Of a stretch of DNA of 57,961 nucleotides, positions 1-57,961 are shown in pieces. Within the stretch, counting starts at the first letter, position 1; each line of letters begins with the position of its first letter. The notes beneath the pieces are model-generated. The model was not told the DNA's origin. It searched no databases and saw nothing but the letters and a program-made list of their open reading frames with translations. Source of the DNA: Candidatus Kerfeldbacteria bacterium. GTDB taxonomy: Bacteria; Patescibacteriota; Patescibacteriia; SBBC01; CAIJZX01. The stretch spans positions 1 to 57,961 of the forward strand of contig CAIJZX010000033.1 in the NCBI GenBank assembly GCA_903825245.1, read 5' to 3'. A program made the translations under genes and the position numbers.

Positions 1-1333
1 CATAATTTTCTTGGGTCAGGGTAAGTTTACTGACGCCACTCGAGGGCCAGGTACCATCAGCACTAGAGGTAGCGCTGGTGATGCTGTTAAAATGAAGCGC
101 CTTGGCTACCACTTGAGCGCAGGTGCCGGTCATGGCGGGCTGGCTCAGGAAAATATCATAGAACGGTGTGCCAGTCGTATCGAAGTAATACACCGGACCA
201 CCGGTTAACGGATTCATTTTTGTTTCCGGGAAACAGACCGTTTGTGTGATTGGGTTTGAGGTTCCCGTTTGTTCGCTCAACGTCATGATTGCTGGTGCCG
301 CCGGTTTATCCGAGGTAGTAAAATTGAATCCGGCGTATAGGGGCGCTTCGGTTTGTAAGGTAACAAATGAATCATTGTTGACGAACTGACCCAAACTAAA
401 GCGGGCCACCGGAATAAACGCGCGAATGAATTGATAATCTCCGGTCGCGTAATCACCAGGTTGCTGGACAATCGTTCCGCCGGTTACTTTCGTAACTTTC
501 ATCGCCCGATTCTTAATCGTCGCGCACGATTCAGTAGTCGTTCGTCCGTTCAACACACCAAAGCTTGAGTTAGCATACGTTGAACCATCCGTACCAACAA
601 ACAAACTTGTGACTGAGGTGTGACCGATACAAATGGTTAGTTTATGTGTCGGGGCGTTGTAGGCCTCATTTGCTAACCGATATTCCATGACCGCCATTTG
701 GGCGGGAAAACCAGATTGTTGAATGGGTTCAACTGAGAAGCTTGTATTACCGCCAACGGATTCAAGAGAAAACGATGTCGCGGCTGGCGCAGCGACGGTA
801 GCTGCTTTTAGTGGCGCAATGGAATACGTCGTTGCTCCACCAACGGGAGCAATAGAAAAAGTCGTCGAACCACCACCTGTATTTGCATTACCACCGATCG
901 AAAAACTCGTCGCGCCGCCGGAATTATTATTCCCTCCGATTGAGAATGATGTTGCACTGCCATTACTATTTGTCCCGGAGTCGGTCGCGGATTGAATCGT
1001 AAGTACTTGATTCGTCTTCGATGTCTTCATCTGTGTACCTGTTAGAACCGCTGATTGATCGTAGAAAATTGACGAACCGCCAAAGTACTGCGTCTCGGCG
1101 AATTGCTCATCTTGATTCATTATCGATTTAACATTAACCACTTGTGCTACCTTCAACGACGTCGCTGACGATCCCCCGCCATCGCCAAAATCTCCCGGCA
1201 CCATGAAGAACGCCATGGCCGAAACCACGAATCCCATGCCGATCGCCAAACCCAAATAAACGCGGGTACCCGCGACGATTTTCTGGAGGACCGCTGTCTC
1301 TTCAACGACGGGCGCCTCGGTGTATTGAGCCAT
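1..1333 (-). CDS. Membrane-anchored extracellular protein with FSI/FSV micro-repeats, C-terminus beyond window edge
   Basis: Not in the ORF track because it is open at the window edge. Reverse complement from ATG at 1333 reads MAQYTEAPVVEETAVLQKIVAGTRVYLGLAIGMGFVVSAMAFFMVPGDFGDGGG... and stays open to base 1. Confidence 0.85.
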   Translation of the reverse strand, partial: MAQYTEAPVVEETAVLQKIVAGTRVYLGLAIGMGFVVSAMAFFMVPGDFGDGGGSSATSLKVAQVVNVKSIMNQDEQFAETQYFGGSSIFYDQSAVLTGTQMKTSKTNQVLTIQSATDSGTNSNGSATSFSIGGNNNSGGATSFSIGGNANTGGGSTTFSIAPVGGATTYSIAPLKAATVAAPAATSFSLESVGGNTSFSVEPIQQSGFPAQMAVMEYRLANEAYNAPTHKLTICIGHTSVTSLFVGTDGSTYANSSFGVLNGRTTTESCATIKNRAMKVTKVTGGTIVQQPGDYATGDYQFIRAFIPVARFSLGQFVNNDSFVTLQTEAPLYAGFNFTTSDKPAAPAIMTLSEQTGTSNPITQTVCFPETKMNPLTGGPVYYFDTTGTPFYDIFLSQPAMTGTCAQVVAKALHFNSITSATSSADGTWPSSGVSKLTLTQENY

Positions 1334-1401
1334 ATTTTTTGGCTTAGTTTATATTAAAAAACATGTTTACTCAATTAGTATAGCACATTTTCAGGTATTT
1401 T

Positions 1402-1782
1402 TCAAGTACTTATTTTGGATACGTGGAAATCAAGTGCCAAAGAATTAATACAGTATCGCTGCCCGGTCGGTTTCGGACCATCGTTGAAGACATGACCAAG
1501 GTGCGCTCCGCATTTCGAACACAGAACTTCCAGGCAGTGCATCCCAAATTGTATGTCATCTTGAGTAGTGATATTCGCCTTTGCCGCCGGATCCCAAAAA
1601 CTTGGCCAGCCGGTTTGCGAATCAAATTTCGTGTTTGAGGAGAAAAGTTCTTGACCACAGTTCACACACATATACATTCCACTTTCGTGGTTGTTGAGCC
1701 ACTTACCACTCCCCGGCGGTTCCGTGCCTTTGAGAAAACAAATATTATATTGTTCCGGTGTTAGTGCAGGCGATGAATTCAT
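1402..1782 (-). CDS. msrB: Peptide-methionine (R)-S-oxide reductase MsrB
   Basis: CVNCGQELF, GWPSFW, HCLEVLCSKCGAHLGHVFNDGP, RYCINSLAL motifs. Confidence 0.95.
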   Translation of the reverse strand: MNSSPALTPEQYNICFLKGTEPPGSGKWLNNHESGMYMCVNCGQELFSSNTKFDSQTGWPSFWDPAAKANITTQDDIQFGMHCLEVLCSKCGAHLGHVFNDGPKPTGQRYCINSLALDFHVSKIST

Positions 1783-2363
1783 GAAAGTGTAGTTAAAAAA
1801 TGTTGTAATTCCTCGGCCGTCGTAAACTGATGTGCTTGAAAACCAACGGCAATCGCCTGCTGGACATTCGCGAGCGCATCATCTATGAGTAAACATTCCT
1901 CCGGACGGAATTTGTTGTTCCAAAGCATGAGCTGATACAATTCCGGATCGTGTTTCGATAATCCCACGTCGCAGGTAAAGATAAGGTTATCGAAGAACTC
2001 CGTTAAGGCATAGGCGCTGCGAATGACTTCTTTTTTATCCGTCGCACAATCCGTACACAAACCAAGTGTAAAACGATCTTTGAGACTACTAACAATACTC
2101 CACATGGCTACATTTGGCTGAACATGCAATTGATAATCACGACCGGCACGCTCGACGATTGAACCATAGTCGCCTTCAATCTGATGCCAAAAATCGTGTG
2201 GTGAGGTTTTGCCAGTTGCATAGTCATAAGCAAAATTTCGAACCTCGGCGATCACCCGTTGGCGGTCACCGCCATGTATCGCCTGTGCAAGTACCTCCAA
2301 TAGACCTTGAAAGTTCCGCTGATCGAGGACACCGTGATAATCGAAGTAGATGGCTTTAACCAT
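1779..2363 (-). CDS. HAD-superfamily hydrolase
   Basis: FDYHGVLD motif I and LIDDALANVQQA motif; start MVKAIYFDYHG preferred over the longer ORF; ATGA overlap with msrB. Confidence 0.8.
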   Translation of the reverse strand: MVKAIYFDYHGVLDQRNFQGLLEVLAQAIHGGDRQRVIAEVRNFAYDYATGKTSPHDFWHQIEGDYGSIVERAGRDYQLHVQPNVAMWSIVSSLKDRFTLGLCTDCATDKKEVIRSAYALTEFFDNLIFTCDVGLSKHDPELYQLMLWNNKFRPEECLLIDDALANVQQAIAVGFQAHQFTTAEELQHFLTTLS

Positions 2364-2415
2364 GGTTATAGCGTAGCAAAAAGAGCGGCAATTAGCCATT
2401 TTTCCAAGCACACTC

Positions 2416-2443
2416 TTGACATTTTTCACGAAAGGTGTAGACT
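2416..2443 (+). promoter_or_regulatory. sigma70-like promoter (TTGACA-N16-TAGACT)
   Basis: TTGACA 2416-2421, TAGACT 2438-2443. Confidence 0.5.
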
Positions 2444-2446
2444 CCT

Positions 2447-3481
2447 CGGTCTGAGTATTCCTGCGATATTTTCGCGTCGATGTTCAGCACGAACATTTAC
2501 AACTTGTTTGTAAGAGAGGACTCTAGCGGACAATCTCGTGCAGTTCACGAACCACCGCCACCACGGATCCTTCCGCCCTTCAATGGGAGCCTTCCAATGA
2601 GTCGGCTTGTGTGATGGTGTCTTATAGAAGAGAAACGAGATTGACGTCCTGACTCGTCGTGCATTTCGATTGCGAGTCAATCTGTGACCGAGGCCGCCCC
2701 GTGAGCGTTCTTGAGTCCTCTCCAAAGTATTGAGGGGTGAAGTGAACGAGTGTCGAGCAACATGGCGCGTTCATATTATCCTAAGGTCGGTAGGCCTGAG
2801 TTAACGGACCTGACCTGTGGCATCCCCTCATTCTTTTCCCCCGGCCTGGTGTCTGGGTCGCGCTTCCAATGCGCAGCATAGAGAATCCCCATAGGAAACT
2901 TTGTGTCCTGCGAGGAGGTCGAGCGCGCCCAGCACCAGGTTCTTCTTTCTGTAACATCCACCGTGATACAGGTAAACCCACAACGTCTCGGTTCAACGCG
3001 CGAACCGATGGACAAGAAAGTTCAGGTATCCTCACACGGCCGCCTGGAAAGTTCAGGCCTTGTCGACAAGCATACGACTGTGCTGTATGCCCTGTTGTCC
3101 ACCAGGTTAGATCACGATTGCCTGAGCCACTGAGCGCTCTTGCATCCCTGATGGACGAATGCGACCACCGCCCTCTCGGGTAGAAAGGAGTCTCCCCACG
3201 AAACGCCTCGTGACACTCAACCGCCTGACACGCACTGAGTGGAACGGTGGATGAATGGACAACCATTCGTGCCGCCATCGTAGGCCTCGAGCCCAACGAC
3301 CGAATCCTGATCATGTGAGTCCGTGGAGCTACACACACTACAATCCACGCGTGACTCCAATAGGATTCGTAGGGTAAAACACAAAATCAGTTTCGCCCCT
3401 TGAGATAGTTTACCGACATCACCTCTTCTGACTTGATGTGCGGGACCCGGATTGCGTAAGCGGTCCGGATCTTTTCTTTTA
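2447..3481 (+). ncRNA. Candidate large structured noncoding RNA (unidentified)
   Basis: No convincing ORF on either strand; promoter upstream, strong terminator downstream; long-range helix 2845-2863/2922-2939 and several local hairpins. Confidence 0.4.
3447..3480 (+). terminator. Rho-independent terminator
   Basis: CCGGATTGC-GTAA-GCGGTCCGG stem (9 bp with two GU pairs) followed by ATCTTTTCTTTT. Confidence 0.75.
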
Positions 3482-3577
3482 TTAGCACGGTGTCGTATTG
3501 ACGTCATTTTTTTGTGATGGTACTATCGCGCCAACAGTTCTTTTTTGCATCGACGGAACTCTCAGGGAGGCAATTTG

Positions 3578-4012
3578 ATGCGTAACATTTGGCAACGAAT
3601 TATGACCGCTGTTGCACCGCGTCAAGCGCCACCGCGGTTCCCCGTCTGTACGCACGAGAAAGTTCGCGGCAGTTTCACGATTCGCGTGAAGGGTGTCGAT
3701 GTCGTTCGAACATCGAGTGAACGATGCCCGGCGTGCGTCCAAGCGTGTGCCGAACAATGCTCGACCACCTGTGCCGTCTGCACACGGCCGATTGTACCCG
3801 GTATGCTCGTCGGACGTTCCGGTCGAACAGACTTTCCGCTCGTCCATGACGACACCTGCGTGGAAGATCCGAACGACTTCTGCGGACAGTGGGGTGAAGG
3901 CCGCCTCATCGGGCTCCATGAGTTCAATCCACATAAGTACGAGCCAGGCACGATAACACTCCACGACGTCGCCCGCCAGCAAGAGCATCACGAACACCGA
4001 CATCACCACTAG
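3578..4012 (+). CDS. Small Cys-rich protein with His-rich C-terminus (putative metal-binding)
   Basis: SD AGGGAGG before ATG at 3578; CPACVQAC..CSTTCAVC and HHEHRHHH tail; upstream TTGACG-N17-TACTAT. Confidence 0.75.
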   Translation: MRNIWQRIMTAVAPRQAPPRFPVCTHEKVRGSFTIRVKGVDVVRTSSERCPACVQACAEQCSTTCAVCTRPIVPGMLVGRSGRTDFPLVHDDTCVEDPNDFCGQWGEGRLIGLHEFNPHKYEPGTITLHDVARQQEHHEHRHHH

Positions 4013-4033
4013 CCCCCACGGACTAGTGTTTTT
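4007..4033 (+). terminator. Rho-independent terminator
   Basis: CACTAG...CTAGTG followed by TTTTT; contains the stop codon of the preceding CDS. Confidence 0.75.
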
Positions 4034-4069
4034 CTATTCAGCGGGGGTGAATTCTGGTACACTGCATCC

Positions 4070-5842
4070 GTGAATTTTCTCCGCCGCCATCTCCCAATAA
4101 TTCTCGCTGTTCTACTCCTCGGCACCATGTTCAGCCTGGAGGCAACAACCGCCTGGCACGAATCGCAAACGATTGACGAGGCGGTACATCTGTCCGCCGG
4201 TTTTAGTTATTTGAAAACCGGCGACTTCCGCCTCAATCCCGAACATCCGCCACTAGTGAAAGAATTAGCCGCTCTTCCCCTACTCTTCACGCCGGTTCGA
4301 TTCCCCAGTAACGACATTACCTGGCACACATGGGATCAATACAAGCTCGGGGCAAAATTCCTGTATGACAACGCGCTATCGGCACGCACGATCCTCTTCC
4401 TCGGACGTTTGCCCATCATGCTCATTTCTCTGCTCTTGGGATGGTGGATATTTCGCGCCAGCAAAAAACTGTTCGGGTCGTGGGGCGGCGTTATCAGCTT
4501 GAGTTTGTATACGCTTGATCCCGGTTTTATCGCCCACGGTCATCTTGTCACCACCGATGTTGCTTTCACCGCGTTTTCGTTTTGGACTATTCTTCGGTTG
4601 ATCAAGCTTTTGGAACAACCAACTAAGCGCCATGCACTGATGTTTGCCTTGGCAATGTGGATCGCCGGATTGTCAAAGTTTTCCATGTTACCGTACCTAG
4701 CGATCATTGTTATTGTCATGCTCTTACTCAAACTCCGTGAACCGAAACATCTAGTACTCCAAATCAAACGCGGGTTAAAAGTATTTTTCATTTGCCTACC
4801 GGTCGTTATTCTTCTAACCTGGGCGTTTTACGGTTTCGATATTCGACGACCGTCAAACGATCCGCGCATCGGTCAATTGTATTCCCAACGTCTTGATTAT
4901 CTGGCTACACACTCCACCGCAAATTTGCCGTCGATTATTCGCTTCGTCGTTAACACCGTCGGCAACACATCAACGCCGCTCGGCTCATGGCTCCAGCACG
5001 CCGACACCATTGTCGTTCCCGGTTACGCATTCTTCCGCGGCGCGATTGCTGTTATCGGTCACTCCATCGGCGGACAAGAAGCATACCTCCACGGCGAGTT
5101 TCGTGATCGGGGCTGGTGGTATTATTTCCCTATTACAATTGCCATCAAGTCGACACTACCGACACTGTTCGCCGGTTTGGCGGTGCTGACCATCGTCGCT
5201 ATTTGGATTACTCGCGCTCGACGTCGCGGCTGGAGCTGGCGCCGTATCTACACCGAAAGTGACCGAACGTGGTTTATTTTTTTAACAGTACCGATACTTT
5301 TTCTCGCATCGACCATGACCAGCCATCTGAATCTTGGTTGGCGCTATGTCTTGCCGGCCTATCCGTTTCTCTTTGTCTTGGCTGGCGCGCTAGCATCCGA
5401 AAAAGTTATTGCCTCGCGGCGATGGCGACTAGCGATGCCAGCACTTTTTTTAACAAGCATGATTGTCGTACAGCTCAATACCTTTCCGAATGAACTCGGA
5501 TATTTCAATAGTCTGATCGGCGGTTCAAAAAACGGACCGTCGTGGCTCCTCGACTCGAATCTCGATTGGGGACAAGACTTGCCGAGCCTCGCCGATTTCG
5601 TCAAACAGCACCATCTTTCCAGTATCCCCCTTTCCTATTATGGCTGGGCCAAGGTCGATGCATTTGTCGCCACCACCCACTTACCAACGACAGCCGAAAT
5701 AAACTCGGGAACAACAATCCACGGCTACGTCGCCATCAGTGTTGGGCAATTGTACAATCACGCTGGTACGTATTCGTGGTTACACAACCTAACACCGGCG
5801 GCTAAATCTGGACCGAGTATTTATATTTACCAGCTGCCATAA
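4070..5842 (+). CDS. Polytopic membrane glycosyltransferase (GT39/ArnT-like)
   Basis: GTG start; TIDEAVHLSAGFSYLKTGDFRLNPEHPPLVKELAALP N-terminus and many TM segments. Confidence 0.8.
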   Translation: MNFLRRHLPIILAVLLLGTMFSLEATTAWHESQTIDEAVHLSAGFSYLKTGDFRLNPEHPPLVKELAALPLLFTPVRFPSNDITWHTWDQYKLGAKFLYDNALSARTILFLGRLPIMLISLLLGWWIFRASKKLFGSWGGVISLSLYTLDPGFIAHGHLVTTDVAFTAFSFWTILRLIKLLEQPTKRHALMFALAMWIAGLSKFSMLPYLAIIVIVMLLLKLREPKHLVLQIKRGLKVFFICLPVVILLTWAFYGFDIRRPSNDPRIGQLYSQRLDYLATHSTANLPSIIRFVVNTVGNTSTPLGSWLQHADTIVVPGYAFFRGAIAVIGHSIGGQEAYLHGEFRDRGWWYYFPITIAIKSTLPTLFAGLAVLTIVAIWITRARRRGWSWRRIYTESDRTWFIFLTVPILFLASTMTSHLNLGWRYVLPAYPFLFVLAGALASEKVIASRRWRLAMPALFLTSMIVVQLNTFPNELGYFNSLIGGSKNGPSWLLDSNLDWGQDLPSLADFVKQHHLSSIPLSYYGWAKVDAFVATTHLPTTAEINSGTTIHGYVAISVGQLYNHAGTYSWLHNLTPAAKSGPSIYIYQLP

Positions 5843-5888
5843 ACCAACAAACACCGAACGCCTGTCCAGTGTTATTCTTTTGTTGTCC

Positions 5889-6254
5889 TTATTGGGTGAC
5901 GATGACTTTTCCAATCATCGTCGGATGGATTGTGCAGTGATAGGTAAACGTACCGGCGGTTGCGTAGGTATACGAATATGTTGCACCATGAATTAACGTG
6001 TCGCTTGCCGGACCGCCGTTATCTCCAGTCACCGTGTGGTTAACACTGTCATTGTTCGTCCACGTAACTGTTGTTCCTTGAGTCACCGTCAACGTGCTCG
6101 GCATAAACGTCATACCCTGAATTTGGACTTCGTTCGAGGCGATGGTGTTTACCGCTGTATTAGCGTTGGTCTGTTGATTCGACGAACAACCAGCACCGAG
6201 AACCATGATACCGATAATACCACTTGCTACAAGAAACCGACGATAGTGCTTCAT
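5889..6254 (-). CDS. Cupredoxin/plastocyanin-like lipoprotein
   Basis: Lipobox VLGAGC; NHTVTGD and YHCTIHPTMIGKV copper-site motif. Confidence 0.85.
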   Translation of the reverse strand: MKHYRRFLVASGIIGIMVLGAGCSSNQQTNANTAVNTIASNEVQIQGMTFMPSTLTVTQGTTVTWTNNDSVNHTVTGDNGGPASDTLIHGATYSYTYATAGTFTYHCTIHPTMIGKVIVTQ

Positions 6255-6309
6255 GCTTGGAAAATTAGTGATACAGCTATACTACGCCTTGTAGTAGAAT
6301 AAGGCAAAA

Positions 6310-6657
6310 CTACAGCTGTTTCGTTGGTTTCTTACGCTTCGACGTGCCACCGATAATAAATCCCGCACCGGCTAACGTCCAGAACATGAGACTGAGTGAC
6401 GGTCCAATACAATCGTCTGGCGTGTTAAACCCGACACAGCGTGGAGCAAAGAATTGCAGCCAAAACGCGCCATAGGCGTGGGTTACAACATTGAATCCGC
6501 GGTAAATACTACACCCAGTCGCATGACTATTGTTTTCGACACAGGTCATGTCCAACTTGGATCCGACAACAACAAACAATCCAATACCAACAATGACACA
6601 CGTAACTGCAGTGAGCAAACCTATTTTCCAGTTGAAAGAGAAACGAGGATTACCCAT
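6310..6657 (-). CDS. Small membrane protein
   Basis: Two predicted TM segments; ATG overlaps end of next gene. Confidence 0.6.
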   Translation of the reverse strand: MGNPRFSFNWKIGLLTAVTCVIVGIGLFVVVGSKLDMTCVENNSHATGCSIYRGFNVVTHAYGAFWLQFFAPRCVGFNTPDDCIGPSLSLMFWTLAGAGFIIGGTSKRKKPTKQL

Positions 6658-7322
6658 TATTTATTGTTCTCTCCTTCCGCTTGTTGAATAATTTCCGGAT
6701 GCATGCCTTCGAGTGTCTCGCGATCCGGAATGCCAATACCCTCCAGTTGATGGCTCGGATTTGTACTGCCGGTCATTAATGTAATATGCGTCGGCGGCGC
6801 TGCTAAGTGAAGCCCTAACATTGCATTCACCTGCACATAGAACTCGGAAATTTTTGGCACATCGGCTATTTGGATATAAGATGTCCGACGTTCGGGAAGT
6901 TCTTCCGGACGTGACGGGTCAGGCGGATATTCTTTTGTGATGCGCATCACTTCTTTCCCTAACTTCCACCCTTGATTTAGATCGGCTACCAAGGCGACAA
7001 TTTCTTGCTGCATGAGCGCTTGCTGCTCCGGAGTATTCTTGCGTAAGGCTTTGATCATTTCTTTTCCCGCTTTAAACCCGATAAGGGTAATATGAAACTC
7101 TTGTTTGCGATCAACATGTTCTTTTTTGGCCCGATCTTCAATCCTATGAACATCGATCAAGGCCGGATCAACATCCAACAGCAAGGTACCGTTTTTCGGA
7201 TTCCATTCTCCAACCTTCGATCGCTCATACGCCTCTTTCTGAGCTTGAGCCTGCTCTCGCTGTTCGTCGGTCATCATATCCTCTGGCGTTAATCCAAGCT
7301 CACTGTCTGTTTCGTGATTCAT
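6657..7322 (-). CDS. 2H-phosphoesterase-like protein
   Basis: Two HxTL motifs, FHITLIGF and THITLMTGS; start at MNHETDSE (7322) avoids overlap with the upstream gene. Confidence 0.55.
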   Translation of the reverse strand: MNHETDSELGLTPEDMMTDEQREQAQAQKEAYERSKVGEWNPKNGTLLLDVDPALIDVHRIEDRAKKEHVDRKQEFHITLIGFKAGKEMIKALRKNTPEQQALMQQEIVALVADLNQGWKLGKEVMRITKEYPPDPSRPEELPERRTSYIQIADVPKISEFYVQVNAMLGLHLAAPPTHITLMTGSTNPSHQLEGIGIPDRETLEGMHPEIIQQAEGENNK

Positions 7323-7341
7323 ATGTGTAGTAATAAATCGC

Positions 7342-7770
7342 TTATATACATTTTTTAAGTACCCGAAGAATTTCCTTCGCCACATCATCGGACACAGCAC
7401 GATCGGTTTTCCGTTCGTAATGATGACCAAACCGTTCATCGGTGAAGGTCTCGCCACCGATCTTCACCGATTTTGCATACCGCGGCCGGACATGCCAATG
7501 CACCAACGGATCCGGTAGTTGGTGCTGGTACGCTTCATTCATCAAACACGTCCAATTGAACATGGTCGCACCCAGACCATTGACGCAGGCGTACTCATAC
7601 TTCTTCATCACTTGCTGCAGATCACTCCACTCGTCGGCTGTTAGCTCGGGAATAGAAGCTACCGCGCGTTTGCAAACGACGACCGCTCGTCCCAAATATT
7701 CCTGATCATCCGTTCGCAAGCAGATCGTCCAATACAACGTTTCGAAAATTGTTCGTTCGGCGTCAGTCAT
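7342..7770 (-). CDS. HIT-like family protein
   Basis: VHWHVRPRY motif and HIT-like N-terminal region. Confidence 0.65.
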   Translation of the reverse strand: MTDAERTIFETLYWTICLRTDDQEYLGRAVVVCKRAVASIPELTADEWSDLQQVMKKYEYACVNGLGATMFNWTCLMNEAYQHQLPDPLVHWHVRPRYAKSVKIGGETFTDERFGHHYERKTDRAVSDDVAKEILRVLKKCI

Positions 7771-7788
7771 ACACAGTTTTCGTATTCG

Positions 7789-8508
7789 TTAACGATTGTT
7801 CCAATTTCGATAATACTGCGGAAAATTTCGCATCACGGGTGCCAACCGTGCCAGCATGTGGTCAATCGTAGATACAAATAGTTGCGATCGTTTTGTACCC
7901 TTAACCGCCGAGCGAATTATCGTTTTCATCGCTGGTGATGAAAAGGTTTGCTGAAAATACATGGGAACGATAATCATCGCCGGCGGCAGTATCCGGTTCC
8001 GCAAGCCGAACTCAGCTGCTATCAATTCCTGCGCAACAGTGAACGTGAGTGCGGACTGCACGACAGTATCGAATGTGCCACGTGCACACTTTTGCCGCAA
8101 GTGCCGCAATCGAATATAGGTATCGGCTAAAAATAGTTTCGGCGTTTCATATTCTCGAACACATTGCTTGACCGTAGCCGATATGGTCGCACCCAGGTTC
8201 TCCGGATCATAGACCGCCTGAAGGTTACTCCAGGCGTAGCAGATCGCCGGTTCCCGGCGCAATCGTTCCTCTACCTGATCGAGGCATACCGCGTCGACTT
8301 CCATATCCAACCGACCGTCGACGTATCGGATAAACGACGTTTTCCGTAATGTCACGACGAGCACATCAATATCCGACCATTCGTCAATTTCACCACGAGC
8401 AATACTCCCGTGAATAAAAATTGCCCGGACACCGGGTTTCGTTTTGAGAAATTGCACCAGCTCATCAAATCGTTTTTGGGTGTGTGTAATCGTTTGTTGT
8501 TTATTCAT
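7789..8508 (-). CDS. Nucleotidyltransferase-domain protein
   Basis: FIHGSIARGEIDEWSDIDVLVV (GSxxRG..SDID). Confidence 0.85.
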   Translation of the reverse strand: MNKQQTITHTQKRFDELVQFLKTKPGVRAIFIHGSIARGEIDEWSDIDVLVVTLRKTSFIRYVDGRLDMEVDAVCLDQVEERLRREPAICYAWSNLQAVYDPENLGATISATVKQCVREYETPKLFLADTYIRLRHLRQKCARGTFDTVVQSALTFTVAQELIAAEFGLRNRILPPAMIIVPMYFQQTFSSPAMKTIIRSAVKGTKRSQLFVSTIDHMLARLAPVMRNFPQYYRNWNNR

Positions 8509-8538
8509 ACAATAAGTATACCATATCGGCATCGGGTA

Positions 8539-8567
8539 TTGACAAAAACCCACGTGTATGCTATTGT
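8539..8567 (+). promoter_or_regulatory. sigma70-like promoter (TTGACA-N17-TATTGT)
   Basis: Directly read. Confidence 0.6.
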
Positions 8568-8625
8568 GCCACGTTTCGCATTCCCAAAATCCCTGTTACC
8601 TGTCCTTTTCCAAAGGAGTCAAAAC

Positions 8626-8946
8626 GTGAGTTACGACGATTTCGTGGCCGTGTTGCAAATCTGCATCGTTATAATAGCGTGGTGCGCACTTGGCTTCCTC
8701 AGTTGTTGGCTGAACGACCGAATCATGCCCAGTCAGTTTCCTGGACAGTTCGCGCCCTCGGAAGTCTGGGAGAGATACAATCGGAATTTGGACGACGTCC
8801 GAACGATGACTTTCTTTTCCGGGCCACTGTGGGGACTCGTTGTGCTCGTCGGTTGGCTCATCGTCCAAACAATCAAGTTCCTCTTCCGCGGTATCGCTTG
8901 GCTCGCCAAGCGTGCCAGCCGAACCAACGTGCTCACGATCGCCTAA
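8626..8946 (+). CDS. Small membrane protein
   Basis: SD AAAGGAG, GTG start, two hydrophobic segments. Confidence 0.65.
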   Translation: MSYDDFVAVLQICIVIIAWCALGFLSCWLNDRIMPSQFPGQFAPSEVWERYNRNLDDVRTMTFFSGPLWGLVVLVGWLIVQTIKFLFRGIAWLAKRASRTNVLTIA

Positions 8947-8958
8947 ACAGCGATCCAG

Positions 8959-8997
8959 CCACACGTGAGAACCATACAGGTCATCGTGTGGTTTTTT
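8959..8997 (+). terminator. Rho-independent terminator
   Basis: CCACACG...CGTGTGG TTTTTT. Confidence 0.75.
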
Positions 8998-9172
8998 CTT
9001 ACAAAAAATCTTCGTCGTCGGTATGATCCTCCACTTCGATCTATTTTGACCTGCCAGGACAGTTGACAATTGACCACCGGTTGTGATATGGCTAGAACAT
9101 TACTTCAGTATCTCCTACGGCCTGAGTTAGACAACTCAGCCGTGCGTTTGCACCTTAGCACAGGAGGCGGTC

Positions 9173-9445
9173 ATGTCGCTCGACGATCAAGAAGATACCA
9201 GCCATCTGGAAGAGCTGCGCCGAGAAGCACGCGATGAGTTCGGCCTGCTTCCCGAACAGTACATGCACCTCGACGAAGAGGAACTCGGCGGCCTGCTGTA
9301 TTCGTACGAAAACCGTACCGAAGATATCGACACGATGAACGACGAGGAGGACATCGGCAACCTGGACGAGGAAGATCTGCCCGAGGATTTCGAAGATAGT
9401 GAATTGCCCGACGTCTTCTCGGACGATGAGGATGAAGATGTGTAG
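9173..9445 (+). CDS. Highly acidic small protein
   Basis: SD AGGAGG; tail DEEDIGNLDEEDLPEDFEDSELPDVFSDDEDEDV; own promoter and terminator. Confidence 0.75.
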   Translation: MSLDDQEDTSHLEELRREARDEFGLLPEQYMHLDEEELGGLLYSYENRTEDIDTMNDEEDIGNLDEEDLPEDFEDSELPDVFSDDEDEDV

Positions 9446-9463
9446 TGTTCCTTGTTCTTCACC

Positions 9464-9493
9464 GCGCACCACTGGAAACTGGTGCGCTTTTTC
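9464..9493 (+). terminator. Rho-independent terminator
   Basis: GCGCACCA...TGGTGCGC TTTTTC. Confidence 0.8.
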
Positions 9494-9597
9494 TTTGTCC
9501 TAGCACCATTTGACAACGAGCGGATAACCTACTAGGTTACCACTGAAAATAATAGTGATGAACAAAGGTCATATCTTCCTCAATCGGAGGCAAACAC

Positions 9598-9858
9598 GTG
9601 AAACGTAAAACAAACCAAGTCAATCATCGGTTGCACCTTGTACTCACACAGGAGCAGAGCGCAGCGCTCACCAAACTCGGTCAGGAGCTCAACTCTGGGT
9701 CACATGTAGGAACGATCCGAACCGCCATCGATGTTCTCGCTCACATCGTCGAAGGAGCTTCAAACGGCGGCCAGTTGATCCTTCGCACTGCCGACGGGAA
9801 AGAACGCGAAATCATTTTCGTCCCGCTCATCCCCTGCCTGCCGCACAAGCATGAATAA
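9598..9858 (+). CDS. Small ribbon-helix-helix-like protein
   Basis: GTG start with CGGAGG SD; RLHLVLTQEQSAALTKLGQELNSGSHVGTIRTAIDVLAHIVE. Confidence 0.55.
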   Translation: MKRKTNQVNHRLHLVLTQEQSAALTKLGQELNSGSHVGTIRTAIDVLAHIVEGASNGGQLILRTADGKEREIIFVPLIPCLPHKHE

Positions 9859-9862
9859 CCGC

Positions 9863-9891
9863 AACGGAATTGTCTCAGTTCCGTTTTTTTC
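9863..9891 (+). terminator. Rho-independent terminator
   Basis: AACGGAA...TTCCGTT with T tract. Confidence 0.7.
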
Positions 9892-9917
9892 TTTCCTACA
9901 ACCGCCTCCGCACTTTC

Positions 9918-10451
9918 TCAGACTAACCGAAAGTGCTTCGAAATTTCTCGCGCCGTTCGCGCCGGTGAAAGATTCGTCGTGTCAACAGTCAGTGTATTCG
10001 GTACCGGCACCGGCGCGAGCACATCGTATTTCTTCATCAGCGCCCGAAGGTGCTTCACCTTTTTGATTTTGCTGAACTTTTTTCGAGATTCGCTCCTCAC
10101 GCGTTGTTCGAGCACTGTCTGCGTACATCGCAACTGTACAAAATACACCGGCACATGAACACGGTTCATCCGGCGTACCAACCGTTTCATTTCCCTGTCG
10201 TCTACTTCAGCCGCATATACGTACGTCGTGATAACACCTTTCACCTTATACTTCGCTGCCGCCTCAAGTATTTCAGTGCGATACTTCTCGATCAGCTCTT
10301 CAAACGGTTTACTTCCCCAATCAAATACTGCACTCAGCAATTCAATCGTCAGATGATTGTGTAAGACTTTGTAACCGGTTTGTTTGGCGAGTGCATTGGC
10401 GACGGTGAGTTTCCCGACTCCCGGCGCACCGGTGAGAACAACGAGTTTCAT
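9918..10451 (-). CDS. P-loop kinase-like protein (AAA/shikimate-kinase-like)
   Basis: GAPGVGKLTVANALA Walker A. Confidence 0.75.
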   Translation of the reverse strand: MKLVVLTGAPGVGKLTVANALAKQTGYKVLHNHLTIELLSAVFDWGSKPFEELIEKYRTEILEAAAKYKVKGVITTYVYAAEVDDREMKRLVRRMNRVHVPVYFVQLRCTQTVLEQRVRSESRKKFSKIKKVKHLRALMKKYDVLAPVPVPNTLTVDTTNLSPARTAREISKHFRLV

Positions 10452-10514
10452 GTTTCGAGTATAGCACTAATGGACAGACTTGACTCCACCTAAAACACGT
10501 TGTAGTTTGCAGTT

Positions 10515-10931
10515 GTGGCTTGGATCAACGCACTCATGCCGTTTTATTATACCCAACCCGAACTATCGAGCCTCCGTCGTAAACTTCGCCGACAAGCCAC
10601 CATGCCCGAAGTGATGCTTTGGCACCATCTCCAGTGTCGGCGACTTTTGGGCTATAAATTCCGCCGTCAGCACAGCATTGGAAAGTATGTGCTAGATTTT
10701 TATTGTCCTGAACTCCGGCTTGGTATCGAGGTTGATGGCGGTCAGCATAGCGATCCGATCATCGCAGAGCATGATGCTATGCGTACCGAGTGGCTACATC
10801 ATTTCCGGGTTACCATGCTTCGTTTCAATAACGCCGACGTCATGAACAATCGTAGCGGCGTCATCGAGCGGATTGCTGAGGTGATAGTTCAACTCGAAAC
10901 AAAACGAAGCCACCCCGACTCCCAGACTTGA
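10515..10931 (+). CDS. DUF559 endonuclease-like protein (copy 1)
   Basis: MPEVMLWHHLQCRRLLGYKFRRQHSIGKYVLDFYCPELRLGIEVDGGQH; paralogous to 46571-47023. Confidence 0.85.
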   Translation: MAWINALMPFYYTQPELSSLRRKLRRQATMPEVMLWHHLQCRRLLGYKFRRQHSIGKYVLDFYCPELRLGIEVDGGQHSDPIIAEHDAMRTEWLHHFRVTMLRFNNADVMNNRSGVIERIAEVIVQLETKRSHPDSQT

Positions 10932-10943
10932 TCCGAGGTGTTC

Positions 10944-11023
10944 GCCACCCCTCCACGACCTCCTCTTCCCGCTGCGGCGGGTTGCCCTCCACACACGTGG
11001 AGGGCTTGAGTGGAGGGGGTGGC
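10944..11023 (+). repeat. DUF559-linked palindromic element, copy E (nested)
   Basis: GCCACCCCTCCAC ... CCCTCCAC-acac-GTGGAGGG ... GTGGAGGGGGTGGC, then GCAT. Confidence 0.7.
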
Positions 11024-11066
11024 GCATATCAAAAACTAGCCGAAGCAAAAAATGTTACTTTTCGTT

Positions 11067-11110
11067 CCCTCCCCGTGTGGGGAGGGAGTGGCCAAAGGCC
11101 GAGGGTGGCG
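11067..11110 (+). repeat. DUF559-linked palindromic element, copy F
   Basis: CCCTCCCCgtgtGGGGAGGGAGTGGCCAAAGGCCGAGGGTGGCG. Confidence 0.7.
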
Positions 11111-11115
11111 TCGTT

Positions 11116-11133
11116 CCGCGCCCATGGGCGCGG
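11116..11133. repeat. 18-bp perfect palindrome
   Basis: CCGCGCCCATGGGCGCGG. Confidence 0.7.
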
Positions 11134-11150
11134 CGGTGCTGGGCTCTACC

Positions 11151-11170
11151 CCTGCCTGCCGGCAGGCAGG
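11151..11170. repeat. 20-bp perfect palindrome CCTGCCTGCCGGCAGGCAGG
   Basis: Directly read. Confidence 0.8.
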
Positions 11171-11219
11171 CCGGACCGTGTTACGGGATCGAAGAGACGA
11201 GAGTCACATTACAAGTAAT

Positions 11220-11603
11220 TTATAATCCGTATGAATGCAAACAAGGAGTGTAGAGTTCTTGTGCACTTTTTTGATCTTTAGCTAAATCTGCCTGATCAGG
11301 CTCAATTGTAACTTTTTCTGACTTCAAACAAGTTGGTGGATTTGCAAAATATGCGTCTAAATAACTTTGTCCTGGCTTTGGAACTGGATCCTTACTATAT
11401 TCAGTACATCGGTCATCTACTCTTGTCCATTTGCCATTTGTACTTAAATGAAATCCATTAGCACCGAGTTTTGATGCCAGGCTAGAATCAACTTTACTTT
11501 GACATGTGGCTCGTATATTTGCCGGTCTAACTTGTGACCAATAAAACACAAAACCTACCAGAATTACACCCACTCCACTCAGGATCACCCAAAGATACTT
11601 CAT
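11220..11603 (-). CDS. Hypothetical membrane-anchored protein
   Basis: N-terminal TM; AT-rich island. Confidence 0.6.
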   Translation of the reverse strand: MKYLWVILSGVGVILVGFVFYWSQVRPANIRATCQSKVDSSLASKLGANGFHLSTNGKWTRVDDRCTEYSKDPVPKPGQSYLDAYFANPPTCLKSEKVTIEPDQADLAKDQKSAQELYTPCLHSYGL

Positions 11604-11668
11604 AAAATGATTATATCACTTAAGTCAGTGCGGATTCAAATAATTAACAAGCATCAATAATATATATA

Positions 11669-12208
11669 CTACATAGGCTGGCTCAACCAATGTTCAAAAC
11701 CACTCTCATTGAATACCTTTGGAAGAACTATATTCTGAATACCTTTTTGTATTAATAAAGTATCGAATCCTTGTTGGCTATATGGATTGTGACTAGAAAT
11801 GTGATCTGAGCCACAAATAATTAATATATTCTCCATCAATACGTCTTTAACATTTCTGAACCAGATTAATTCCCTTTCTGGGTTCCATTTAGCAAGTTCA
11901 CGCCGAATTGGTTCTGCCGAAATTGTATTTAAATATCCCTGAACTTCAAGTTGTGTGGGCATACCAAAAGATTTTTTTTCTTCAATTGTTGGTTCAAAAT
12001 TAATATGCTTCAACTTTAATTCCTTTGATATTTTTAAAACAGTTGTCTTTTTAACCTTTTGATCTTCACCGATCTCAAAATTCCATTCCTCTGCCAAATA
12101 TTGTATTTCTTTTTCTTTGCATACTAATTTTACATATGCAACAAAATCATTTGTTTGATGAGACTTTGCTGTTTGAACATCATGATTAACTCCAACAATA
12201 TAAACCAT
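11669..12208 (-). CDS. Hypothetical protein
   Basis: Long AT-rich ORF, plausible amino-acid composition. Confidence 0.6.
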   Translation of the reverse strand: MVYIVGVNHDVQTAKSHQTNDFVAYVKLVCKEKEIQYLAEEWNFEIGEDQKVKKTTVLKISKELKLKHINFEPTIEEKKSFGMPTQLEVQGYLNTISAEPIRRELAKWNPERELIWFRNVKDVLMENILIICGSDHISSHNPYSQQGFDTLLIQKGIQNIVLPKVFNESGFEHWLSQPM

Positions 12209-12249
12209 AAATACTATACGGCCCGCCTTTCGGCGGGCCGTGTTTAGAC

Positions 12250-12465
12250 TTACTTAATTGTCCATTTATATCCGTTCACTTGCCCAAAATATGGATGAAG
12301 ATTAGTACCCGAAGCTGTTGATACCGTCACATTGGTCAGCCATGGCATGAGCGGGTTATATGGATCCTGATGAGTGTGAGGAAGATCAAAGTCATATGCA
12401 AGAGGTTCCAGATAGACTTTCTGAGGTTCGGGAGGGATTATGAGTACCATATTATTTCTTATCAT
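12250..12465 (-). CDS. Hypothetical small protein
   Basis: 72-codon ORF overlapping the dnaK end by 14 bp. Confidence 0.45.
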
Positions 12466-14359
12466 CCACTACTTCCCCCTCAACCGGCCCTTTATCAGCG
12501 CCCGGGGCGGCATTTGCCCCTTCTGGAGCCCCTGTCTGAGGCCCATTTTGGGCCTGGGAAGCGGCTTGGTTCATGGCCTGGCCAATCTTCTGCATTGAGT
12601 CGGAAAGCGCTTTCGTCGCGTTTTCGAGGGCTGTCTTGTCGGTCGAGTCTTTCAGGGCCTTCAGGTCGTTGATCTTCCCTTCCACCTCGGCCCGGACATC
12701 GGCCGGAACTTTATCGCCCGCGTCCTTCAATGCTTTCTCGGCGGTGTAGGACATCGTTTCGGCCAGGTTCTTCGCCTCAATCATTTCCTTCTTCTTCGCG
12801 TCGTCGGCGGCGTGCATCTCAGCATCCTTGCGGAGCTTCTCGACTTCCTCTTTCGAGAGGCCGGTCGACCCTTGGATGGTGATGTTCGCTTCTTTGTTCG
12901 TCGTCTTCTCTTTCGCGCTGACTTTCAAGATACCGTTGGCATCGATGTCGAAGGTGACTTCCACTTGCGGGACGCCGCGCGGTGACGGTGGAATACCGCC
13001 GAGGATGAACTTGCCGAGGGTCTTGTTATCGGCGGCCATCGGACGTTCACCTTGGAGGACGTGAATTTCGACGGAGGTTTGATTATCGCTGGCCGTGCTG
13101 AACACCTGTGACTTCGAGGTCGGGATCGTCGTGTTGCGATCGATCAGCGGCGTCATCACGGCGCCCATGGTTTCGAGACCCATCGACAGCGGCGTCACGT
13201 CGAGGAGGAGAACGTCTTTGACTTCACCTTGGAGAACACCGGCTTGAACGGCCGCGCCGATAGCGACGACTTCATCCGGGTTAACGCTGACATTCGGTTT
13301 CTTGCCGAAGAACTTTTCAACAGCTTGTTGCACCATCGGCATGCGCGTCATACCGCCGACGAGAATGACTTCGTTAATGTCGGAGGTTTTTAATCCGGCG
13401 TCGTCGAGTGCTTTCTGGGTCGGGATGAGCGTCTGGTCGACGAGATCGCGAACAAGGTTTTCTAACTGCGCGCGGGTGAACTTCAGAACGAAGTGGAGCG
13501 GACCGGCGCTTCCTTGCGTGATGAACGGCAAGTTAATTTCCGTTTCCATCGCGGTTGACAGTTCGTGCTTGGCTTTTTCCGCGGCTTCTTTCAGGCGTTG
13601 TAAGGCCATCTGATCTTTCGATAAATCAACGCCTTGTTCTTTACGGAATTCATCGAACATCCAGTGGATGATCTTCTGGTCGAAGTCATCGCCACCGAGG
13701 TGCGTGTCGCCGTTGGTGGATTTCACTTCGACGGTATCAGCCGAGACTTCGAGAATGGAAACGTCGAACGTTCCCCCGCCAAGATCATAAACGGCGATCT
13801 TTTCATCTTTCTTCTTGTTGAATCCGTAGGCAAGTGCGGCGGCTGTCGGTTCGTTGATAATGCGTTTCACATCGAATCCGGCAATGCGACCGGCGTCTTT
13901 CGTGGCTTGGCGCTGGGCATCATCGAAGTACGCCGGGACAGTAATGACAGCTTCGGTAATTTTCTCACCGAGTTTCGCTTCGGCGTCAGCTTTCAGTTTC
14001 TGGAGTACCATCGCCGAGATTTCCTGCGGCGTGTAATCCTTGCCGCTCATTTCAACCTTTACACCTTCGCCACCTTGGACCATCTTAAACGGTAAGACTT
14101 TCAAGTCACGTTGAACTTCCGCGTCGTCCCAACGTCGGCCGATCAGGCGCTTAATCGAATACAGCGTGTTCGTCGGGTTGACGACCGCTTGGCGTTTCGC
14201 CACCATACCGACCAACCGTTCGCCGGTCTTCGAGATCGCGACGATTGACGGCGTGGTTCGGACACCTTCCGCGTTTTCTAAAATTTTTGGTTCACCGCCT
14301 TCGATGACGGCCATCGCCGAGTTGGTCGTACCGAGGTCAATACCGAGGATCTTTGCCAT
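12452..14359 (-). CDS. dnaK: Chaperone DnaK (Hsp70)
   Basis: [32 protein letters not shown]..., full length 635 aa. Confidence 0.99.
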
Positions 14360-14393
14360 ATGATTGTTGAATTACTCGTGTGAAATAAATGAG

Positions 14394-14504
14394 TTAACCC
14401 CGCACCACAATAGTAAAATATTGTTCGGCTTGAGGGTACGTTTGTAAATGAAATTCCATAAGGTATCGAATGATTGAGTTTGGTCTATTGTGGTGCGGGG
14501 TTAA
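14394..14504. repeat. Long inverted repeat LIR1 (20-bp arms)
   Basis: TTAACCCCGCACCACAATAG (14394-14413) / CTATTGTGGTGCGGGGTTAA (14485-14504). Confidence 0.85.
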
Positions 14505-14845
14505 GGACGAATCGTGAAAATACCTGGTTTATTTGTTTCTAAAAATTCGTGGAGGTCGAGAACATCATCGGCTTTGACGTGTCGCTGCGCATCCATATCC
14601 ACCACTTCATCAACCGTCAGATCAGTGACCAGACCTTGCGCCGTCATGCCGTTCGGATTCATCGACAATACTGACAGCAACGCGGTGCTGCAATTTTGGC
14701 AATCGATGTATGCCAGAATTTGTTGTTCGCGTTCGCCGATAATCCGCAGCTTCTGCAAGTCGTAGACGTTATTGCAAATCGGACAGCGCGCGTTCAGACG
14801 TAACAGATGATTGGGGTTAAATTGTGACGGTTGTTGTGGAGGCAT
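14501..14845 (-). CDS. Small zinc-ribbon-like protein in heat-shock cluster
   Basis: CPICNNVYDL...CQNC. Confidence 0.7.
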   Translation of the reverse strand: MPPQQPSQFNPNHLLRLNARCPICNNVYDLQKLRIIGEREQQILAYIDCQNCSTALLSVLSMNPNGMTAQGLVTDLTVDEVVDMDAQRHVKADDVLDLHEFLETNKPGIFTIRP

Positions 14846-14847
14846 TG

Positions 14848-14914
14848 ATCCCGTTAGAAGTGCGTGTAATGAAGTTTATTCTTCTGTCCCGTTAGGTCGC
14901 ACTTCTAACGGGAT
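14848..14914. repeat. Long inverted repeat LIR2 (17-bp arms)
   Basis: ATCCCGTTAGAAGTGCG (14848-14864) / CGCACTTCTAACGGGAT (14898-14914). Confidence 0.85.
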
Positions 14915-14996
14915 TGATGATGAGTGAAGTTATTCTCGAGTGGGCGACCCATGCTTGTGTCGTGTTCTACGCGATGGTGCGCCGCCCGCTTGAAGT

Positions 14997-15071
14997 CCCC
15001 TCCCTCTGCCCTTCGGGCATCTCCCTCCCGAAATCGGGAGGGAGACCCGGCGAAGCCGAGTGGGAGGGAGG
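14997..15071 (+). repeat. DUF559-linked palindromic element, copy G
   Basis: CCCTCCCGAAATCGGGAGGGAGACCCGGCGAAGCCGAGTGGGAGGGAG. Confidence 0.65.
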
Positions 15072-15081
15072 CGAATCTACC

Positions 15082-15501
15082 TTATGAAGCTTTCACTGAG
15101 ATTCGCCGCGGCTTCGCTTCGTCCGCTTTCGGGACAGTGATATGCAGAATGCCGTCTTTGTAGTTGGCTTCGGCTTTTTCTCCGATCACCGCTTTCGGTA
15201 ATGAGACGGCGCGGTAGAATGAACCGTAGCGCACTTCTTTGCGGTAGTAACTCTTGTCATCGACTTCCGACTTGTGCGATGATTGGCCGGAGATTTTGAG
15301 AATATTGTCTTCGATTTCGATGTTGACCTTCGATGGATCGATGCCGACGAGCGGCGTTTCGACGATGACGTTGTCCTTATCCTCGTACACATCCATAGCC
15401 GGGTTCATGATCCGTTGTGGGATCATCGGCATCCAGCTGGCATCGAGGAATCGGTCCATGTCATCCATCACATCCATCGGTGTCCATTTGACGATTGCCA
15501 T
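15082..15501 (-). CDS. Hsp20/alpha-crystallin small heat shock protein
   Basis: PAMDVYEDKDNVIVETPLVGIDPSKVNIEIEDNILKISG and GILHITVPK. Confidence 0.95.
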   Translation of the reverse strand: MAIVKWTPMDVMDDMDRFLDASWMPMIPQRIMNPAMDVYEDKDNVIVETPLVGIDPSKVNIEIEDNILKISGQSSHKSEVDDKSYYRKEVRYGSFYRAVSLPKAVIGEKAEANYKDGILHITVPKADEAKPRRISVKAS

Positions 15502-15572
15502 ATGTTTCGTGATTAATGATTATAGATTAAGGATTGAAATGCGGGTTTCTAACCCGCGATGGAAAACATTGT

Positions 15573-16073
15573 TTATTCGGCGACCACGACTTGCGCCGGT
15601 TCGAGGACTTTGTCCCCGGCCATGAATCCGGACTTCACTTCTTCGATAATCGTATCCGACTTCATGCCCTCTTTTTTGACTTTGGAAATAGCGTGGTGCT
15701 TTGTATGGTCAAATGGTTCGCCTTCGGTCTTGATCGGGGTGATGTTCATCGCTTTCAGCGCTTCTTCGAACTGGCGGAGTATATGGGTAATGCCTTTGAC
15801 CCATTCAATTTCCATCTGGTCTGCCGGAATATGCTTGATGGCGCGTTTCAGGTTGTCATAGATCGGCAGGAATTCCAGGACGACACTGCCTTGAGCAAAT
15901 TGGAAAATATCTGCTTTCTCTTTATCGGTTTGCTTCTTTAAGTTCAGGTAGTCGGCTTTCGCACGCTTCCACCCGTCCGTATGCTCAAGCAGTTGTTGTT
16001 CAAGCTTTCGAACTTTCTCTACAAGTTCGTTATCAGTATCTGGAGTTTGGCTGAGATTTGGCTGATCGTCCAT
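15573..16073 (-). CDS. grpE: Nucleotide exchange factor GrpE
   Basis: Start MDDQPNLSQ; WKRAKADYLNLKKQTDKEK...VLEFLPIYDNLKRAIKH; EVKSGFMAGDKVLEPAQVVVAE. Confidence 0.95.
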   Translation of the reverse strand: MDDQPNLSQTPDTDNELVEKVRKLEQQLLEHTDGWKRAKADYLNLKKQTDKEKADIFQFAQGSVVLEFLPIYDNLKRAIKHIPADQMEIEWVKGITHILRQFEEALKAMNITPIKTEGEPFDHTKHHAISKVKKEGMKSDTIIEEVKSGFMAGDKVLEPAQVVVAE

Positions 16074-16080
16074 TGAGATA

Positions 16081-16785
16081 TTAAACAGTCTGTAAGAGTG
16101 ATTGAGTAAAGCGCATGATGGCCATGTGTTCGCCGTAGTCTTGGCGCAACGGTCCGAGGAAACTGATGACGCCGTTGGCGCGTCGCGGAATACTATACTT
16201 CCCGATAAGCGTGCCACAGGTGGCGCTGAATGGATTATCTTTCCCGACCATGATATGCACATCGTTGCCAATATGGGTAAACATTTGTGCCATCACCACG
16301 TCGAGGTGATCGACCACTTTTGACAGGCTCTGCAGAACGTTGATGTCGGCGAATTCCGGTTGGCCGAAGAGGTTGGAGAGTCCGGTATAATACGTATCGG
16401 TTTTATCGAAGGCAACGATCACTGCTTCATCAATAATTTCCGCAATCGCTTTCGCTAGTTTCCGTAACATTTCCTGCTCCGAATCATGATGATGCTTAGC
16501 AACAGACTCAAGATGCTCGCGCTCGCGTTTGCCAACCGTTTCGGTCGGCATCGCCCGCTTCACGAACCATCGCCAGGCGGCTTCCGTCGGCACCCGTCCG
16601 GCCGAGGTGTGCGGTTGATGGAGAAAACCTTCGTCTTCCAAAACCGCCATATCGTTACGTACTGTAGCCGGCGAAACATCGAAACCATTTCGTCCGACGA
16701 GATGACCGGAGCTGATCGGCTTGGCCGATTCGGTATAGGTTTTGATGATGGTTTCCAGGAGTGCCTCCTGGCGATCGGAAATCAT
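16081..16785 (-). CDS. hrcA: Heat-inducible transcription repressor HrcA
   Basis: SDRQEALLETIIKTYTESAKPISSGHLV...SPATVRNDMAVLEDEGFLHQPHTSAGRVPT. Confidence 0.97.
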   Translation of the reverse strand: MISDRQEALLETIIKTYTESAKPISSGHLVGRNGFDVSPATVRNDMAVLEDEGFLHQPHTSAGRVPTEAAWRWFVKRAMPTETVGKREREHLESVAKHHHDSEQEMLRKLAKAIAEIIDEAVIVAFDKTDTYYTGLSNLFGQPEFADINVLQSLSKVVDHLDVVMAQMFTHIGNDVHIMVGKDNPFSATCGTLIGKYSIPRRANGVISFLGPLRQDYGEHMAIMRFTQSLLQTV

Positions 16786-16829
16786 AGAATTTGAGAGGGT
16801 TTATCGGCCATAGCCGTAGCGAAGGCCGA

Positions 16830-16856
16830 TTAGCAGTCTCACCCCGAGAGTGCTAA
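16830..16856 (-). promoter_or_regulatory. CIRCE operator
   Basis: TTAGCAGTC-N9-GAGTGCTAA, one mismatch to TTAGCACTC-N9-GAGTGCTAA. Confidence 0.9.
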
Positions 16857-16861
16857 TTTGT

Positions 16862-16890
16862 AGTATACCCCCACACCAAAGACCCGTCAA
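16862..16890 (-). promoter_or_regulatory. hrcA promoter (TTGACG-N17-TATACT)
   Basis: Lies immediately upstream of CIRCE in the minus sense. Confidence 0.8.
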
Positions 16891-16940
16891 CACCTGCACC
16901 AATACTCTCAATGAAGGCCTCTATTGGTGTGGGGGTATAC
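16863..16940. repeat. Long inverted repeat LIR3 (17-bp arms)
   Basis: GTATACCCCCACACCAA (16863-16879) / TTGGTGTGGGGGTATAC (16924-16940). Confidence 0.85.
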
Positions 16941-16992
16941 CCTATATTTTTAGGGTATCAAGTCTCCTACAAGGAGATAAAACCAATGACAA

Positions 16993-17018
16993 GAAAAAAC
17001 CGCACATCTGTGGTGCGG
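16993..17018 (-). terminator. Rho-independent terminator
   Basis: Minus: CCGCAC...GTGCGG TTTTTTC. Confidence 0.7.
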
Positions 17019-17020
17019 CG

Positions 17021-17548
17021 CTAGAAGCTCAACAATTTATACGTCTCAATCAAAGCGTTGTACAACAACATGCGGCTGTGTTCCGAGGTGATGTATGGAC
17101 GAGTGACGTGGTAGGAACGATGCCTGGCAAACTGTTCGTGTTCGTGGCCAACAATCATGTACGCTCCATCTATCGGATACCCAGGCGATGCGAGCGAGGC
17201 GATAACCACATCATCGGTGGCATCGGTTTGACAAAAATCGGCCACGTAGGAATTCGCATGTTCGACAATCGCCTTCCATTCGCCCTGGATCAAGGCCCGA
17301 TCTTTGAAACTGATGCAAGCGAACGTCAGTCGAGAGCGGTCTGCTTCCGTGAATCGATAAACGAAGAGGTAGAACAGCTGGTCAGTGCTTCGCCGAAAAT
17401 AATCGGCCGAAGCGAATCGTTCATGAGCGCCGAGTACGACATGAGCGCCGGCAGCGAACGAGGTGAAAAACCTATCGACTAACACCAGATTGTCGTAGGA
17501 AGTTGCATGTGCCGCAACATAGTCGCGAGCCTCACGTAGCTTGACCAT
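17021..17548 (-). CDS. Hypothetical protein
   Basis: SD GGGAGG, own promoter TTGACG-N17-TAGAGT and terminator. Confidence 0.7.
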   Translation of the reverse strand: MVKLREARDYVAAHATSYDNLVLVDRFFTSFAAGAHVVLGAHERFASADYFRRSTDQLFYLFVYRFTEADRSRLTFACISFKDRALIQGEWKAIVEHANSYVADFCQTDATDDVVIASLASPGYPIDGAYMIVGHEHEQFARHRSYHVTRPYITSEHSRMLLYNALIETYKLLSF

Positions 17549-17621
17549 GCTCCCTCCCTGGTTGGATGTAGGTTGTGAAGAACGGCGTTGATAAAGACTC
17601 TACTCTCGACACTCCACGCCG

Positions 17622-18326
17622 TCAAGAAATTTCTGATTTACGAACTATGTACCCAACTTGCAATTGCGGAGTTATCGGATGATCCCGACGATAAGAATAT
17701 AACGCATGATCTTCAAATGTGCACCGTGAGTCAAACATCATTTTCCCCTCTTGCACGCCCGCCGTTAATAACTGTTGGCGTGCAACAGATCGCAGATCAA
17801 GGCGGAAGTCGTAATCACGTTTTTGACATGCATCAGGCCACTGGGCGAACGCGGCGGCATCATTTTTCGACACAGTATAGTGATCAGCGCAAATACCTGG
17901 TGAGATGGAAACTAAGCAATCGCTCGCGATTGAAGGGAACGCTTCAATCCACCCCTGAAAAAACTTCAATAGTATTTCGGCTGCTAAACCGCGGCGACCG
18001 GCATGCACCATGCCAATCACCTGGCGTTTTGGATCATAGGCCGAAATCAGCAGACAATCTGCGGCGGTCATTGCTAAACCGACGTTTGGTTCAGCGGTTA
18101 TGAGTCCGTCCGTATCAGGAATAATAGTTCCGCCGTCCGACGCCGTTACGACGACAATGTTTGTGCCATGACACAAACCGGCGTGCACCGTTTCCGCTGG
18201 CCGTAAGCCATGTTGCGCAAGATAGTGCTGACGGTTCTCGAAACCACCGTTGATAGCCATCGTGCCGTCAATAGCTTCAGAATAACCGTGGACAAGGTTC
18301 GGGAAATCAGACCACCGTAACATCAC
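17622..18326 (-). CDS. YfiH/laccase-domain (purine nucleoside phosphorylase-like)
   Basis: LCHGTNIVVV, MTAADCLLI, GMVHAGRRGL, SPGICADHYTV. Confidence 0.9.
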   Translation of the reverse strand: MMLRWSDFPNLVHGYSEAIDGTMAINGGFENRQHYLAQHGLRPAETVHAGLCHGTNIVVVTASDGGTIIPDTDGLITAEPNVGLAMTAADCLLISAYDPKRQVIGMVHAGRRGLAAEILLKFFQGWIEAFPSIASDCLVSISPGICADHYTVSKNDAAAFAQWPDACQKRDYDFRLDLRSVARQQLLTAGVQEGKMMFDSRCTFEDHALYSYRRDHPITPQLQVGYIVRKSEIS

Positions 18327-19480
18327 ACTCTGCCCTTCGCTTGCAATCGTTCATAGATCGGTTCAAGACGATCGACGATTCGCCGCCAATCATATTGCAG
18401 CGCTTTCTCTCGTCCCGCTTGCCCCATACGCTGGCGAAGATCAGGGTCTTTAGCTAATACAGTAATCGCCTCCGCTAAATGCCGTGGACTACGCGGTGGC
18501 ACGAGGAGCCCTTCGACGCCAGGATTCACGACCCACCGATAGCCATCAATATCCGAAGCGACAACCGGCGTCCCGCAGGCCATAGCTTCGAGCAATACAA
18601 TGCCGAAACTTTCATTGCCGGTAGCTGGTGAACAGTAAATATCAGCGCTCTTGTAGTACCGCGGAATATCTTCGGGCGCGGCGTACCCTTTAAACTCAAC
18701 GCGGTGACGAAGACTCAAAGGAATTTGAGCATCGTAGTATTTCTTCATCCAACTTGTACCGACGACGGTAACGCGGTAATTGGCAATGCGTTTCTCTAAT
18801 TCAGGCAAGGCGGCGAACAGATACTTTGCACCTTTCCGCGGATCCATCCGTCCGACGAAGAGAATATTCAATGCGTCATCGGTACGATCCCACGGTTTCA
18901 CCTCAGGCGAAAAATGGTCGGTATCAATGCCGTTGGGAATTACCGCTACATCAAGGTCAGGATAGTATCGACGGACAATCGCTTCGGCGCTGGGCGAGAC
19001 AGCGATGTGTTGGCCGATTTTTTCCACAGCATCATCAATTACGGTACGAAACAGCCGATAGATAAGATCAGAAAATGCGTGACTATCACGGAACGAGTGA
19101 TGCGTGCCGACTTTCGGTGTCCGCATCACCTTGCTAGCAATGAGCGGTAACCCTGGATCAGTCGGACTTTGAATATGAATGATATCGAACTGCTCGCGCT
19201 CTTCAATTTTTTGAAGCATTCGCCCCAACTTCCATCCCCAGGTCACATGCATAGTCGCACCGTTCATCGTCAATGGAATTTGTACACCATGACGAAGAAC
19301 GCGCAGATCGCGATCGTCATCGCGCTTTCCGCTGCCGATTTTCATCGAGCGATGAATGCCGCCGGTAATAACCGTTACCTCATGACCACGCCGTTGCAGT
19401 TCTTTGCCGATATGCCAAACATGCTCGGTCACGCCACCCAGCACAGGATAATAGGCCTGTGTGACGAGACCAATGCGCAT
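18323..19480 (-). CDS. GT4-family glycosyltransferase
   Basis: AYYPVLGGVTEHVW, NGIDTDHFSP, NESFGIVLLEAMACGTPVVAS. Confidence 0.95.
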   Translation of the reverse strand: MRIGLVTQAYYPVLGGVTEHVWHIGKELQRRGHEVTVITGGIHRSMKIGSGKRDDDRDLRVLRHGVQIPLTMNGATMHVTWGWKLGRMLQKIEEREQFDIIHIQSPTDPGLPLIASKVMRTPKVGTHHSFRDSHAFSDLIYRLFRTVIDDAVEKIGQHIAVSPSAEAIVRRYYPDLDVAVIPNGIDTDHFSPEVKPWDRTDDALNILFVGRMDPRKGAKYLFAALPELEKRIANYRVTVVGTSWMKKYYDAQIPLSLRHRVEFKGYAAPEDIPRYYKSADIYCSPATGNESFGIVLLEAMACGTPVVASDIDGYRWVVNPGVEGLLVPPRSPRHLAEAITVLAKDPDLRQRMGQAGREKALQYDWRRIVDRLEPIYERLQAKGRV

Positions 19481-19492
19481 ATTACTTGGAAG

Positions 19493-20038
19493 TTATTTTA
19501 TCGTGACCGTCTGCTTTGTAGCATCGGTACCCAGCTGTAACTGCAAATTCTTAGCATCAGTCGGGATAAGATACTCAAAGAATCCGCGATCATTCTTTAC
19601 GGTCGTGCTCGCGATCTTTAAATACATCAACGGATATGTCGTTGTACCGTCAGATAACGATACCGATTGAATTTGAGATTGGATTGCTAAGGCATCAGCC
19701 GGCGCGACTGCATCAAAGTACACCACGAGATACGTCTTTCCACTCACCACCGCGCTACCATTAAATGTCGCATATTTTTGCTGGCTGGAAATCGTGATTG
19801 TTTTCGTACCTGCTTTGAGTGTCCCCGTCACCGCCGTATCACCCTTCACCTCAGTCGGTAACGATACATTTTTTGGCGTAACCGTATTCGTTGTGTTCGT
19901 TTGCGTAGTCGTGGTGGTAGTGGTTTTCGAAACCCACGGCCACGAGGCTTTACCCTGTTGTACTACAAACCAATATGCCCCAGCGACAAGCGCTAGGAAA
20001 ACGATGATGAGAACAGTAATGAGGATTGGGCGTCGCAT
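19493..20038 (-). CDS. Hypothetical membrane-anchored protein
   Basis: N-terminal TM, Thr-rich linker. Confidence 0.7.
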   Translation of the reverse strand: MRRPILITVLIIVFLALVAGAYWFVVQQGKASWPWVSKTTTTTTTQTNTTNTVTPKNVSLPTEVKGDTAVTGTLKAGTKTITISSQQKYATFNGSAVVSGKTYLVVYFDAVAPADALAIQSQIQSVSLSDGTTTYPLMYLKIASTTVKNDRGFFEYLIPTDAKNLQLQLGTDATKQTVTIK

Positions 20039-20307
20039 AGGCGTGTTGGTTTAGTTACCCACAGTATAGCAAAAACAAGGAAAAGGTGGTAGCCCACTCG
20101 GATCTTGGGACTAGGCTGTGGAGGCAGTGTTAGGGTTTCTGGAGCTATTTTCTAGGAACAATCTGATGCCCTCTCGGTCGGGAGCCTGTACGCGGATGGT
20201 GGAATAAATAGAAAATTTCGTTTTAGTGTTTTGGCGTATGGGATTGTGCAGAGCATATCGTCTACTCGTTGTTCGTTGATTGTATAAAAATGTTTAGAAA
20301 GTTGCGC

Positions 20308-20766
20308 TCATTTAAATTTCAAAATAATAACGCTTTTAATAATTCCAATAATTAATCCAACTACAGCAGCAATTCCAATAAGTTTTAATAAAAGATTGAA
20401 ACTTTTTAATTTTGTATTATGTATCGCTTTTTTGTTATCACTATTTACATCTACACCCTGAATGATAGTTTTCTTATAATTTTCAAAGAAATCTTCCCAT
20501 AATTTAACTTCATGTTCAGTTACTGTCTGACCTGTTGTGGAAATATCGGCCTGCAAATGAACGGTTGTACCCTTTACACCAACCTTTATATTGCTTTTCC
20601 AACTTAATGGATTGAACGTAATCCTATTTATAATAGCACTACCACGGGTAAAAACTATTTCATTTTCATCCTCACTTTGAAGTTTAAATTTATTCTCTAT
20701 AAAATACTTTTTTGTTTTGAGAATGGTATTATTAGAATTGATTTCAAACTTTATAGAATAATCCAT
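20308..20766 (-). CDS. Hypothetical protein with C-terminal TM (AT-rich)
   Basis: 152-aa ORF in an AT-rich patch beside a tRNA fragment repeat. Confidence 0.6.
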   Translation of the reverse strand: MDYSIKFEINSNNTILKTKKYFIENKFKLQSEDENEIVFTRGSAIINRITFNPLSWKSNIKVGVKGTTVHLQADISTTGQTVTEHEVKLWEDFFENYKKTIIQGVDVNSDNKKAIHNTKLKSFNLLLKLIGIAAVVGLIIGIIKSVIILKFK

Positions 20767-20861
20767 AGTAATATCGCCTAATGTTTATACGCTTTGATAG
20801 CGTCGATTGTGTGTCGGTCACACTAGTATGCGGATCCTCTCGGTCATCAATAATAAGTGTT

Positions 20862-20883
20862 GATGGTAGCGCTACCGGGATTC
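20862..20883 (-). repeat. 22-bp duplication of the tRNA-Glu 3' end
   Basis: GATGGTAGCGCTACCGGGATTC identical to 21029-21050. Confidence 0.85.
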
Positions 20884-21030
20884 CTTCTCCCCCGAGTCGA
20901 ACCGTGGAAGGTTCGCCTCTCCTCCAAAGCCTGCCGCTGTGGCTTCATCCGCTTCGCGGCGCAACAGTCGGCTTCGAATCCAGTCATGCAATCGCCAGGA
21001 CCCTCGACCGTTGGTCGATCGCTCTGGCGA

Positions 21031-21108
21031 TGGTAGCGCTACCGGGATTCGAACCCGGGTTTCCTGGATGAGAACCAGACGTCCTAGACCGGACTAGACG
21101 ATAGCGCC
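21031..21108 (-). tRNA. tRNA-Glu (anticodon CTC), CCA encoded
   Basis: GGCGCTATCGTCTAGTCCGGTCTAGGACGTCTGGTTCTCATCCAGGAAACCCGGGTTCGAATCCCGGTAGCGCTACCA; cloverleaf fits by eye. Confidence 0.92.
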
Positions 21109-21306
21109 ATGGGTGAAAACAGCGGGAGTGTAGCGATAATTAGCATAATTGGCAAGACCAGACAACAAGAGCTGGTCGAGCGACACGAATTCATTTTGGG
21201 TCGCGAGACTCTTCTCAGGCATTTTGCCGTGGCCTTGCGCCATGGCAAAATGAGCAACACCAACTCGGCTCGGATTTCCCGTGCCGGATGGTGCGTACGC
21301 ACACAG

Positions 21307-21591
21307 TTATTTCTTTTCTGTATTCAAGTAAATACCGCCCAACATCGCAACGATTGCGAGTAGGAGATAAAACGTCGGATCGGCAAAAAGTTCTTGGGTT
21401 CCAACCTGATACACAAATCCGTATTGGGTGAAGACTGCTAGAACACCGTTCACTAACGCGAACCAAAAGAAGGCTTTGGCTAACATCGCGTTCGTAAACT
21501 TATTCTGCCAACGATGACTCATCGTGGCAATCACGCCGCCGACGATAACGACAACGACGATCACTTCGATAATTGTTTTTAGTGTTTCCAT
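21307..21591 (-). CDS. Small membrane protein
   Basis: Three hydrophobic segments. Confidence 0.65.
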   Translation of the reverse strand: METLKTIIEVIVVVVIVGGVIATMSHRWQNKFTNAMLAKAFFWFALVNGVLAVFTQYGFVYQVGTQELFADPTFYLLLAIVAMLGGIYLNTEKK

Positions 21592-21761
21592 GCGCTCAAT
21601 TCACCCCCTTTTCTAGCAGAGTCGCCTGCCAGTTTTCGGCAGGAATCCGGCTTCGTCCAACATCATATAGTGCTAGGTTTCGCCGAACAGACTCTGAATA
21701 AATTAATGTGTTTACTGTTGATATCTTTCGCGTGGAGTATACCACCTCCGGATAGCGGTCG

Positions 21762-22784
21762 CTAGAGGAGTTTTCCCACCAAGACCGCCTGTTCTACGAA
21801 ACGATTTGCATAGCCCCATTCGTTGTCATACCAGGCCGCAACTTTCACTAAGTCGCCATCAATAACATTCGTCAACGGCAAGTCAACGATCGCGGAGGCT
21901 GGATTGCCTTTAAAGTCAGTGGAGACCAACTGCTCATCGGAGACAACCAACACTCCTTTCATTGCCGGACTGGCGGCGGCTTTGCGGAAGGCGCTGTTTA
22001 CTTCCTCAATTGTCGTCTTCCGTTTGGTCAGAAACGTAAAATCCGTATACGACACGGTAAGTGTTGGAACCCGAAGTGCATAACCATCAAATTTCCCTTT
22101 GAGTTCAGGCAACACTTCCGCCGTGGAAATTGCCGCACCGGACGTTGTCGGCACGATGTTTTGTGCCGCAGCACGAGCACGTCGAAGATCAGGATGCATC
22201 GGCGGCACCGGGCCGTCGACAAGATTCTGTTCGGCGGTATACGAGTGAATCGTCGTCATCGCCGCTTTTTTGATACCGAATTTTTCTAACATGACTTTGC
22301 TGACCGGCGAGACACAATTCGTTGTGCAGGAAGCATTGGAAATAACATCATCGCCGTGATTTTTTTCAGCATTAACACCAAACAAATACGTTTGCACGTC
22401 TCCACCTTTGGTCGGTGCAGAGACAATCACACGTTTGGCACCGGCAGTCAGGTGCGCTCGCGCCGCTCCGTCTTTCGTTAAGCGACCCGTTGATTCAAGT
22501 ACCACGTCAATTTTCAATTCTTTCCATGGGAGTTCTGCTGGTTCTTTCACCGATACGAATTTAATGCGGCGATCATCAACGAGTAACCAGTTATCTTCTA
22601 CTTTTACCGTTCGATGATACGCGCCGTAAGCCGTGTCGTGGCGCAACAAGTGCGCCATAACTTCCAGAGAACCAAGATCATTCACGGCAACGACTTCCAA
22701 CTCCGGTTTTTCCATAGCAATTTTGAAGGCATGGCGGCCGATGCGACCGAATCCATTAATAGCAACTCGTGTTTTTTTTGGCAT
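21762..22784 (-). CDS. gap: Glyceraldehyde-3-phosphate dehydrogenase
   Basis: VAINGFGRIGRHAFK, SNASCTTNCVSPV, WYDNEWGYANR. Confidence 0.98.
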   Translation of the reverse strand: MPKKTRVAINGFGRIGRHAFKIAMEKPELEVVAVNDLGSLEVMAHLLRHDTAYGAYHRTVKVEDNWLLVDDRRIKFVSVKEPAELPWKELKIDVVLESTGRLTKDGAARAHLTAGAKRVIVSAPTKGGDVQTYLFGVNAEKNHGDDVISNASCTTNCVSPVSKVMLEKFGIKKAAMTTIHSYTAEQNLVDGPVPPMHPDLRRARAAAQNIVPTTSGAAISTAEVLPELKGKFDGYALRVPTLTVSYTDFTFLTKRKTTIEEVNSAFRKAAASPAMKGVLVVSDEQLVSTDFKGNPASAIVDLPLTNVIDGDLVKVAAWYDNEWGYANRFVEQAVLVGKLL

Positions 22785-22794
22785 ATGTTTGTGG

Positions 22795-23583
22795 TTAAAA
22801 AGTTTTAATTATATTGGTGATAAGTGAAGCGAATGTTTCTGGTTTGAGGCTGGCCGTACCAACGAGCGCACCGTGAAATGCATCAACACGCACATACTGG
22901 CTGACATTCTTCTCATCGACACTGCCGCCGTAGAGGGTTCGGTAGCTTTGTTCAACGAGTGGAAATGAATACAGATCAATGAGTGTCTGTTGGATAACTT
23001 GGTGCATCATACATGCTTGCTCGGCACTCGCCGCTTCGCCGGTGCCGATCGCCCATATCGGTTCGTAAGCAATGTAGAGTTTGTTATGACCAGTTGGCGG
23101 TGGCGCGGTTCGCAAGGCGCTCATCACCTGACGGCGCACAACAACTTCATGTCGGCCTTCATTCCGCTCGTGCGCTGTTTCACCAACACAGAGAATTGGC
23201 GTTAATCCATGACCAAGCGCGCTGACCACTTTCCGCGATACCATTTCATCCGTCTCACCGAGCAGTTGGCGGCGCTCGGAATGGCCGATAATAACATATT
23301 CCACACCGACTTCGCGCAAGTTCATCGGCGACACTTCGCCGGTATAGGCGCCACGATCGTCCCAAAAGACATCCTGCGCGCCGAGGAGTAAGTCACTACC
23401 GCGTAATAATTTCTTCATCCCGTCCAAACTGACAAACGATGGGCAAACGACTGCCTGATATCTTCCGCGAACGGTTTTTAATTGCTGCTTCAACTCCGTA
23501 ATACGTTCATGCGACTCCTCAACGCCAAGTTGCATTTTCCAATTGGCGACGACGAGTGGTTGATGGGGTGAGCGACGGGTCAT
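22795..23583 (-). CDS. tpiA: Triosephosphate isomerase
   Basis: VVANWKMQ, IIGHSERRQLLGETDE, YEPIWAIGTG, LYGGSV. Confidence 0.98.
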   Translation of the reverse strand: MTRRSPHQPLVVANWKMQLGVEESHERITELKQQLKTVRGRYQAVVCPSFVSLDGMKKLLRGSDLLLGAQDVFWDDRGAYTGEVSPMNLREVGVEYVIIGHSERRQLLGETDEMVSRKVVSALGHGLTPILCVGETAHERNEGRHEVVVRRQVMSALRTAPPPTGHNKLYIAYEPIWAIGTGEAASAEQACMMHQVIQQTLIDLYSFPLVEQSYRTLYGGSVDEKNVSQYVRVDAFHGALVGTASLKPETFASLITNIIKTF

Positions 23584-23585
23584 AG

Positions 23586-24164
23586 TTAGACGGCGGGTAG
23601 AGTTGTTTCTTCGGTCGTGGTCACGGGCATCGTCGGATTCAGGATTTGTTCCAATCGTTCATCGACATGGAGTTGTTCGTAATCCGGAAGTTGAGAAATA
23701 TCCGTAAGTCCGAGAAAGCGTAGAAAATCATCGGTCACGGTATATGACGTTTGAAACTTATCCTTGTGCGTCTTTGACTCAACCAAACCTTTAATCATCA
23801 GGTTGCGCAATATCAAACTGCAATTCACGCCACGAATCGTATCCAATTGGATTTTTGAAATTGGTCCGCGATACGCAACGATAGTCAGCGTTTCTAAGGC
23901 CGGACGTGTTAACTCCCCCGCTTGCTCTTCTTTCAGGTACTCCGTGACGAGTTTGCTCGCCAATGGGCTGGTGACAAATTGCACGCTCGATGCGTGTTCA
24001 AGTATCTGAATACCACTATCGTCGCGATTGTACTTTTCTTTCAATCCGACGAGTGCCTGCTCGACATCGCCAACCGTCACTCCGGTTTGTTCGGCAAGTT
24101 TTTTTAACGACAACGGCCGCGTGGCAACAAGAAGTAAACTTTCGAGATTACGTGTAAGGCTCAT
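23586..24164 (-). CDS. scpB: Segregation and condensation protein B
   Basis: ESLLLVATRPLSLKKLAEQTGV; ETLTIVAYRGPISKIQLDTIRGVNC. Confidence 0.93.
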   Translation of the reverse strand: MSLTRNLESLLLVATRPLSLKKLAEQTGVTVGDVEQALVGLKEKYNRDDSGIQILEHASSVQFVTSPLASKLVTEYLKEEQAGELTRPALETLTIVAYRGPISKIQLDTIRGVNCSLILRNLMIKGLVESKTHKDKFQTSYTVTDDFLRFLGLTDISQLPDYEQLHVDERLEQILNPTMPVTTTEETTLPAV

Positions 24165-24901
24165 AGTGCAATTTCTGGTTCAGGTTGAGTAAATTCTTCC
24201 GGGACAGCATCGAGCGCCGATACGGTCACGTCTGAGTAAAGTGTTTTTTGAATCACGGTCGCTGTTCGCAACTTGACCATTTCGAGCATCGCTAAGAACG
24301 TCACAATCACATCCGTTTTATTCGATGACATGCGGAGCAGTTCATGGAAACTCGTTTCTCGTTCGGCAAGCAATCGTTGCGTAATTTGCTCGATTTTTTG
24401 GCGAATGTTAATCGTGCGGACGATGACGGTCTGGGGTAACCGAGTAATCGGTTCCAATTCTTTCAGCACCGATCCAAACAGTTCTCGTAAATCATTCGCC
24501 TGCAAACCTTCCGGTGGGTTGAAAATCGGTTCAACCATGGCAAATCCTTCGCGCGGATAGAGAACACGATGATTGTTGAATAGCCGAGCCACGTGTTTCG
24601 AGGCCTCGACGAACGCTTGATACATCTTCAACTGCCGTTCGAGTTCAACACCGGCATCATCCGGATCAGCTTCCGCACCTGGCACCAGCAATCGCGATTT
24701 GATCAGTAACAGCTTTGCCGCGATCACCAAGAAATCCGCCAATTCATCAACCGGCAATTCCTCCATCGCCTGCAATGAAGCGATGTACTGATCGGTCACG
24801 CCAGCCAACGACACCTGACTGATATCCAACTCTTCCTTCTCAATTAGTTGCAGGAGAAGGTCGAGCGGACCGCTAAATGCTGAATCTTTAATGTCGCGCA
24901 T
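24161..24901 (-). CDS. scpA: Segregation and condensation protein A
   Basis: FSGPLDLLLQLIEKEELDISQVSLAGVTDQYI; ADFLVIAAKLLLIKSRLLVP. Confidence 0.95.
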   Translation of the reverse strand: MRDIKDSAFSGPLDLLLQLIEKEELDISQVSLAGVTDQYIASLQAMEELPVDELADFLVIAAKLLLIKSRLLVPGAEADPDDAGVELERQLKMYQAFVEASKHVARLFNNHRVLYPREGFAMVEPIFNPPEGLQANDLRELFGSVLKELEPITRLPQTVIVRTINIRQKIEQITQRLLAERETSFHELLRMSSNKTDVIVTFLAMLEMVKLRTATVIQKTLYSDVTVSALDAVPEEFTQPEPEIAL

Positions 24902-24968
24902 GTATTAATTTTCGAGAATTTCTTAAGTGATGCAAATGAACTTATTGTTCGTAGTTTTTTGATTTACA

Positions 24969-25349
24969 CTATTGCCCAAGTGTCCGTCGCATCGTATCCT
25001 CATCGATACGAGATGCATGATGTGGCTCTACCTTTCGATTATAACGAAACTGGGGTGAATTTTTTTGCCATTGGCAAAATTCTTCACGTGGAATTGCCTT
25101 CTGTAAGCTACCACCGGTTTCATCCTCTTTATTGACTATCACGGACTTTTTTCCAAAAGATTTTATCTTCCAATCAGACTCAACCGCTCCGCTTGATCGA
25201 TGTATAACCGCCTGATCCCCAATGCCATAGAAAATTCCCAATTCAGGTAAATAATCAATTTTTGGTTTACTTTCTAGGTTTCCTTCATTTTCTTCCTTGG
25301 TCGGTATTCCCATTTCTTCTGGTGATGGGCCGATATTCTCAATTGACAT
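24969..25349 (-). CDS. Hypothetical protein
   Basis: 126-aa ORF of plausible composition. Confidence 0.55.
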   Translation of the reverse strand: MSIENIGPSPEEMGIPTKEENEGNLESKPKIDYLPELGIFYGIGDQAVIHRSSGAVESDWKIKSFGKKSVIVNKEDETGGSLQKAIPREEFCQWQKNSPQFRYNRKVEPHHASRIDEDTMRRTLGQ

Positions 25350-25365
25350 AAGAGTAAAAAAATAA

Positions 25366-25833
25366 TTAAGCTTTCTTCCCGATCTTCGCCATCTGTGGCT
25401 GTTCGGCTTTTAAATACGATTTCATTTTGAGGTGGAGCGATTCGGTAAACGACCCGGCGCTCATCAGAACCTTCTCTGCTTTCAGTAGGCTCTTATCTGC
25501 CACTACACCGATTTTGTACATCGACCCGAACGGCAACATGGCGCCCGGTTTCGTTTTAAACTTTGCCGCCATGTCTTTTTCTTTTGCCAATTCGACTTTC
25601 TTTGCTTTTAAGAATTTCTTCAACGCCACCAAATCGAGACGTAAATGTGCTGGTAAAACAACCAGAACATAGTCTTTATCGTACTTCACCAGCAAGGTCT
25701 TGATAATTGTGTTCAATTTCACTTTTGTCGTTTGCGCTAAATCGTAGACCGTAAAGACCGTCTTGTGCGGCACAACATCGTAGATGACTTTATTCTGCGC
25801 GAGATGTTTGGTGAGTTTGGCTGGAATTGGCAT
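25366..25833 (-). CDS. YbaK/EbsC-family protein (aminoacyl-tRNA deacylase-like)
   Basis: TVYDLAQTTKVKLNTIIKTLLVK; GAMLPFGSMYKIGVVAD. Confidence 0.75.
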   Translation of the reverse strand: MPIPAKLTKHLAQNKVIYDVVPHKTVFTVYDLAQTTKVKLNTIIKTLLVKYDKDYVLVVLPAHLRLDLVALKKFLKAKKVELAKEKDMAAKFKTKPGAMLPFGSMYKIGVVADKSLLKAEKVLMSAGSFTESLHLKMKSYLKAEQPQMAKIGKKA

Positions 25834-25850
25834 AATAAGTATGTAATTTG

Positions 25851-26330
25851 TTACGCCTGTTTAACTTCATTCTTTAATGAGGTATGAATTTCTTCTAAGG
25901 TAGCTGATTCAGAGGCACGGACAATAAAACGACCATTTTTTAGTTTCTTTACATCCTTTGATTTTATGATCATATTTAGTTTTTTAGGAGAAAGGCTAAT
26001 ACTCGTAATCTCTTGCATTCCAACCGAAATAACAACATCATCAGCGGGATTTCTATGAAACCACCGTTCTACATCACCACGCCAGTAGAACATTAATAAT
26101 AATAGCCTTGCTAGACCGATGACATACGCATCGTTGGGATACCAACTTTTAGGGAGTGAGCGAAAAAGGTACTCCGTCAGATAATAAAAGGCCACCCAAC
26201 CAAGTGCATACCACAACCATACTTTGCCTTCCCATTTTTTCTTTCCAGAAAATGATAGAGTATTATTTTCACATCGAAGTTGGACCGGTCCGACAAATTG
26301 TTCTGGATATTTTCCCTGCACTGTATTCAT
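25851..26330 (-). CDS. Hypothetical membrane protein
   Basis: TM segments; overlaps next gene start. Confidence 0.6.
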   Translation of the reverse strand: MNTVQGKYPEQFVGPVQLRCENNTLSFSGKKKWEGKVWLWYALGWVAFYYLTEYLFRSLPKSWYPNDAYVIGLARLLLLMFYWRGDVERWFHRNPADDVVISVGMQEITSISLSPKKLNMIIKSKDVKKLKNGRFIVRASESATLEEIHTSLKNEVKQA

Positions 26331-26617
26331 ATTTTTAGTAGTGGTAATTGTTGTTGTTTACCGTAGAGCGAGCGCGTCGTTTTTCGCCCGAGCGGCGTCA
26401 GTTTTACTTCTTCGATGAACCATTTCTTCGGTGTCCGTCGTCCGAAACCAATAAGTAATCCCCGATCAATCAGCCGTTCGAGCGATACCGTTATACTGTC
26501 CGCATTAGGATGTGTTGTACGAGCGTAGAATTTAGTAAAGGGCTGGCGCGGAACGCGCGGTTTCAGATACTGATAGCACTCTTTCAGGATATACTTCTGG
26601 AGTGCCGACAGCGTCAT
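26327..26617 (-). CDS. Hypothetical winged-helix-like protein
   Basis: LSALQKYILKECYQYL...SITVSLERLIDRGLLIGFGR. Confidence 0.5.
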   Translation of the reverse strand: MTLSALQKYILKECYQYLKPRVPRQPFTKFYARTTHPNADSITVSLERLIDRGLLIGFGRRTPKKWFIEEVKLTPLGRKTTRSLYGKQQQLPLLKI

Positions 26618-26627
26618 GATAATGTGT

Positions 26628-28019
26628 TTATTCTTTTTTCACCCGAAGTTGAATGTGTGCGTCGCGCAGCGCATTCGGCGGTAACTCGCTCGGTGCGCCC
26701 ATCATGAGGTCGCGCCCATCGCCGGTTTTCGGAAAGGCGATCACTTCGCGGATGTTCGGTTCGTTGGCTAGAATCATAATGAAGCGATCGATGCCCGGGG
26801 CCATTCCGCCGTGTGGCGGAGCACCGTAACTGAAAGCTCGAAGCATATGACCGAATTTTGCTTCGATTAACTCCGGAGAAAGGCCAAGTATTTGGAAAAT
26901 CTTTTCTTGGAGTTTTGCTTGATGAATGCGAATAGACCCAGAGGATATTTCGTAGCCGTTCAAGACTAAGTCGTAGGATGCCGCACGGACACTTAATGGA
27001 TCTGATTCGAGTTTATCAGTATCATCGGGATGGATCATGCAAAACGGGTGGTGCACAGCTTGAATCGAGCCGTCCGATCCTTTTTCAAACATCGGAAAAT
27101 CTACTACCCAGGCGAAAGCTAGTTCGTTCGGGTCGTTCTTATCTTTGCGCAAATCTGGTTTGTCTGTACCATATTGCTTCAATGCTTCGGCATACGTTAA
27201 ACGTGAAAACGGTGTAGTCGACAATTTCATTTCTGGTACCACTGACGCAACAAGTTCCGTAAATAGTTGCTCGTTCAATTGCAAGACATCCTCTTGCGTT
27301 ACAAATGACATTTCCAAATCGAGTTGGGTGAATTCGGCTTGGCGGTCACCACGCTGGTCTTCATCGCGGAAACAACGAGCAATTTGGAAATACCGTTCTA
27401 TCCCGCCAACCATTAACAGCTGTTTAAATTGTTGCGGGCTTTGCGGTAAGACATAGAATTCACCGGCGTGCAGACGAGAAGGAATAATGAACTCACGTGC
27501 GCCTTCCGGTGTTCCTTTCGTGACATATGGTGTCTCAACTTCGATAAAACCCTGTTTATCTAACCAGCTCCGCATGTAGGCAATTACGTTGTGGCGTAAG
27601 CGAATATTTTTTTGCATTCGCTCGCTCCGCAAATCAAGATAGCGATAGGTCAACCGTCGTTCTTCACTAACATCCTTCGTGTCATCAAGCGGAAATGGCG
27701 GGGTTTGTGCTTCGTTGAGAATTTTCAGTGTTCGGGCTTGGATTTCTACCGTCCCGGTCACCATTTTTTCGTTCACGTTTTTCTTTCCGCGATCAGCCAC
27801 GACACCAGTAATTTCCACCACGAATTCATCGCGAAGCGTCTTGGCTAATTCATAATCCGGGCATTCGCCCGGCACAAATACCACCTGTACCTGTCCGGTA
27901 CGGTCGCGGAGATGAACAAAGATAATCTTACCCATATCACGGCGAACATGAACCCAACCTTGAAGGGTAACCGACTCACCGACCTTACCTACGGTTTCGG
28001 AAGAAAGTGTGCGTGCCAT
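26628..28019 (-). CDS. aspS: Aspartyl-tRNA synthetase, compact (no GAD domain)
   Basis: GWVHVRRDMGKIIFVHLRDRTG; QSPQQFKQLLMVGGIERYFQIARCFRDEDQRGDRQAEFTQLD; GMAPGIDRFIMI; 463 aa. Confidence 0.95.
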   Translation of the reverse strand: MARTLSSETVGKVGESVTLQGWVHVRRDMGKIIFVHLRDRTGQVQVVFVPGECPDYELAKTLRDEFVVEITGVVADRGKKNVNEKMVTGTVEIQARTLKILNEAQTPPFPLDDTKDVSEERRLTYRYLDLRSERMQKNIRLRHNVIAYMRSWLDKQGFIEVETPYVTKGTPEGAREFIIPSRLHAGEFYVLPQSPQQFKQLLMVGGIERYFQIARCFRDEDQRGDRQAEFTQLDLEMSFVTQEDVLQLNEQLFTELVASVVPEMKLSTTPFSRLTYAEALKQYGTDKPDLRKDKNDPNELAFAWVVDFPMFEKGSDGSIQAVHHPFCMIHPDDTDKLESDPLSVRAASYDLVLNGYEISSGSIRIHQAKLQEKIFQILGLSPELIEAKFGHMLRAFSYGAPPHGGMAPGIDRFIMILANEPNIREVIAFPKTGDGRDLMMGAPSELPPNALRDAHIQLRVKKE

Positions 28020-28167
28020 TAAAATAATACTAACCTATGAGGGTTATAGTATACCATTTTTACAATTTCTGACCAACCCAAAGCCGATTGTCTTACCCTA
28101 ACCAAACCCTCACCACATCAAACGTATAAAGGGACTCCAGGACGGATGATTTCGCTCCACAAAACAA

Positions 28168-29442
28168 CTAGATCGTCTTGATAATCTTGGCGAACGGTTT
28201 TGGGTCTTTGTATGGACCAATCAAGGCCAAGTGCATATTCGCCGGTTTGAAGAGCTCGTTCGCTACCGCCTGAACATCCGCTGCGGTAACATTAGCAATC
28301 TTTTTCAAGACATCTTCCGGTGATTGGGTCTTCGAATTGAATAAAGATTGTCGACCATACCACGATGCCAGACTATCAGAATCTTCTAGGCCAAGAATTG
28401 TCTTCCCGCGGATGAACTCTTTGGCTTGGGCTAATTCAGCAGCACCAACCAACGTCGTCTTCAACTTCTTCATTTCCGCCACAATCACCTGCAAAGCTTC
28501 GGCCAATCGGCTCTTTTCTAATCCCGCATGTACCATGAAGCAGCCGCTATCTTCGTACGGATTCGGCGAGCAAGTGACGTCATACGCCAATCCCCGCTTT
28601 TCACGTACCTCAACAAAGAGGCGCGAACTCATATTCCCGCCCAGCATAACCGATAAGACGGTTAAGGCCGCTTGTTTTTTGTCGGTGTATGCGTAACTTC
28701 GGACGCCGAGGCCGAGCTGGACTTGTTCTAATTCTTTATGGCGCATCACGACCGGAATTGCCGGTGCCGCTTGATACGGCTTGAATTTCGGGGTTCGCGG
28801 TTGTCGCTTGACTGTTTTGAAATACTTGAGAATTTGTTGATTGATTTTCGGATTCAACTTTCCCGCCACCACCACCCACATATTTCCGGCGTGGTAATAC
28901 TGATCACGGTATTTGATAATTTCTTTCCGTGTTACTTGTCGAATAACCGATTGCGGACCGGCGATATTCCACCCCAACGGATGGTGCTGACCAAACACCG
29001 CGCCCTCGAAGAGATCTTCGATGGCCATGATCGGATTTTCGTTATACATCTTTATTTCCTCAATAATCACATTGCGTTCGCGCTCAATTTCGTTCGCATC
29101 AAACAGCGAATTCTGCAACATATCGCTGACCACATCGAGCGCTAACTCGGTGTGCTCGTGATTCATTTTGACATAGTACCCGGTGCAATCCTTCGACGTA
29201 AAAGCGTTATAGCTTGCCCCAACACCATCAAGCAGTTTCGAAATATCTAACGTGGTCGGACGCTTCGTTGTACCTTTGAACATCAAATGTTCGATGAAAT
29301 GCGAAATACCGTTGATGGATCGCGTTTCGTAACGTGAGCCGACCTTGGTTAACACATACACCGCCACAGCCTGCGTATCATGGAGTGGAATCGTTACTAC
29401 CCGAAGACCGTTTGGAAGTTTCGTGCGATGGATGATTCTCAT
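28168..29442 (-). CDS. M16-family zinc peptidase
   Basis: HFIEHLMFKGTTKR (HxxEH inverted zincin). Confidence 0.95.
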   Translation of the reverse strand: MRIIHRTKLPNGLRVVTIPLHDTQAVAVYVLTKVGSRYETRSINGISHFIEHLMFKGTTKRPTTLDISKLLDGVGASYNAFTSKDCTGYYVKMNHEHTELALDVVSDMLQNSLFDANEIERERNVIIEEIKMYNENPIMAIEDLFEGAVFGQHHPLGWNIAGPQSVIRQVTRKEIIKYRDQYYHAGNMWVVVAGKLNPKINQQILKYFKTVKRQPRTPKFKPYQAAPAIPVVMRHKELEQVQLGLGVRSYAYTDKKQAALTVLSVMLGGNMSSRLFVEVREKRGLAYDVTCSPNPYEDSGCFMVHAGLEKSRLAEALQVIVAEMKKLKTTLVGAAELAQAKEFIRGKTILGLEDSDSLASWYGRQSLFNSKTQSPEDVLKKIANVTAADVQAVANELFKPANMHLALIGPYKDPKPFAKIIKTI

Positions 29443-29514
29443 GCTAGGTGAGTGTTACGTGTATAAGAAAAATATTGTCAGAGATTAGGAGCCTCCTCAA
29501 CCGTACTAACGAGA

Positions 29515-30204
29515 TCATGAACCATCAGTCAAGGTAAACGCCTTCTTCTTGCTCGTCAGATAGGCGGTCAAAGTAAAAGATGTGCCGTTCGACGTGTAGC
29601 CGTAATAATACGTTGGCGATTCTGGATCAACTTTCAAGGCGTACGTGCCGCCATAAAATTGCTTTAACGCCGGATAGAGCGCCTCGCCGCTCTTCCCCTC
29701 AATTTTCGTCGCCTGGCCATTGGTTGACGGATAACTACCTTCAACGCTGGCGTACGCGCGAAGTGCAAACTTAATACTAATAAGATCTTGCTGTCGGATA
29801 ATATCGGTGACGCTGGCGGTTTGGTCAACCAAATTGGTAATATCTAGCTGTTGCTTAGCGTCGAGTTGTGCTTGCGTGACCGACGAAATTTTTAGGTAAT
29901 CACCGTTCGCCATGTTGGTCGTATTGAGATTGGAGAAGGCATTGCTGACATTGGTGTTAGCGTTAGTCGTATTCGTCAAAACACGCGTATTCGCGTTCGG
30001 CACGATCGATGTATTCATCACCGTTTTTGTACTGTTCGTGTTATTGGTTACTGAATTTTGCCCCTGTTTAATCCCAACCACAAGACCAGCAACAAAACCA
30101 ACCGCTAACACCACTGGAAACAATAGCCACAGCATCAACTGTGACGGATGAAAATTCTTAGCTTTGTCGGGGAGAATCGTATCGGGATCGACGATGACGG
30201 GCAT
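29515..30204 (-). CDS. Membrane-anchored protein with N/T-rich linker
   Basis: TM then NTNSTKTVMNTSIVPNANTRVLTNTTNANTNVSN. Confidence 0.7.
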   Translation of the reverse strand: MPVIVDPDTILPDKAKNFHPSQLMLWLLFPVVLAVGFVAGLVVGIKQGQNSVTNNTNSTKTVMNTSIVPNANTRVLTNTTNANTNVSNAFSNLNTTNMANGDYLKISSVTQAQLDAKQQLDITNLVDQTASVTDIIRQQDLISIKFALRAYASVEGSYPSTNGQATKIEGKSGEALYPALKQFYGGTYALKVDPESPTYYYGYTSNGTSFTLTAYLTSKKKAFTLTDGS

Positions 30205-30335
30205 GGGAGTGGAAAAGTATGTTTGTTCAGGGTTTAGTATAGCACATTTATCCTTCCAGCACCGCTACACCTAGTACAAGCTGAGCGATGATGGCAAATG
30301 AATACTTCAGGAAAATGAAATTCGTTATTTGATTT

Positions 30336-31046
30336 TTACTTTAACCTCTTTTTTACTAATTCTGCAAAGTAATATTCATGTTCCGCATACATTCCTTCGG
30401 GAAACGTCTGCGATATAAATGACGGTTGCAATTCCCGCTCTAATTGAAAGAACTCCGCAAACAAATGATGGTAGTACGGTAATGGCCGGTGAAAGTAGTG
30501 TTTTGTGAACGATCTTCCATCCTTCAAATTAAAAACCCAGACTCGCTCTTTTTCTTGATTCAAGAGTTGTTTGTTTGATGAACAAAGTTTCGTTTTCTCA
30601 TCCCAGATCTCTGCATCGGGTGAAACAATAGCAAAAAATAATTTTCCATCAGTCTTAAGTATCCGAGAAATCTCATGAAGCGCTAGACCCGGCTCTTCAA
30701 GCACGTGTGCTACCATAAAGAAACACGCTGCATCGAATTGCTCATTGGGAAAAGGTAGCTCATCAGCGGACGCCTTTACTGTTTTTATGCGTTTTGATGC
30801 TTGAGCTAATAAGGTTGGCGAGATGTCCGTCCCAATAACGCGCGCTCCTCGCTGTTGAAAAAGTTCACCAAACCATCCTGTACCGCACCCAACGTCAACC
30901 ACATCTTTCCCTGCTGCATCGAAACTACTAATCAAGTTTTTTGCACCATCAATTTTAGTGACCGCTTCGGGTGGGTAGAGTTCATCATGCTCAACCTCTA
31001 CCCATAATTTTTCGTCAACCCATTCCTGATCATGCCATTGTGACAT
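30336..31046 (-). CDS. Class I SAM-dependent methyltransferase
   Basis: KDVVDVGCGTGWFGELFQQRGARVIGTDISPTLL. Confidence 0.9.
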   Translation of the reverse strand: MSQWHDQEWVDEKLWVEVEHDELYPPEAVTKIDGAKNLISSFDAAGKDVVDVGCGTGWFGELFQQRGARVIGTDISPTLLAQASKRIKTVKASADELPFPNEQFDAACFFMVAHVLEEPGLALHEISRILKTDGKLFFAIVSPDAEIWDEKTKLCSSNKQLLNQEKERVWVFNLKDGRSFTKHYFHRPLPYYHHLFAEFFQLERELQPSFISQTFPEGMYAEHEYYFAELVKKRLK

Positions 31047-31108
31047 ACCGCAAGATAATGATGAAATTAATCAAACAATACAACAGGTTTCTTTAGTAGT
31101 TGCTGAGT

Positions 31109-32749
31109 CTACCACCCACCGCCGCCGCCCCCACCGCCTCCGCCGCCGGAGAAACCGCCGCCGCCAAAACCCGAACCGCCGGACGCGGCGGCACTGACGC
31201 CGCTCGCGCCGCTAACCGCTACCTGGGAAGTTAGACCACTGAGCGCGGTATACAGTATGAGGCCATTAAATCCGTTGGAGAAATCACCGCGGTACCAATC
31301 CGGCGGCTGGGTCATTAGGGGCGCCAGCGTTTTGCTCCATTCAGTGGCGACGCCCAACACCATGGCGTACGGCAACAGCGTTTCAAAAATATGTTCCTTT
31401 TCTTGCCACTGCAGTCGGTGCTGTTCGGCGGTCTTTAAAAATAAACGAAATCCTTTCAGATACCATAAGAGATCGCGCCCGGTCGGAGTCATCGAACGGA
31501 ACAGCGACCGTAATCCCGAGCCGTAGGCAAACCAACCGCGCTCGGTACCAACCCCATCAATTGTCGAGCTCACCGTGGCAAACGCTTGGTAGGTGCTCGT
31601 GCGGTGTGTTTTAAATGTGCTCAGAGAAATTCGTCCGTCAACAGCCGGATATTCTGGTTGACGAAACAGTGCATCCAATACTTGCCGTTCATACGGACGG
31701 AGCGCATCATCGGGTTTTTTCAATTCAACAAAATCGTAACTCTTCGTATGTCCGAGACCGAGAAAAACCGTATCTTCTTTTTCCTCAATCCGCAGGAAGC
31801 CGTGAACGGCCAGATCGATGATAGTGGCGCTAATGACCGTACTGTTGCCAGCTGACGATACCAATTCGGAAACTTCACCCGGTTTGACGTCCGGCGGCGG
31901 ATCGTACTGCGCGATTATCGCGCGTCGGTCGCGCTTGCTCCACGACACAATTACAAAGAGTAAGCCCAGAATAAAAAGTATGCCAATGAATACAATAATC
32001 AACACCGCGGCTTTTGTTGATATGCCAGATGGTTGTGGGGTTGTTGTTCCGGCATTACGCAGGGTAGCAAAATCCACCGATTGGGTGACAAATCCTTTTG
32101 GCCAACCAACGACAACGGTAAGAAAATCTTGACTGCTAAATGTTGCGGTTGAGTCTTGTTGTTCGTGAGTGCAATCCTGGGCTTTCGACCCTGCTGCTCC
32201 GGTATAACAAGCGGTCTGTGTTACCATCGGCGAAGCGCCATTTGTATTTTTCACCACGTCAGCGAATGTTATCGAGGCGGAAACATTGCTCAGTGCTGCG
32301 TCCCACTGATCGCCGGTCACATTCCAGTACAACTCATCGTGATCAGTAAAGAAATTGACGGCCGCCTCCGCGGTGTAATGGATGACGTATTCGTGCGAAC
32401 CGGTGATCGTCGTATTGGCATCACCGATTTTCACTGTGTCATATGTACCATCGGTCGACGTCGTGTACTGCGCCGAACTTCCATCTTGATCCACGCTATC
32501 GATAGTGATCGGAATCGAAGCTTGACTGCCGTCCAAAGTCGAAAATCGATACGGAATTGCCCGATAGATACCGTGATGGGCGACAGAAAAATTGACATCG
32601 ATCGTTTCTGTAACCGCAATCGAGGCATCATTGTTGATGACGATGTCCGAATGGAATTTTGTATACGACAATGTTTGCGCGTGCACTGGCATTGCGCCTA
32701 GACCGACTACTACGAGAAGTCCCGCAACTATATATAAAATCCGGTTCAC
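31109..32749 (-). CDS. DUF2207-type membrane protein with Gly-rich tail
   Basis: Signal, YTKFHSDIVINNDASIAVTETIDVNF, tail GFGGGGFSGGGGGGGGGGGW. Confidence 0.85.
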   Translation of the reverse strand: MNRILYIVAGLLVVVGLGAMPVHAQTLSYTKFHSDIVINNDASIAVTETIDVNFSVAHHGIYRAIPYRFSTLDGSQASIPITIDSVDQDGSSAQYTTSTDGTYDTVKIGDANTTITGSHEYVIHYTAEAAVNFFTDHDELYWNVTGDQWDAALSNVSASITFADVVKNTNGASPMVTQTACYTGAAGSKAQDCTHEQQDSTATFSSQDFLTVVVGWPKGFVTQSVDFATLRNAGTTTPQPSGISTKAAVLIIVFIGILFILGLLFVIVSWSKRDRRAIIAQYDPPPDVKPGEVSELVSSAGNSTVISATIIDLAVHGFLRIEEKEDTVFLGLGHTKSYDFVELKKPDDALRPYERQVLDALFRQPEYPAVDGRISLSTFKTHRTSTYQAFATVSSTIDGVGTERGWFAYGSGLRSLFRSMTPTGRDLLWYLKGFRLFLKTAEQHRLQWQEKEHIFETLLPYAMVLGVATEWSKTLAPLMTQPPDWYRGDFSNGFNGLILYTALSGLTSQVAVSGASGVSAAASGGSGFGGGGFSGGGGGGGGGGGW

Positions 32750-32753
32750 AAAA

Positions 32754-34115
32754 TTACGCTAATTTAGCGCGAAAGAAATCAACAATTTCAGGAATCGCGA
32801 TATTCTCTTGCGCCATCGTATCGCGATGGCGAACCGTGACCGTACCTTTCGGACGCTTGACACCTTCGACGGTGTCGAAATCGACCGTCAAACAATACGG
32901 CGTTCCGATTTCATCTTGGCGACGATAGCGTTTGCCGATGGACGACGTTTCATCATAATCGGTCGACCAATGAAGCCGCAGTGTCTTGGTAATGTCTTCG
33001 GCGATGTTGGTGAGTTCCGATTTTTTCGATAACGGCAATACCGCCACTTGATAAGGCGCTAAATTCTTGTGGATCCGCAACACCGTTTCCACTTCTTTAA
33101 CACTATCCGTCGTCGTGCTACGCCCGCCTTCGATTTCCTCGTAGGCATCGAGTAGGAACGCCAACGCCGCGCGGTCAACACCCATCGACGGTTCGATGAC
33201 ATACGGCACAACTTTCTTCGAGCCAGTATCATCCACCGGCGTGGCAAAGGCACTCTCGTCGCCCTTAGCGAATTTTCCGTGCTGTTTCAAATCATAATCG
33301 GTGCGATTGGCGATGCCCATCAATTCCGCCCATCCTTTTTCAATCGGGAAAGCAAACTCAATGTCCGTCGTAGCACGCGCATAATGCGCGAGTTCGCCGG
33401 TCGGATAAGCATGTTTGCGAATATGCTCCGGCTTGATGCCGAGCTTCAGGAACCACTCGAAGCACGTTTCCACTAACTCATCGAAATATTCATCCGAGGT
33501 TTCCGGCAAACAAAAATATTCCAATTCCATTTGTTCGAACTCGCGCGACCGGAAAATGAAATTGCCCGGCGTAATTTCATTGCGGAAGGCCTTGCCGATT
33601 TGGGCGATGCCGAATGGTAATTTCAATCGCTGAGTGGTTCGGATATTTTCATAGTTCACAAAAATACTTTGTGCCGTTTCCGGTCGAAGATACGCTTGAT
33701 TGGCAGTTTCGAGCACCGGCCCAACGTTGGTCGTGAACATCGTGTTGAACGTCCGCGGCTCGGTCAACGAACCGCCGCAATCCGGACACGAACCGGAAAC
33801 ATCGTCGGCCTTGAAGCGATGGTGGCATTTCGTACACTCCACCAACCGATCAACGAAGTTCGAAACATGGCCACTCGCTTCCCACACCTTCGGGTTGGTA
33901 ATTATCGAACCGTCCATCCCGACCACATCCTGCCAGGTCAGCACGAAATCGCGCCACCACATGTTCTTGATGTTATTCTTTAACTTCAAACCTAGTGGAC
34001 CCCAATCCCAAAAACCGCCGTACCCACCGTATATTTCTGCTGAAGGAAAAAGGAATCCACGACGTTTCGCCAGGTTTGCCACCTTATCCATCAGTGTCGG
34101 TTCGGTCTTCGCCAT
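32754..34115 (-). CDS. glyS: Glycyl-tRNA synthetase (single-chain type)
   Basis: RRGFLFPSAEIYGGYGGFWDWGPLG; YLRPETAQSIFVNY; PYVIEPSMGVDRAALAFL. Confidence 0.97.
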   Translation of the reverse strand: MAKTEPTLMDKVANLAKRRGFLFPSAEIYGGYGGFWDWGPLGLKLKNNIKNMWWRDFVLTWQDVVGMDGSIITNPKVWEASGHVSNFVDRLVECTKCHHRFKADDVSGSCPDCGGSLTEPRTFNTMFTTNVGPVLETANQAYLRPETAQSIFVNYENIRTTQRLKLPFGIAQIGKAFRNEITPGNFIFRSREFEQMELEYFCLPETSDEYFDELVETCFEWFLKLGIKPEHIRKHAYPTGELAHYARATTDIEFAFPIEKGWAELMGIANRTDYDLKQHGKFAKGDESAFATPVDDTGSKKVVPYVIEPSMGVDRAALAFLLDAYEEIEGGRSTTTDSVKEVETVLRIHKNLAPYQVAVLPLSKKSELTNIAEDITKTLRLHWSTDYDETSSIGKRYRRQDEIGTPYCLTVDFDTVEGVKRPKGTVTVRHRDTMAQENIAIPEIVDFFRAKLA

Positions 34116-34164
34116 AGGCGTTGAGTATACTCAATTTCCCTGTTTTCGCCAAATGTTTCTAATC

Positions 34165-34195
34165 TTGACTTTTTGATGAGGGGGGGGGGTAAAAT
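34165..34195 (+). promoter_or_regulatory. Promoter with G10 tract in spacer (TTGACT-N19-TAAAAT)
   Basis: G run 34180-34189 between -35 and -10. Confidence 0.55.
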
Positions 34196-34254
34196 AGATA
34201 CCGTAGTGCAGTATTGATATACTCGCTACGGATCTCATAATACTTACTACTCCT

Positions 34255-34983
34255 ATGTCACTACGTGCAGAAGTTCCATCAGGCGGAATAGAAAAAGCTC
34301 AAGGTATGATGTCGCCGAGCGAAAAAATGCAATCTGAGGAACGAGATGCGGAGGGGCGACTTACTGCTTCGCAAATGGAACTATCTAAAAATCGTCCTGA
34401 TGTTGCTCTTGAGCAAGCTAAGAAAGAATATGAAAGGGTTAAAAATGAAGTCGAAAATGATTTGGGCGGGCAGGTTAATTTTATTACCTCTGGCTTGCCA
34501 GCGCACGATCAAGGCTTTCGATATAATAAAAGGCATGATGATCGACGGTACCAGCTTGGAGACATATATAGTACTATAATAAAGGAAGATGCCATCCACA
34601 AGGTTGCCATATTTACTTCGTCCGACAAGGAGGAGCAAAGGGATTTTAATGGTGTTGTTACAAGGAAAGGAGGTTCACCCGGCACTGTTTACTATAATGC
34701 CACGATCGATGGTGTAGACTTTGTTGAGTGTAGTACTAATAAAAGCCAAGGGGCAGATCAAGATGTACCGCTTTTATATGGCAAGCTCAAACGCTTAGCC
34801 GATGCACAACAAGATTATAAACGGGCACAAAGAATTTTTGATAAACTGACAGAAAAAGCCACTCAAGAGGTTAAGGCAGAAGGGGAAAGATACCAGGAGA
34901 ATGCTGAGAGACGGACTCGGATTGAGATGGCCAATAAACTTCTGCATATACTAGCGGTCGGTAAAAATTCAGAACAAGAATAA
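34255..34983 (+). CDS. Hypothetical coiled-coil-rich protein
   Basis: 242-aa ORF, AT-rich; SPSEKMQSEERDAEGRL... Confidence 0.7.
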   Translation: MSLRAEVPSGGIEKAQGMMSPSEKMQSEERDAEGRLTASQMELSKNRPDVALEQAKKEYERVKNEVENDLGGQVNFITSGLPAHDQGFRYNKRHDDRRYQLGDIYSTIIKEDAIHKVAIFTSSDKEEQRDFNGVVTRKGGSPGTVYYNATIDGVDFVECSTNKSQGADQDVPLLYGKLKRLADAQQDYKRAQRIFDKLTEKATQEVKAEGERYQENAERRTRIEMANKLLHILAVGKNSEQE

Positions 34984-35078
34984 TTGCTGATGGAAAGGTT
35001 CCGTAGTACCTAGGTATCTGTTCTCACGAACTCTACACTGCAACTCACGTTCCACCGGCACCACTGGTGACAGAATAT

Positions 35079-35107
35079 CCATCACTTGCTAAGTGGTGTT
35101 TTTTTCT
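35079..35107 (+). terminator. Rho-independent terminator
   Basis: CATCACTT-GCT-AAGTGGTG TTTTTTTC. Confidence 0.75.
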
Positions 35108-35181
35108 TCCTTGACAAGTATTTCGAGAAGCGAGAAGATGGCGCCGTTCTGGTACTCGCTCTTTTCACATGGAGGCGTCTC

Positions 35182-35619
35182 ATGGCTGATCAGCAAAAAG
35201 AATACGTGCTCAAAATCGGACTTCGAGTGGTTGAGCCGATCACCTATGACGAGGTCGACCTACCTTTCCCAATGACTCGCGATTCGTTGTTCGGGTTCGG
35301 AAAAGCAATCGCATTCAAGGCAATGTCGAGCGCTCGAGGGTTACCGCTTGAGTTTCCGCTCTCACAGATATTTGCTTTCCCTCTGCGTGACGAGCGCTTC
35401 CTCTGCCAACCACGCATCATCAACGTCAGCGACGACCGTCCGCTCTCGTGCGAGAATCAACGGCTTCAGGCAGAAGTGTTCATTCGTTTCATCGTGGCCG
35501 CACTGATGGAGGCCTATCCGGAATTTCGTGCCGTCGCTCTCCATCAAGTACAGCCGGTAGCACGAGGTGCGCTCACGGATTCTGGACTGCAACTCTCGTT
35601 CGATGGCTTCTGTTGGTAA
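35182..35619 (+). CDS. Hypothetical protein
   Basis: SD GGAGG before ATG at 35182 (MADQQKEYVLKIGLRVVEP); followed by terminator hairpin. Confidence 0.65.
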   Translation: MADQQKEYVLKIGLRVVEPITYDEVDLPFPMTRDSLFGFGKAIAFKAMSSARGLPLEFPLSQIFAFPLRDERFLCQPRIINVSDDRPLSCENQRLQAEVFIRFIVAALMEAYPEFRAVALHQVQPVARGALTDSGLQLSFDGFCW

Positions 35620-35625
35620 ATCAAC

Positions 35626-35656
35626 ATCCATCACTCTCGGAGTGGTGGATTTTTTT
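35626..35656 (+). terminator. Rho-independent terminator
   Basis: ATCCATCACTC-TCG-GAGTGGTGGAT TTTTTT. Confidence 0.8.
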
Positions 35657-35707
35657 ATCTTTCAATAATCCTACTACACGCTGTAGTAGCGTGACACCCA
35701 AATGATT

Positions 35708-35753
35708 CCCCTCTCCGGTACTCCGGGGGGTGGCGCATCGCGCCGAGGTGGGG
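35708..35753 (+). repeat. DUF559-linked palindromic element, copy A
   Basis: CCCTCTCCGGTACTCCGGGGGGTGGCGCATCGCGCCGAGGTGGGG, abutting the clp stop codon. Confidence 0.75.
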
Positions 35754-38492
35754 TTATAGTCGTTCCGCCTGTTCGACGCGAATCACGCCACCCGGCTCGA
35801 GCACCGCCATGTCGCGACGGCCGAGTTTCCCTTGCAACATGTACTGAGCCAATGCATTGTCCACGTGTTCTTGTACAGCACGTCGAAGCGGACGAGCACC
35901 GAAGATCGGATCAAAGCCATTGAGCGCTAATTCAGCAATTGCTTCCGGTGTCGCGGTAAACGAAATCCCCTTGCGGCCGAGGCGATCGGTAATTTCCGCC
36001 ACCATGATGCGGACGATTTTCGTGACTTCAATCGGACTGAGCGGTGTGAAGACAACCACTGAGTCGAAGCGGTTGAGGAATTCCGGACGGAAGTATTTAT
36101 TCAATTCCTGATTCAGCAACTCGTCTTTGATTGTCGATACTGACGCGCCGTCGCGCATCCGATCCTGAATATGTTGCGTTCCGGCGTTCGAGGTGGCGAT
36201 GAGAATGACGTTCGTGAAATCAATCGTCCGTCCGTTGCCATCGGTCAATCGCCCATCATCCATCACTTGCAGGAAAACATTTAAAATATCAGGATGCGCT
36301 TTTTCTAATTCGTCGAGCAAGACCAGCGAAAATGGTCGTTGACGAACCGCCTCCGTTAGGTAACCAGTGCTCGAACCAGAAAATCCTGGCGGCGCACCGA
36401 TCAGCCGGTGGATACTAGAAATATCCTGATACTCTGACATATCGAGTCGAATCATCGCCTCCTCTGAACCGAAGTAGACTGCCGCTACCGTTTTTGCTAA
36501 TTCAGTTTTTCCGACACCAGTCGGACCAAGGAAGAGCAAATTGGCAATCGGCCGCTTGTTGTCGCGTAATTCTGCGCGAGCGCGGCGAAGTGCGTTCGCC
36601 ACAGCTTTGACCGCTTCGTCCTGACCAACGACGCGTTCGTGCATTTCCTCCTCCAAGTGGAGAAGTTTTTCCTGTTCATTCGATGTGACCGCATTAGCTT
36701 TAACATGGCCCTGCTCGGAAACGATCGACGCCACATCTTCGCCGCTGACCAATGTTTTTTGGCCACGAGCTTTCTTGGCGGTCACGCCAGCCTGTTCGAG
36801 CACGTCCATAGCTGAACCTGGCAATGGTCGTTCATGAAGATACCGTCGCGATAACTCCACCGCTTTATCGATGGCATCAAGTGAAAAGAAGATGTGGTGC
36901 TGTGCCTCAATCGAACCAACGCGTGATTCAATAGCCGCAAACGCTTCTTCCGGTGTCATTTCATCAATTTCCACTTTTTCAAAAGCCGAAGAAAGCACAC
37001 CATGCTCAAGTACCCGACGGTAACTCGTCGGATCAGTGGTCGCAATCGCTAAGAAGGTATGCTGTTGCAGCTCTTGAGCAATCATTTGCGCGGCATCAAG
37101 ACCCTGACCGCCAGTACTCGACACGCCAACGAGTTGATCAATATTTTCTATCACTAAAACAATATTCCCGGATCTCACAATTTCATTGACGATCGCTTGG
37201 ACACGTTGCTCGAGTTGACCAACGTTACCCGCACCGGCGACGAGTGCGGATGCCGAAAGCGATACCAACCGTTTATCTTGCAAAAGTTCCGGGACATCTT
37301 CGGCGGCCATTCTCTCCGCCAAGGCATATAAAATATAGGTTTTACCGACGCCACTGTCGCCAACCAGGATCACACTACGTCGGCCACTTTCTACCACCCG
37401 AAAAATTGTCTTCATTTCCTCGTCGCGACCGACAACGTACGGTAAGCGATTGTTACTAGCGCGAATGGTTAAATCGACGCTGTATCGATCGAGCATCGGC
37501 GTCGCCGCCGCGGTATAGCCACGATCGATTGCGCCCTGCGGCTTTGATGATGAGTTTTGTAGATAAGTGTGAACGCGGCGGCGTAAATCTTCGTGGATGA
37601 GCATCCAGGTCGTGGCTTGATGGAGTCGCCGTTCATCAACACCGAATTGGTCGAGTAAATCACGGGCTGGATCGTCAATCATGCCGATTGCCGCCAACAG
37701 ATACGCCGGTGTAATTCGGATTCGATGATCTTCAGCCGCCAGGAGAAAGGCGCGACCGAGCAATTCGCGGCTGGTCGCGTTCAACACTGGCGTCGTTGAC
37801 ATGGCCGGTAATTGTGTCACAAGTGTGTCGATGTGCTGTCGTAATTCGGTCGGCAGAATACTAAGCCGAATGAGCATGCTTTCTACTTCTCTTGTAGCAC
37901 TTAATGCTGACAAGATATGCAGCGGACTCAAACCTTCGCGACCATGGGCTTTCACCATGCGCCAAGCATGCTCGAGAATCCGCAATGTCGCTTCATTACA
38001 AATCGTCGCGATATCGCCCATCGCTCTCTCGTTCCATTCCGTAACTTCGGGTACTGGTTGCAATGACGCCGCCGGAATTTTCGGAAACATGGTTGCGTCA
38101 CGTTCAATGCGGTAATACAAATACATTGCACACAGCAATCCAAACCACAGCAGTGCCATTGGCCACGTCTGCGTCAGTATCGCCTGCCAGACACGTTCAC
38201 CGGTGATCGCCGCCCATAGTTCTCGTCCTCCGAAAAATATGCTCGTCAAAGTAAAAACGAAAAGGAGGGCCGACCATAATGCTTTGACGTTTCGTTCGAG
38301 GTGCCGTTCGTATATGGAGTATTCAGTCAGCGGATGCTGCCATGACCACCATCGTCCCGCCCACCACGCCGCGACACCCGGACCGGCACATGTTGGACAA
38401 GAAATATATGACCCGCGCTGATCCTTGAGAATCCCAAAACCTTTGCAGTTTGGGCAAAGCACCAACGGTGATGGCGGGGCGTTGCGATCCAT
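35754..38492 (-). CDS. Membrane-anchored Clp-family (ClpC-like) AAA+ ATPase with N-terminal zinc ribbon
   Basis: CPNCKGFG...CPTC then two TM segments, Clp-N repeats, VILVGDSGVGKT and LFLGPTGVGKTELAK Walker A motifs; start MDRNAPPSP. Confidence 0.9.
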   Translation of the reverse strand: MDRNAPPSPLVLCPNCKGFGILKDQRGSYISCPTCAGPGVAAWWAGRWWSWQHPLTEYSIYERHLERNVKALWSALLFVFTLTSIFFGGRELWAAITGERVWQAILTQTWPMALLWFGLLCAMYLYYRIERDATMFPKIPAASLQPVPEVTEWNERAMGDIATICNEATLRILEHAWRMVKAHGREGLSPLHILSALSATREVESMLIRLSILPTELRQHIDTLVTQLPAMSTTPVLNATSRELLGRAFLLAAEDHRIRITPAYLLAAIGMIDDPARDLLDQFGVDERRLHQATTWMLIHEDLRRRVHTYLQNSSSKPQGAIDRGYTAAATPMLDRYSVDLTIRASNNRLPYVVGRDEEMKTIFRVVESGRRSVILVGDSGVGKTYILYALAERMAAEDVPELLQDKRLVSLSASALVAGAGNVGQLEQRVQAIVNEIVRSGNIVLVIENIDQLVGVSSTGGQGLDAAQMIAQELQQHTFLAIATTDPTSYRRVLEHGVLSSAFEKVEIDEMTPEEAFAAIESRVGSIEAQHHIFFSLDAIDKAVELSRRYLHERPLPGSAMDVLEQAGVTAKKARGQKTLVSGEDVASIVSEQGHVKANAVTSNEQEKLLHLEEEMHERVVGQDEAVKAVANALRRARAELRDNKRPIANLLFLGPTGVGKTELAKTVAAVYFGSEEAMIRLDMSEYQDISSIHRLIGAPPGFSGSSTGYLTEAVRQRPFSLVLLDELEKAHPDILNVFLQVMDDGRLTDGNGRTIDFTNVILIATSNAGTQHIQDRMRDGASVSTIKDELLNQELNKYFRPEFLNRFDSVVVFTPLSPIEVTKIVRIMVAEITDRLGRKGISFTATPEAIAELALNGFDPIFGARPLRRAVQEHVDNALAQYMLQGKLGRRDMAVLEPGGVIRVEQAERL

Positions 38493-38493
38493 A

Positions 38494-38871
38494 CTAGAAC
38501 TGTATCGGGATAAGTTGACGAGCCAGCAATGCAAAACTGATAATCGGTCCAATGATCCAAACAATCATGACAACGATCAACACCGCTGTCCAAAATCCGA
38601 GCACGAGCGACTTACTGACCACTAATAGGATACGAAAAAAGAAACTAATGATTCGACCGCTCCGGGTATAATCACCATACATCGGCCGACCCATCGTCTT
38701 GAGGAGAATCGGTAAACTCAGCCGATTCAACAACCGTAACCACTGTCCGAAGAGCGAACGCCAAGTTAATACCAACCCATGGCTGTACCACCAAACGGGA
38801 AAATACAATAGCTCTCCGATGAGTTCTCGGACAATGAAGATTAATCCACGGGCTGTGGTCGATTTTGCCAT
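38494..38871 (-). CDS. Polytopic membrane protein, partner of Clp ATPase gene
   Basis: Hydrophobic; stop/start nearly overlap the Clp gene. Confidence 0.75.
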   Translation of the reverse strand: MAKSTTARGLIFIVRELIGELLYFPVWWYSHGLVLTWRSLFGQWLRLLNRLSLPILLKTMGRPMYGDYTRSGRIISFFFRILLVVSKSLVLGFWTAVLIVVMIVWIIGPIISFALLARQLIPIQF

Positions 38872-38995
38872 AGCTCCGTTGACTATACCATTTTTTTACG
38901 AAAACACCAAACTGTGATAAACAAAGTTAAGCGCCATCCGTACGAGCATGGCGCTTATCGTCCCTGCGTTCCGGCCATCATGGTCGTATCCTCGA

Positions 38996-39352
38996 CTAGG
39001 CTTGAGAAGCTTCGCCAACCGATTGAATGTCGGATAGTGGAATGAGATACTTCTTCCACGACATTGGGTCATCGCCGACACGAATGACTGCGTACATCGT
39101 TTGCACGCCGTTATCGTCCTCCATGGTCAATAGACAGATAATGAGCCCGCTGATCGTGTTCGGTTTGATTGGGTTCGTCGAATTGTGACGGAGAAACGTC
39201 ACGGTCTGTCCAACCGCAAAATGCGTGACTGGAAAATTCGGACATTCCATTTCCGCCCGCATTCCAAGATCGCCAGCATGACGATAGGCATAGGCTTGAA
39301 GATAACGCCTGAGTACATCAGCGCGTTCATCTTCAGAAAAAACTGCCGACAT
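38996..39352 (-). CDS. Hypothetical protein
   Basis: SD AGGAGG; MSAVFSEDERADVLRR; upstream TTGACA-N16-TAGGCT. Confidence 0.7.
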   Translation of the reverse strand: MSAVFSEDERADVLRRYLQAYAYRHAGDLGMRAEMECPNFPVTHFAVGQTVTFLRHNSTNPIKPNTISGLIICLLTMEDDNGVQTMYAVIRVGDDPMSWKKYLIPLSDIQSVGEASQA

Positions 39353-39515
39353 GACATTCACCTCCTGACCAGAATGGGATATTATGGCCGGTTATGAAAG
39401 AACTACCGGATTGCTTTGAGCCTACACCCTGTACCGGTGGTGTCAAACCAGGCAACCGATCAGTTTTTTCTAACAAAAAACTACCGCCCAAGCGGCAACT
39501 CACCTTTGATACTCT

Positions 39516-41549
39516 TTATGATGCCGGTAAAACGACACTTTGCCCGCCAGCTTTCGTATCGGTCGGTATATCCGTCGAGAGCGTCGCCACGCTTCCGGTC
39601 AGGGTACGAGTGGTATAGGAATCTGTCGCGGTCGCAGATGGCGTTTCGAGCAATACGGGCGTGGTGCCGATTTGCTCGGTCGTCGGTGTAATCGATACAT
39701 CGAAATGCGCCGTCAGTGCTGGCAATCGTCCGCCGGTTCCAGCCGGTAATACATTGAGCGTCCACTGCACCGTCCGCGTCACCGGGTCAAATGATAAATC
39801 ACCAGCATCTCGTGACAGATTTGTCCCCGGCCACATGACACTATTCGGCAACGTCGCTTTAACAATAAGTGTACTCGCGTCACTAGTCGTATTCGTCACT
39901 GTCCAATTCACCCTATAGACAGTTGTTTTGCCAACCATCGGCGGCAAAGCACCACTGCCAATCACCGCCCCAGTGCTATCATAGTAGCGAGCTTCGGCGG
40001 CAAAAGTCATAGCGGTGCCAATTTTTGTCACTACGACAGTATTCGGTTGAGCTGGTGAGGCAGAATTTGACGCGGCATCGGTCGATTGGAGAGAAATCGT
40101 GGCCGTGACGTGTTGATCGCGATCGGCATCCTGCACCATCGGGATCACCGCCAACACCGGCACGCTAAAACTCATAGTCGCAATTTGACCGGATTGTAAG
40201 TCAGCCAGCGCCGGTGCCTGTGTTTTATTCCACGATAGCGTCCTGCCCGTAATAACCGCTTGTCCATCATTCTGCAATTTCGTCATATCTAAACCCGCGC
40301 CATCGAGCGTCGTCGACACGACCACATTGGTTAGCTCAACGTCGCTGGTATTCGTTATTCGAATTGCATAGTTCAGCGTATCACCAGGCACAACCGAAAT
40401 CGGATCCGTACTGCCATTAACTGCCACCGATACCGAAACACCAGTTTTCACCAGTACGATATCCATTGCTTGCACGTCCTGTGGTTGAAGTGTGTTGGTA
40501 GTATCAGTGATTGCTACTTGTGCTTTTAGCGACGACGAATCACCCAAATTTCCAGCCAAACTACCGTTGATGGTAATTGTTCCATGCGCGCCTTGTTTGA
40601 GCGTCCCAATTTTCCATAACCCCGCTTGGCCGTTCGCCACCGGATTCGTGGACGTCACGGTCATACTCGTCGGGTAGGTTGCCTGCACCACCACGTTTAT
40701 CAGATCATGATCTGATGTATTCGTATACGTCACCGTCCATGTACTTGGCGTTGTTGGTGCTACTTGGGTTGGCCCGGTCAGCGCAATACCGAGACTTGAG
40801 GAACCAATTTTTGCTTGGGCTGTTGCTGTTTGTTGAAATTCGGAATTGAACGTTACCGGATGATACGTCAGTGTCGCTGAAAAACCACTCGACTCACCAA
40901 CGGCACCGATGAAAATACCGGTCACAGAAATTTTTCCAGCTTGGCCGCTCCGAATGGTACCGAGTGAAAACGCGTTATGGTAGTCTTGGCTAGCGTTTGG
41001 TGTCGACGATTGGAAGGTAAAACCGTCGGGATATTGAATCGTCACTTGCGCATTCGTAAGATCAACGGGTTCACCGTTCTGATATTCGACCACAATCGTG
41101 GTCGCACTACCCGAGGTAATTGATCCAATCGTTTGGAACTTCAGTTGAACGTTATTACCGGTAAATTTCTTCGTGCGATTAAAAAAGAAGAATCCGGCGA
41201 CGCTGACCGCAGCTAACAGCACGACCACCATAATCACTCTCCCCCACGGAAAACGACGTTTCGTTTTCGTTAAATGCTGCATGTCATTGGACGGCTCATG
41301 TCCTAACACCTCAGCTAACACTGGTGTCAGTGATGTATTCGGCTCATTTTTTTTCTTTGGTGTCTCGTCAATTATCTCGACCGGTACCTTTCGACCCTGG
41401 CCCGCTTCTTCACTATCTTCTTCATCCTGAACATCGGTCGTCTCACCGGTCTCTAAAGCAGCTACAAACTCCGCTACATCAGCAGCGTTATATTTACCTT
41501 TCGATGGTTTGGTTGTATTGTCGTTGGTTTCGTCTTTTGATTTGGCCAT
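39516..41549 (-). CDS. Membrane-anchored protein with DUF11-like beta-sandwich repeats
   Basis: One TM then repeated NTSDxxLxNVVVxxxxP segments. Confidence 0.8.
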   Translation of the reverse strand: MAKSKDETNDNTTKPSKGKYNAADVAEFVAALETGETTDVQDEEDSEEAGQGRKVPVEIIDETPKKKNEPNTSLTPVLAEVLGHEPSNDMQHLTKTKRRFPWGRVIMVVVLLAAVSVAGFFFFNRTKKFTGNNVQLKFQTIGSITSGSATTIVVEYQNGEPVDLTNAQVTIQYPDGFTFQSSTPNASQDYHNAFSLGTIRSGQAGKISVTGIFIGAVGESSGFSATLTYHPVTFNSEFQQTATAQAKIGSSSLGIALTGPTQVAPTTPSTWTVTYTNTSDHDLINVVVQATYPTSMTVTSTNPVANGQAGLWKIGTLKQGAHGTITINGSLAGNLGDSSSLKAQVAITDTTNTLQPQDVQAMDIVLVKTGVSVSVAVNGSTDPISVVPGDTLNYAIRITNTSDVELTNVVVSTTLDGAGLDMTKLQNDGQAVITGRTLSWNKTQAPALADLQSGQIATMSFSVPVLAVIPMVQDADRDQHVTATISLQSTDAASNSASPAQPNTVVVTKIGTAMTFAAEARYYDSTGAVIGSGALPPMVGKTTVYRVNWTVTNTTSDASTLIVKATLPNSVMWPGTNLSRDAGDLSFDPVTRTVQWTLNVLPAGTGGRLPALTAHFDVSITPTTEQIGTTPVLLETPSATATDSYTTRTLTGSVATLSTDIPTDTKAGGQSVVLPAS

Positions 41550-41566
41550 ACGGTAGTAGTGTAGCG

Positions 41567-42322
41567 CTAGAGTGCCGGTTTTGGCAACTTCGTTGTCCGC
41601 ACGACGGTACGTAGGACGCGCTCGCTTTTCAATGGCCGATCGAGTGTATGGTGGACAAGCCGCTCGACGAGTTCGTGTGTTTGGCGAAACACCGCCCGAT
41701 CATTCTCTGGTTGACGGCCATCGCGTAAGAATGCCGTGGACGCTGAGGACAAACTCAGCGCTCCGTCGTGCGCTTCCTTGGTGTGTACAAATCCTTGCTG
41801 GGCGTCATACGATACCGCTTCATCACCGAGCGGCAAATGGCAAATACTGCAGGCATCCATCGCCGGTGCAAAACCCTCGTGAATCATAATTTGCAACGCG
41901 CGACGATTAAGCAGCAACCAGCGTTGACCGGATGTTAATTCTTGTTCATTTTCCATCATCAATAACATTTCCCGCACCTGCTCGTACAACTCCTCCGCCG
42001 GTTGATCGGGTTTCGTCACCGATTCAACCAATTCTAAAAACCACTGTGCCATAGTCATACCGACGACATCCTGTCGTAGGCCGGGAAATCGATGGAGAAT
42101 AATGCTGCCGGTCACTACGTCGGTGATCCGGCCGTCGGCTAGTGACAAATCCACTTCCATCATCGGCTCGAGTGAACCACCGAGTTTCGAGGCACTCTTT
42201 TTTGTACCGCGCGCGCGGACACGAAGTTGACCTTTCGCGGGTGTCAGAATGGTTAACATCCGATCGTGTTCACGTTCGGTTGTATGACGGAGAATTATTG
42301 CCTTGGTGCGAATGATAGCCAT
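41567..42322 (-). CDS. recO: DNA repair protein RecO
   Basis: TKAIILRHTTEREHDRMLTILTPAKGQLRVRARGTKKSASKLGG; C-x2-C pair. Confidence 0.93.
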   Translation of the reverse strand: MAIIRTKAIILRHTTEREHDRMLTILTPAKGQLRVRARGTKKSASKLGGSLEPMMEVDLSLADGRITDVVTGSIILHRFPGLRQDVVGMTMAQWFLELVESVTKPDQPAEELYEQVREMLLMMENEQELTSGQRWLLLNRRALQIMIHEGFAPAMDACSICHLPLGDEAVSYDAQQGFVHTKEAHDGALSLSSASTAFLRDGRQPENDRAVFRQTHELVERLVHHTLDRPLKSERVLRTVVRTTKLPKPAL

Positions 42323-42323
42323 A

Positions 42324-42785
42324 TTACCTCGTGTACTCTTCTCTTATTCGGGTGAGAATAGTACAAAATATATGCGATGGCAGACTGGTTTTCTCAGGTA
42401 TAAGATCAGGCACTTCGTGGACAAGAGCCACCCCTTGTGTCGCTATTAAACATTCTCTTGCTTCACTGTTTTGATCAAATTTCGCCCGTAGTGCTAATTC
42501 AATGTATTGATGTTCCTCGGATGACCCAAAAATCACCTGTCTGTCTTCCCACCATATATAGTCTCTTGACGAGAGCTTACCTATATTTTTCGCTTCACTT
42601 CCCCACGAAGCAAATGCTTGTTGGCGCCTTGGATCATTCTCGGGAAATGCAATCCCCTGAATATACCCCTCTACGCTTTCAAAGTGTTGGCTATTGAGTA
42701 TAAATGGAGAATGAGAAAAATTACTCAAAATCCTTGCCCGCGGATCTTCGGACTTACTATATATATTCAAGGTCTGAACTTCCAC
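42324..42785 (-). CDS. NADAR/YbiA-like domain protein
   Basis: ILSNFSHSPF...FESVEGYIQG...QQAFASWGSEAKNIGK...YIELALRAKFDQNSEARECLIAT. Confidence 0.7.
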   Translation of the reverse strand: MEVQTLNIYSKSEDPRARILSNFSHSPFILNSQHFESVEGYIQGIAFPENDPRRQQAFASWGSEAKNIGKLSSRDYIWWEDRQVIFGSSEEHQYIELALRAKFDQNSEARECLIATQGVALVHEVPDLIPEKTSLPSHIFCTILTRIREEYTR

Positions 42786-42790
42786 AAAAT

Positions 42791-45700
42791 TTAACTTTTG
42801 GTTAGTCCGATAGTTGTTTTCTCTCCCTCAATCTCAATTTCACCTTTCGTTACCGCGCCATCAATACTTGGTGTTACCGCCTTAGCGCGAACCTGCTGTA
42901 AGAATTCCTGAGCGAAATGTTCAATGACTTTTGCGGCGATACTTTTAGTCTGCACAAACGCGACAATTGTATCGCTCGGTTGCAATCCGGCAGTCTTTCG
43001 CAATGAATTGAATTCCCGCACCAAGTCGCGGAACAAACCCTCTTCTTTCAATTCGTCAGTGATAGTGATATCGAGCGCCATGCTATCCCCAGCTGCCCAC
43101 TCACTACCCGTTGGTAATACCATAGCTTGATGAAGTTCTTTTACATTCAGCTCATCGCACACAATTACATCAAGATCCGGACGTAATTGTTCGGTCGTTA
43201 CCACCTGACCGAGCGGTTGACGCACTTTCAATCCGGACTTTGCCCGCAGTGCATGTCCCTGTTCCACAACTTTTCGCGCTGCCGCCATATCGACGATGAG
43301 ATGTTCATCAACTTTTCCGGCAGTTGGCCATGTTTCCAGATGTACGGATTCCAATGATCCGCCGACTTGATGATACACATATTCAGCCAGGAATGGCGTA
43401 AATGGCGCCATCAGTTTCGTTAATTCATGAAGAACGTGTCTCAATGTGGCCGCAGCAATCGGCGCTTCGTCACCTTTAAATCGATCGCGTGAACGGCGGA
43501 CGTACCACGTCGATAAATCGGTAACGAAGGCAGCAATTGCACGTGCCGCGCCGGTAATATCATAACTTTCCAGTCGCTTCGTTACATCCTCAATCAACGC
43601 ATTCAACAAGGCTATGATCCATCTATCCAGAGGGTGTTTGCTATCGGTTCCCTCCTTTTTAAGGAGGGGCGCAGGGGTGGTTGGAGAAGTTAGTTTCCAA
43701 AAAGATAAAACATTCATCAAAATCATGAACGTCTTCTTGACGCCCTCATCAACGATTTTCGGATCGAAGTTTTTCGGATCCCACGGCTGATTCGTGGTGT
43801 ACATGAACCAACGCAAAGCGTCAGCACCGTGCTTGTCAAAAAGTTCATCAAGGTCACCGTAATTCTTCAACGACTTCGACAACTTCCGTCCTTTCGCATC
43901 ATTCAAGTGGCCGAGCACGACGACATTGGTGTACGCCGGCTTCTTCACCACTTTCGCTTTCTGCAATAACGTACTAATCGCAAGCATGGTATAGAACCAA
44001 CCGCGCGTTTGGTCGATCGCTTCGGAAATGTAGTCCGCCGGATACGCTTCGCCGTGGCCGACTTTGATTGTGTTCTCAAACGGATAGTGCCACTGCGCAA
44101 ACGGCATGGCGCCGGAATCAAACCAGGCATCGGCAACTTCCGGAGTCCGTCTCATCCGTCCTCCCTGCTTTGCGGGGAGGTGGCGCGTAGCGCCGGAGGG
44201 GCCAGCACACTTCGGGCAATCATATTCCAATCCATCCACGAACGGACGGTGCGGATCGAAGGAACCGTCGGGCTGTAACAAACCGCTATGAAAATGTAAT
44301 TCTTGTGGCTGGCCGTATAGCACATCTTCGAATCGCGTCAATGTCGGCACCGATTCGAGTGCTGTCGCCCACTGTGTTACGAGGATTGGATCGGCGTGGG
44401 TAACAATGACAATAGTTTTTCCTTCATACTTCGCATCGAGTTCTGACAAAAATGCAACCATCCGCGTTCGAATATCTTTCCAGGTTTCTCCGCCTTCCGG
44501 CGCATCATCAACGCGTTTTGCGCGATCACCGAACTGGGCATGGAACTCATCCAGCGTTTTTTCTTCAAAGAGTGGGCCGATGTGGTACTCATTAATGCGA
44601 GCGTCCTCAATGATGGGCAATGCCAATTCCTGAGCGTAAATTTCTGCCGTTTGTTTCGCCCGAGCAAATTGCGACGAGAACAACATGTCGACATGTGTCT
44701 TCTTCATTTTTTTTGCGCCCGACTGCGCTTCTTTCACGCCGGTTTCAGACAGCGGGTATTTTTCGGAATTTGTAAGTTCAGTATTTAGTATTTTCTTCAC
44801 GTTCAATACTGATTCGCCGTGTCGCACAAAAAAGTAACGATTTCGTGTCGGTAGTTTTTCCAGCAATTCCTGATACGATCCAAGGCATTCCTGATGTTTG
44901 CAATCCGAATTATTGCACTCCCAAATCGGAATTGGCGTCCCCCAGTAGCGCTCGCGGGAAATCGCCCAATCTTTCACCTCACGCAACCATTCGCCGAACC
45001 GGCCTTCCTTAATGTGGTTTGGATACCAATTAATCGTTTCATTATTCTTGATTAACTCATCACGAAGTTGCGACATTTGTATAAACCAAGAGGACCTAGC
45101 AAGGTATATCAATCTACTCTTGCATCTCCAACAAAAAGGATACTCGTGTTCAATTTCTTTTGTGAACCATAGCAACCTGCGTTTTTCTAAATCTTCAACA
45201 ATCTTTTTATTTGCCTGCTCGAATAACTCGCCTTCTCCTGGCGCACCCGGGTTCATTAGTCCTTGCTCATTAACCGATGAGCCAGCTAATAATCCATGAC
45301 CTTCTTTAAAGAGTGCAAAATCTTCCTCCCCGTGTGCAGGCGAAATATGTACTATTCCTGTACCTTCACTATCGCTTACGAAATTAGCTAGTAATACTCT
45401 AAAATTTCTTTCTGTAATTTTTTCTACTGAAACATTTCTGTTTGCAATTTGTTTAACTAACTCAGATTCATCCTCAAATTCATAGGCATGATTTGCACCA
45501 ACATAAAAATCTATATATAGTGGCTCATATTTTTTATTTTCTAGTTCTGATCCATGAAATTTTTCAATATGTTGAATAATTGCCTCTCCTTGTTGTAGGA
45601 AATAAAATTTGGATCCAACAGGACTAAACTTATCCTTGTAAACCTTTTCACTAAGGTAATACGTCCCATCTGGGATCTGATCGTAGTTCTTTATTGTAAC

Positions 45701-46423
45701 TTTGACGTATGTAATATTTTTGTTAACGGCTAATGCGGCATTGGAAGGTAGAGTCCAAGGCGTTGTAGTCCAAACAAGGAAAAAGGTGTCTTTCTCGTCT
45801 TTAACTGGAATTCTAATAAAAACCGACTCGTCCTTTACGGTCTGATACCCTTGAGCTAGCTCATGTGATGAAAGTCCAGTTCCACATCTCCAGCAATATG
45901 GAGATACCCTGGTTGCTTGTGTGAGCAATTTATTATCCCAGGCTTGTTTAAAAATCCACCACAAGCTCTCGATATATTCCGGTTCGTACGTGATGTACGG
46001 ATGTTCCGTGTCGAGCCAAAAGCCGACACGCTCGGTCATCTTCTCCCACAAATCTTTATATTTCCAAACTGAGGCTTTCGCCTTGGCATTAAACTTGGCG
46101 ATGCCGTACTCTTCAATATCTTTCTTACCCGACAATCCAAGTTCTTTTTCTACCTCAAGTTCAACTGGTAAGCCCTGCGTATCCCAACCAGCTTTGCGAT
46201 CGACATGAAACCCCTGCATGGTTTTAAACCGCGGGATAATGTCCTTAAAGGCGCGGGTTTCAACATGGCCGATGTGGGGAATGCCGTTTGCCGTCGGCGG
46301 GCCATCGAAAAACACAAACCGCCCGCGCGGCGAGTCCTTGGCGAGGGTTTTTTTGAAGATGTCCTTTGCTTTCCACTGCTTCAGGATCTCTTCTTCGAGT
46401 TCGGGAAATTTTGGGATGGCCAT
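42791..46423 (-). CDS. ileS: Isoleucyl-tRNA synthetase with inserted histidine phosphatase domain
   Basis: GPPTANGIPHIGH, KLSKSLKNYGD (KMSKS variant), WTTTPWTLPSN; internal YFFVRHGES...VTHADPI segment. Confidence 0.97.
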   Translation of the reverse strand: MAIPKFPELEEEILKQWKAKDIFKKTLAKDSPRGRFVFFDGPPTANGIPHIGHVETRAFKDIIPRFKTMQGFHVDRKAGWDTQGLPVELEVEKELGLSGKKDIEEYGIAKFNAKAKASVWKYKDLWEKMTERVGFWLDTEHPYITYEPEYIESLWWIFKQAWDNKLLTQATRVSPYCWRCGTGLSSHELAQGYQTVKDESVFIRIPVKDEKDTFFLVWTTTPWTLPSNAALAVNKNITYVKVTIKNYDQIPDGTYYLSEKVYKDKFSPVGSKFYFLQQGEAIIQHIEKFHGSELENKKYEPLYIDFYVGANHAYEFEDESELVKQIANRNVSVEKITERNFRVLLANFVSDSEGTGIVHISPAHGEEDFALFKEGHGLLAGSSVNEQGLMNPGAPGEGELFEQANKKIVEDLEKRRLLWFTKEIEHEYPFCWRCKSRLIYLARSSWFIQMSQLRDELIKNNETINWYPNHIKEGRFGEWLREVKDWAISRERYWGTPIPIWECNNSDCKHQECLGSYQELLEKLPTRNRYFFVRHGESVLNVKKILNTELTNSEKYPLSETGVKEAQSGAKKMKKTHVDMLFSSQFARAKQTAEIYAQELALPIIEDARINEYHIGPLFEEKTLDEFHAQFGDRAKRVDDAPEGGETWKDIRTRMVAFLSELDAKYEGKTIVIVTHADPILVTQWATALESVPTLTRFEDVLYGQPQELHFHSGLLQPDGSFDPHRPFVDGLEYDCPKCAGPSGATRHLPAKQGGRMRRTPEVADAWFDSGAMPFAQWHYPFENTIKVGHGEAYPADYISEAIDQTRGWFYTMLAISTLLQKAKVVKKPAYTNVVVLGHLNDAKGRKLSKSLKNYGDLDELFDKHGADALRWFMYTTNQPWDPKNFDPKIVDEGVKKTFMILMNVLSFWKLTSPTTPAPLLKKEGTDSKHPLDRWIIALLNALIEDVTKRLESYDITGAARAIAAFVTDLSTWYVRRSRDRFKGDEAPIAAATLRHVLHELTKLMAPFTPFLAEYVYHQVGGSLESVHLETWPTAGKVDEHLIVDMAAARKVVEQGHALRAKSGLKVRQPLGQVVTTEQLRPDLDVIVCDELNVKELHQAMVLPTGSEWAAGDSMALDITITDELKEEGLFRDLVREFNSLRKTAGLQPSDTIVAFVQTKSIAAKVIEHFAQEFLQQVRAKAVTPSIDGAVTKGEIEIEGEKTTIGLTKS
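43650..43685 (+). repeat. DUF559-linked palindromic element, copy D (inside ileS)
   Basis: CCCTCCTTTTTAAGGAGGGGCGCAGGGGTGGTTGG. Confidence 0.7.
44160..44201 (+). repeat. DUF559-linked palindromic element, copy C (in-frame 42 bp in ileS)
   Basis: CCTCCCTGCTTTGCGGGGAGGTGGCGCGTAGCGCCGGAGGGG. Confidence 0.8.
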
Positions 46424-46484
46424 AAAGTAGCGATATATCAGATCGCGTAGAGAGTGTAGCCTGTTTCAGCGATTGAGGTCAATA

Positions 46485-46519
46485 CCACCTCCCAGCCCTC
46501 CTGAATTCAGGAGGGCCAC
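46485..46519 (-). repeat. DUF559-linked palindromic element, copy H
   Basis: Minus: GTGGCCCTCCTGAATTCAGGAGGGCTGGGAGGTGG. Confidence 0.65.
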
Positions 46520-46570
46520 AAATACTGCTGTTACGCTTTGTGCACATCACATTTTTTCCCTAATGACAAA

Positions 46571-47023
46571 CTATTTCGCAGGGTTCTCCTCCTCAATTGA
46601 GGAGGAGTGAGAGGCAGTGGGATGGGTGGGATGACGAGCGGTGCTGGCAATTTTTCCTAATGTTTCCAGAACCCCCTCAATATCGCACATCACTTCATCA
46701 TTTTTAAATCGCACGATGTGTATATACATAGAATCCAGCCATTCGGTTCGAAAGTCATCATGTTGTTGCTGGGCAGAAAAACTATGCCCTGCACCATCAA
46801 GTTCGATCCCTAAACGTAATTCCGGACAATAAAAATCTAACACATAATTTCCTACACTGTACTGCCGACGAAACTTTAGGCCTAGAAATCTGCGAGCGCG
46901 TAAATACTCCCAAAGAACCGATTCTGGTCGAGTCGAAGCACGTCGTAAAAATCGACGTTGTTCAAGATGCATATTGAGTGACCGAATACGAGGCATAATG
47001 TTCGTTGCATTATGCCAAACCAC
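46571..47023 (-). CDS. DUF559 endonuclease-like protein (copy 2)
   Basis: PESVLWEYLRARRFLGLKFRRQYSVGNYVLDFYCPELRLGIELDGAGH. Confidence 0.85.
   Translation of the reverse strand: MVWHNATNIMPRIRSLNMHLEQRRFLRRASTRPESVLWEYLRARRFLGLKFRRQYSVGNYVLDFYCPELRLGIELDGAGHSFSAQQQHDDFRTEWLDSMYIHIVRFKNDEVMCDIEGVLETLGKIASTARHPTHPTASHSSSIEEENPAK
46586..46632 (+). repeat. DUF559-linked palindromic element, copy I (inside DUF559 C-terminus)
   Basis: CTCCTCCTCAATTGAGGAGGAG (22-bp palindrome) then TGAGAGGCAGTGGGATGGGTGGG. Confidence 0.65.
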
Positions 47024-47087
47024 ACAATAATTCTAAATTAAACGGAATATGTATTTCTGTCAACCCACAAACGAAATAAGAAAAACC

Positions 47088-47341
47088 CTACGTGGCACGA
47101 TGGTCAGCAGGGTGCGACGCTTGATGCGAAGGAGTGCGGTTTTTCCGCAAACCTTTGATTGTGATCTCGAGGAACACGCCCGCGATCGCCAGAACAGCAC
47201 CGACAAAAAAACCTGGAAAAAAATCAGGAATCCGTTCCGATACGCCATCGCCAAGCATCGATCAATGATCGGATCGAACGGCTTCAGCACCAGGCAAGCC
47301 GCAGGCAACAGCACAATCGGCACGAAAGATCGGAGTTTCAT
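47088..47341 (-). CDS. Small two-TM membrane protein requiring a -1 frameshift at T7
   Basis: SD GGAGG, MKLRSFVPIVLL...NGFLIFF / PGFFVGAVLAIAGVFLEITIKGLRKNRTPSHQ...; -1 frame ends at TAG inside a terminator hairpin. Confidence 0.55.
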
Positions 47342-47420
47342 TTTTGCCTCCGGAGGTTGGAAGCATTTAGGCACGCCAAGCAATTTCCTGTACCCTAGCG
47401 CGATACCCACAGGGCGTCAA

Positions 47421-47495
47421 CCCCGTTAGAGCGCCCGAGAAAAATCGTAATAACAAGAACTTCAATATCATTATTTTTGCCCCGCTCTAACGGGG
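47421..47495. repeat. Long inverted repeat LIR5 (13-bp arms)
   Basis: CCCCGTTAGAGCG (47421-47433) / CGCTCTAACGGGG (47483-47495). Confidence 0.8.
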
Positions 47496-47714
47496 TCAAG
47501 GACGACGAATCACTTTCAAGCGACTCGTTACTCCACGAACAATACTGAGTTGCGATTTTGATAGTTTCCAGTGTTCTGCTAGAAGCTGAATAACGGCATT
47601 ATTTGCCTTGCCATCATCCGCCGGAGCTGTAACATGCACCACAATTCTACCGTCACGTTCGGTGACAGCGTTCCGCTTTGCCCGCGGTGTTACCTTAACG
47701 TTGACCAGCGACAC
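47496..47714 (-). CDS. DUF167/YggU-family protein
   Basis: VKVTPRAKRNAV...VTAPADDGKANNAVIQLLAEHWKLSKSQLSIVRG. Confidence 0.9.
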   Translation of the reverse strand: MSLVNVKVTPRAKRNAVTERDGRIVVHVTAPADDGKANNAVIQLLAEHWKLSKSQLSIVRGVTSRLKVIRRP

Positions 47715-48864
47715 TGGCGTAGACCGCTAACGTTTCCCGCGCCGCCCGTTTCCAACTGAATTTCTTAGCTTGCGTTTTTCCTTCACGAATCATTTTCTTT
47801 GCCACCAGCGGTCGGGTCAATACTTTGCGAATATTATCGGCCAGGGTCTCAACATCATCCGGTGTACTGAGCAAAGCCGCATTTCCGGTAATTTCCGGAA
47901 TTGCTGAAATGTTCGTCGTTATCACCGGCGTACCAAGCTGCATTGCCTCAAGCACCGGCAATCCGAATCCTTCATACCGAGTCGGGAAGACAAAAGCCGC
48001 CGCCTCGGACATAAGTTTCACTTTGTGATTGTGCGGCAAGTAGCCGAGTTGGTGGATTGACGGCAAATTCAGTTTCTTGATTAAGCGAGCAACATCGTCG
48101 CCGCGGTAGCCAACGCCGCCGGCAATTACTAATCCCGCATCTTTCACCGCCATCGGCTTCGTCCGTAACAGACGTTGCCAGGCTTGAATCAACGATGGAA
48201 TGTTTTTACGCGGATCAATTGTGCCGACGTAGAGCACGAATTTCTCGGGTAGCTTGTAGGCTTTGCGAACATTCGTCGTTCGATCGCGAAGTTGTAATAA
48301 CGTCGTATCCGCCGCTTCGTACACAACATGGATTTTTTTGCTGGGTACGCCGAAATGTTTGCGAATATCTTTTTTTGTGGCTTCGGAAACCGCAATGATG
48401 GCTGCCGCTTTTTTCACCGTTTGCGGCACCAGTATTTTCGTCGATGCGGTTTGCGACGGAAACCATTCCGGATGGTCGTAAATCGCTAAGTCGTGAATTG
48501 TTACTATGCTTGGACGGCTGTACGACAACGGCATAACATTCGCCGTGGCGTGAAACACATCAAGTCGATCGCGGTTCAGATATGACGCAATCAACATATG
48601 CGCATAGGCAAACGGTAGAAACTTTCCGTACCGAGAAAACGGCAACCGACGCACGGTCACCCGCGGACTAGAAAATTCATCCGTCACTGCGCTCGGCATT
48701 CGATGGTCGAAATATAAAAAGTACTCATTTCTACGATCAACCTCAAGCAATGCCTTGACGATATGAAAGGTATAATGTCCAATACCGGCTCGTTCACCAG
48801 AAAGTGGGTTGAGCATTGTTCTACAGTCGATACCGATGCGAAGTGGTTTATTTTTTGTGGCCAT
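47695..48864 (-). CDS. GT4-family glycosyltransferase
   Basis: GIDCRTMLNPLSGERAGIGHYTFHI; YEGFGLPVLEAMQLGTPVIT. Confidence 0.93.
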   Translation of the reverse strand: MATKNKPLRIGIDCRTMLNPLSGERAGIGHYTFHIVKALLEVDRRNEYFLYFDHRMPSAVTDEFSSPRVTVRRLPFSRYGKFLPFAYAHMLIASYLNRDRLDVFHATANVMPLSYSRPSIVTIHDLAIYDHPEWFPSQTASTKILVPQTVKKAAAIIAVSEATKKDIRKHFGVPSKKIHVVYEAADTTLLQLRDRTTNVRKAYKLPEKFVLYVGTIDPRKNIPSLIQAWQRLLRTKPMAVKDAGLVIAGGVGYRGDDVARLIKKLNLPSIHQLGYLPHNHKVKLMSEAAAFVFPTRYEGFGLPVLEAMQLGTPVITTNISAIPEITGNAALLSTPDDVETLADNIRKVLTRPLVAKKMIREGKTQAKKFSWKRAARETLAVYASVAGQR

Positions 48865-49069
48865 ACATTTCTTGGCGAATACCATGAACGCCAAATGCGA
48901 CCAGGACGATGCCGGCCGCGGATGAAAGAATTGCGGCTCCCATTGTCCCGACGGTAACCACCTGGAGCGCTGACGTCAGTTGCATTTGCCATACTGCGCC
49001 AACCACAAACAAAAAACCAAGTCCGAGCCCTAAACTGGCGAGAATGAATTGGAGATGTAGGTGTTTCAT
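48848..49069 (-). CDS. Small membrane protein
   Basis: Two TM segments; overlaps next gene. Confidence 0.65.
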   Translation of the reverse strand: MKHLHLQFILASLGLGLGFLFVVGAVWQMQLTSALQVVTVGTMGAAILSSAAGIVLVAFGVHGIRQEMYGHKK

Positions 49070-49115
49070 TTGTTTAAGAATAGCACAAACCGGAAGAAGA
49101 AAAAACCCATGAAAT

Positions 49116-49703
49116 TCATGGGCAAGATTCGTGAAAGAAGAGAATTGTGCGCCATCCAGATGTCAGTGACGGCAGTGCCCTGACCAAGCACATCGTAACG
49201 GCTAGCCATGTCACGATAACCGCGACATTTCCTGGTACGACCGGCACCAACACAAGTACCCAGGTCGTCACCTTTGCGCCACCATAGAGCGCCCGCATCG
49301 TCCGTGATGAGCATAGCCAATGCAGATGTGACCGTGCAACTTGCTCAAAACCATTCTTTGTAACAAGTCGGTTCGATTCGCGGAACCAGTCCACTACCAT
49401 GTCCCGTGACGTCGTTACGAGCGGCACCCACGGCGATACAAGTCCTAACAAGGCTAAGCATACCCATATCGTGTTGGCAAAAATGTGATCGGCAAACAAA
49501 TCTGCCAAAGTCCCCACCTCGTCAGCCTGACCAAAGTATCGCGCCACTCGACCATCGATTGCATCGAGCAGCACACAACCGATAATGATCAGCAGGGCAA
49601 GCGCTCTTGGTTCGGAGTGAGATCCGGAGAGTAACAGGTATCCGGCAGTGAAACTGCCGGCGATCCGAATAAGGCACAGCACATTCGCCAGACGCAGCTT
49701 CAT
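49116..49703 (-). CDS. CDP-alcohol phosphatidyltransferase
   Basis: DAIDGRVARYFGQADEVGTLADLFAD (DGxxAR...G...D...D); upstream TTGACA-N18-TAGGAT. Confidence 0.85.
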   Translation of the reverse strand: MKLRLANVLCLIRIAGSFTAGYLLLSGSHSEPRALALLIIIGCVLLDAIDGRVARYFGQADEVGTLADLFADHIFANTIWVCLALLGLVSPWVPLVTTSRDMVVDWFRESNRLVTKNGFEQVARSHLHWLCSSRTMRALYGGAKVTTWVLVLVPVVPGNVAVIVTWLAVTMCLVRALPSLTSGWRTILFFHESCP

Positions 49704-49816
49704 AGATTCCTCCCTCAGTAAAAAGAACTGATGTGGGCGATCCTACACCAGCTATTGAGCATTTGTCAACATTCTCGCTATAACTTCCCCACTCATTGCA
49801 AATGAACTGAAAAATC

Positions 49817-50332
49817 CTAATTTGTACCTTGATAGAACAATGTCTCGATCTGTTTTAAGTCCTCTGTTGGTTCCGTCTCGCTGAGACTAGATAATTCTTC
49901 CGACGGCTCCGCACATTCAAAGAATAGCATCCATTTACCGCTGGAATTGAATTTACAGTCAGGAAAGAGCATATGATGATGCCACGGTTTCTGTTGACTA
50001 TTGAGTTCCTTTGCTCGATCGATCATTTCTTTCATAACCGCGGTCGGAGTATATTCAGCCGACGTTGTTTCAACATGTAGAACATCCTTTCCGTGCAGAA
50101 GTTGAACCAACTGTTTTCCTACATCTGAGGGTTTTTGATTTGCGTGAACTGTGTAAAACTCCTGATCGGTACAATTTTCCAAAAACAAAACAAAATCACC
50201 GCTTTCGTTTAATTTGCATGATGGGGTAAGAATATGAAAATGCCACCGTTTCTTAGCATCAACTAGCTGTTGAGCAATAGTAACGATGTCATCTAGCGTG
50301 GTTTCTTGTTGTGCGATTTTCCAAAACTTCAT
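49817..50332 (-). CDS. Hypothetical protein with internal duplication
   Basis: Repeated pattern WHFHILTPSCKLNESGDFVLFLE / WHHHMLFPDCKFNSSGKWMLFFE. Confidence 0.75.
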   Translation of the reverse strand: MKFWKIAQQETTLDDIVTIAQQLVDAKKRWHFHILTPSCKLNESGDFVLFLENCTDQEFYTVHANQKPSDVGKQLVQLLHGKDVLHVETTSAEYTPTAVMKEMIDRAKELNSQQKPWHHHMLFPDCKFNSSGKWMLFFECAEPSEELSSLSETEPTEDLKQIETLFYQGTN

Positions 50333-50344
50333 AGCGGATATAAA

Positions 50345-51970
50345 TCACATCTTCTCCGGTGCGGAGATACCCATCACCTTCAACGTTTTTTGCAAGACGA
50401 GTTGTGTTGCTTTCACAAGTTCCAATCGATGCGCCCACACTTTCTGCTCGTCAATCACGCGACAGTTGGTGTAGAACTCGTGGAACTTCGTCGCTAATTC
50501 CGTCGCATAGAAAGGTAATTTCTGCGTTTCATGCGAGGACGCTACTTCGCAAATAACATTCGGAAATTGCAATAATGTTTTCACCAGATTCAATTCCGAG
50601 GTATGTGGCGGCTCTTTTGAAACAACGCGCGGCAACTTACCGACCCTTTGCAACATGCTAGAAATTCTTGCATGAGCGTATTGGACGTAGAAGACCGGAT
50701 TCTTTTCCGATTTCTCCTTCGCCAAGGTCATATCGAAATCCATATGCGTGCTCGCGCGATGCATCAAGAAGAAGAATCGCGCCACATCGAGCCCAACTTC
50801 ATCGACAACTTCTTCGAGCGTCACGTACGTTCCGGCGCGCTTCGACATTTTCACCTCGACGCCGTCTTTCATCAGCCGCACCATTTGTACAATTTCGACA
50901 TCGAGTTTCTTCGCAAACCCTAGCGCATTCATGGCCGCGTTAAGACGCCCGATATAACCATGATGATCCGCACCAAGGAAAAGAATTTCGTGGTCAATCT
51001 TGCGAATCGCAAAACGATAGTACCGCAAGGCAATATCCGATAAGAAATATGCTTTCTCACCATCAGTTTTGATGAGAACGCGGTCCTTGTCATCACCGAA
51101 CGCCGTGGTGCGGAACCAGGTCGCGCCGTCTTTCACATACAACAGGTCATGGCTCTCTAATACCGCAAGTGCCTTGATGTCGAGCTTTTTTGCCCCTAAC
51201 GTACTTTCGCGGAACCACGCGTCAAACGTTATTTTCAATTTCTTCGCCACCACGCGTTGCAATTCTTTTATCATCGTCTCCAACACGCGGCCTTTAATTC
51301 GATCGCGTAAACTCGTCATGTCCCGCAACTTCAACTTATCGATTTTCATCTGCTTGGCTAAGTCACTAACATACTCACCTTGGTAACAATGTTCCGGATA
51401 CTCGGTCGGAATTCCGTTTTGTTGGAAGTAGCGGCGGATCACTGACTCAGCTAACACGTTGACTTGATTGCCAATATCATTCAAATAATATTCGCGCCAG
51501 ACTTTCCAACCATTCATGGCCATCACATTCGCCAACGTGTCACCGCTGAACGCACCGCGGCCGTTCCCAAGCGTCATCGGCCCGGTGGGATTCGCCGAAA
51601 TGTATTCCACCAGAACTTTTCGGTTTTTACCGTCGAGGTTCGATCCGAATTTCGTGTCCGCTAAAATCCCCTGGACCTGTTTCATGATCCACTGTGGCTT
51701 GACCGTAAAGTTGATGAACCCCGGACCGGCCACGTCGGCTTTCTCCAGCATCGATTTGACGAGGCCGAGTTGGGCAATCAAATTGGTAGCAATTTCCCGT
51801 GGATTTTGGTTGACGATCTTCGCCAATTTTAAAGCCACAGTTGAAGTGTAGTCACCGAATTGCGCTTCAGTCACCGGTTCGATCGGAATCTCAATGTCTT
51901 TGACTGCCGGATAGGCTTTTGTAATCGCAATACGGAGAAGTTTTCGGAGTTGTTCGTCGGGAAGAATCAT
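50345..51970 (-). CDS. argS: Arginyl-tRNA synthetase
   Basis: VEYISANPTGPMTLGNGRGAFSGDTLANVM; KMSKRAGTYVTLEEVVDEVG. Confidence 0.97.
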   Translation of the reverse strand: MILPDEQLRKLLRIAITKAYPAVKDIEIPIEPVTEAQFGDYTSTVALKLAKIVNQNPREIATNLIAQLGLVKSMLEKADVAGPGFINFTVKPQWIMKQVQGILADTKFGSNLDGKNRKVLVEYISANPTGPMTLGNGRGAFSGDTLANVMAMNGWKVWREYYLNDIGNQVNVLAESVIRRYFQQNGIPTEYPEHCYQGEYVSDLAKQMKIDKLKLRDMTSLRDRIKGRVLETMIKELQRVVAKKLKITFDAWFRESTLGAKKLDIKALAVLESHDLLYVKDGATWFRTTAFGDDKDRVLIKTDGEKAYFLSDIALRYYRFAIRKIDHEILFLGADHHGYIGRLNAAMNALGFAKKLDVEIVQMVRLMKDGVEVKMSKRAGTYVTLEEVVDEVGLDVARFFFLMHRASTHMDFDMTLAKEKSEKNPVFYVQYAHARISSMLQRVGKLPRVVSKEPPHTSELNLVKTLLQFPNVICEVASSHETQKLPFYATELATKFHEFYTNCRVIDEQKVWAHRLELVKATQLVLQKTLKVMGISAPEKM

Positions 51971-51997
51971 TGCTTTAGTATACACTATGTGACACGT

Positions 51998-52040
51998 CCC
52001 CTCCTAGGGTAGGAGGGGTGACGCATCGCGCCGGGGTGGT
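51998..52040 (+). repeat. DUF559-linked palindromic element, copy B
   Basis: CCCCTCCTAGGGTAGGAGGGGTGACGCATCGCGCCGGGGTGGT between argS and smpB starts. Confidence 0.8.
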
Positions 52041-52072
52041 AGAGATGAGCACCACAATGCTACACTATATCC

Positions 52073-52519
52073 ATGCCCAACTTCGCCTCAAACCGAGAAG
52101 CCTTCCATAATTACGAAATCCTCGAAAAACTCGAGGCTGGTATTCAGTTAACCGGTCCGGAGGTGAAATCCATCAAAGGCGGGAATGTTTCGCTGAAAGG
52201 CAGTTTCGCGACCATCCATAACAACGAACTGCATTTGTTGAATATGCACGTCGGGTTGTATAAACCAGCGGCCATGATCCATCAAGAGCCGGACCGCACC
52301 CGCCGCCTCCTCGTCCACCGTAGTGACATCGACCGCTTCATCGGCAAAATTAAGTCCTCAGGGTTGTCGCTCGTTCCCCTGTCGATTTACAGCAAGAGCG
52401 GACTCATCAAAGTCGAACTCGGTTTAGGTCGCGGGAAAAAAGCCTATGATAAACGGCAATCGATTAAGAAGCGTGATGTGAAACGGCAGATTGGACGGGC
52501 GATGAGGGTGAAGGGGTAA
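52073..52519 (+). CDS. smpB: SsrA-binding protein SmpB
   Basis: NREAFHNYEILEKLEAGIQLTGPEVKSIKGGNVSLKGSF; KRQSIKKRDVKRQIGRAM. Confidence 0.98.
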   Translation: MPNFASNREAFHNYEILEKLEAGIQLTGPEVKSIKGGNVSLKGSFATIHNNELHLLNMHVGLYKPAAMIHQEPDRTRRLLVHRSDIDRFIGKIKSSGLSLVPLSIYSKSGLIKVELGLGRGKKAYDKRQSIKKRDVKRQIGRAMRVKG

Positions 52520-52523
52520 TTAA

Positions 52524-53258
52524 ATGAACCAAGAACGGCCATCATTTGAGGAGCCTCAGGGTGAATGGAGCGGCGAGCCAGGTTTTGAATTTCTTGATCA
52601 TGCAACCGTACCGGAATTCTTGAAACAACTGTGTGAAAAAGAGTTTAATCGGAAAGTCCCTGCTGAGTATTCACACCTCATCAAAGGTGCAAGATTCGCA
52701 AAAATTGACGGGGCTTTAGGTGATTTGGCAGAGGGCATTTATGAAGCGTCTGGTATTTCTAGAAACAGAAGTATTGATTTTAATCAGCTCAATTCTTTTG
52801 GCCAAGAAATTATTTCTAGTTTCAAACAAAAACATACGATTATCGATTTGGCTGGTGGAGGAATGTTTGGTGGCACTATGAGGAGTTGGGTTGAAGCGGC
52901 TGGAGCTCAACGATATTTGAATGTAGACATTGGTGTCATGGAACGAGTTGAACGGCGAGACAACGTACTTGAAATCCATATTAAGGACGATATGTTGCAA
53001 TTTGCTTCGACCGCTCCAGATGAAACAGTAGAAACCTATATCCTTAGTGGGCTCGAAGATGATCCAAGGTGGCACGAAGCAGAACAATATCTTAAAAAGT
53101 TGATGTTTGAAATACAGCGTTCCTTAACGCATGATGGGCGTATCGTCCTTGGGCATCATCCGAATGATGATATTAATAGGATGTTCATCGGGAATTTTCC
53201 GACAATTGCTAAGCCTGAGGGGCGTTATCTGGAACGCGTACTTTCAAAGCGTCCGTAA
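52524..53258 (+). CDS. Hypothetical (Rossmann/methyltransferase-like) protein
   Basis: KHTIIDLAGGGMFGGTMRSWVEAAGAQRYLNVDIGV. Confidence 0.55.
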   Translation: MNQERPSFEEPQGEWSGEPGFEFLDHATVPEFLKQLCEKEFNRKVPAEYSHLIKGARFAKIDGALGDLAEGIYEASGISRNRSIDFNQLNSFGQEIISSFKQKHTIIDLAGGGMFGGTMRSWVEAAGAQRYLNVDIGVMERVERRDNVLEIHIKDDMLQFASTAPDETVETYILSGLEDDPRWHEAEQYLKKLMFEIQRSLTHDGRIVLGHHPNDDINRMFIGNFPTIAKPEGRYLERVLSKRP

Positions 53259-53290
53259 GAATATTATTTCTATAAATCGTAGATAATGAA

Positions 53291-53722
53291 ATGATCGTTG
53301 TAGCTACAATTCGTAACGCCAAGCACACCGACTGTCCCGCCTGCCAGAAACTCGGCCGGGTTCCGGAAATTGCCATCGCCCCAAACTACTTTCTGCCACT
53401 CGAATATTACCAAGCAATCGTCCGCGGTAAAAACATTTTTCTCGTGGCTGAAATTCAGAAAAAGGTTGTCGGATTTGTGATTGCGGAAAAAATTCAATCT
53501 GGTTTTCTCATTCAATACCTCATGGTCAGCAAAAGGTACCAACGACAAGGCATCGGTCGCACACTATTGGAAACGGTAGAACGCGAAGCTAAGAAACGAT
53601 GGGTGTATTTTCTCCTCGCCTATGCCGAGCTGAAAAGTCCGGGCATGAATAAGCTTCACAAACAACTTGGCTATCACTCGAGCCATGTCACCCGTGAGTG
53701 GAGTAAGGGTCTTACAAAATAA
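53291..53722 (+). CDS. GNAT-family N-acetyltransferase
   Basis: VVGFVIAEKIQSGFLIQYLMVSKRYQRQGIGRTLLETVEREAKKR. Confidence 0.9.
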   Translation: MIVVATIRNAKHTDCPACQKLGRVPEIAIAPNYFLPLEYYQAIVRGKNIFLVAEIQKKVVGFVIAEKIQSGFLIQYLMVSKRYQRQGIGRTLLETVEREAKKRWVYFLLAYAELKSPGMNKLHKQLGYHSSHVTREWSKGLTK

Positions 53723-53790
53723 TCAGAATAGAAACATAACCACGAAAACAATACTTGTATTTCGCTGTCTTGCTACTGATTACTTCACAA

Positions 53791-54465
53791 TCACTTTACC
53801 GTAAACGTTAGTGTTTCATTCGCTGGCGCATCTTGCAGATTACAATATGCGTCTTTCATTGAAATCGTGTATACCCCGGGCGGAGTGGACGGCAAGACAT
53901 AGAAATCTTGTTTTTCGGTATCCGTAACAGGTACTGATCCGATCTCGTTGTCCAACCCAATAGGGCAACCCACGGTATCAGTAAAAAACAATCCTGGGCC
54001 TTTTTTCGCGTATTGCAAAATACTTTGATACCGTAGATTATCAACGAACCCCGAAGCTTTTGGTAGTTTCGCTTGCAGCCCAGCATCAAATGCGGTGTAT
54101 AAGGCCTTATCGGTCGTTGAAGCGTACGGTGGTATCGTTAAACCGATGTCGCTCACCATATGTGTGACCGTTTTATTCATATCCTGACCTTGCGAATTCG
54201 TGATATGGATTTTTTCGGTCTGAACGACTGAAGGCCAGCGATGCCGGTAAAGCTCCTCGACGGTTACAATACCACCCGGTGCAACCGTTGATGACACTAA
54301 CACAAGCTTCTTTGAGGTATTCAGTCCGAAGTAGTTCGTGACGACAGCAACATATCCAAACACAACGATAATAATTCCGAGTAGCACCGCAATGACGCGT
54401 CGGCGAACGATGTGGCGGGGTGAAGCCGGAACCAATGCGGGAGTGGTAGCGGGTTGTACTTCCAT
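53791..54465 (-). CDS. Secreted/membrane-anchored hypothetical protein
   Basis: MEVQPATTP start, TM RRRVIAVLLGIIIVVFGYVAVVT. Confidence 0.7.
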   Translation of the reverse strand: MEVQPATTPALVPASPRHIVRRRVIAVLLGIIIVVFGYVAVVTNYFGLNTSKKLVLVSSTVAPGGIVTVEELYRHRWPSVVQTEKIHITNSQGQDMNKTVTHMVSDIGLTIPPYASTTDKALYTAFDAGLQAKLPKASGFVDNLRYQSILQYAKKGPGLFFTDTVGCPIGLDNEIGSVPVTDTEKQDFYVLPSTPPGVYTISMKDAYCNLQDAPANETLTFTVK

Positions 54466-54553
54466 ATGGTTTGTTGTTATTTGTCTATACTGCCATTCTA
54501 CCACCATTGAAATTTACAAACAACAAACGCCGTCGTTTTAGGACAGCGTTTCT

Positions 54554-54964
54554 TGGTGGAGATGGCGGGTCTTTCACCCGCGTGGCGATGGATTCCCCGA
54601 TGATACTGATCACATGCGTAGTCCACTGTTCGATACATCACCACGTAGACAATGGACGAGAAACCGTGATGATGGTGTTCAGACAATACCGATTGACAGG
54701 ACTGAACGGTCTACCAATCGGTCCGGCTAAATGACACCCGTGATTCCCTAACCGGAGTCAGGAGACGGATGAACCTTCGGTATTACGCGAGGGTCGGAAC
54801 AAACGACGGAGTCGCGAAAGCACGCGCGAACGCGGCTTTTACGTTCTGAAGTTTGCTGAGAAGTGTATTGGCACTTGTCATGTACGACATTTTTACGAAG
54901 TTGTCGTCGTTTCGGCATGATACCAATCGGGTTGTCAAACATCGATCGACGATTGAACATCCCC
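54554..54964 (-). ncRNA. ssrA: tmRNA (divergent)
   Basis: 5' GGGGATG pairs with 3' CATCTCC-ACCA; T-arm GCGGG-TGAAAGA-CCCGC; internal tag ORF ending ...FVPTLA-TAA; two H-type pseudoknots downstream; strong minus promoter; near smpB. Confidence 0.85.
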
Positions 54965-55066
54965 CGGCCACCTTGTGTTTCTCTCCTTCAACAACTCTCC
55001 GGGTTGGTTTCAGGATAGGTGACACAAGATGACCGGCAAATGTCCAAAGTTACAGTAAACGCCAAT

Positions 55067-55095
55067 AGTATAGAGCAAAACAGGCTTTTTGTCAA
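55067..55095 (-). promoter_or_regulatory. tmRNA promoter (TTGACA-N17-TATACT)
   Basis: TTGACA = 55095-55090, TATACT = 55072-55067 on minus. Confidence 0.85.
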
Positions 55096-55161
55096 CCCCG
55101 CACCACTTTGGAGCTAACATTACTTCAAAAAAATATTGACTCATTCAAAGTGGTGCGGGGT
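55095..55161. repeat. Long inverted repeat LIR4 (16-bp arms)
   Basis: ACCCCGCACCACTTTG (55095-55110) / CAAAGTGGTGCGGGGT (55146-55161). Confidence 0.85.
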
Positions 55162-55181
55162 CAAGGTTACGAGGACAAACT

Positions 55182-56120
55182 ATGGTAGATAATTCACCTG
55201 GCTTTTCCCTGAAAAAGGTGCTACGATTTGCGCATAAACTAATGAAAAAAAATATGCGGAAAGGCAATGTGCTCGCAATCGCAGTCATGGCGTTCGCCCT
55301 CGTGGCATTCTTGTTTGTGTTGGATTATTCGATGAACTCGACCGGCAAGTGGCCGTGGTCGGTGAATACGGCGAAGATATCAAATACGCATGTAGCTTGC
55401 ACCATGGAAGCGAAACTCTGTCCTGACGGAAGTTCTGTCGGACGCGTCGGACCGAATTGCGAATTCACACCGTGCCCTTCCGGTAATTCGAACATTTCAA
55501 CGAACAGCACATCGTCTACAACTATTACAGACAACTGCCAAGTCGACGCTGACTGCGCACTCGATATTTGTAGTGGGTGCTCTAACAAAGAGAGTTACCA
55601 GCAGTATATGAAACACGGTGGGACGTTAGCGTGTATGGCATTCGAAGGAGACGTTTGTGCCTGCCAACAAAACAAATGCGTTATCGCCGATTGGAAGACG
55701 TATACGAATACAGAGGATCACTACACCATCAAATACCCGGCAGACTATACCCAATCACTCAACGGAAATACGGTTGAGTTTCAGAAAAATGGTGACATAG
55801 GAAAGATTGGCCTGCACCTCGTCACTGTTTCAGTTTTTAGCGGTGTTGATCAAAACATCAATAGTAACAACGATCTGTACACGTGGGCAAAGAATGGCTT
55901 CTCGTCTTCAGCACCGATAGTCGCCTACCATAACAATCCTCGCACAGTGAAGCTCGGTGAAAATTCCTTTGTCAGAACAGATGGCGATCAAGGAAGTTCT
56001 GGTATTCCTGAGTACTTCGCCTTCCATAATACTGTCCTCTACGAGCTTACCGACCTCCATCCGTCGACCATGACCAGCGGTAACCAGAAAATTATCGCCT
56101 CGTTCCACTTCACGAAATAA
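55182..56120 (+). CDS. Membrane-anchored protein, paralog 1 (PsbP-like ectodomain)
   Basis: VMAFALVAFLFVLDYSMNSTGKWPWSVN anchor; DWKTYTNTEDHYTIKYPADY; actual start may be an internal Met. Confidence 0.75.
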   Translation: MVDNSPGFSLKKVLRFAHKLMKKNMRKGNVLAIAVMAFALVAFLFVLDYSMNSTGKWPWSVNTAKISNTHVACTMEAKLCPDGSSVGRVGPNCEFTPCPSGNSNISTNSTSSTTITDNCQVDADCALDICSGCSNKESYQQYMKHGGTLACMAFEGDVCACQQNKCVIADWKTYTNTEDHYTIKYPADYTQSLNGNTVEFQKNGDIGKIGLHLVTVSVFSGVDQNINSNNDLYTWAKNGFSSSAPIVAYHNNPRTVKLGENSFVRTDGDQGSSGIPEYFAFHNTVLYELTDLHPSTMTSGNQKIIASFHFTK

Positions 56121-56124
56121 CTCT

Positions 56125-57444
56125 ATGCGCCGCGCCAACGTTCTCCCCATCGCTGTCATGGCCTTCGCCCTGGTAGCGTTTTTGTTCGTGCTGGATTACT
56201 CGATGAACTCGACGGGGAAGTGGCCGTGGTCGGTAAACGCCAAAAAGACTGCAAACATTCCCTCTCCATCAACCGATTACGCGTACCGAGAGGGTTCCGA
56301 TCGTGGTTTCTGCTCAACAATAGAAATCTACCATTCGGGAAGCGGCGCGATTCTCACCACTCTGGATATCTGTGAAGACAACGTCGCTTCGTTCCATGTC
56401 ACTTCTGATAGCATCAAACTGACCACGACATGCGGCCGCATCTATACATACACGCTTCTTACGAAACAAGAGCAGGTAACAGATACGCCGGTTGGCCGTT
56501 GTTCGGGTAGCCTTACCATCACTCAAAAAACCACAGACACCCAAACGAACACTAACACTGCCTCGACCGCCGATTGGAAGACGTACACCGATCCGAAGGG
56601 AGTCTTTACTGCAAAATATCCGTCAACGTTTAGTCAACTCTCCTGTAATAATAGTTTTTCCTATCCTGATATTCGTTTTGTTTCATCATCCGACGAACCG
56701 TCAATGCCGTGTAATGGAAAAATGAATGGGGTAATGGTTTCCATTCGCGGTACAAGTGATGCTCAAAGTCAATATATTTACGACACGACCGCCTTAGAGA
56801 AAGAACACAGTTCAGCAAAAGAATCGACGGTCATGGTTGATGGCTACCACTTTCGACGAATAACGTGGGTGGCCATAAACAGCGACAGCACGACAACGAC
56901 TTGGGACGAAGTCTTCGCGCAAAACAACGACAATGTATACGTATTAACAAATACTGGCGGGGTGAGCACCGCGACGTTCGAGAAATTTCTTTCCTCATTC
57001 GCGTTTACAAAAACTGATCCGAAAGCCGAATGGTGGTATTATAGCAGCGATAAATACCCATACGGCATAGATTACCGTAATTATTGGACACCACTCGAAT
57101 CGACGGTCACGTATGGAAATGTCACTGGCCAACGTACAACATTTTCGACCTTCGCAGTTGAGGTCTTCCCTCAAGATGGCATGACCACACCCGATGCAGC
57201 GCTAGCGCATGTGAGAAATTTATCGGCGACGACATTGGCCGGTGTATCAAAAAACGCGGTGCCGTATACGCGTTTTGAAGGACGACGTTACTCCAATGTA
57301 CCAAGCAAGTCAACACATGAAACCGATGTTGTATTTATTGATACCGGAAACATCTATGTTGTTACCACGGCCGGTCTAGGTACGAGTCTTTCAGAAGCTG
57401 ATTTCACTCATATCCTGGACAGTCTCGGCGTTGGCGGCTTCTAA
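56125..57444 (+). CDS. Membrane-anchored protein, paralog 2
   Basis: Same anchor sequence, divergent ectodomain; 4-nt gap from paralog 1. Confidence 0.8.
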   Translation: MRRANVLPIAVMAFALVAFLFVLDYSMNSTGKWPWSVNAKKTANIPSPSTDYAYREGSDRGFCSTIEIYHSGSGAILTTLDICEDNVASFHVTSDSIKLTTTCGRIYTYTLLTKQEQVTDTPVGRCSGSLTITQKTTDTQTNTNTASTADWKTYTDPKGVFTAKYPSTFSQLSCNNSFSYPDIRFVSSSDEPSMPCNGKMNGVMVSIRGTSDAQSQYIYDTTALEKEHSSAKESTVMVDGYHFRRITWVAINSDSTTTTWDEVFAQNNDNVYVLTNTGGVSTATFEKFLSSFAFTKTDPKAEWWYYSSDKYPYGIDYRNYWTPLESTVTYGNVTGQRTTFSTFAVEVFPQDGMTTPDAALAHVRNLSATTLAGVSKNAVPYTRFEGRRYSNVPSKSTHETDVVFIDTGNIYVVTTAGLGTSLSEADFTHILDSLGVGGF

Positions 57445-57446
57445 TC

Positions 57447-57475
57447 TTGCCCCTTTTCAGGGTTTCCGCTATACT
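57447..57475 (+). promoter_or_regulatory. infC promoter (TTGCCC-N17-TATACT)
   Basis: Directly read. Confidence 0.6.
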
Positions 57476-57507
57476 TGTAGCGCATTTATCCAGTAACCCC
57501 AACCCCG

Positions 57508-57822
57508 ATTTCCGACAAACGTTACAGAGTTAATCACTACATCCGCGTTCCGCAGGTGGCGGTGATCGACGAAGCTGGCAATCCTCTCGGTGTCATGGAC
57601 ACCGGTCGCGCCCTCGCATTGGCCCAGGACAAAGGACTGGACCTGGTTGAAGTTGCGCCGATGGCGAAACCGCCGGTTTGCAAAATCTTGAACTATGGCG
57701 CGTTCCAGTTCCAACTCGAGAAGAAAGAACGCAAAGCTAAAGCCCACCAGAAGAAGGTGGAACTGAAAGTAAAACCGAAGCTGCCATCAAAGCAGAGCAA
57801 GCACAACTCGAAGCAGGCGTAG
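57508..57822 (+). CDS. infC: Translation initiation factor IF-3, N-terminal domain, ATT start, truncated
   Basis: (I)SDKRYRVNHYIRVPQVAVIDEAGNPLGVMDTGRALALAQDKGLDLVEVAPMAKPPVCKILNYGAFQFQLEKKERKAKAHQKK then stop before a C-terminal domain. Confidence 0.85.
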   Translation: MSDKRYRVNHYIRVPQVAVIDEAGNPLGVMDTGRALALAQDKGLDLVEVAPMAKPPVCKILNYGAFQFQLEKKERKAKAHQKKVELKVKPKLPSKQSKHNSKQA

Positions 57823-57961
57823 AAGCTATCCAAGAAAAAATGGATGCGGTGAGAGGTTTAGAGGGAAAAGAGCCCGAGGAAGGATGGGGCAAAGAGGTAA
57901 AAGCGAAACTTAAGGAAGTTGCTGTATTCCTAGGGAAGGAGGCGTTTGTAGTTGCGGCTGG

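Follow-up and report, generated by a model that had tools for sequence, protein, structure and literature searches.

Bacterial MITEs and small repeats such as Correia/NEMIS, RUP and ERIC (PMC2229807) share with the elements considered here a length below 200 bp, the lack of an open reading frame, terminal inverted repeats and a target duplication, together with an intergenic location, stable hairpins and presence or absence between relatives. By way of distinction, the present elements end in CCC..GGG rather than in the 5'-TA-3' of Correia, ERIC and RUP, deploy a 4-bp target that is strongly TTGA in -35 boxes, possess interiors that are unconserved between copies and an inner repeat portion that varies but matches the other end, and span many lineages of Patescibacteria. 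REPINs or REP dimers, associated with RAYT (TnpA-REP), offer a second comparison by virtue of two conserved inverted ends, a variable spacer and predicted folding (PMC3116915, PMC3733652, PMC8266576). The likeness extends to the occurrence of Y1_Tnp genes in most element-bearing genomes of the host order, though the host genome itself gave no match; however, the present family has no GTAG tag beside its arms, the flanks being TTGA or other target sequence, and exhibits 4-bp target duplications. In integron attC sites the terminal bases are likewise conserved and the inner stem sequence-free but paired; by contrast, the box order of the present family is reversed (GTTAGA left, TCTAAC right), a result that led to rejection of attC identity, and its copies are dispersed, with duplicated flanks and no gene cassettes.

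The window, a stretch of 57,961 nucleotides from a Candidatus Kerfeldbacteria bacterium (genome G000), contains five long inverted repeats (LIR1-LIR5, Table 1), which very probably belong to a hitherto unlisted family of tiny mobile DNA elements distributed across Patescibacteria. A search for exact arms of at least 14 bp with loops of 10-120 nt confirmed all five at the places and with the arms reported in a preliminary description, whereas windows resampled with a first-order Markov model gave 0.05 on average and never more than 1. The flanking direct repeats noted there also proved to be real, corresponding in the minus (promoter) sense to TTAA for LIR1, ATCAAT for LIR2, TATA for LIR3 and TTGA for both LIR4 and LIR5; the ATCAAT flank was read as a 4-bp TCAA duplication around T-CCCG..CGGG-A (minus sense). 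LIR4 and LIR5 do, as proposed, adjoin true -35 boxes (TTGACA-N17-TATACT and TTGACG-N17-TAGGGT respectively). The more general assertion that the repeats occupy promoters (of heat-shock genes, tmRNA and a small membrane gene) held for LIR3, LIR4 and LIR5, each located in a recognisable promoter, but not for LIR1 and LIR2, which are placed between successive genes of the hrcA-grpE-hsp20-ZnR-dnaK run.

Table 1. Positions of the inverted repeats and associated features in the window.
Feature	Position	Strand	Basis
LIR1, B-type element (CCCCGCACCACAATAG..CTATTGTGGTGCGGGG), before dnaK	14398..14500	-	arms; element-free site in G003
TTAA duplicate of LIR1, dnaK side	14394..14397	.	sequence
TTAA duplicate of LIR1; holds Zn-ribbon gene stop codon TAA	14501..14504	.	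sequence
LIR2, A-type element (TCCCGTTAGAAGTGCG..CGCACTTCTAACGGGA), abuts Zn-ribbon gene start codon	14849..14913	-	arms; element-free site in G001
TTGA (plus sense) duplicate of LIR2, at Zn-ribbon start codon	14845..14848	.	sequence
Second TTGA (plus sense) duplicate of LIR2	14914..14917	.	sequence
LIR3, B-variant element (CCCCCACACCAA..TTGGTGTGGGGG), within hrcA promoter -10 box	16868..16935	-	arms; empty site in G001
TATA duplicate of LIR3, now -10 core of hrcA promoter	16864..16867	.	sequence
TATA duplicate of LIR3, left with old -35 (TTGATA-N16-TATA)	16936..16939	.	sequence
TTGACG -35 in LIR3 loop, 17 bp from -10 TATACT (16862-16867)	16885..16890	-	sequence
LIR5, A-type element (CCCCGTTAGAGCG..CGCTCTAACGGGG)	47421..47495	-	arms
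TTGA duplicate of LIR5 = start of -35 TTGACG (47415-47420); -10 TAGGGT 47392-47397	47417..47420	-	sequence
TTGA duplicate of LIR5; holds stop codon TGA of 72-aa ORF 47496-47714	47496..47499	-	sequence
LIR4, B-type element (CCCCGCACCACTTTG..CAAAGTGGTGCGGGG), upstream of ssrA	55096..55160	-	arms; unoccupied ssrA promoters in relatives
TTGA duplicate of LIR4 = start of ssrA -35 TTGACA (55090-55095); -10 TATACT 55067-55072	55092..55095	-	sequence
Second TTGA duplicate of LIR4	55161..55164	-	sequence
tmRNA gene (ssrA), downstream of LIR4	54554..54964	-	Rfam RF00023

Members of the family are mostly 63-140 bp in length, with ends of the form CCC-C/A-G..., terminal inverted repeats with arms of 10-24 bp and a 4-bp target duplication. 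Two end types were distinguished: type A, consisting of CCCCGTTAGA plus three covarying bases (LIR2 and LIR5), and type B, CCC[CA]GCACCAC plus covarying bases (LIR1 and LIR4, with LIR3 as a variant). The main type, TTGA-CCCCGTTAGA-nnn...nnn-TCTAACGGGG-TTGA, was recorded in no fewer than 115 genome stretches; most belong to Patescibacteria, while the record titles of a few name other phyla. A search of viral contigs returned one match only. Copies were surveyed in 454 kb of G000, including the window, and in 400 kb of G002. The presence of about 20 copies within the 454 kb of the Kerfeldbacteria host contradicts any restriction to heat-shock and tmRNA promoters. Rfam returned no match over the elements, either in the window or at 56 loci, and no description of the family was encountered in the open-access literature on palindromic repeats, MITEs, RAYT and insertion sequences in Patescibacteria/Parcubacteria.

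The copies are almost always intergenic and strongly biased in location towards promoters of stable RNAs and core genes, those flanked by TTGA being usually situated at the -35 box of a sigma70-type promoter. In such cases the right-hand TTGA usually constitutes the -35 box, with the -10 box 17 bp further on, as observed for rRNA, RNase P, tRNA, tmRNA, dnaA and tuf. A -10 box (at least 4/6 matches at 16-18 bp) was detected on the TTGA side of 85 of 123 copies, at 17 bp in 54 of these, compared with 21 of 123 on the other side. Since the duplicated TTGA rebuilds the -35 box, the promoter survives insertion.

The duplication itself was assessed using copies selected by their arms alone in G000 and G002, with shuffled flanks as the control. 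A 4-bp direct repeat flanked 23 of 35 copies, where the control gave 4.3 and at most 9; duplications were present in 17 of the 20 G000 copies, including TTAG, TTTA, CATG and TATG, and less often in G002 (6/15). TTGA is the commonest duplicated target in the family. Comparison of LIR1-LIR4 with orthologous loci of relatives, as the preliminary description had advocated, yielded empty sites for LIR1, LIR2 and LIR3, and for the promoter side of LIR4. At hrcA, G001 (same genus) carries one TATA where G000 has two; the dnaK region of G003 aligns across the joined flanks of LIR1 (score 68, null maximum 34), and the Zn-ribbon gene start of G001 lacks LIR2 (junction score 52, null maximum 37). The ssrA promoter is unoccupied in G002, G004 and G006-G009, although the LIR4 empty site is deduced from the promoter side only because the left flank has no homologue in relatives.

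The suggestion that both arms change together was substantiated and quantified. Arm positions 11-13 vary freely, 27 triplets being represented, and yet are paired in 97, 93 and 92% of cases respectively, as compared with expected values of 47, 46 and 35%; pairing ends at position 14 (37% versus 29% expected). Among 63 elements compared, few interiors were alike and most copies shared no conserved interior, an observation counted against a MITE-like assignment since ordinary MITEs differ in this respect. Related interiors do occur in some lineages, and their orientation relative to TTGA was the same in 153 pairs and opposite in 148. Elements L178 and L238, although situated at different loci, have interiors that are 89% identical. 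The upstream flanks of L141 and L238, which come from two genomes, are 97.5% identical over 604 bp, yet wholly different elements occupy the same -35 box.

It is very probable that the LIRs are short, non-autonomous, MITE-like mobile elements served by an enzyme acting in trans. The alternative offered by the preliminary description of a small mobile element that targets promoters with a short target duplication is supported by the empty sites, the matched but varied 4-bp duplications, the many copies and the shared interior at different loci; in behaviour the elements resemble a MITE, their variable loops recalling those of REPINs. The enzyme would make a 4-bp staggered cut and join the element ends. 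Because positions that are otherwise free pair exactly across 13 bp, the element would at some stage of its cycle need its two ends to be matched or folded into a common hairpin. As a point against this reading, no transposase bearing the element ends, and no autonomous element, was found: the ends do not flank the Y1_Tnp or DDE_Tnp_1 genes examined, multicopy ORFs in the 454 kb of G000 and 400 kb of G002 included none that were transposase-like, and no solo end across the 850 kb taken from G000 and G002 had a matching partner at a distance.

The other alternative initially entertained, a conserved cis-regulatory hairpin of a heat-shock or stress regulon, drew on the location of three of the five copies in the hrcA-dnaK cluster and of one before ssrA, but is now highly improbable. 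Empty sites rule out a conserved heat-shock regulon, dnaK being element-free in all seven relatives in which it was found, as are ssrA promoters and mostly hrcA; the independent LIRs at the hrcA -35 box in G002 and G006 have other positions and other arms, hrcA already possesses its own CIRCE-like operator, and other copies precede unrelated housekeeping genes (among them rRNA, ribosomal protein, dnaA and tuf genes) with no common pathway. A different functional role, in which copies of mobile origin are retained as promoter-proximal regulators, the arm or hairpin adjoining the -35 box tuning strong housekeeping promoters, is compatible with the MITE-like reading and constitutes a genuine if less than probable possibility. 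The perfect arms and diverged loops of the orthologous pairs L231/L237 and L173/L230 hint at selection at the locus. This role is also favoured by L210 and L241, which occupy an orthologous locus and differ at arm position 11 by an A:T to G:C change made on both sides together, and by the bias towards stable-RNA and core-gene promoters. However, TTGA target choice alone can give that bias, the downstream genes lack a common pathway, and the element is missing at most orthologous promoters in relatives.

Transfer of a single-stranded hairpin in trans by a Y1 (HUH) transposase, the model put forward for REP doublets, is unlikely, even though in REPINs too the inverted ends are conserved and the spacer between them is less so (PMC3116915), and positions paired without sequence conservation (11-13) fit recognition of a folded strand. 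Y1_Tnp genes were present in six of seven element-bearing genomes of the order and in none of three element-free ones, but the association is weak outside the order (5/6 versus 17/30), and neither the window's genome nor G041 yielded a match, though both bear elements. Furthermore, the copies listed have no GTAG tag beside their arms, and the Y1 genes examined are not flanked by element ends. The varied matched flanks and the interiors that face either way are indicative of a staggered double-strand cut; these two features also disfavour a canonical Y1 mechanism in which TTGA would be a fixed end of the element. Invertible promoter switches, with arms as recombination sites and a loop that flips, would explain why both orientations of related interiors exist, but are scarcely credible: flipping the loop would leave the promoter unswitched in LIR4, LIR5 and most copies, where it is located outside the loop, the bases at arm positions 11-13 are not the same from copy to copy, and orientation is accounted for by insertion with target duplication.

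As to the MITE-like elements themselves, a more far-reaching and rather doubtful proposition is that they represent a new mode of mobility, in which 13-bp self-complementary ends with three free-but-matching inner bases would pass through a folded intermediate and enter -35 boxes by way of a 4-bp staggered cut, carrying an arbitrary interior. Across Patescibacteria, and perhaps in other phyla as well, they would replace one another at shared promoter 'docking sites' by means of an enzyme that has so far escaped recognition as a transposase. Patescibacteria form a large, mostly uncultured bacterial branch with tiny genomes seemingly poor in mobile DNA, and a widespread family that lands time and again on the -35 boxes of their strongest promoters, yet leaves these intact, would add a new influence on how regulation is shaped; the free-but-matched inner triplet is a specific clue to the mechanism of integration.

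At individual loci, an inserted copy would mainly reset the DNA upstream of the -35 box, and in LIR1 and LIR2 would place a hairpin in the operon mRNA. Occasional insertions may build a hybrid promoter, as LIR3 on sequence grounds appears to have done at hrcA by combining the TTGACG of its loop with the TATACT -10 box. The LIR arms differ from the HrcA/CIRCE operator (TTAGCACTC-N9-GAGTGCTAA), a separate CIRCE-like site being located downstream of LIR3.

The five long inverted repeats of the window (LIR1–5) were confirmed at the positions assigned to them in a preliminary description, which had regarded them as either a promoter-targeting mobile element or the hairpin of a stress regulon. Five structures with exact arms of 14 bp or longer and loops of 10–120 nt occur in the window compared with 0.05 expected from Markov-resampled sequence, and they are therefore not a product of chance. 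The HrcA, GrpE, Hsp20 and DnaK genes of the window were assigned by Pfam, and the tmRNA by Rfam.

Long inverted repeats of the window, with their arms and flanking direct repeats
Repeat	Precedes	Strand	Left flank	Arms	Right flank
LIR1	dnaK	minus	TTAA	CCCCGCACCACAATAG..CTATTGTGGTGCGGGG	TTAA
LIR2	Zn-ribbon gene	minus	TCAA	TCCCGTTAGAAGTGCG..CGCACTTCTAACGGGA	TCAA
LIR3	hrcA	minus	TATA	CCCCCACACCAA..TTGGTGTGGGGG	TATA
LIR4	ssrA	minus	TTGA	CCCCGCACCACTTTG..CAAAGTGGTGCGGGG	TTGA
LIR5	gene at 47341	minus	TTGA	CCCCGTTAGAGCG..CGCTCTAACGGGG	TTGA

Comparison with relatives, which covered LIR1–4, showed that the LIRs are insertions, empty orthologous sites being present at hrcA and the Zn-ribbon start (both in the same-genus genome G001) and at dnaK (in G003). 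The hrcA promoter of G001 reads TTGACACTCCAAAAATAGCGGGTATACTAC with no insert, whereas that of the host genome is interrupted at the -10 box (TTGATACCCTAAAAATATAGGGTATA, element, TATACTAC), the TATA being present twice. In the interval that separates the Zn-ribbon gene from dnaK, G003 reads CATTAATTCATTTATTTC and the host CCTTAA, element, TTAACTCATTTATTTC; once joined, the flanks of LIR1 align to G003 over the junction with a score of 68 (null maximum 34), and the element-free Zn-ribbon start of G001 scored 52 (null maximum 37). None of G002, G004 and G006–G009 has the element at its ssrA promoter, the alignment of LIR4 with G002 being confined to the promoter side, and the hrcA -35 box in each of G002 and G006 holds its own, different element.

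Some 20 elements of this kind were present in 454 kb of the host genome (the window plus further stretches), with ends of either type A (CCCCGTTAGA, or CCCGTTAGA where the outer pair is T..A) or type B (CCC[CA]GCACCAC). When host and G002 copies were chosen by their arms alone, an in-register 4-bp direct repeat flanked 23 of 35, compared with 4.3 (maximum 9) after shuffling of the right flanks; the host alone contributed 17 of its 20. Since many different words are duplicated (TTGA, TTAA, TATA, TTAG, TTTA, CATG and TATG among them), the repeat belongs to the target and not to the element. Sixteen of 19 host copies lay outside ORFs of at least 150 aa, which occupy 80% of that DNA. The interior is dispensable, as B-type elements of only ~40 bp carry TTGA duplicates (L104:18847-18884, L105:16302-16339).

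TTGA was also the commonest duplicate among host copies not selected for it. In 123 A elements chosen for TTGA flanks, the outward-TTGA side constitutes a -35 box, which reads TTGACA in 61, and a -10 box with at least 4/6 matches lay 16–18 bp away in 85 (54 at 17 bp), compared with 21 on the opposite side. Directly downstream of elements were genes for 16S rRNA (L183, L189, L215), 23S rRNA (L175), RNase P (L179) and tRNA (L136), and core genes with products matching the DnaA, EF-Tu, ribosomal S2, S6, S12 and L19, and MraZ families; the downstream genes examined had no pathway in common. An RNase P RNA gene contains a mini A-type palindrome (CCCCGTTAGAT..ATCTAACGGGG; L145:7341-7375), and a B-type counterpart, CCCCGCACCTTTTGAAACAAAAGGTGCGGGG, stands right at the 5′ end of ssrA in G006 (L284).

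Judged from promoter sequence, LIR4 and LIR5 would have kept the -35 box intact and replaced the DNA formerly upstream of it, and LIR3 would have parted the old -35 box from its -10 and introduced a replacement, TTGACG, at a spacing of 17 bp. The operon mRNA would acquire 16-bp hairpins from LIR1 and LIR2, that of LIR2 immediately 5′ of the start codon. A CIRCE-like operator, TTAGCAGTC-N9-GAGTGCTAA, kept in relatives, lies shortly downstream of the hrcA promoter (window 16833-16859).

Arm statistics were drawn from 126 TTGA-flanked A elements, in which positions 1–10 are invariant through sample selection. Positions 11–13 held 27 different triplets yet paired in 97, 93 and 92% of cases (expected 47, 46 and 35%), and from position 14 pairing dropped to 37% (expected 29%), which defines a 13-bp arm whose inner triplet varies freely but stays matched. 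Thirteen aligned members of a GC-rich 70–71-nt subclass, for which folds of single sequences place further hairpins inside the 13-bp stem, had both-sided changes at pairs 11–13 and none broken; at one orthologous locus (L241/L210, flank 85.6% identical) position 11 changed from A:T to G:C in both arms. We infer that both ends have to match or pair at some stage, the alternative being that one arm is repaired from the other in concert. Loops were mostly unrelated between elements, and related ones faced either way with respect to TTGA (same orientation in 153 pairs, opposite in 148), in the 70–71-nt subclass too. At L156 and L203 a 28-bp A-type palindrome is nested in a larger A-type element, the loops at these two loci being 89% identical and inverted relative to TTGA.

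Identity between loci L141 and L238 is 97.5% in the upstream flanks (604 bp) and 96% in the promoters (48 bp), yet the elements at their common TTGA differ in loop and inner arms; the interior at L238 shares 89% identity with that at another locus, L178. The turnover at this common -35 box, by replacement or re-insertion, is recent. Some orthologous copies (L231/L237, L173/L230) have kept perfect arms while their loops drift, and such arms count against pure selfishness.

By its ends, target duplication and empty sites the family is MITE-like; it is not a standard MITE, given that interiors are not common to copies and no autonomous parent is known, nor a REPIN, since it duplicates its targets and lacks the tag. 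The open-access literature searched yielded no account of the family. G002 has a separate conventional MITE of ~165 bp (TIR AACTCATTTCAAAACCT.., CTAG flanks) in two copies (L110:17601-17768, L111:8672-8836).

As to a mover, Y1_Tnp transposase genes occurred within the order in 6/7 bearer genomes compared with 0/3 non-bearers, but the host genome, itself a bearer, gave no match; outside the order the figures were 5/6 bearers and 17/30 others. Element ends did not flank the Y1_Tnp loci examined, DDE_Tnp_1 was not found in most bearers, and no multicopy transposase was seen. Certain RAYT-like Y1_Tnp genes carry in-frame hairpin inserts of the AACGCACTCT..AGAGTGCGTT type (L253:1704-1736, L254:1673-1707, L252, L255), as if a palindromic repeat had landed in its own transposase gene.

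Within the order, CTAACGGGGTTGAC occurred in 7/10 genomes and its reversed control in none of the ten; nearly all matches examined were the right end of an LIR. The pattern TTGACCCCGTTAGA-N50-80-TCTAACGGGGTTGA was present in 13/381 genomes of the class and in at least 115 stretches of named genomes, mostly Patescibacteria, the matches listed including Kerfeld-, Moran-, Kaiser-, Buchanan- and Yanofskybacteria, Microgenomates and others. A few listed records are titled Planctomycetes, Nitrospirae, Elusimicrobia or Deltaproteobacteria, some of which may be binning errors, and one viral contig bears a copy. A record titled Planctomycetota contains a tandem pair of A-type elements with one TTGA in common (L228:3965-4124).
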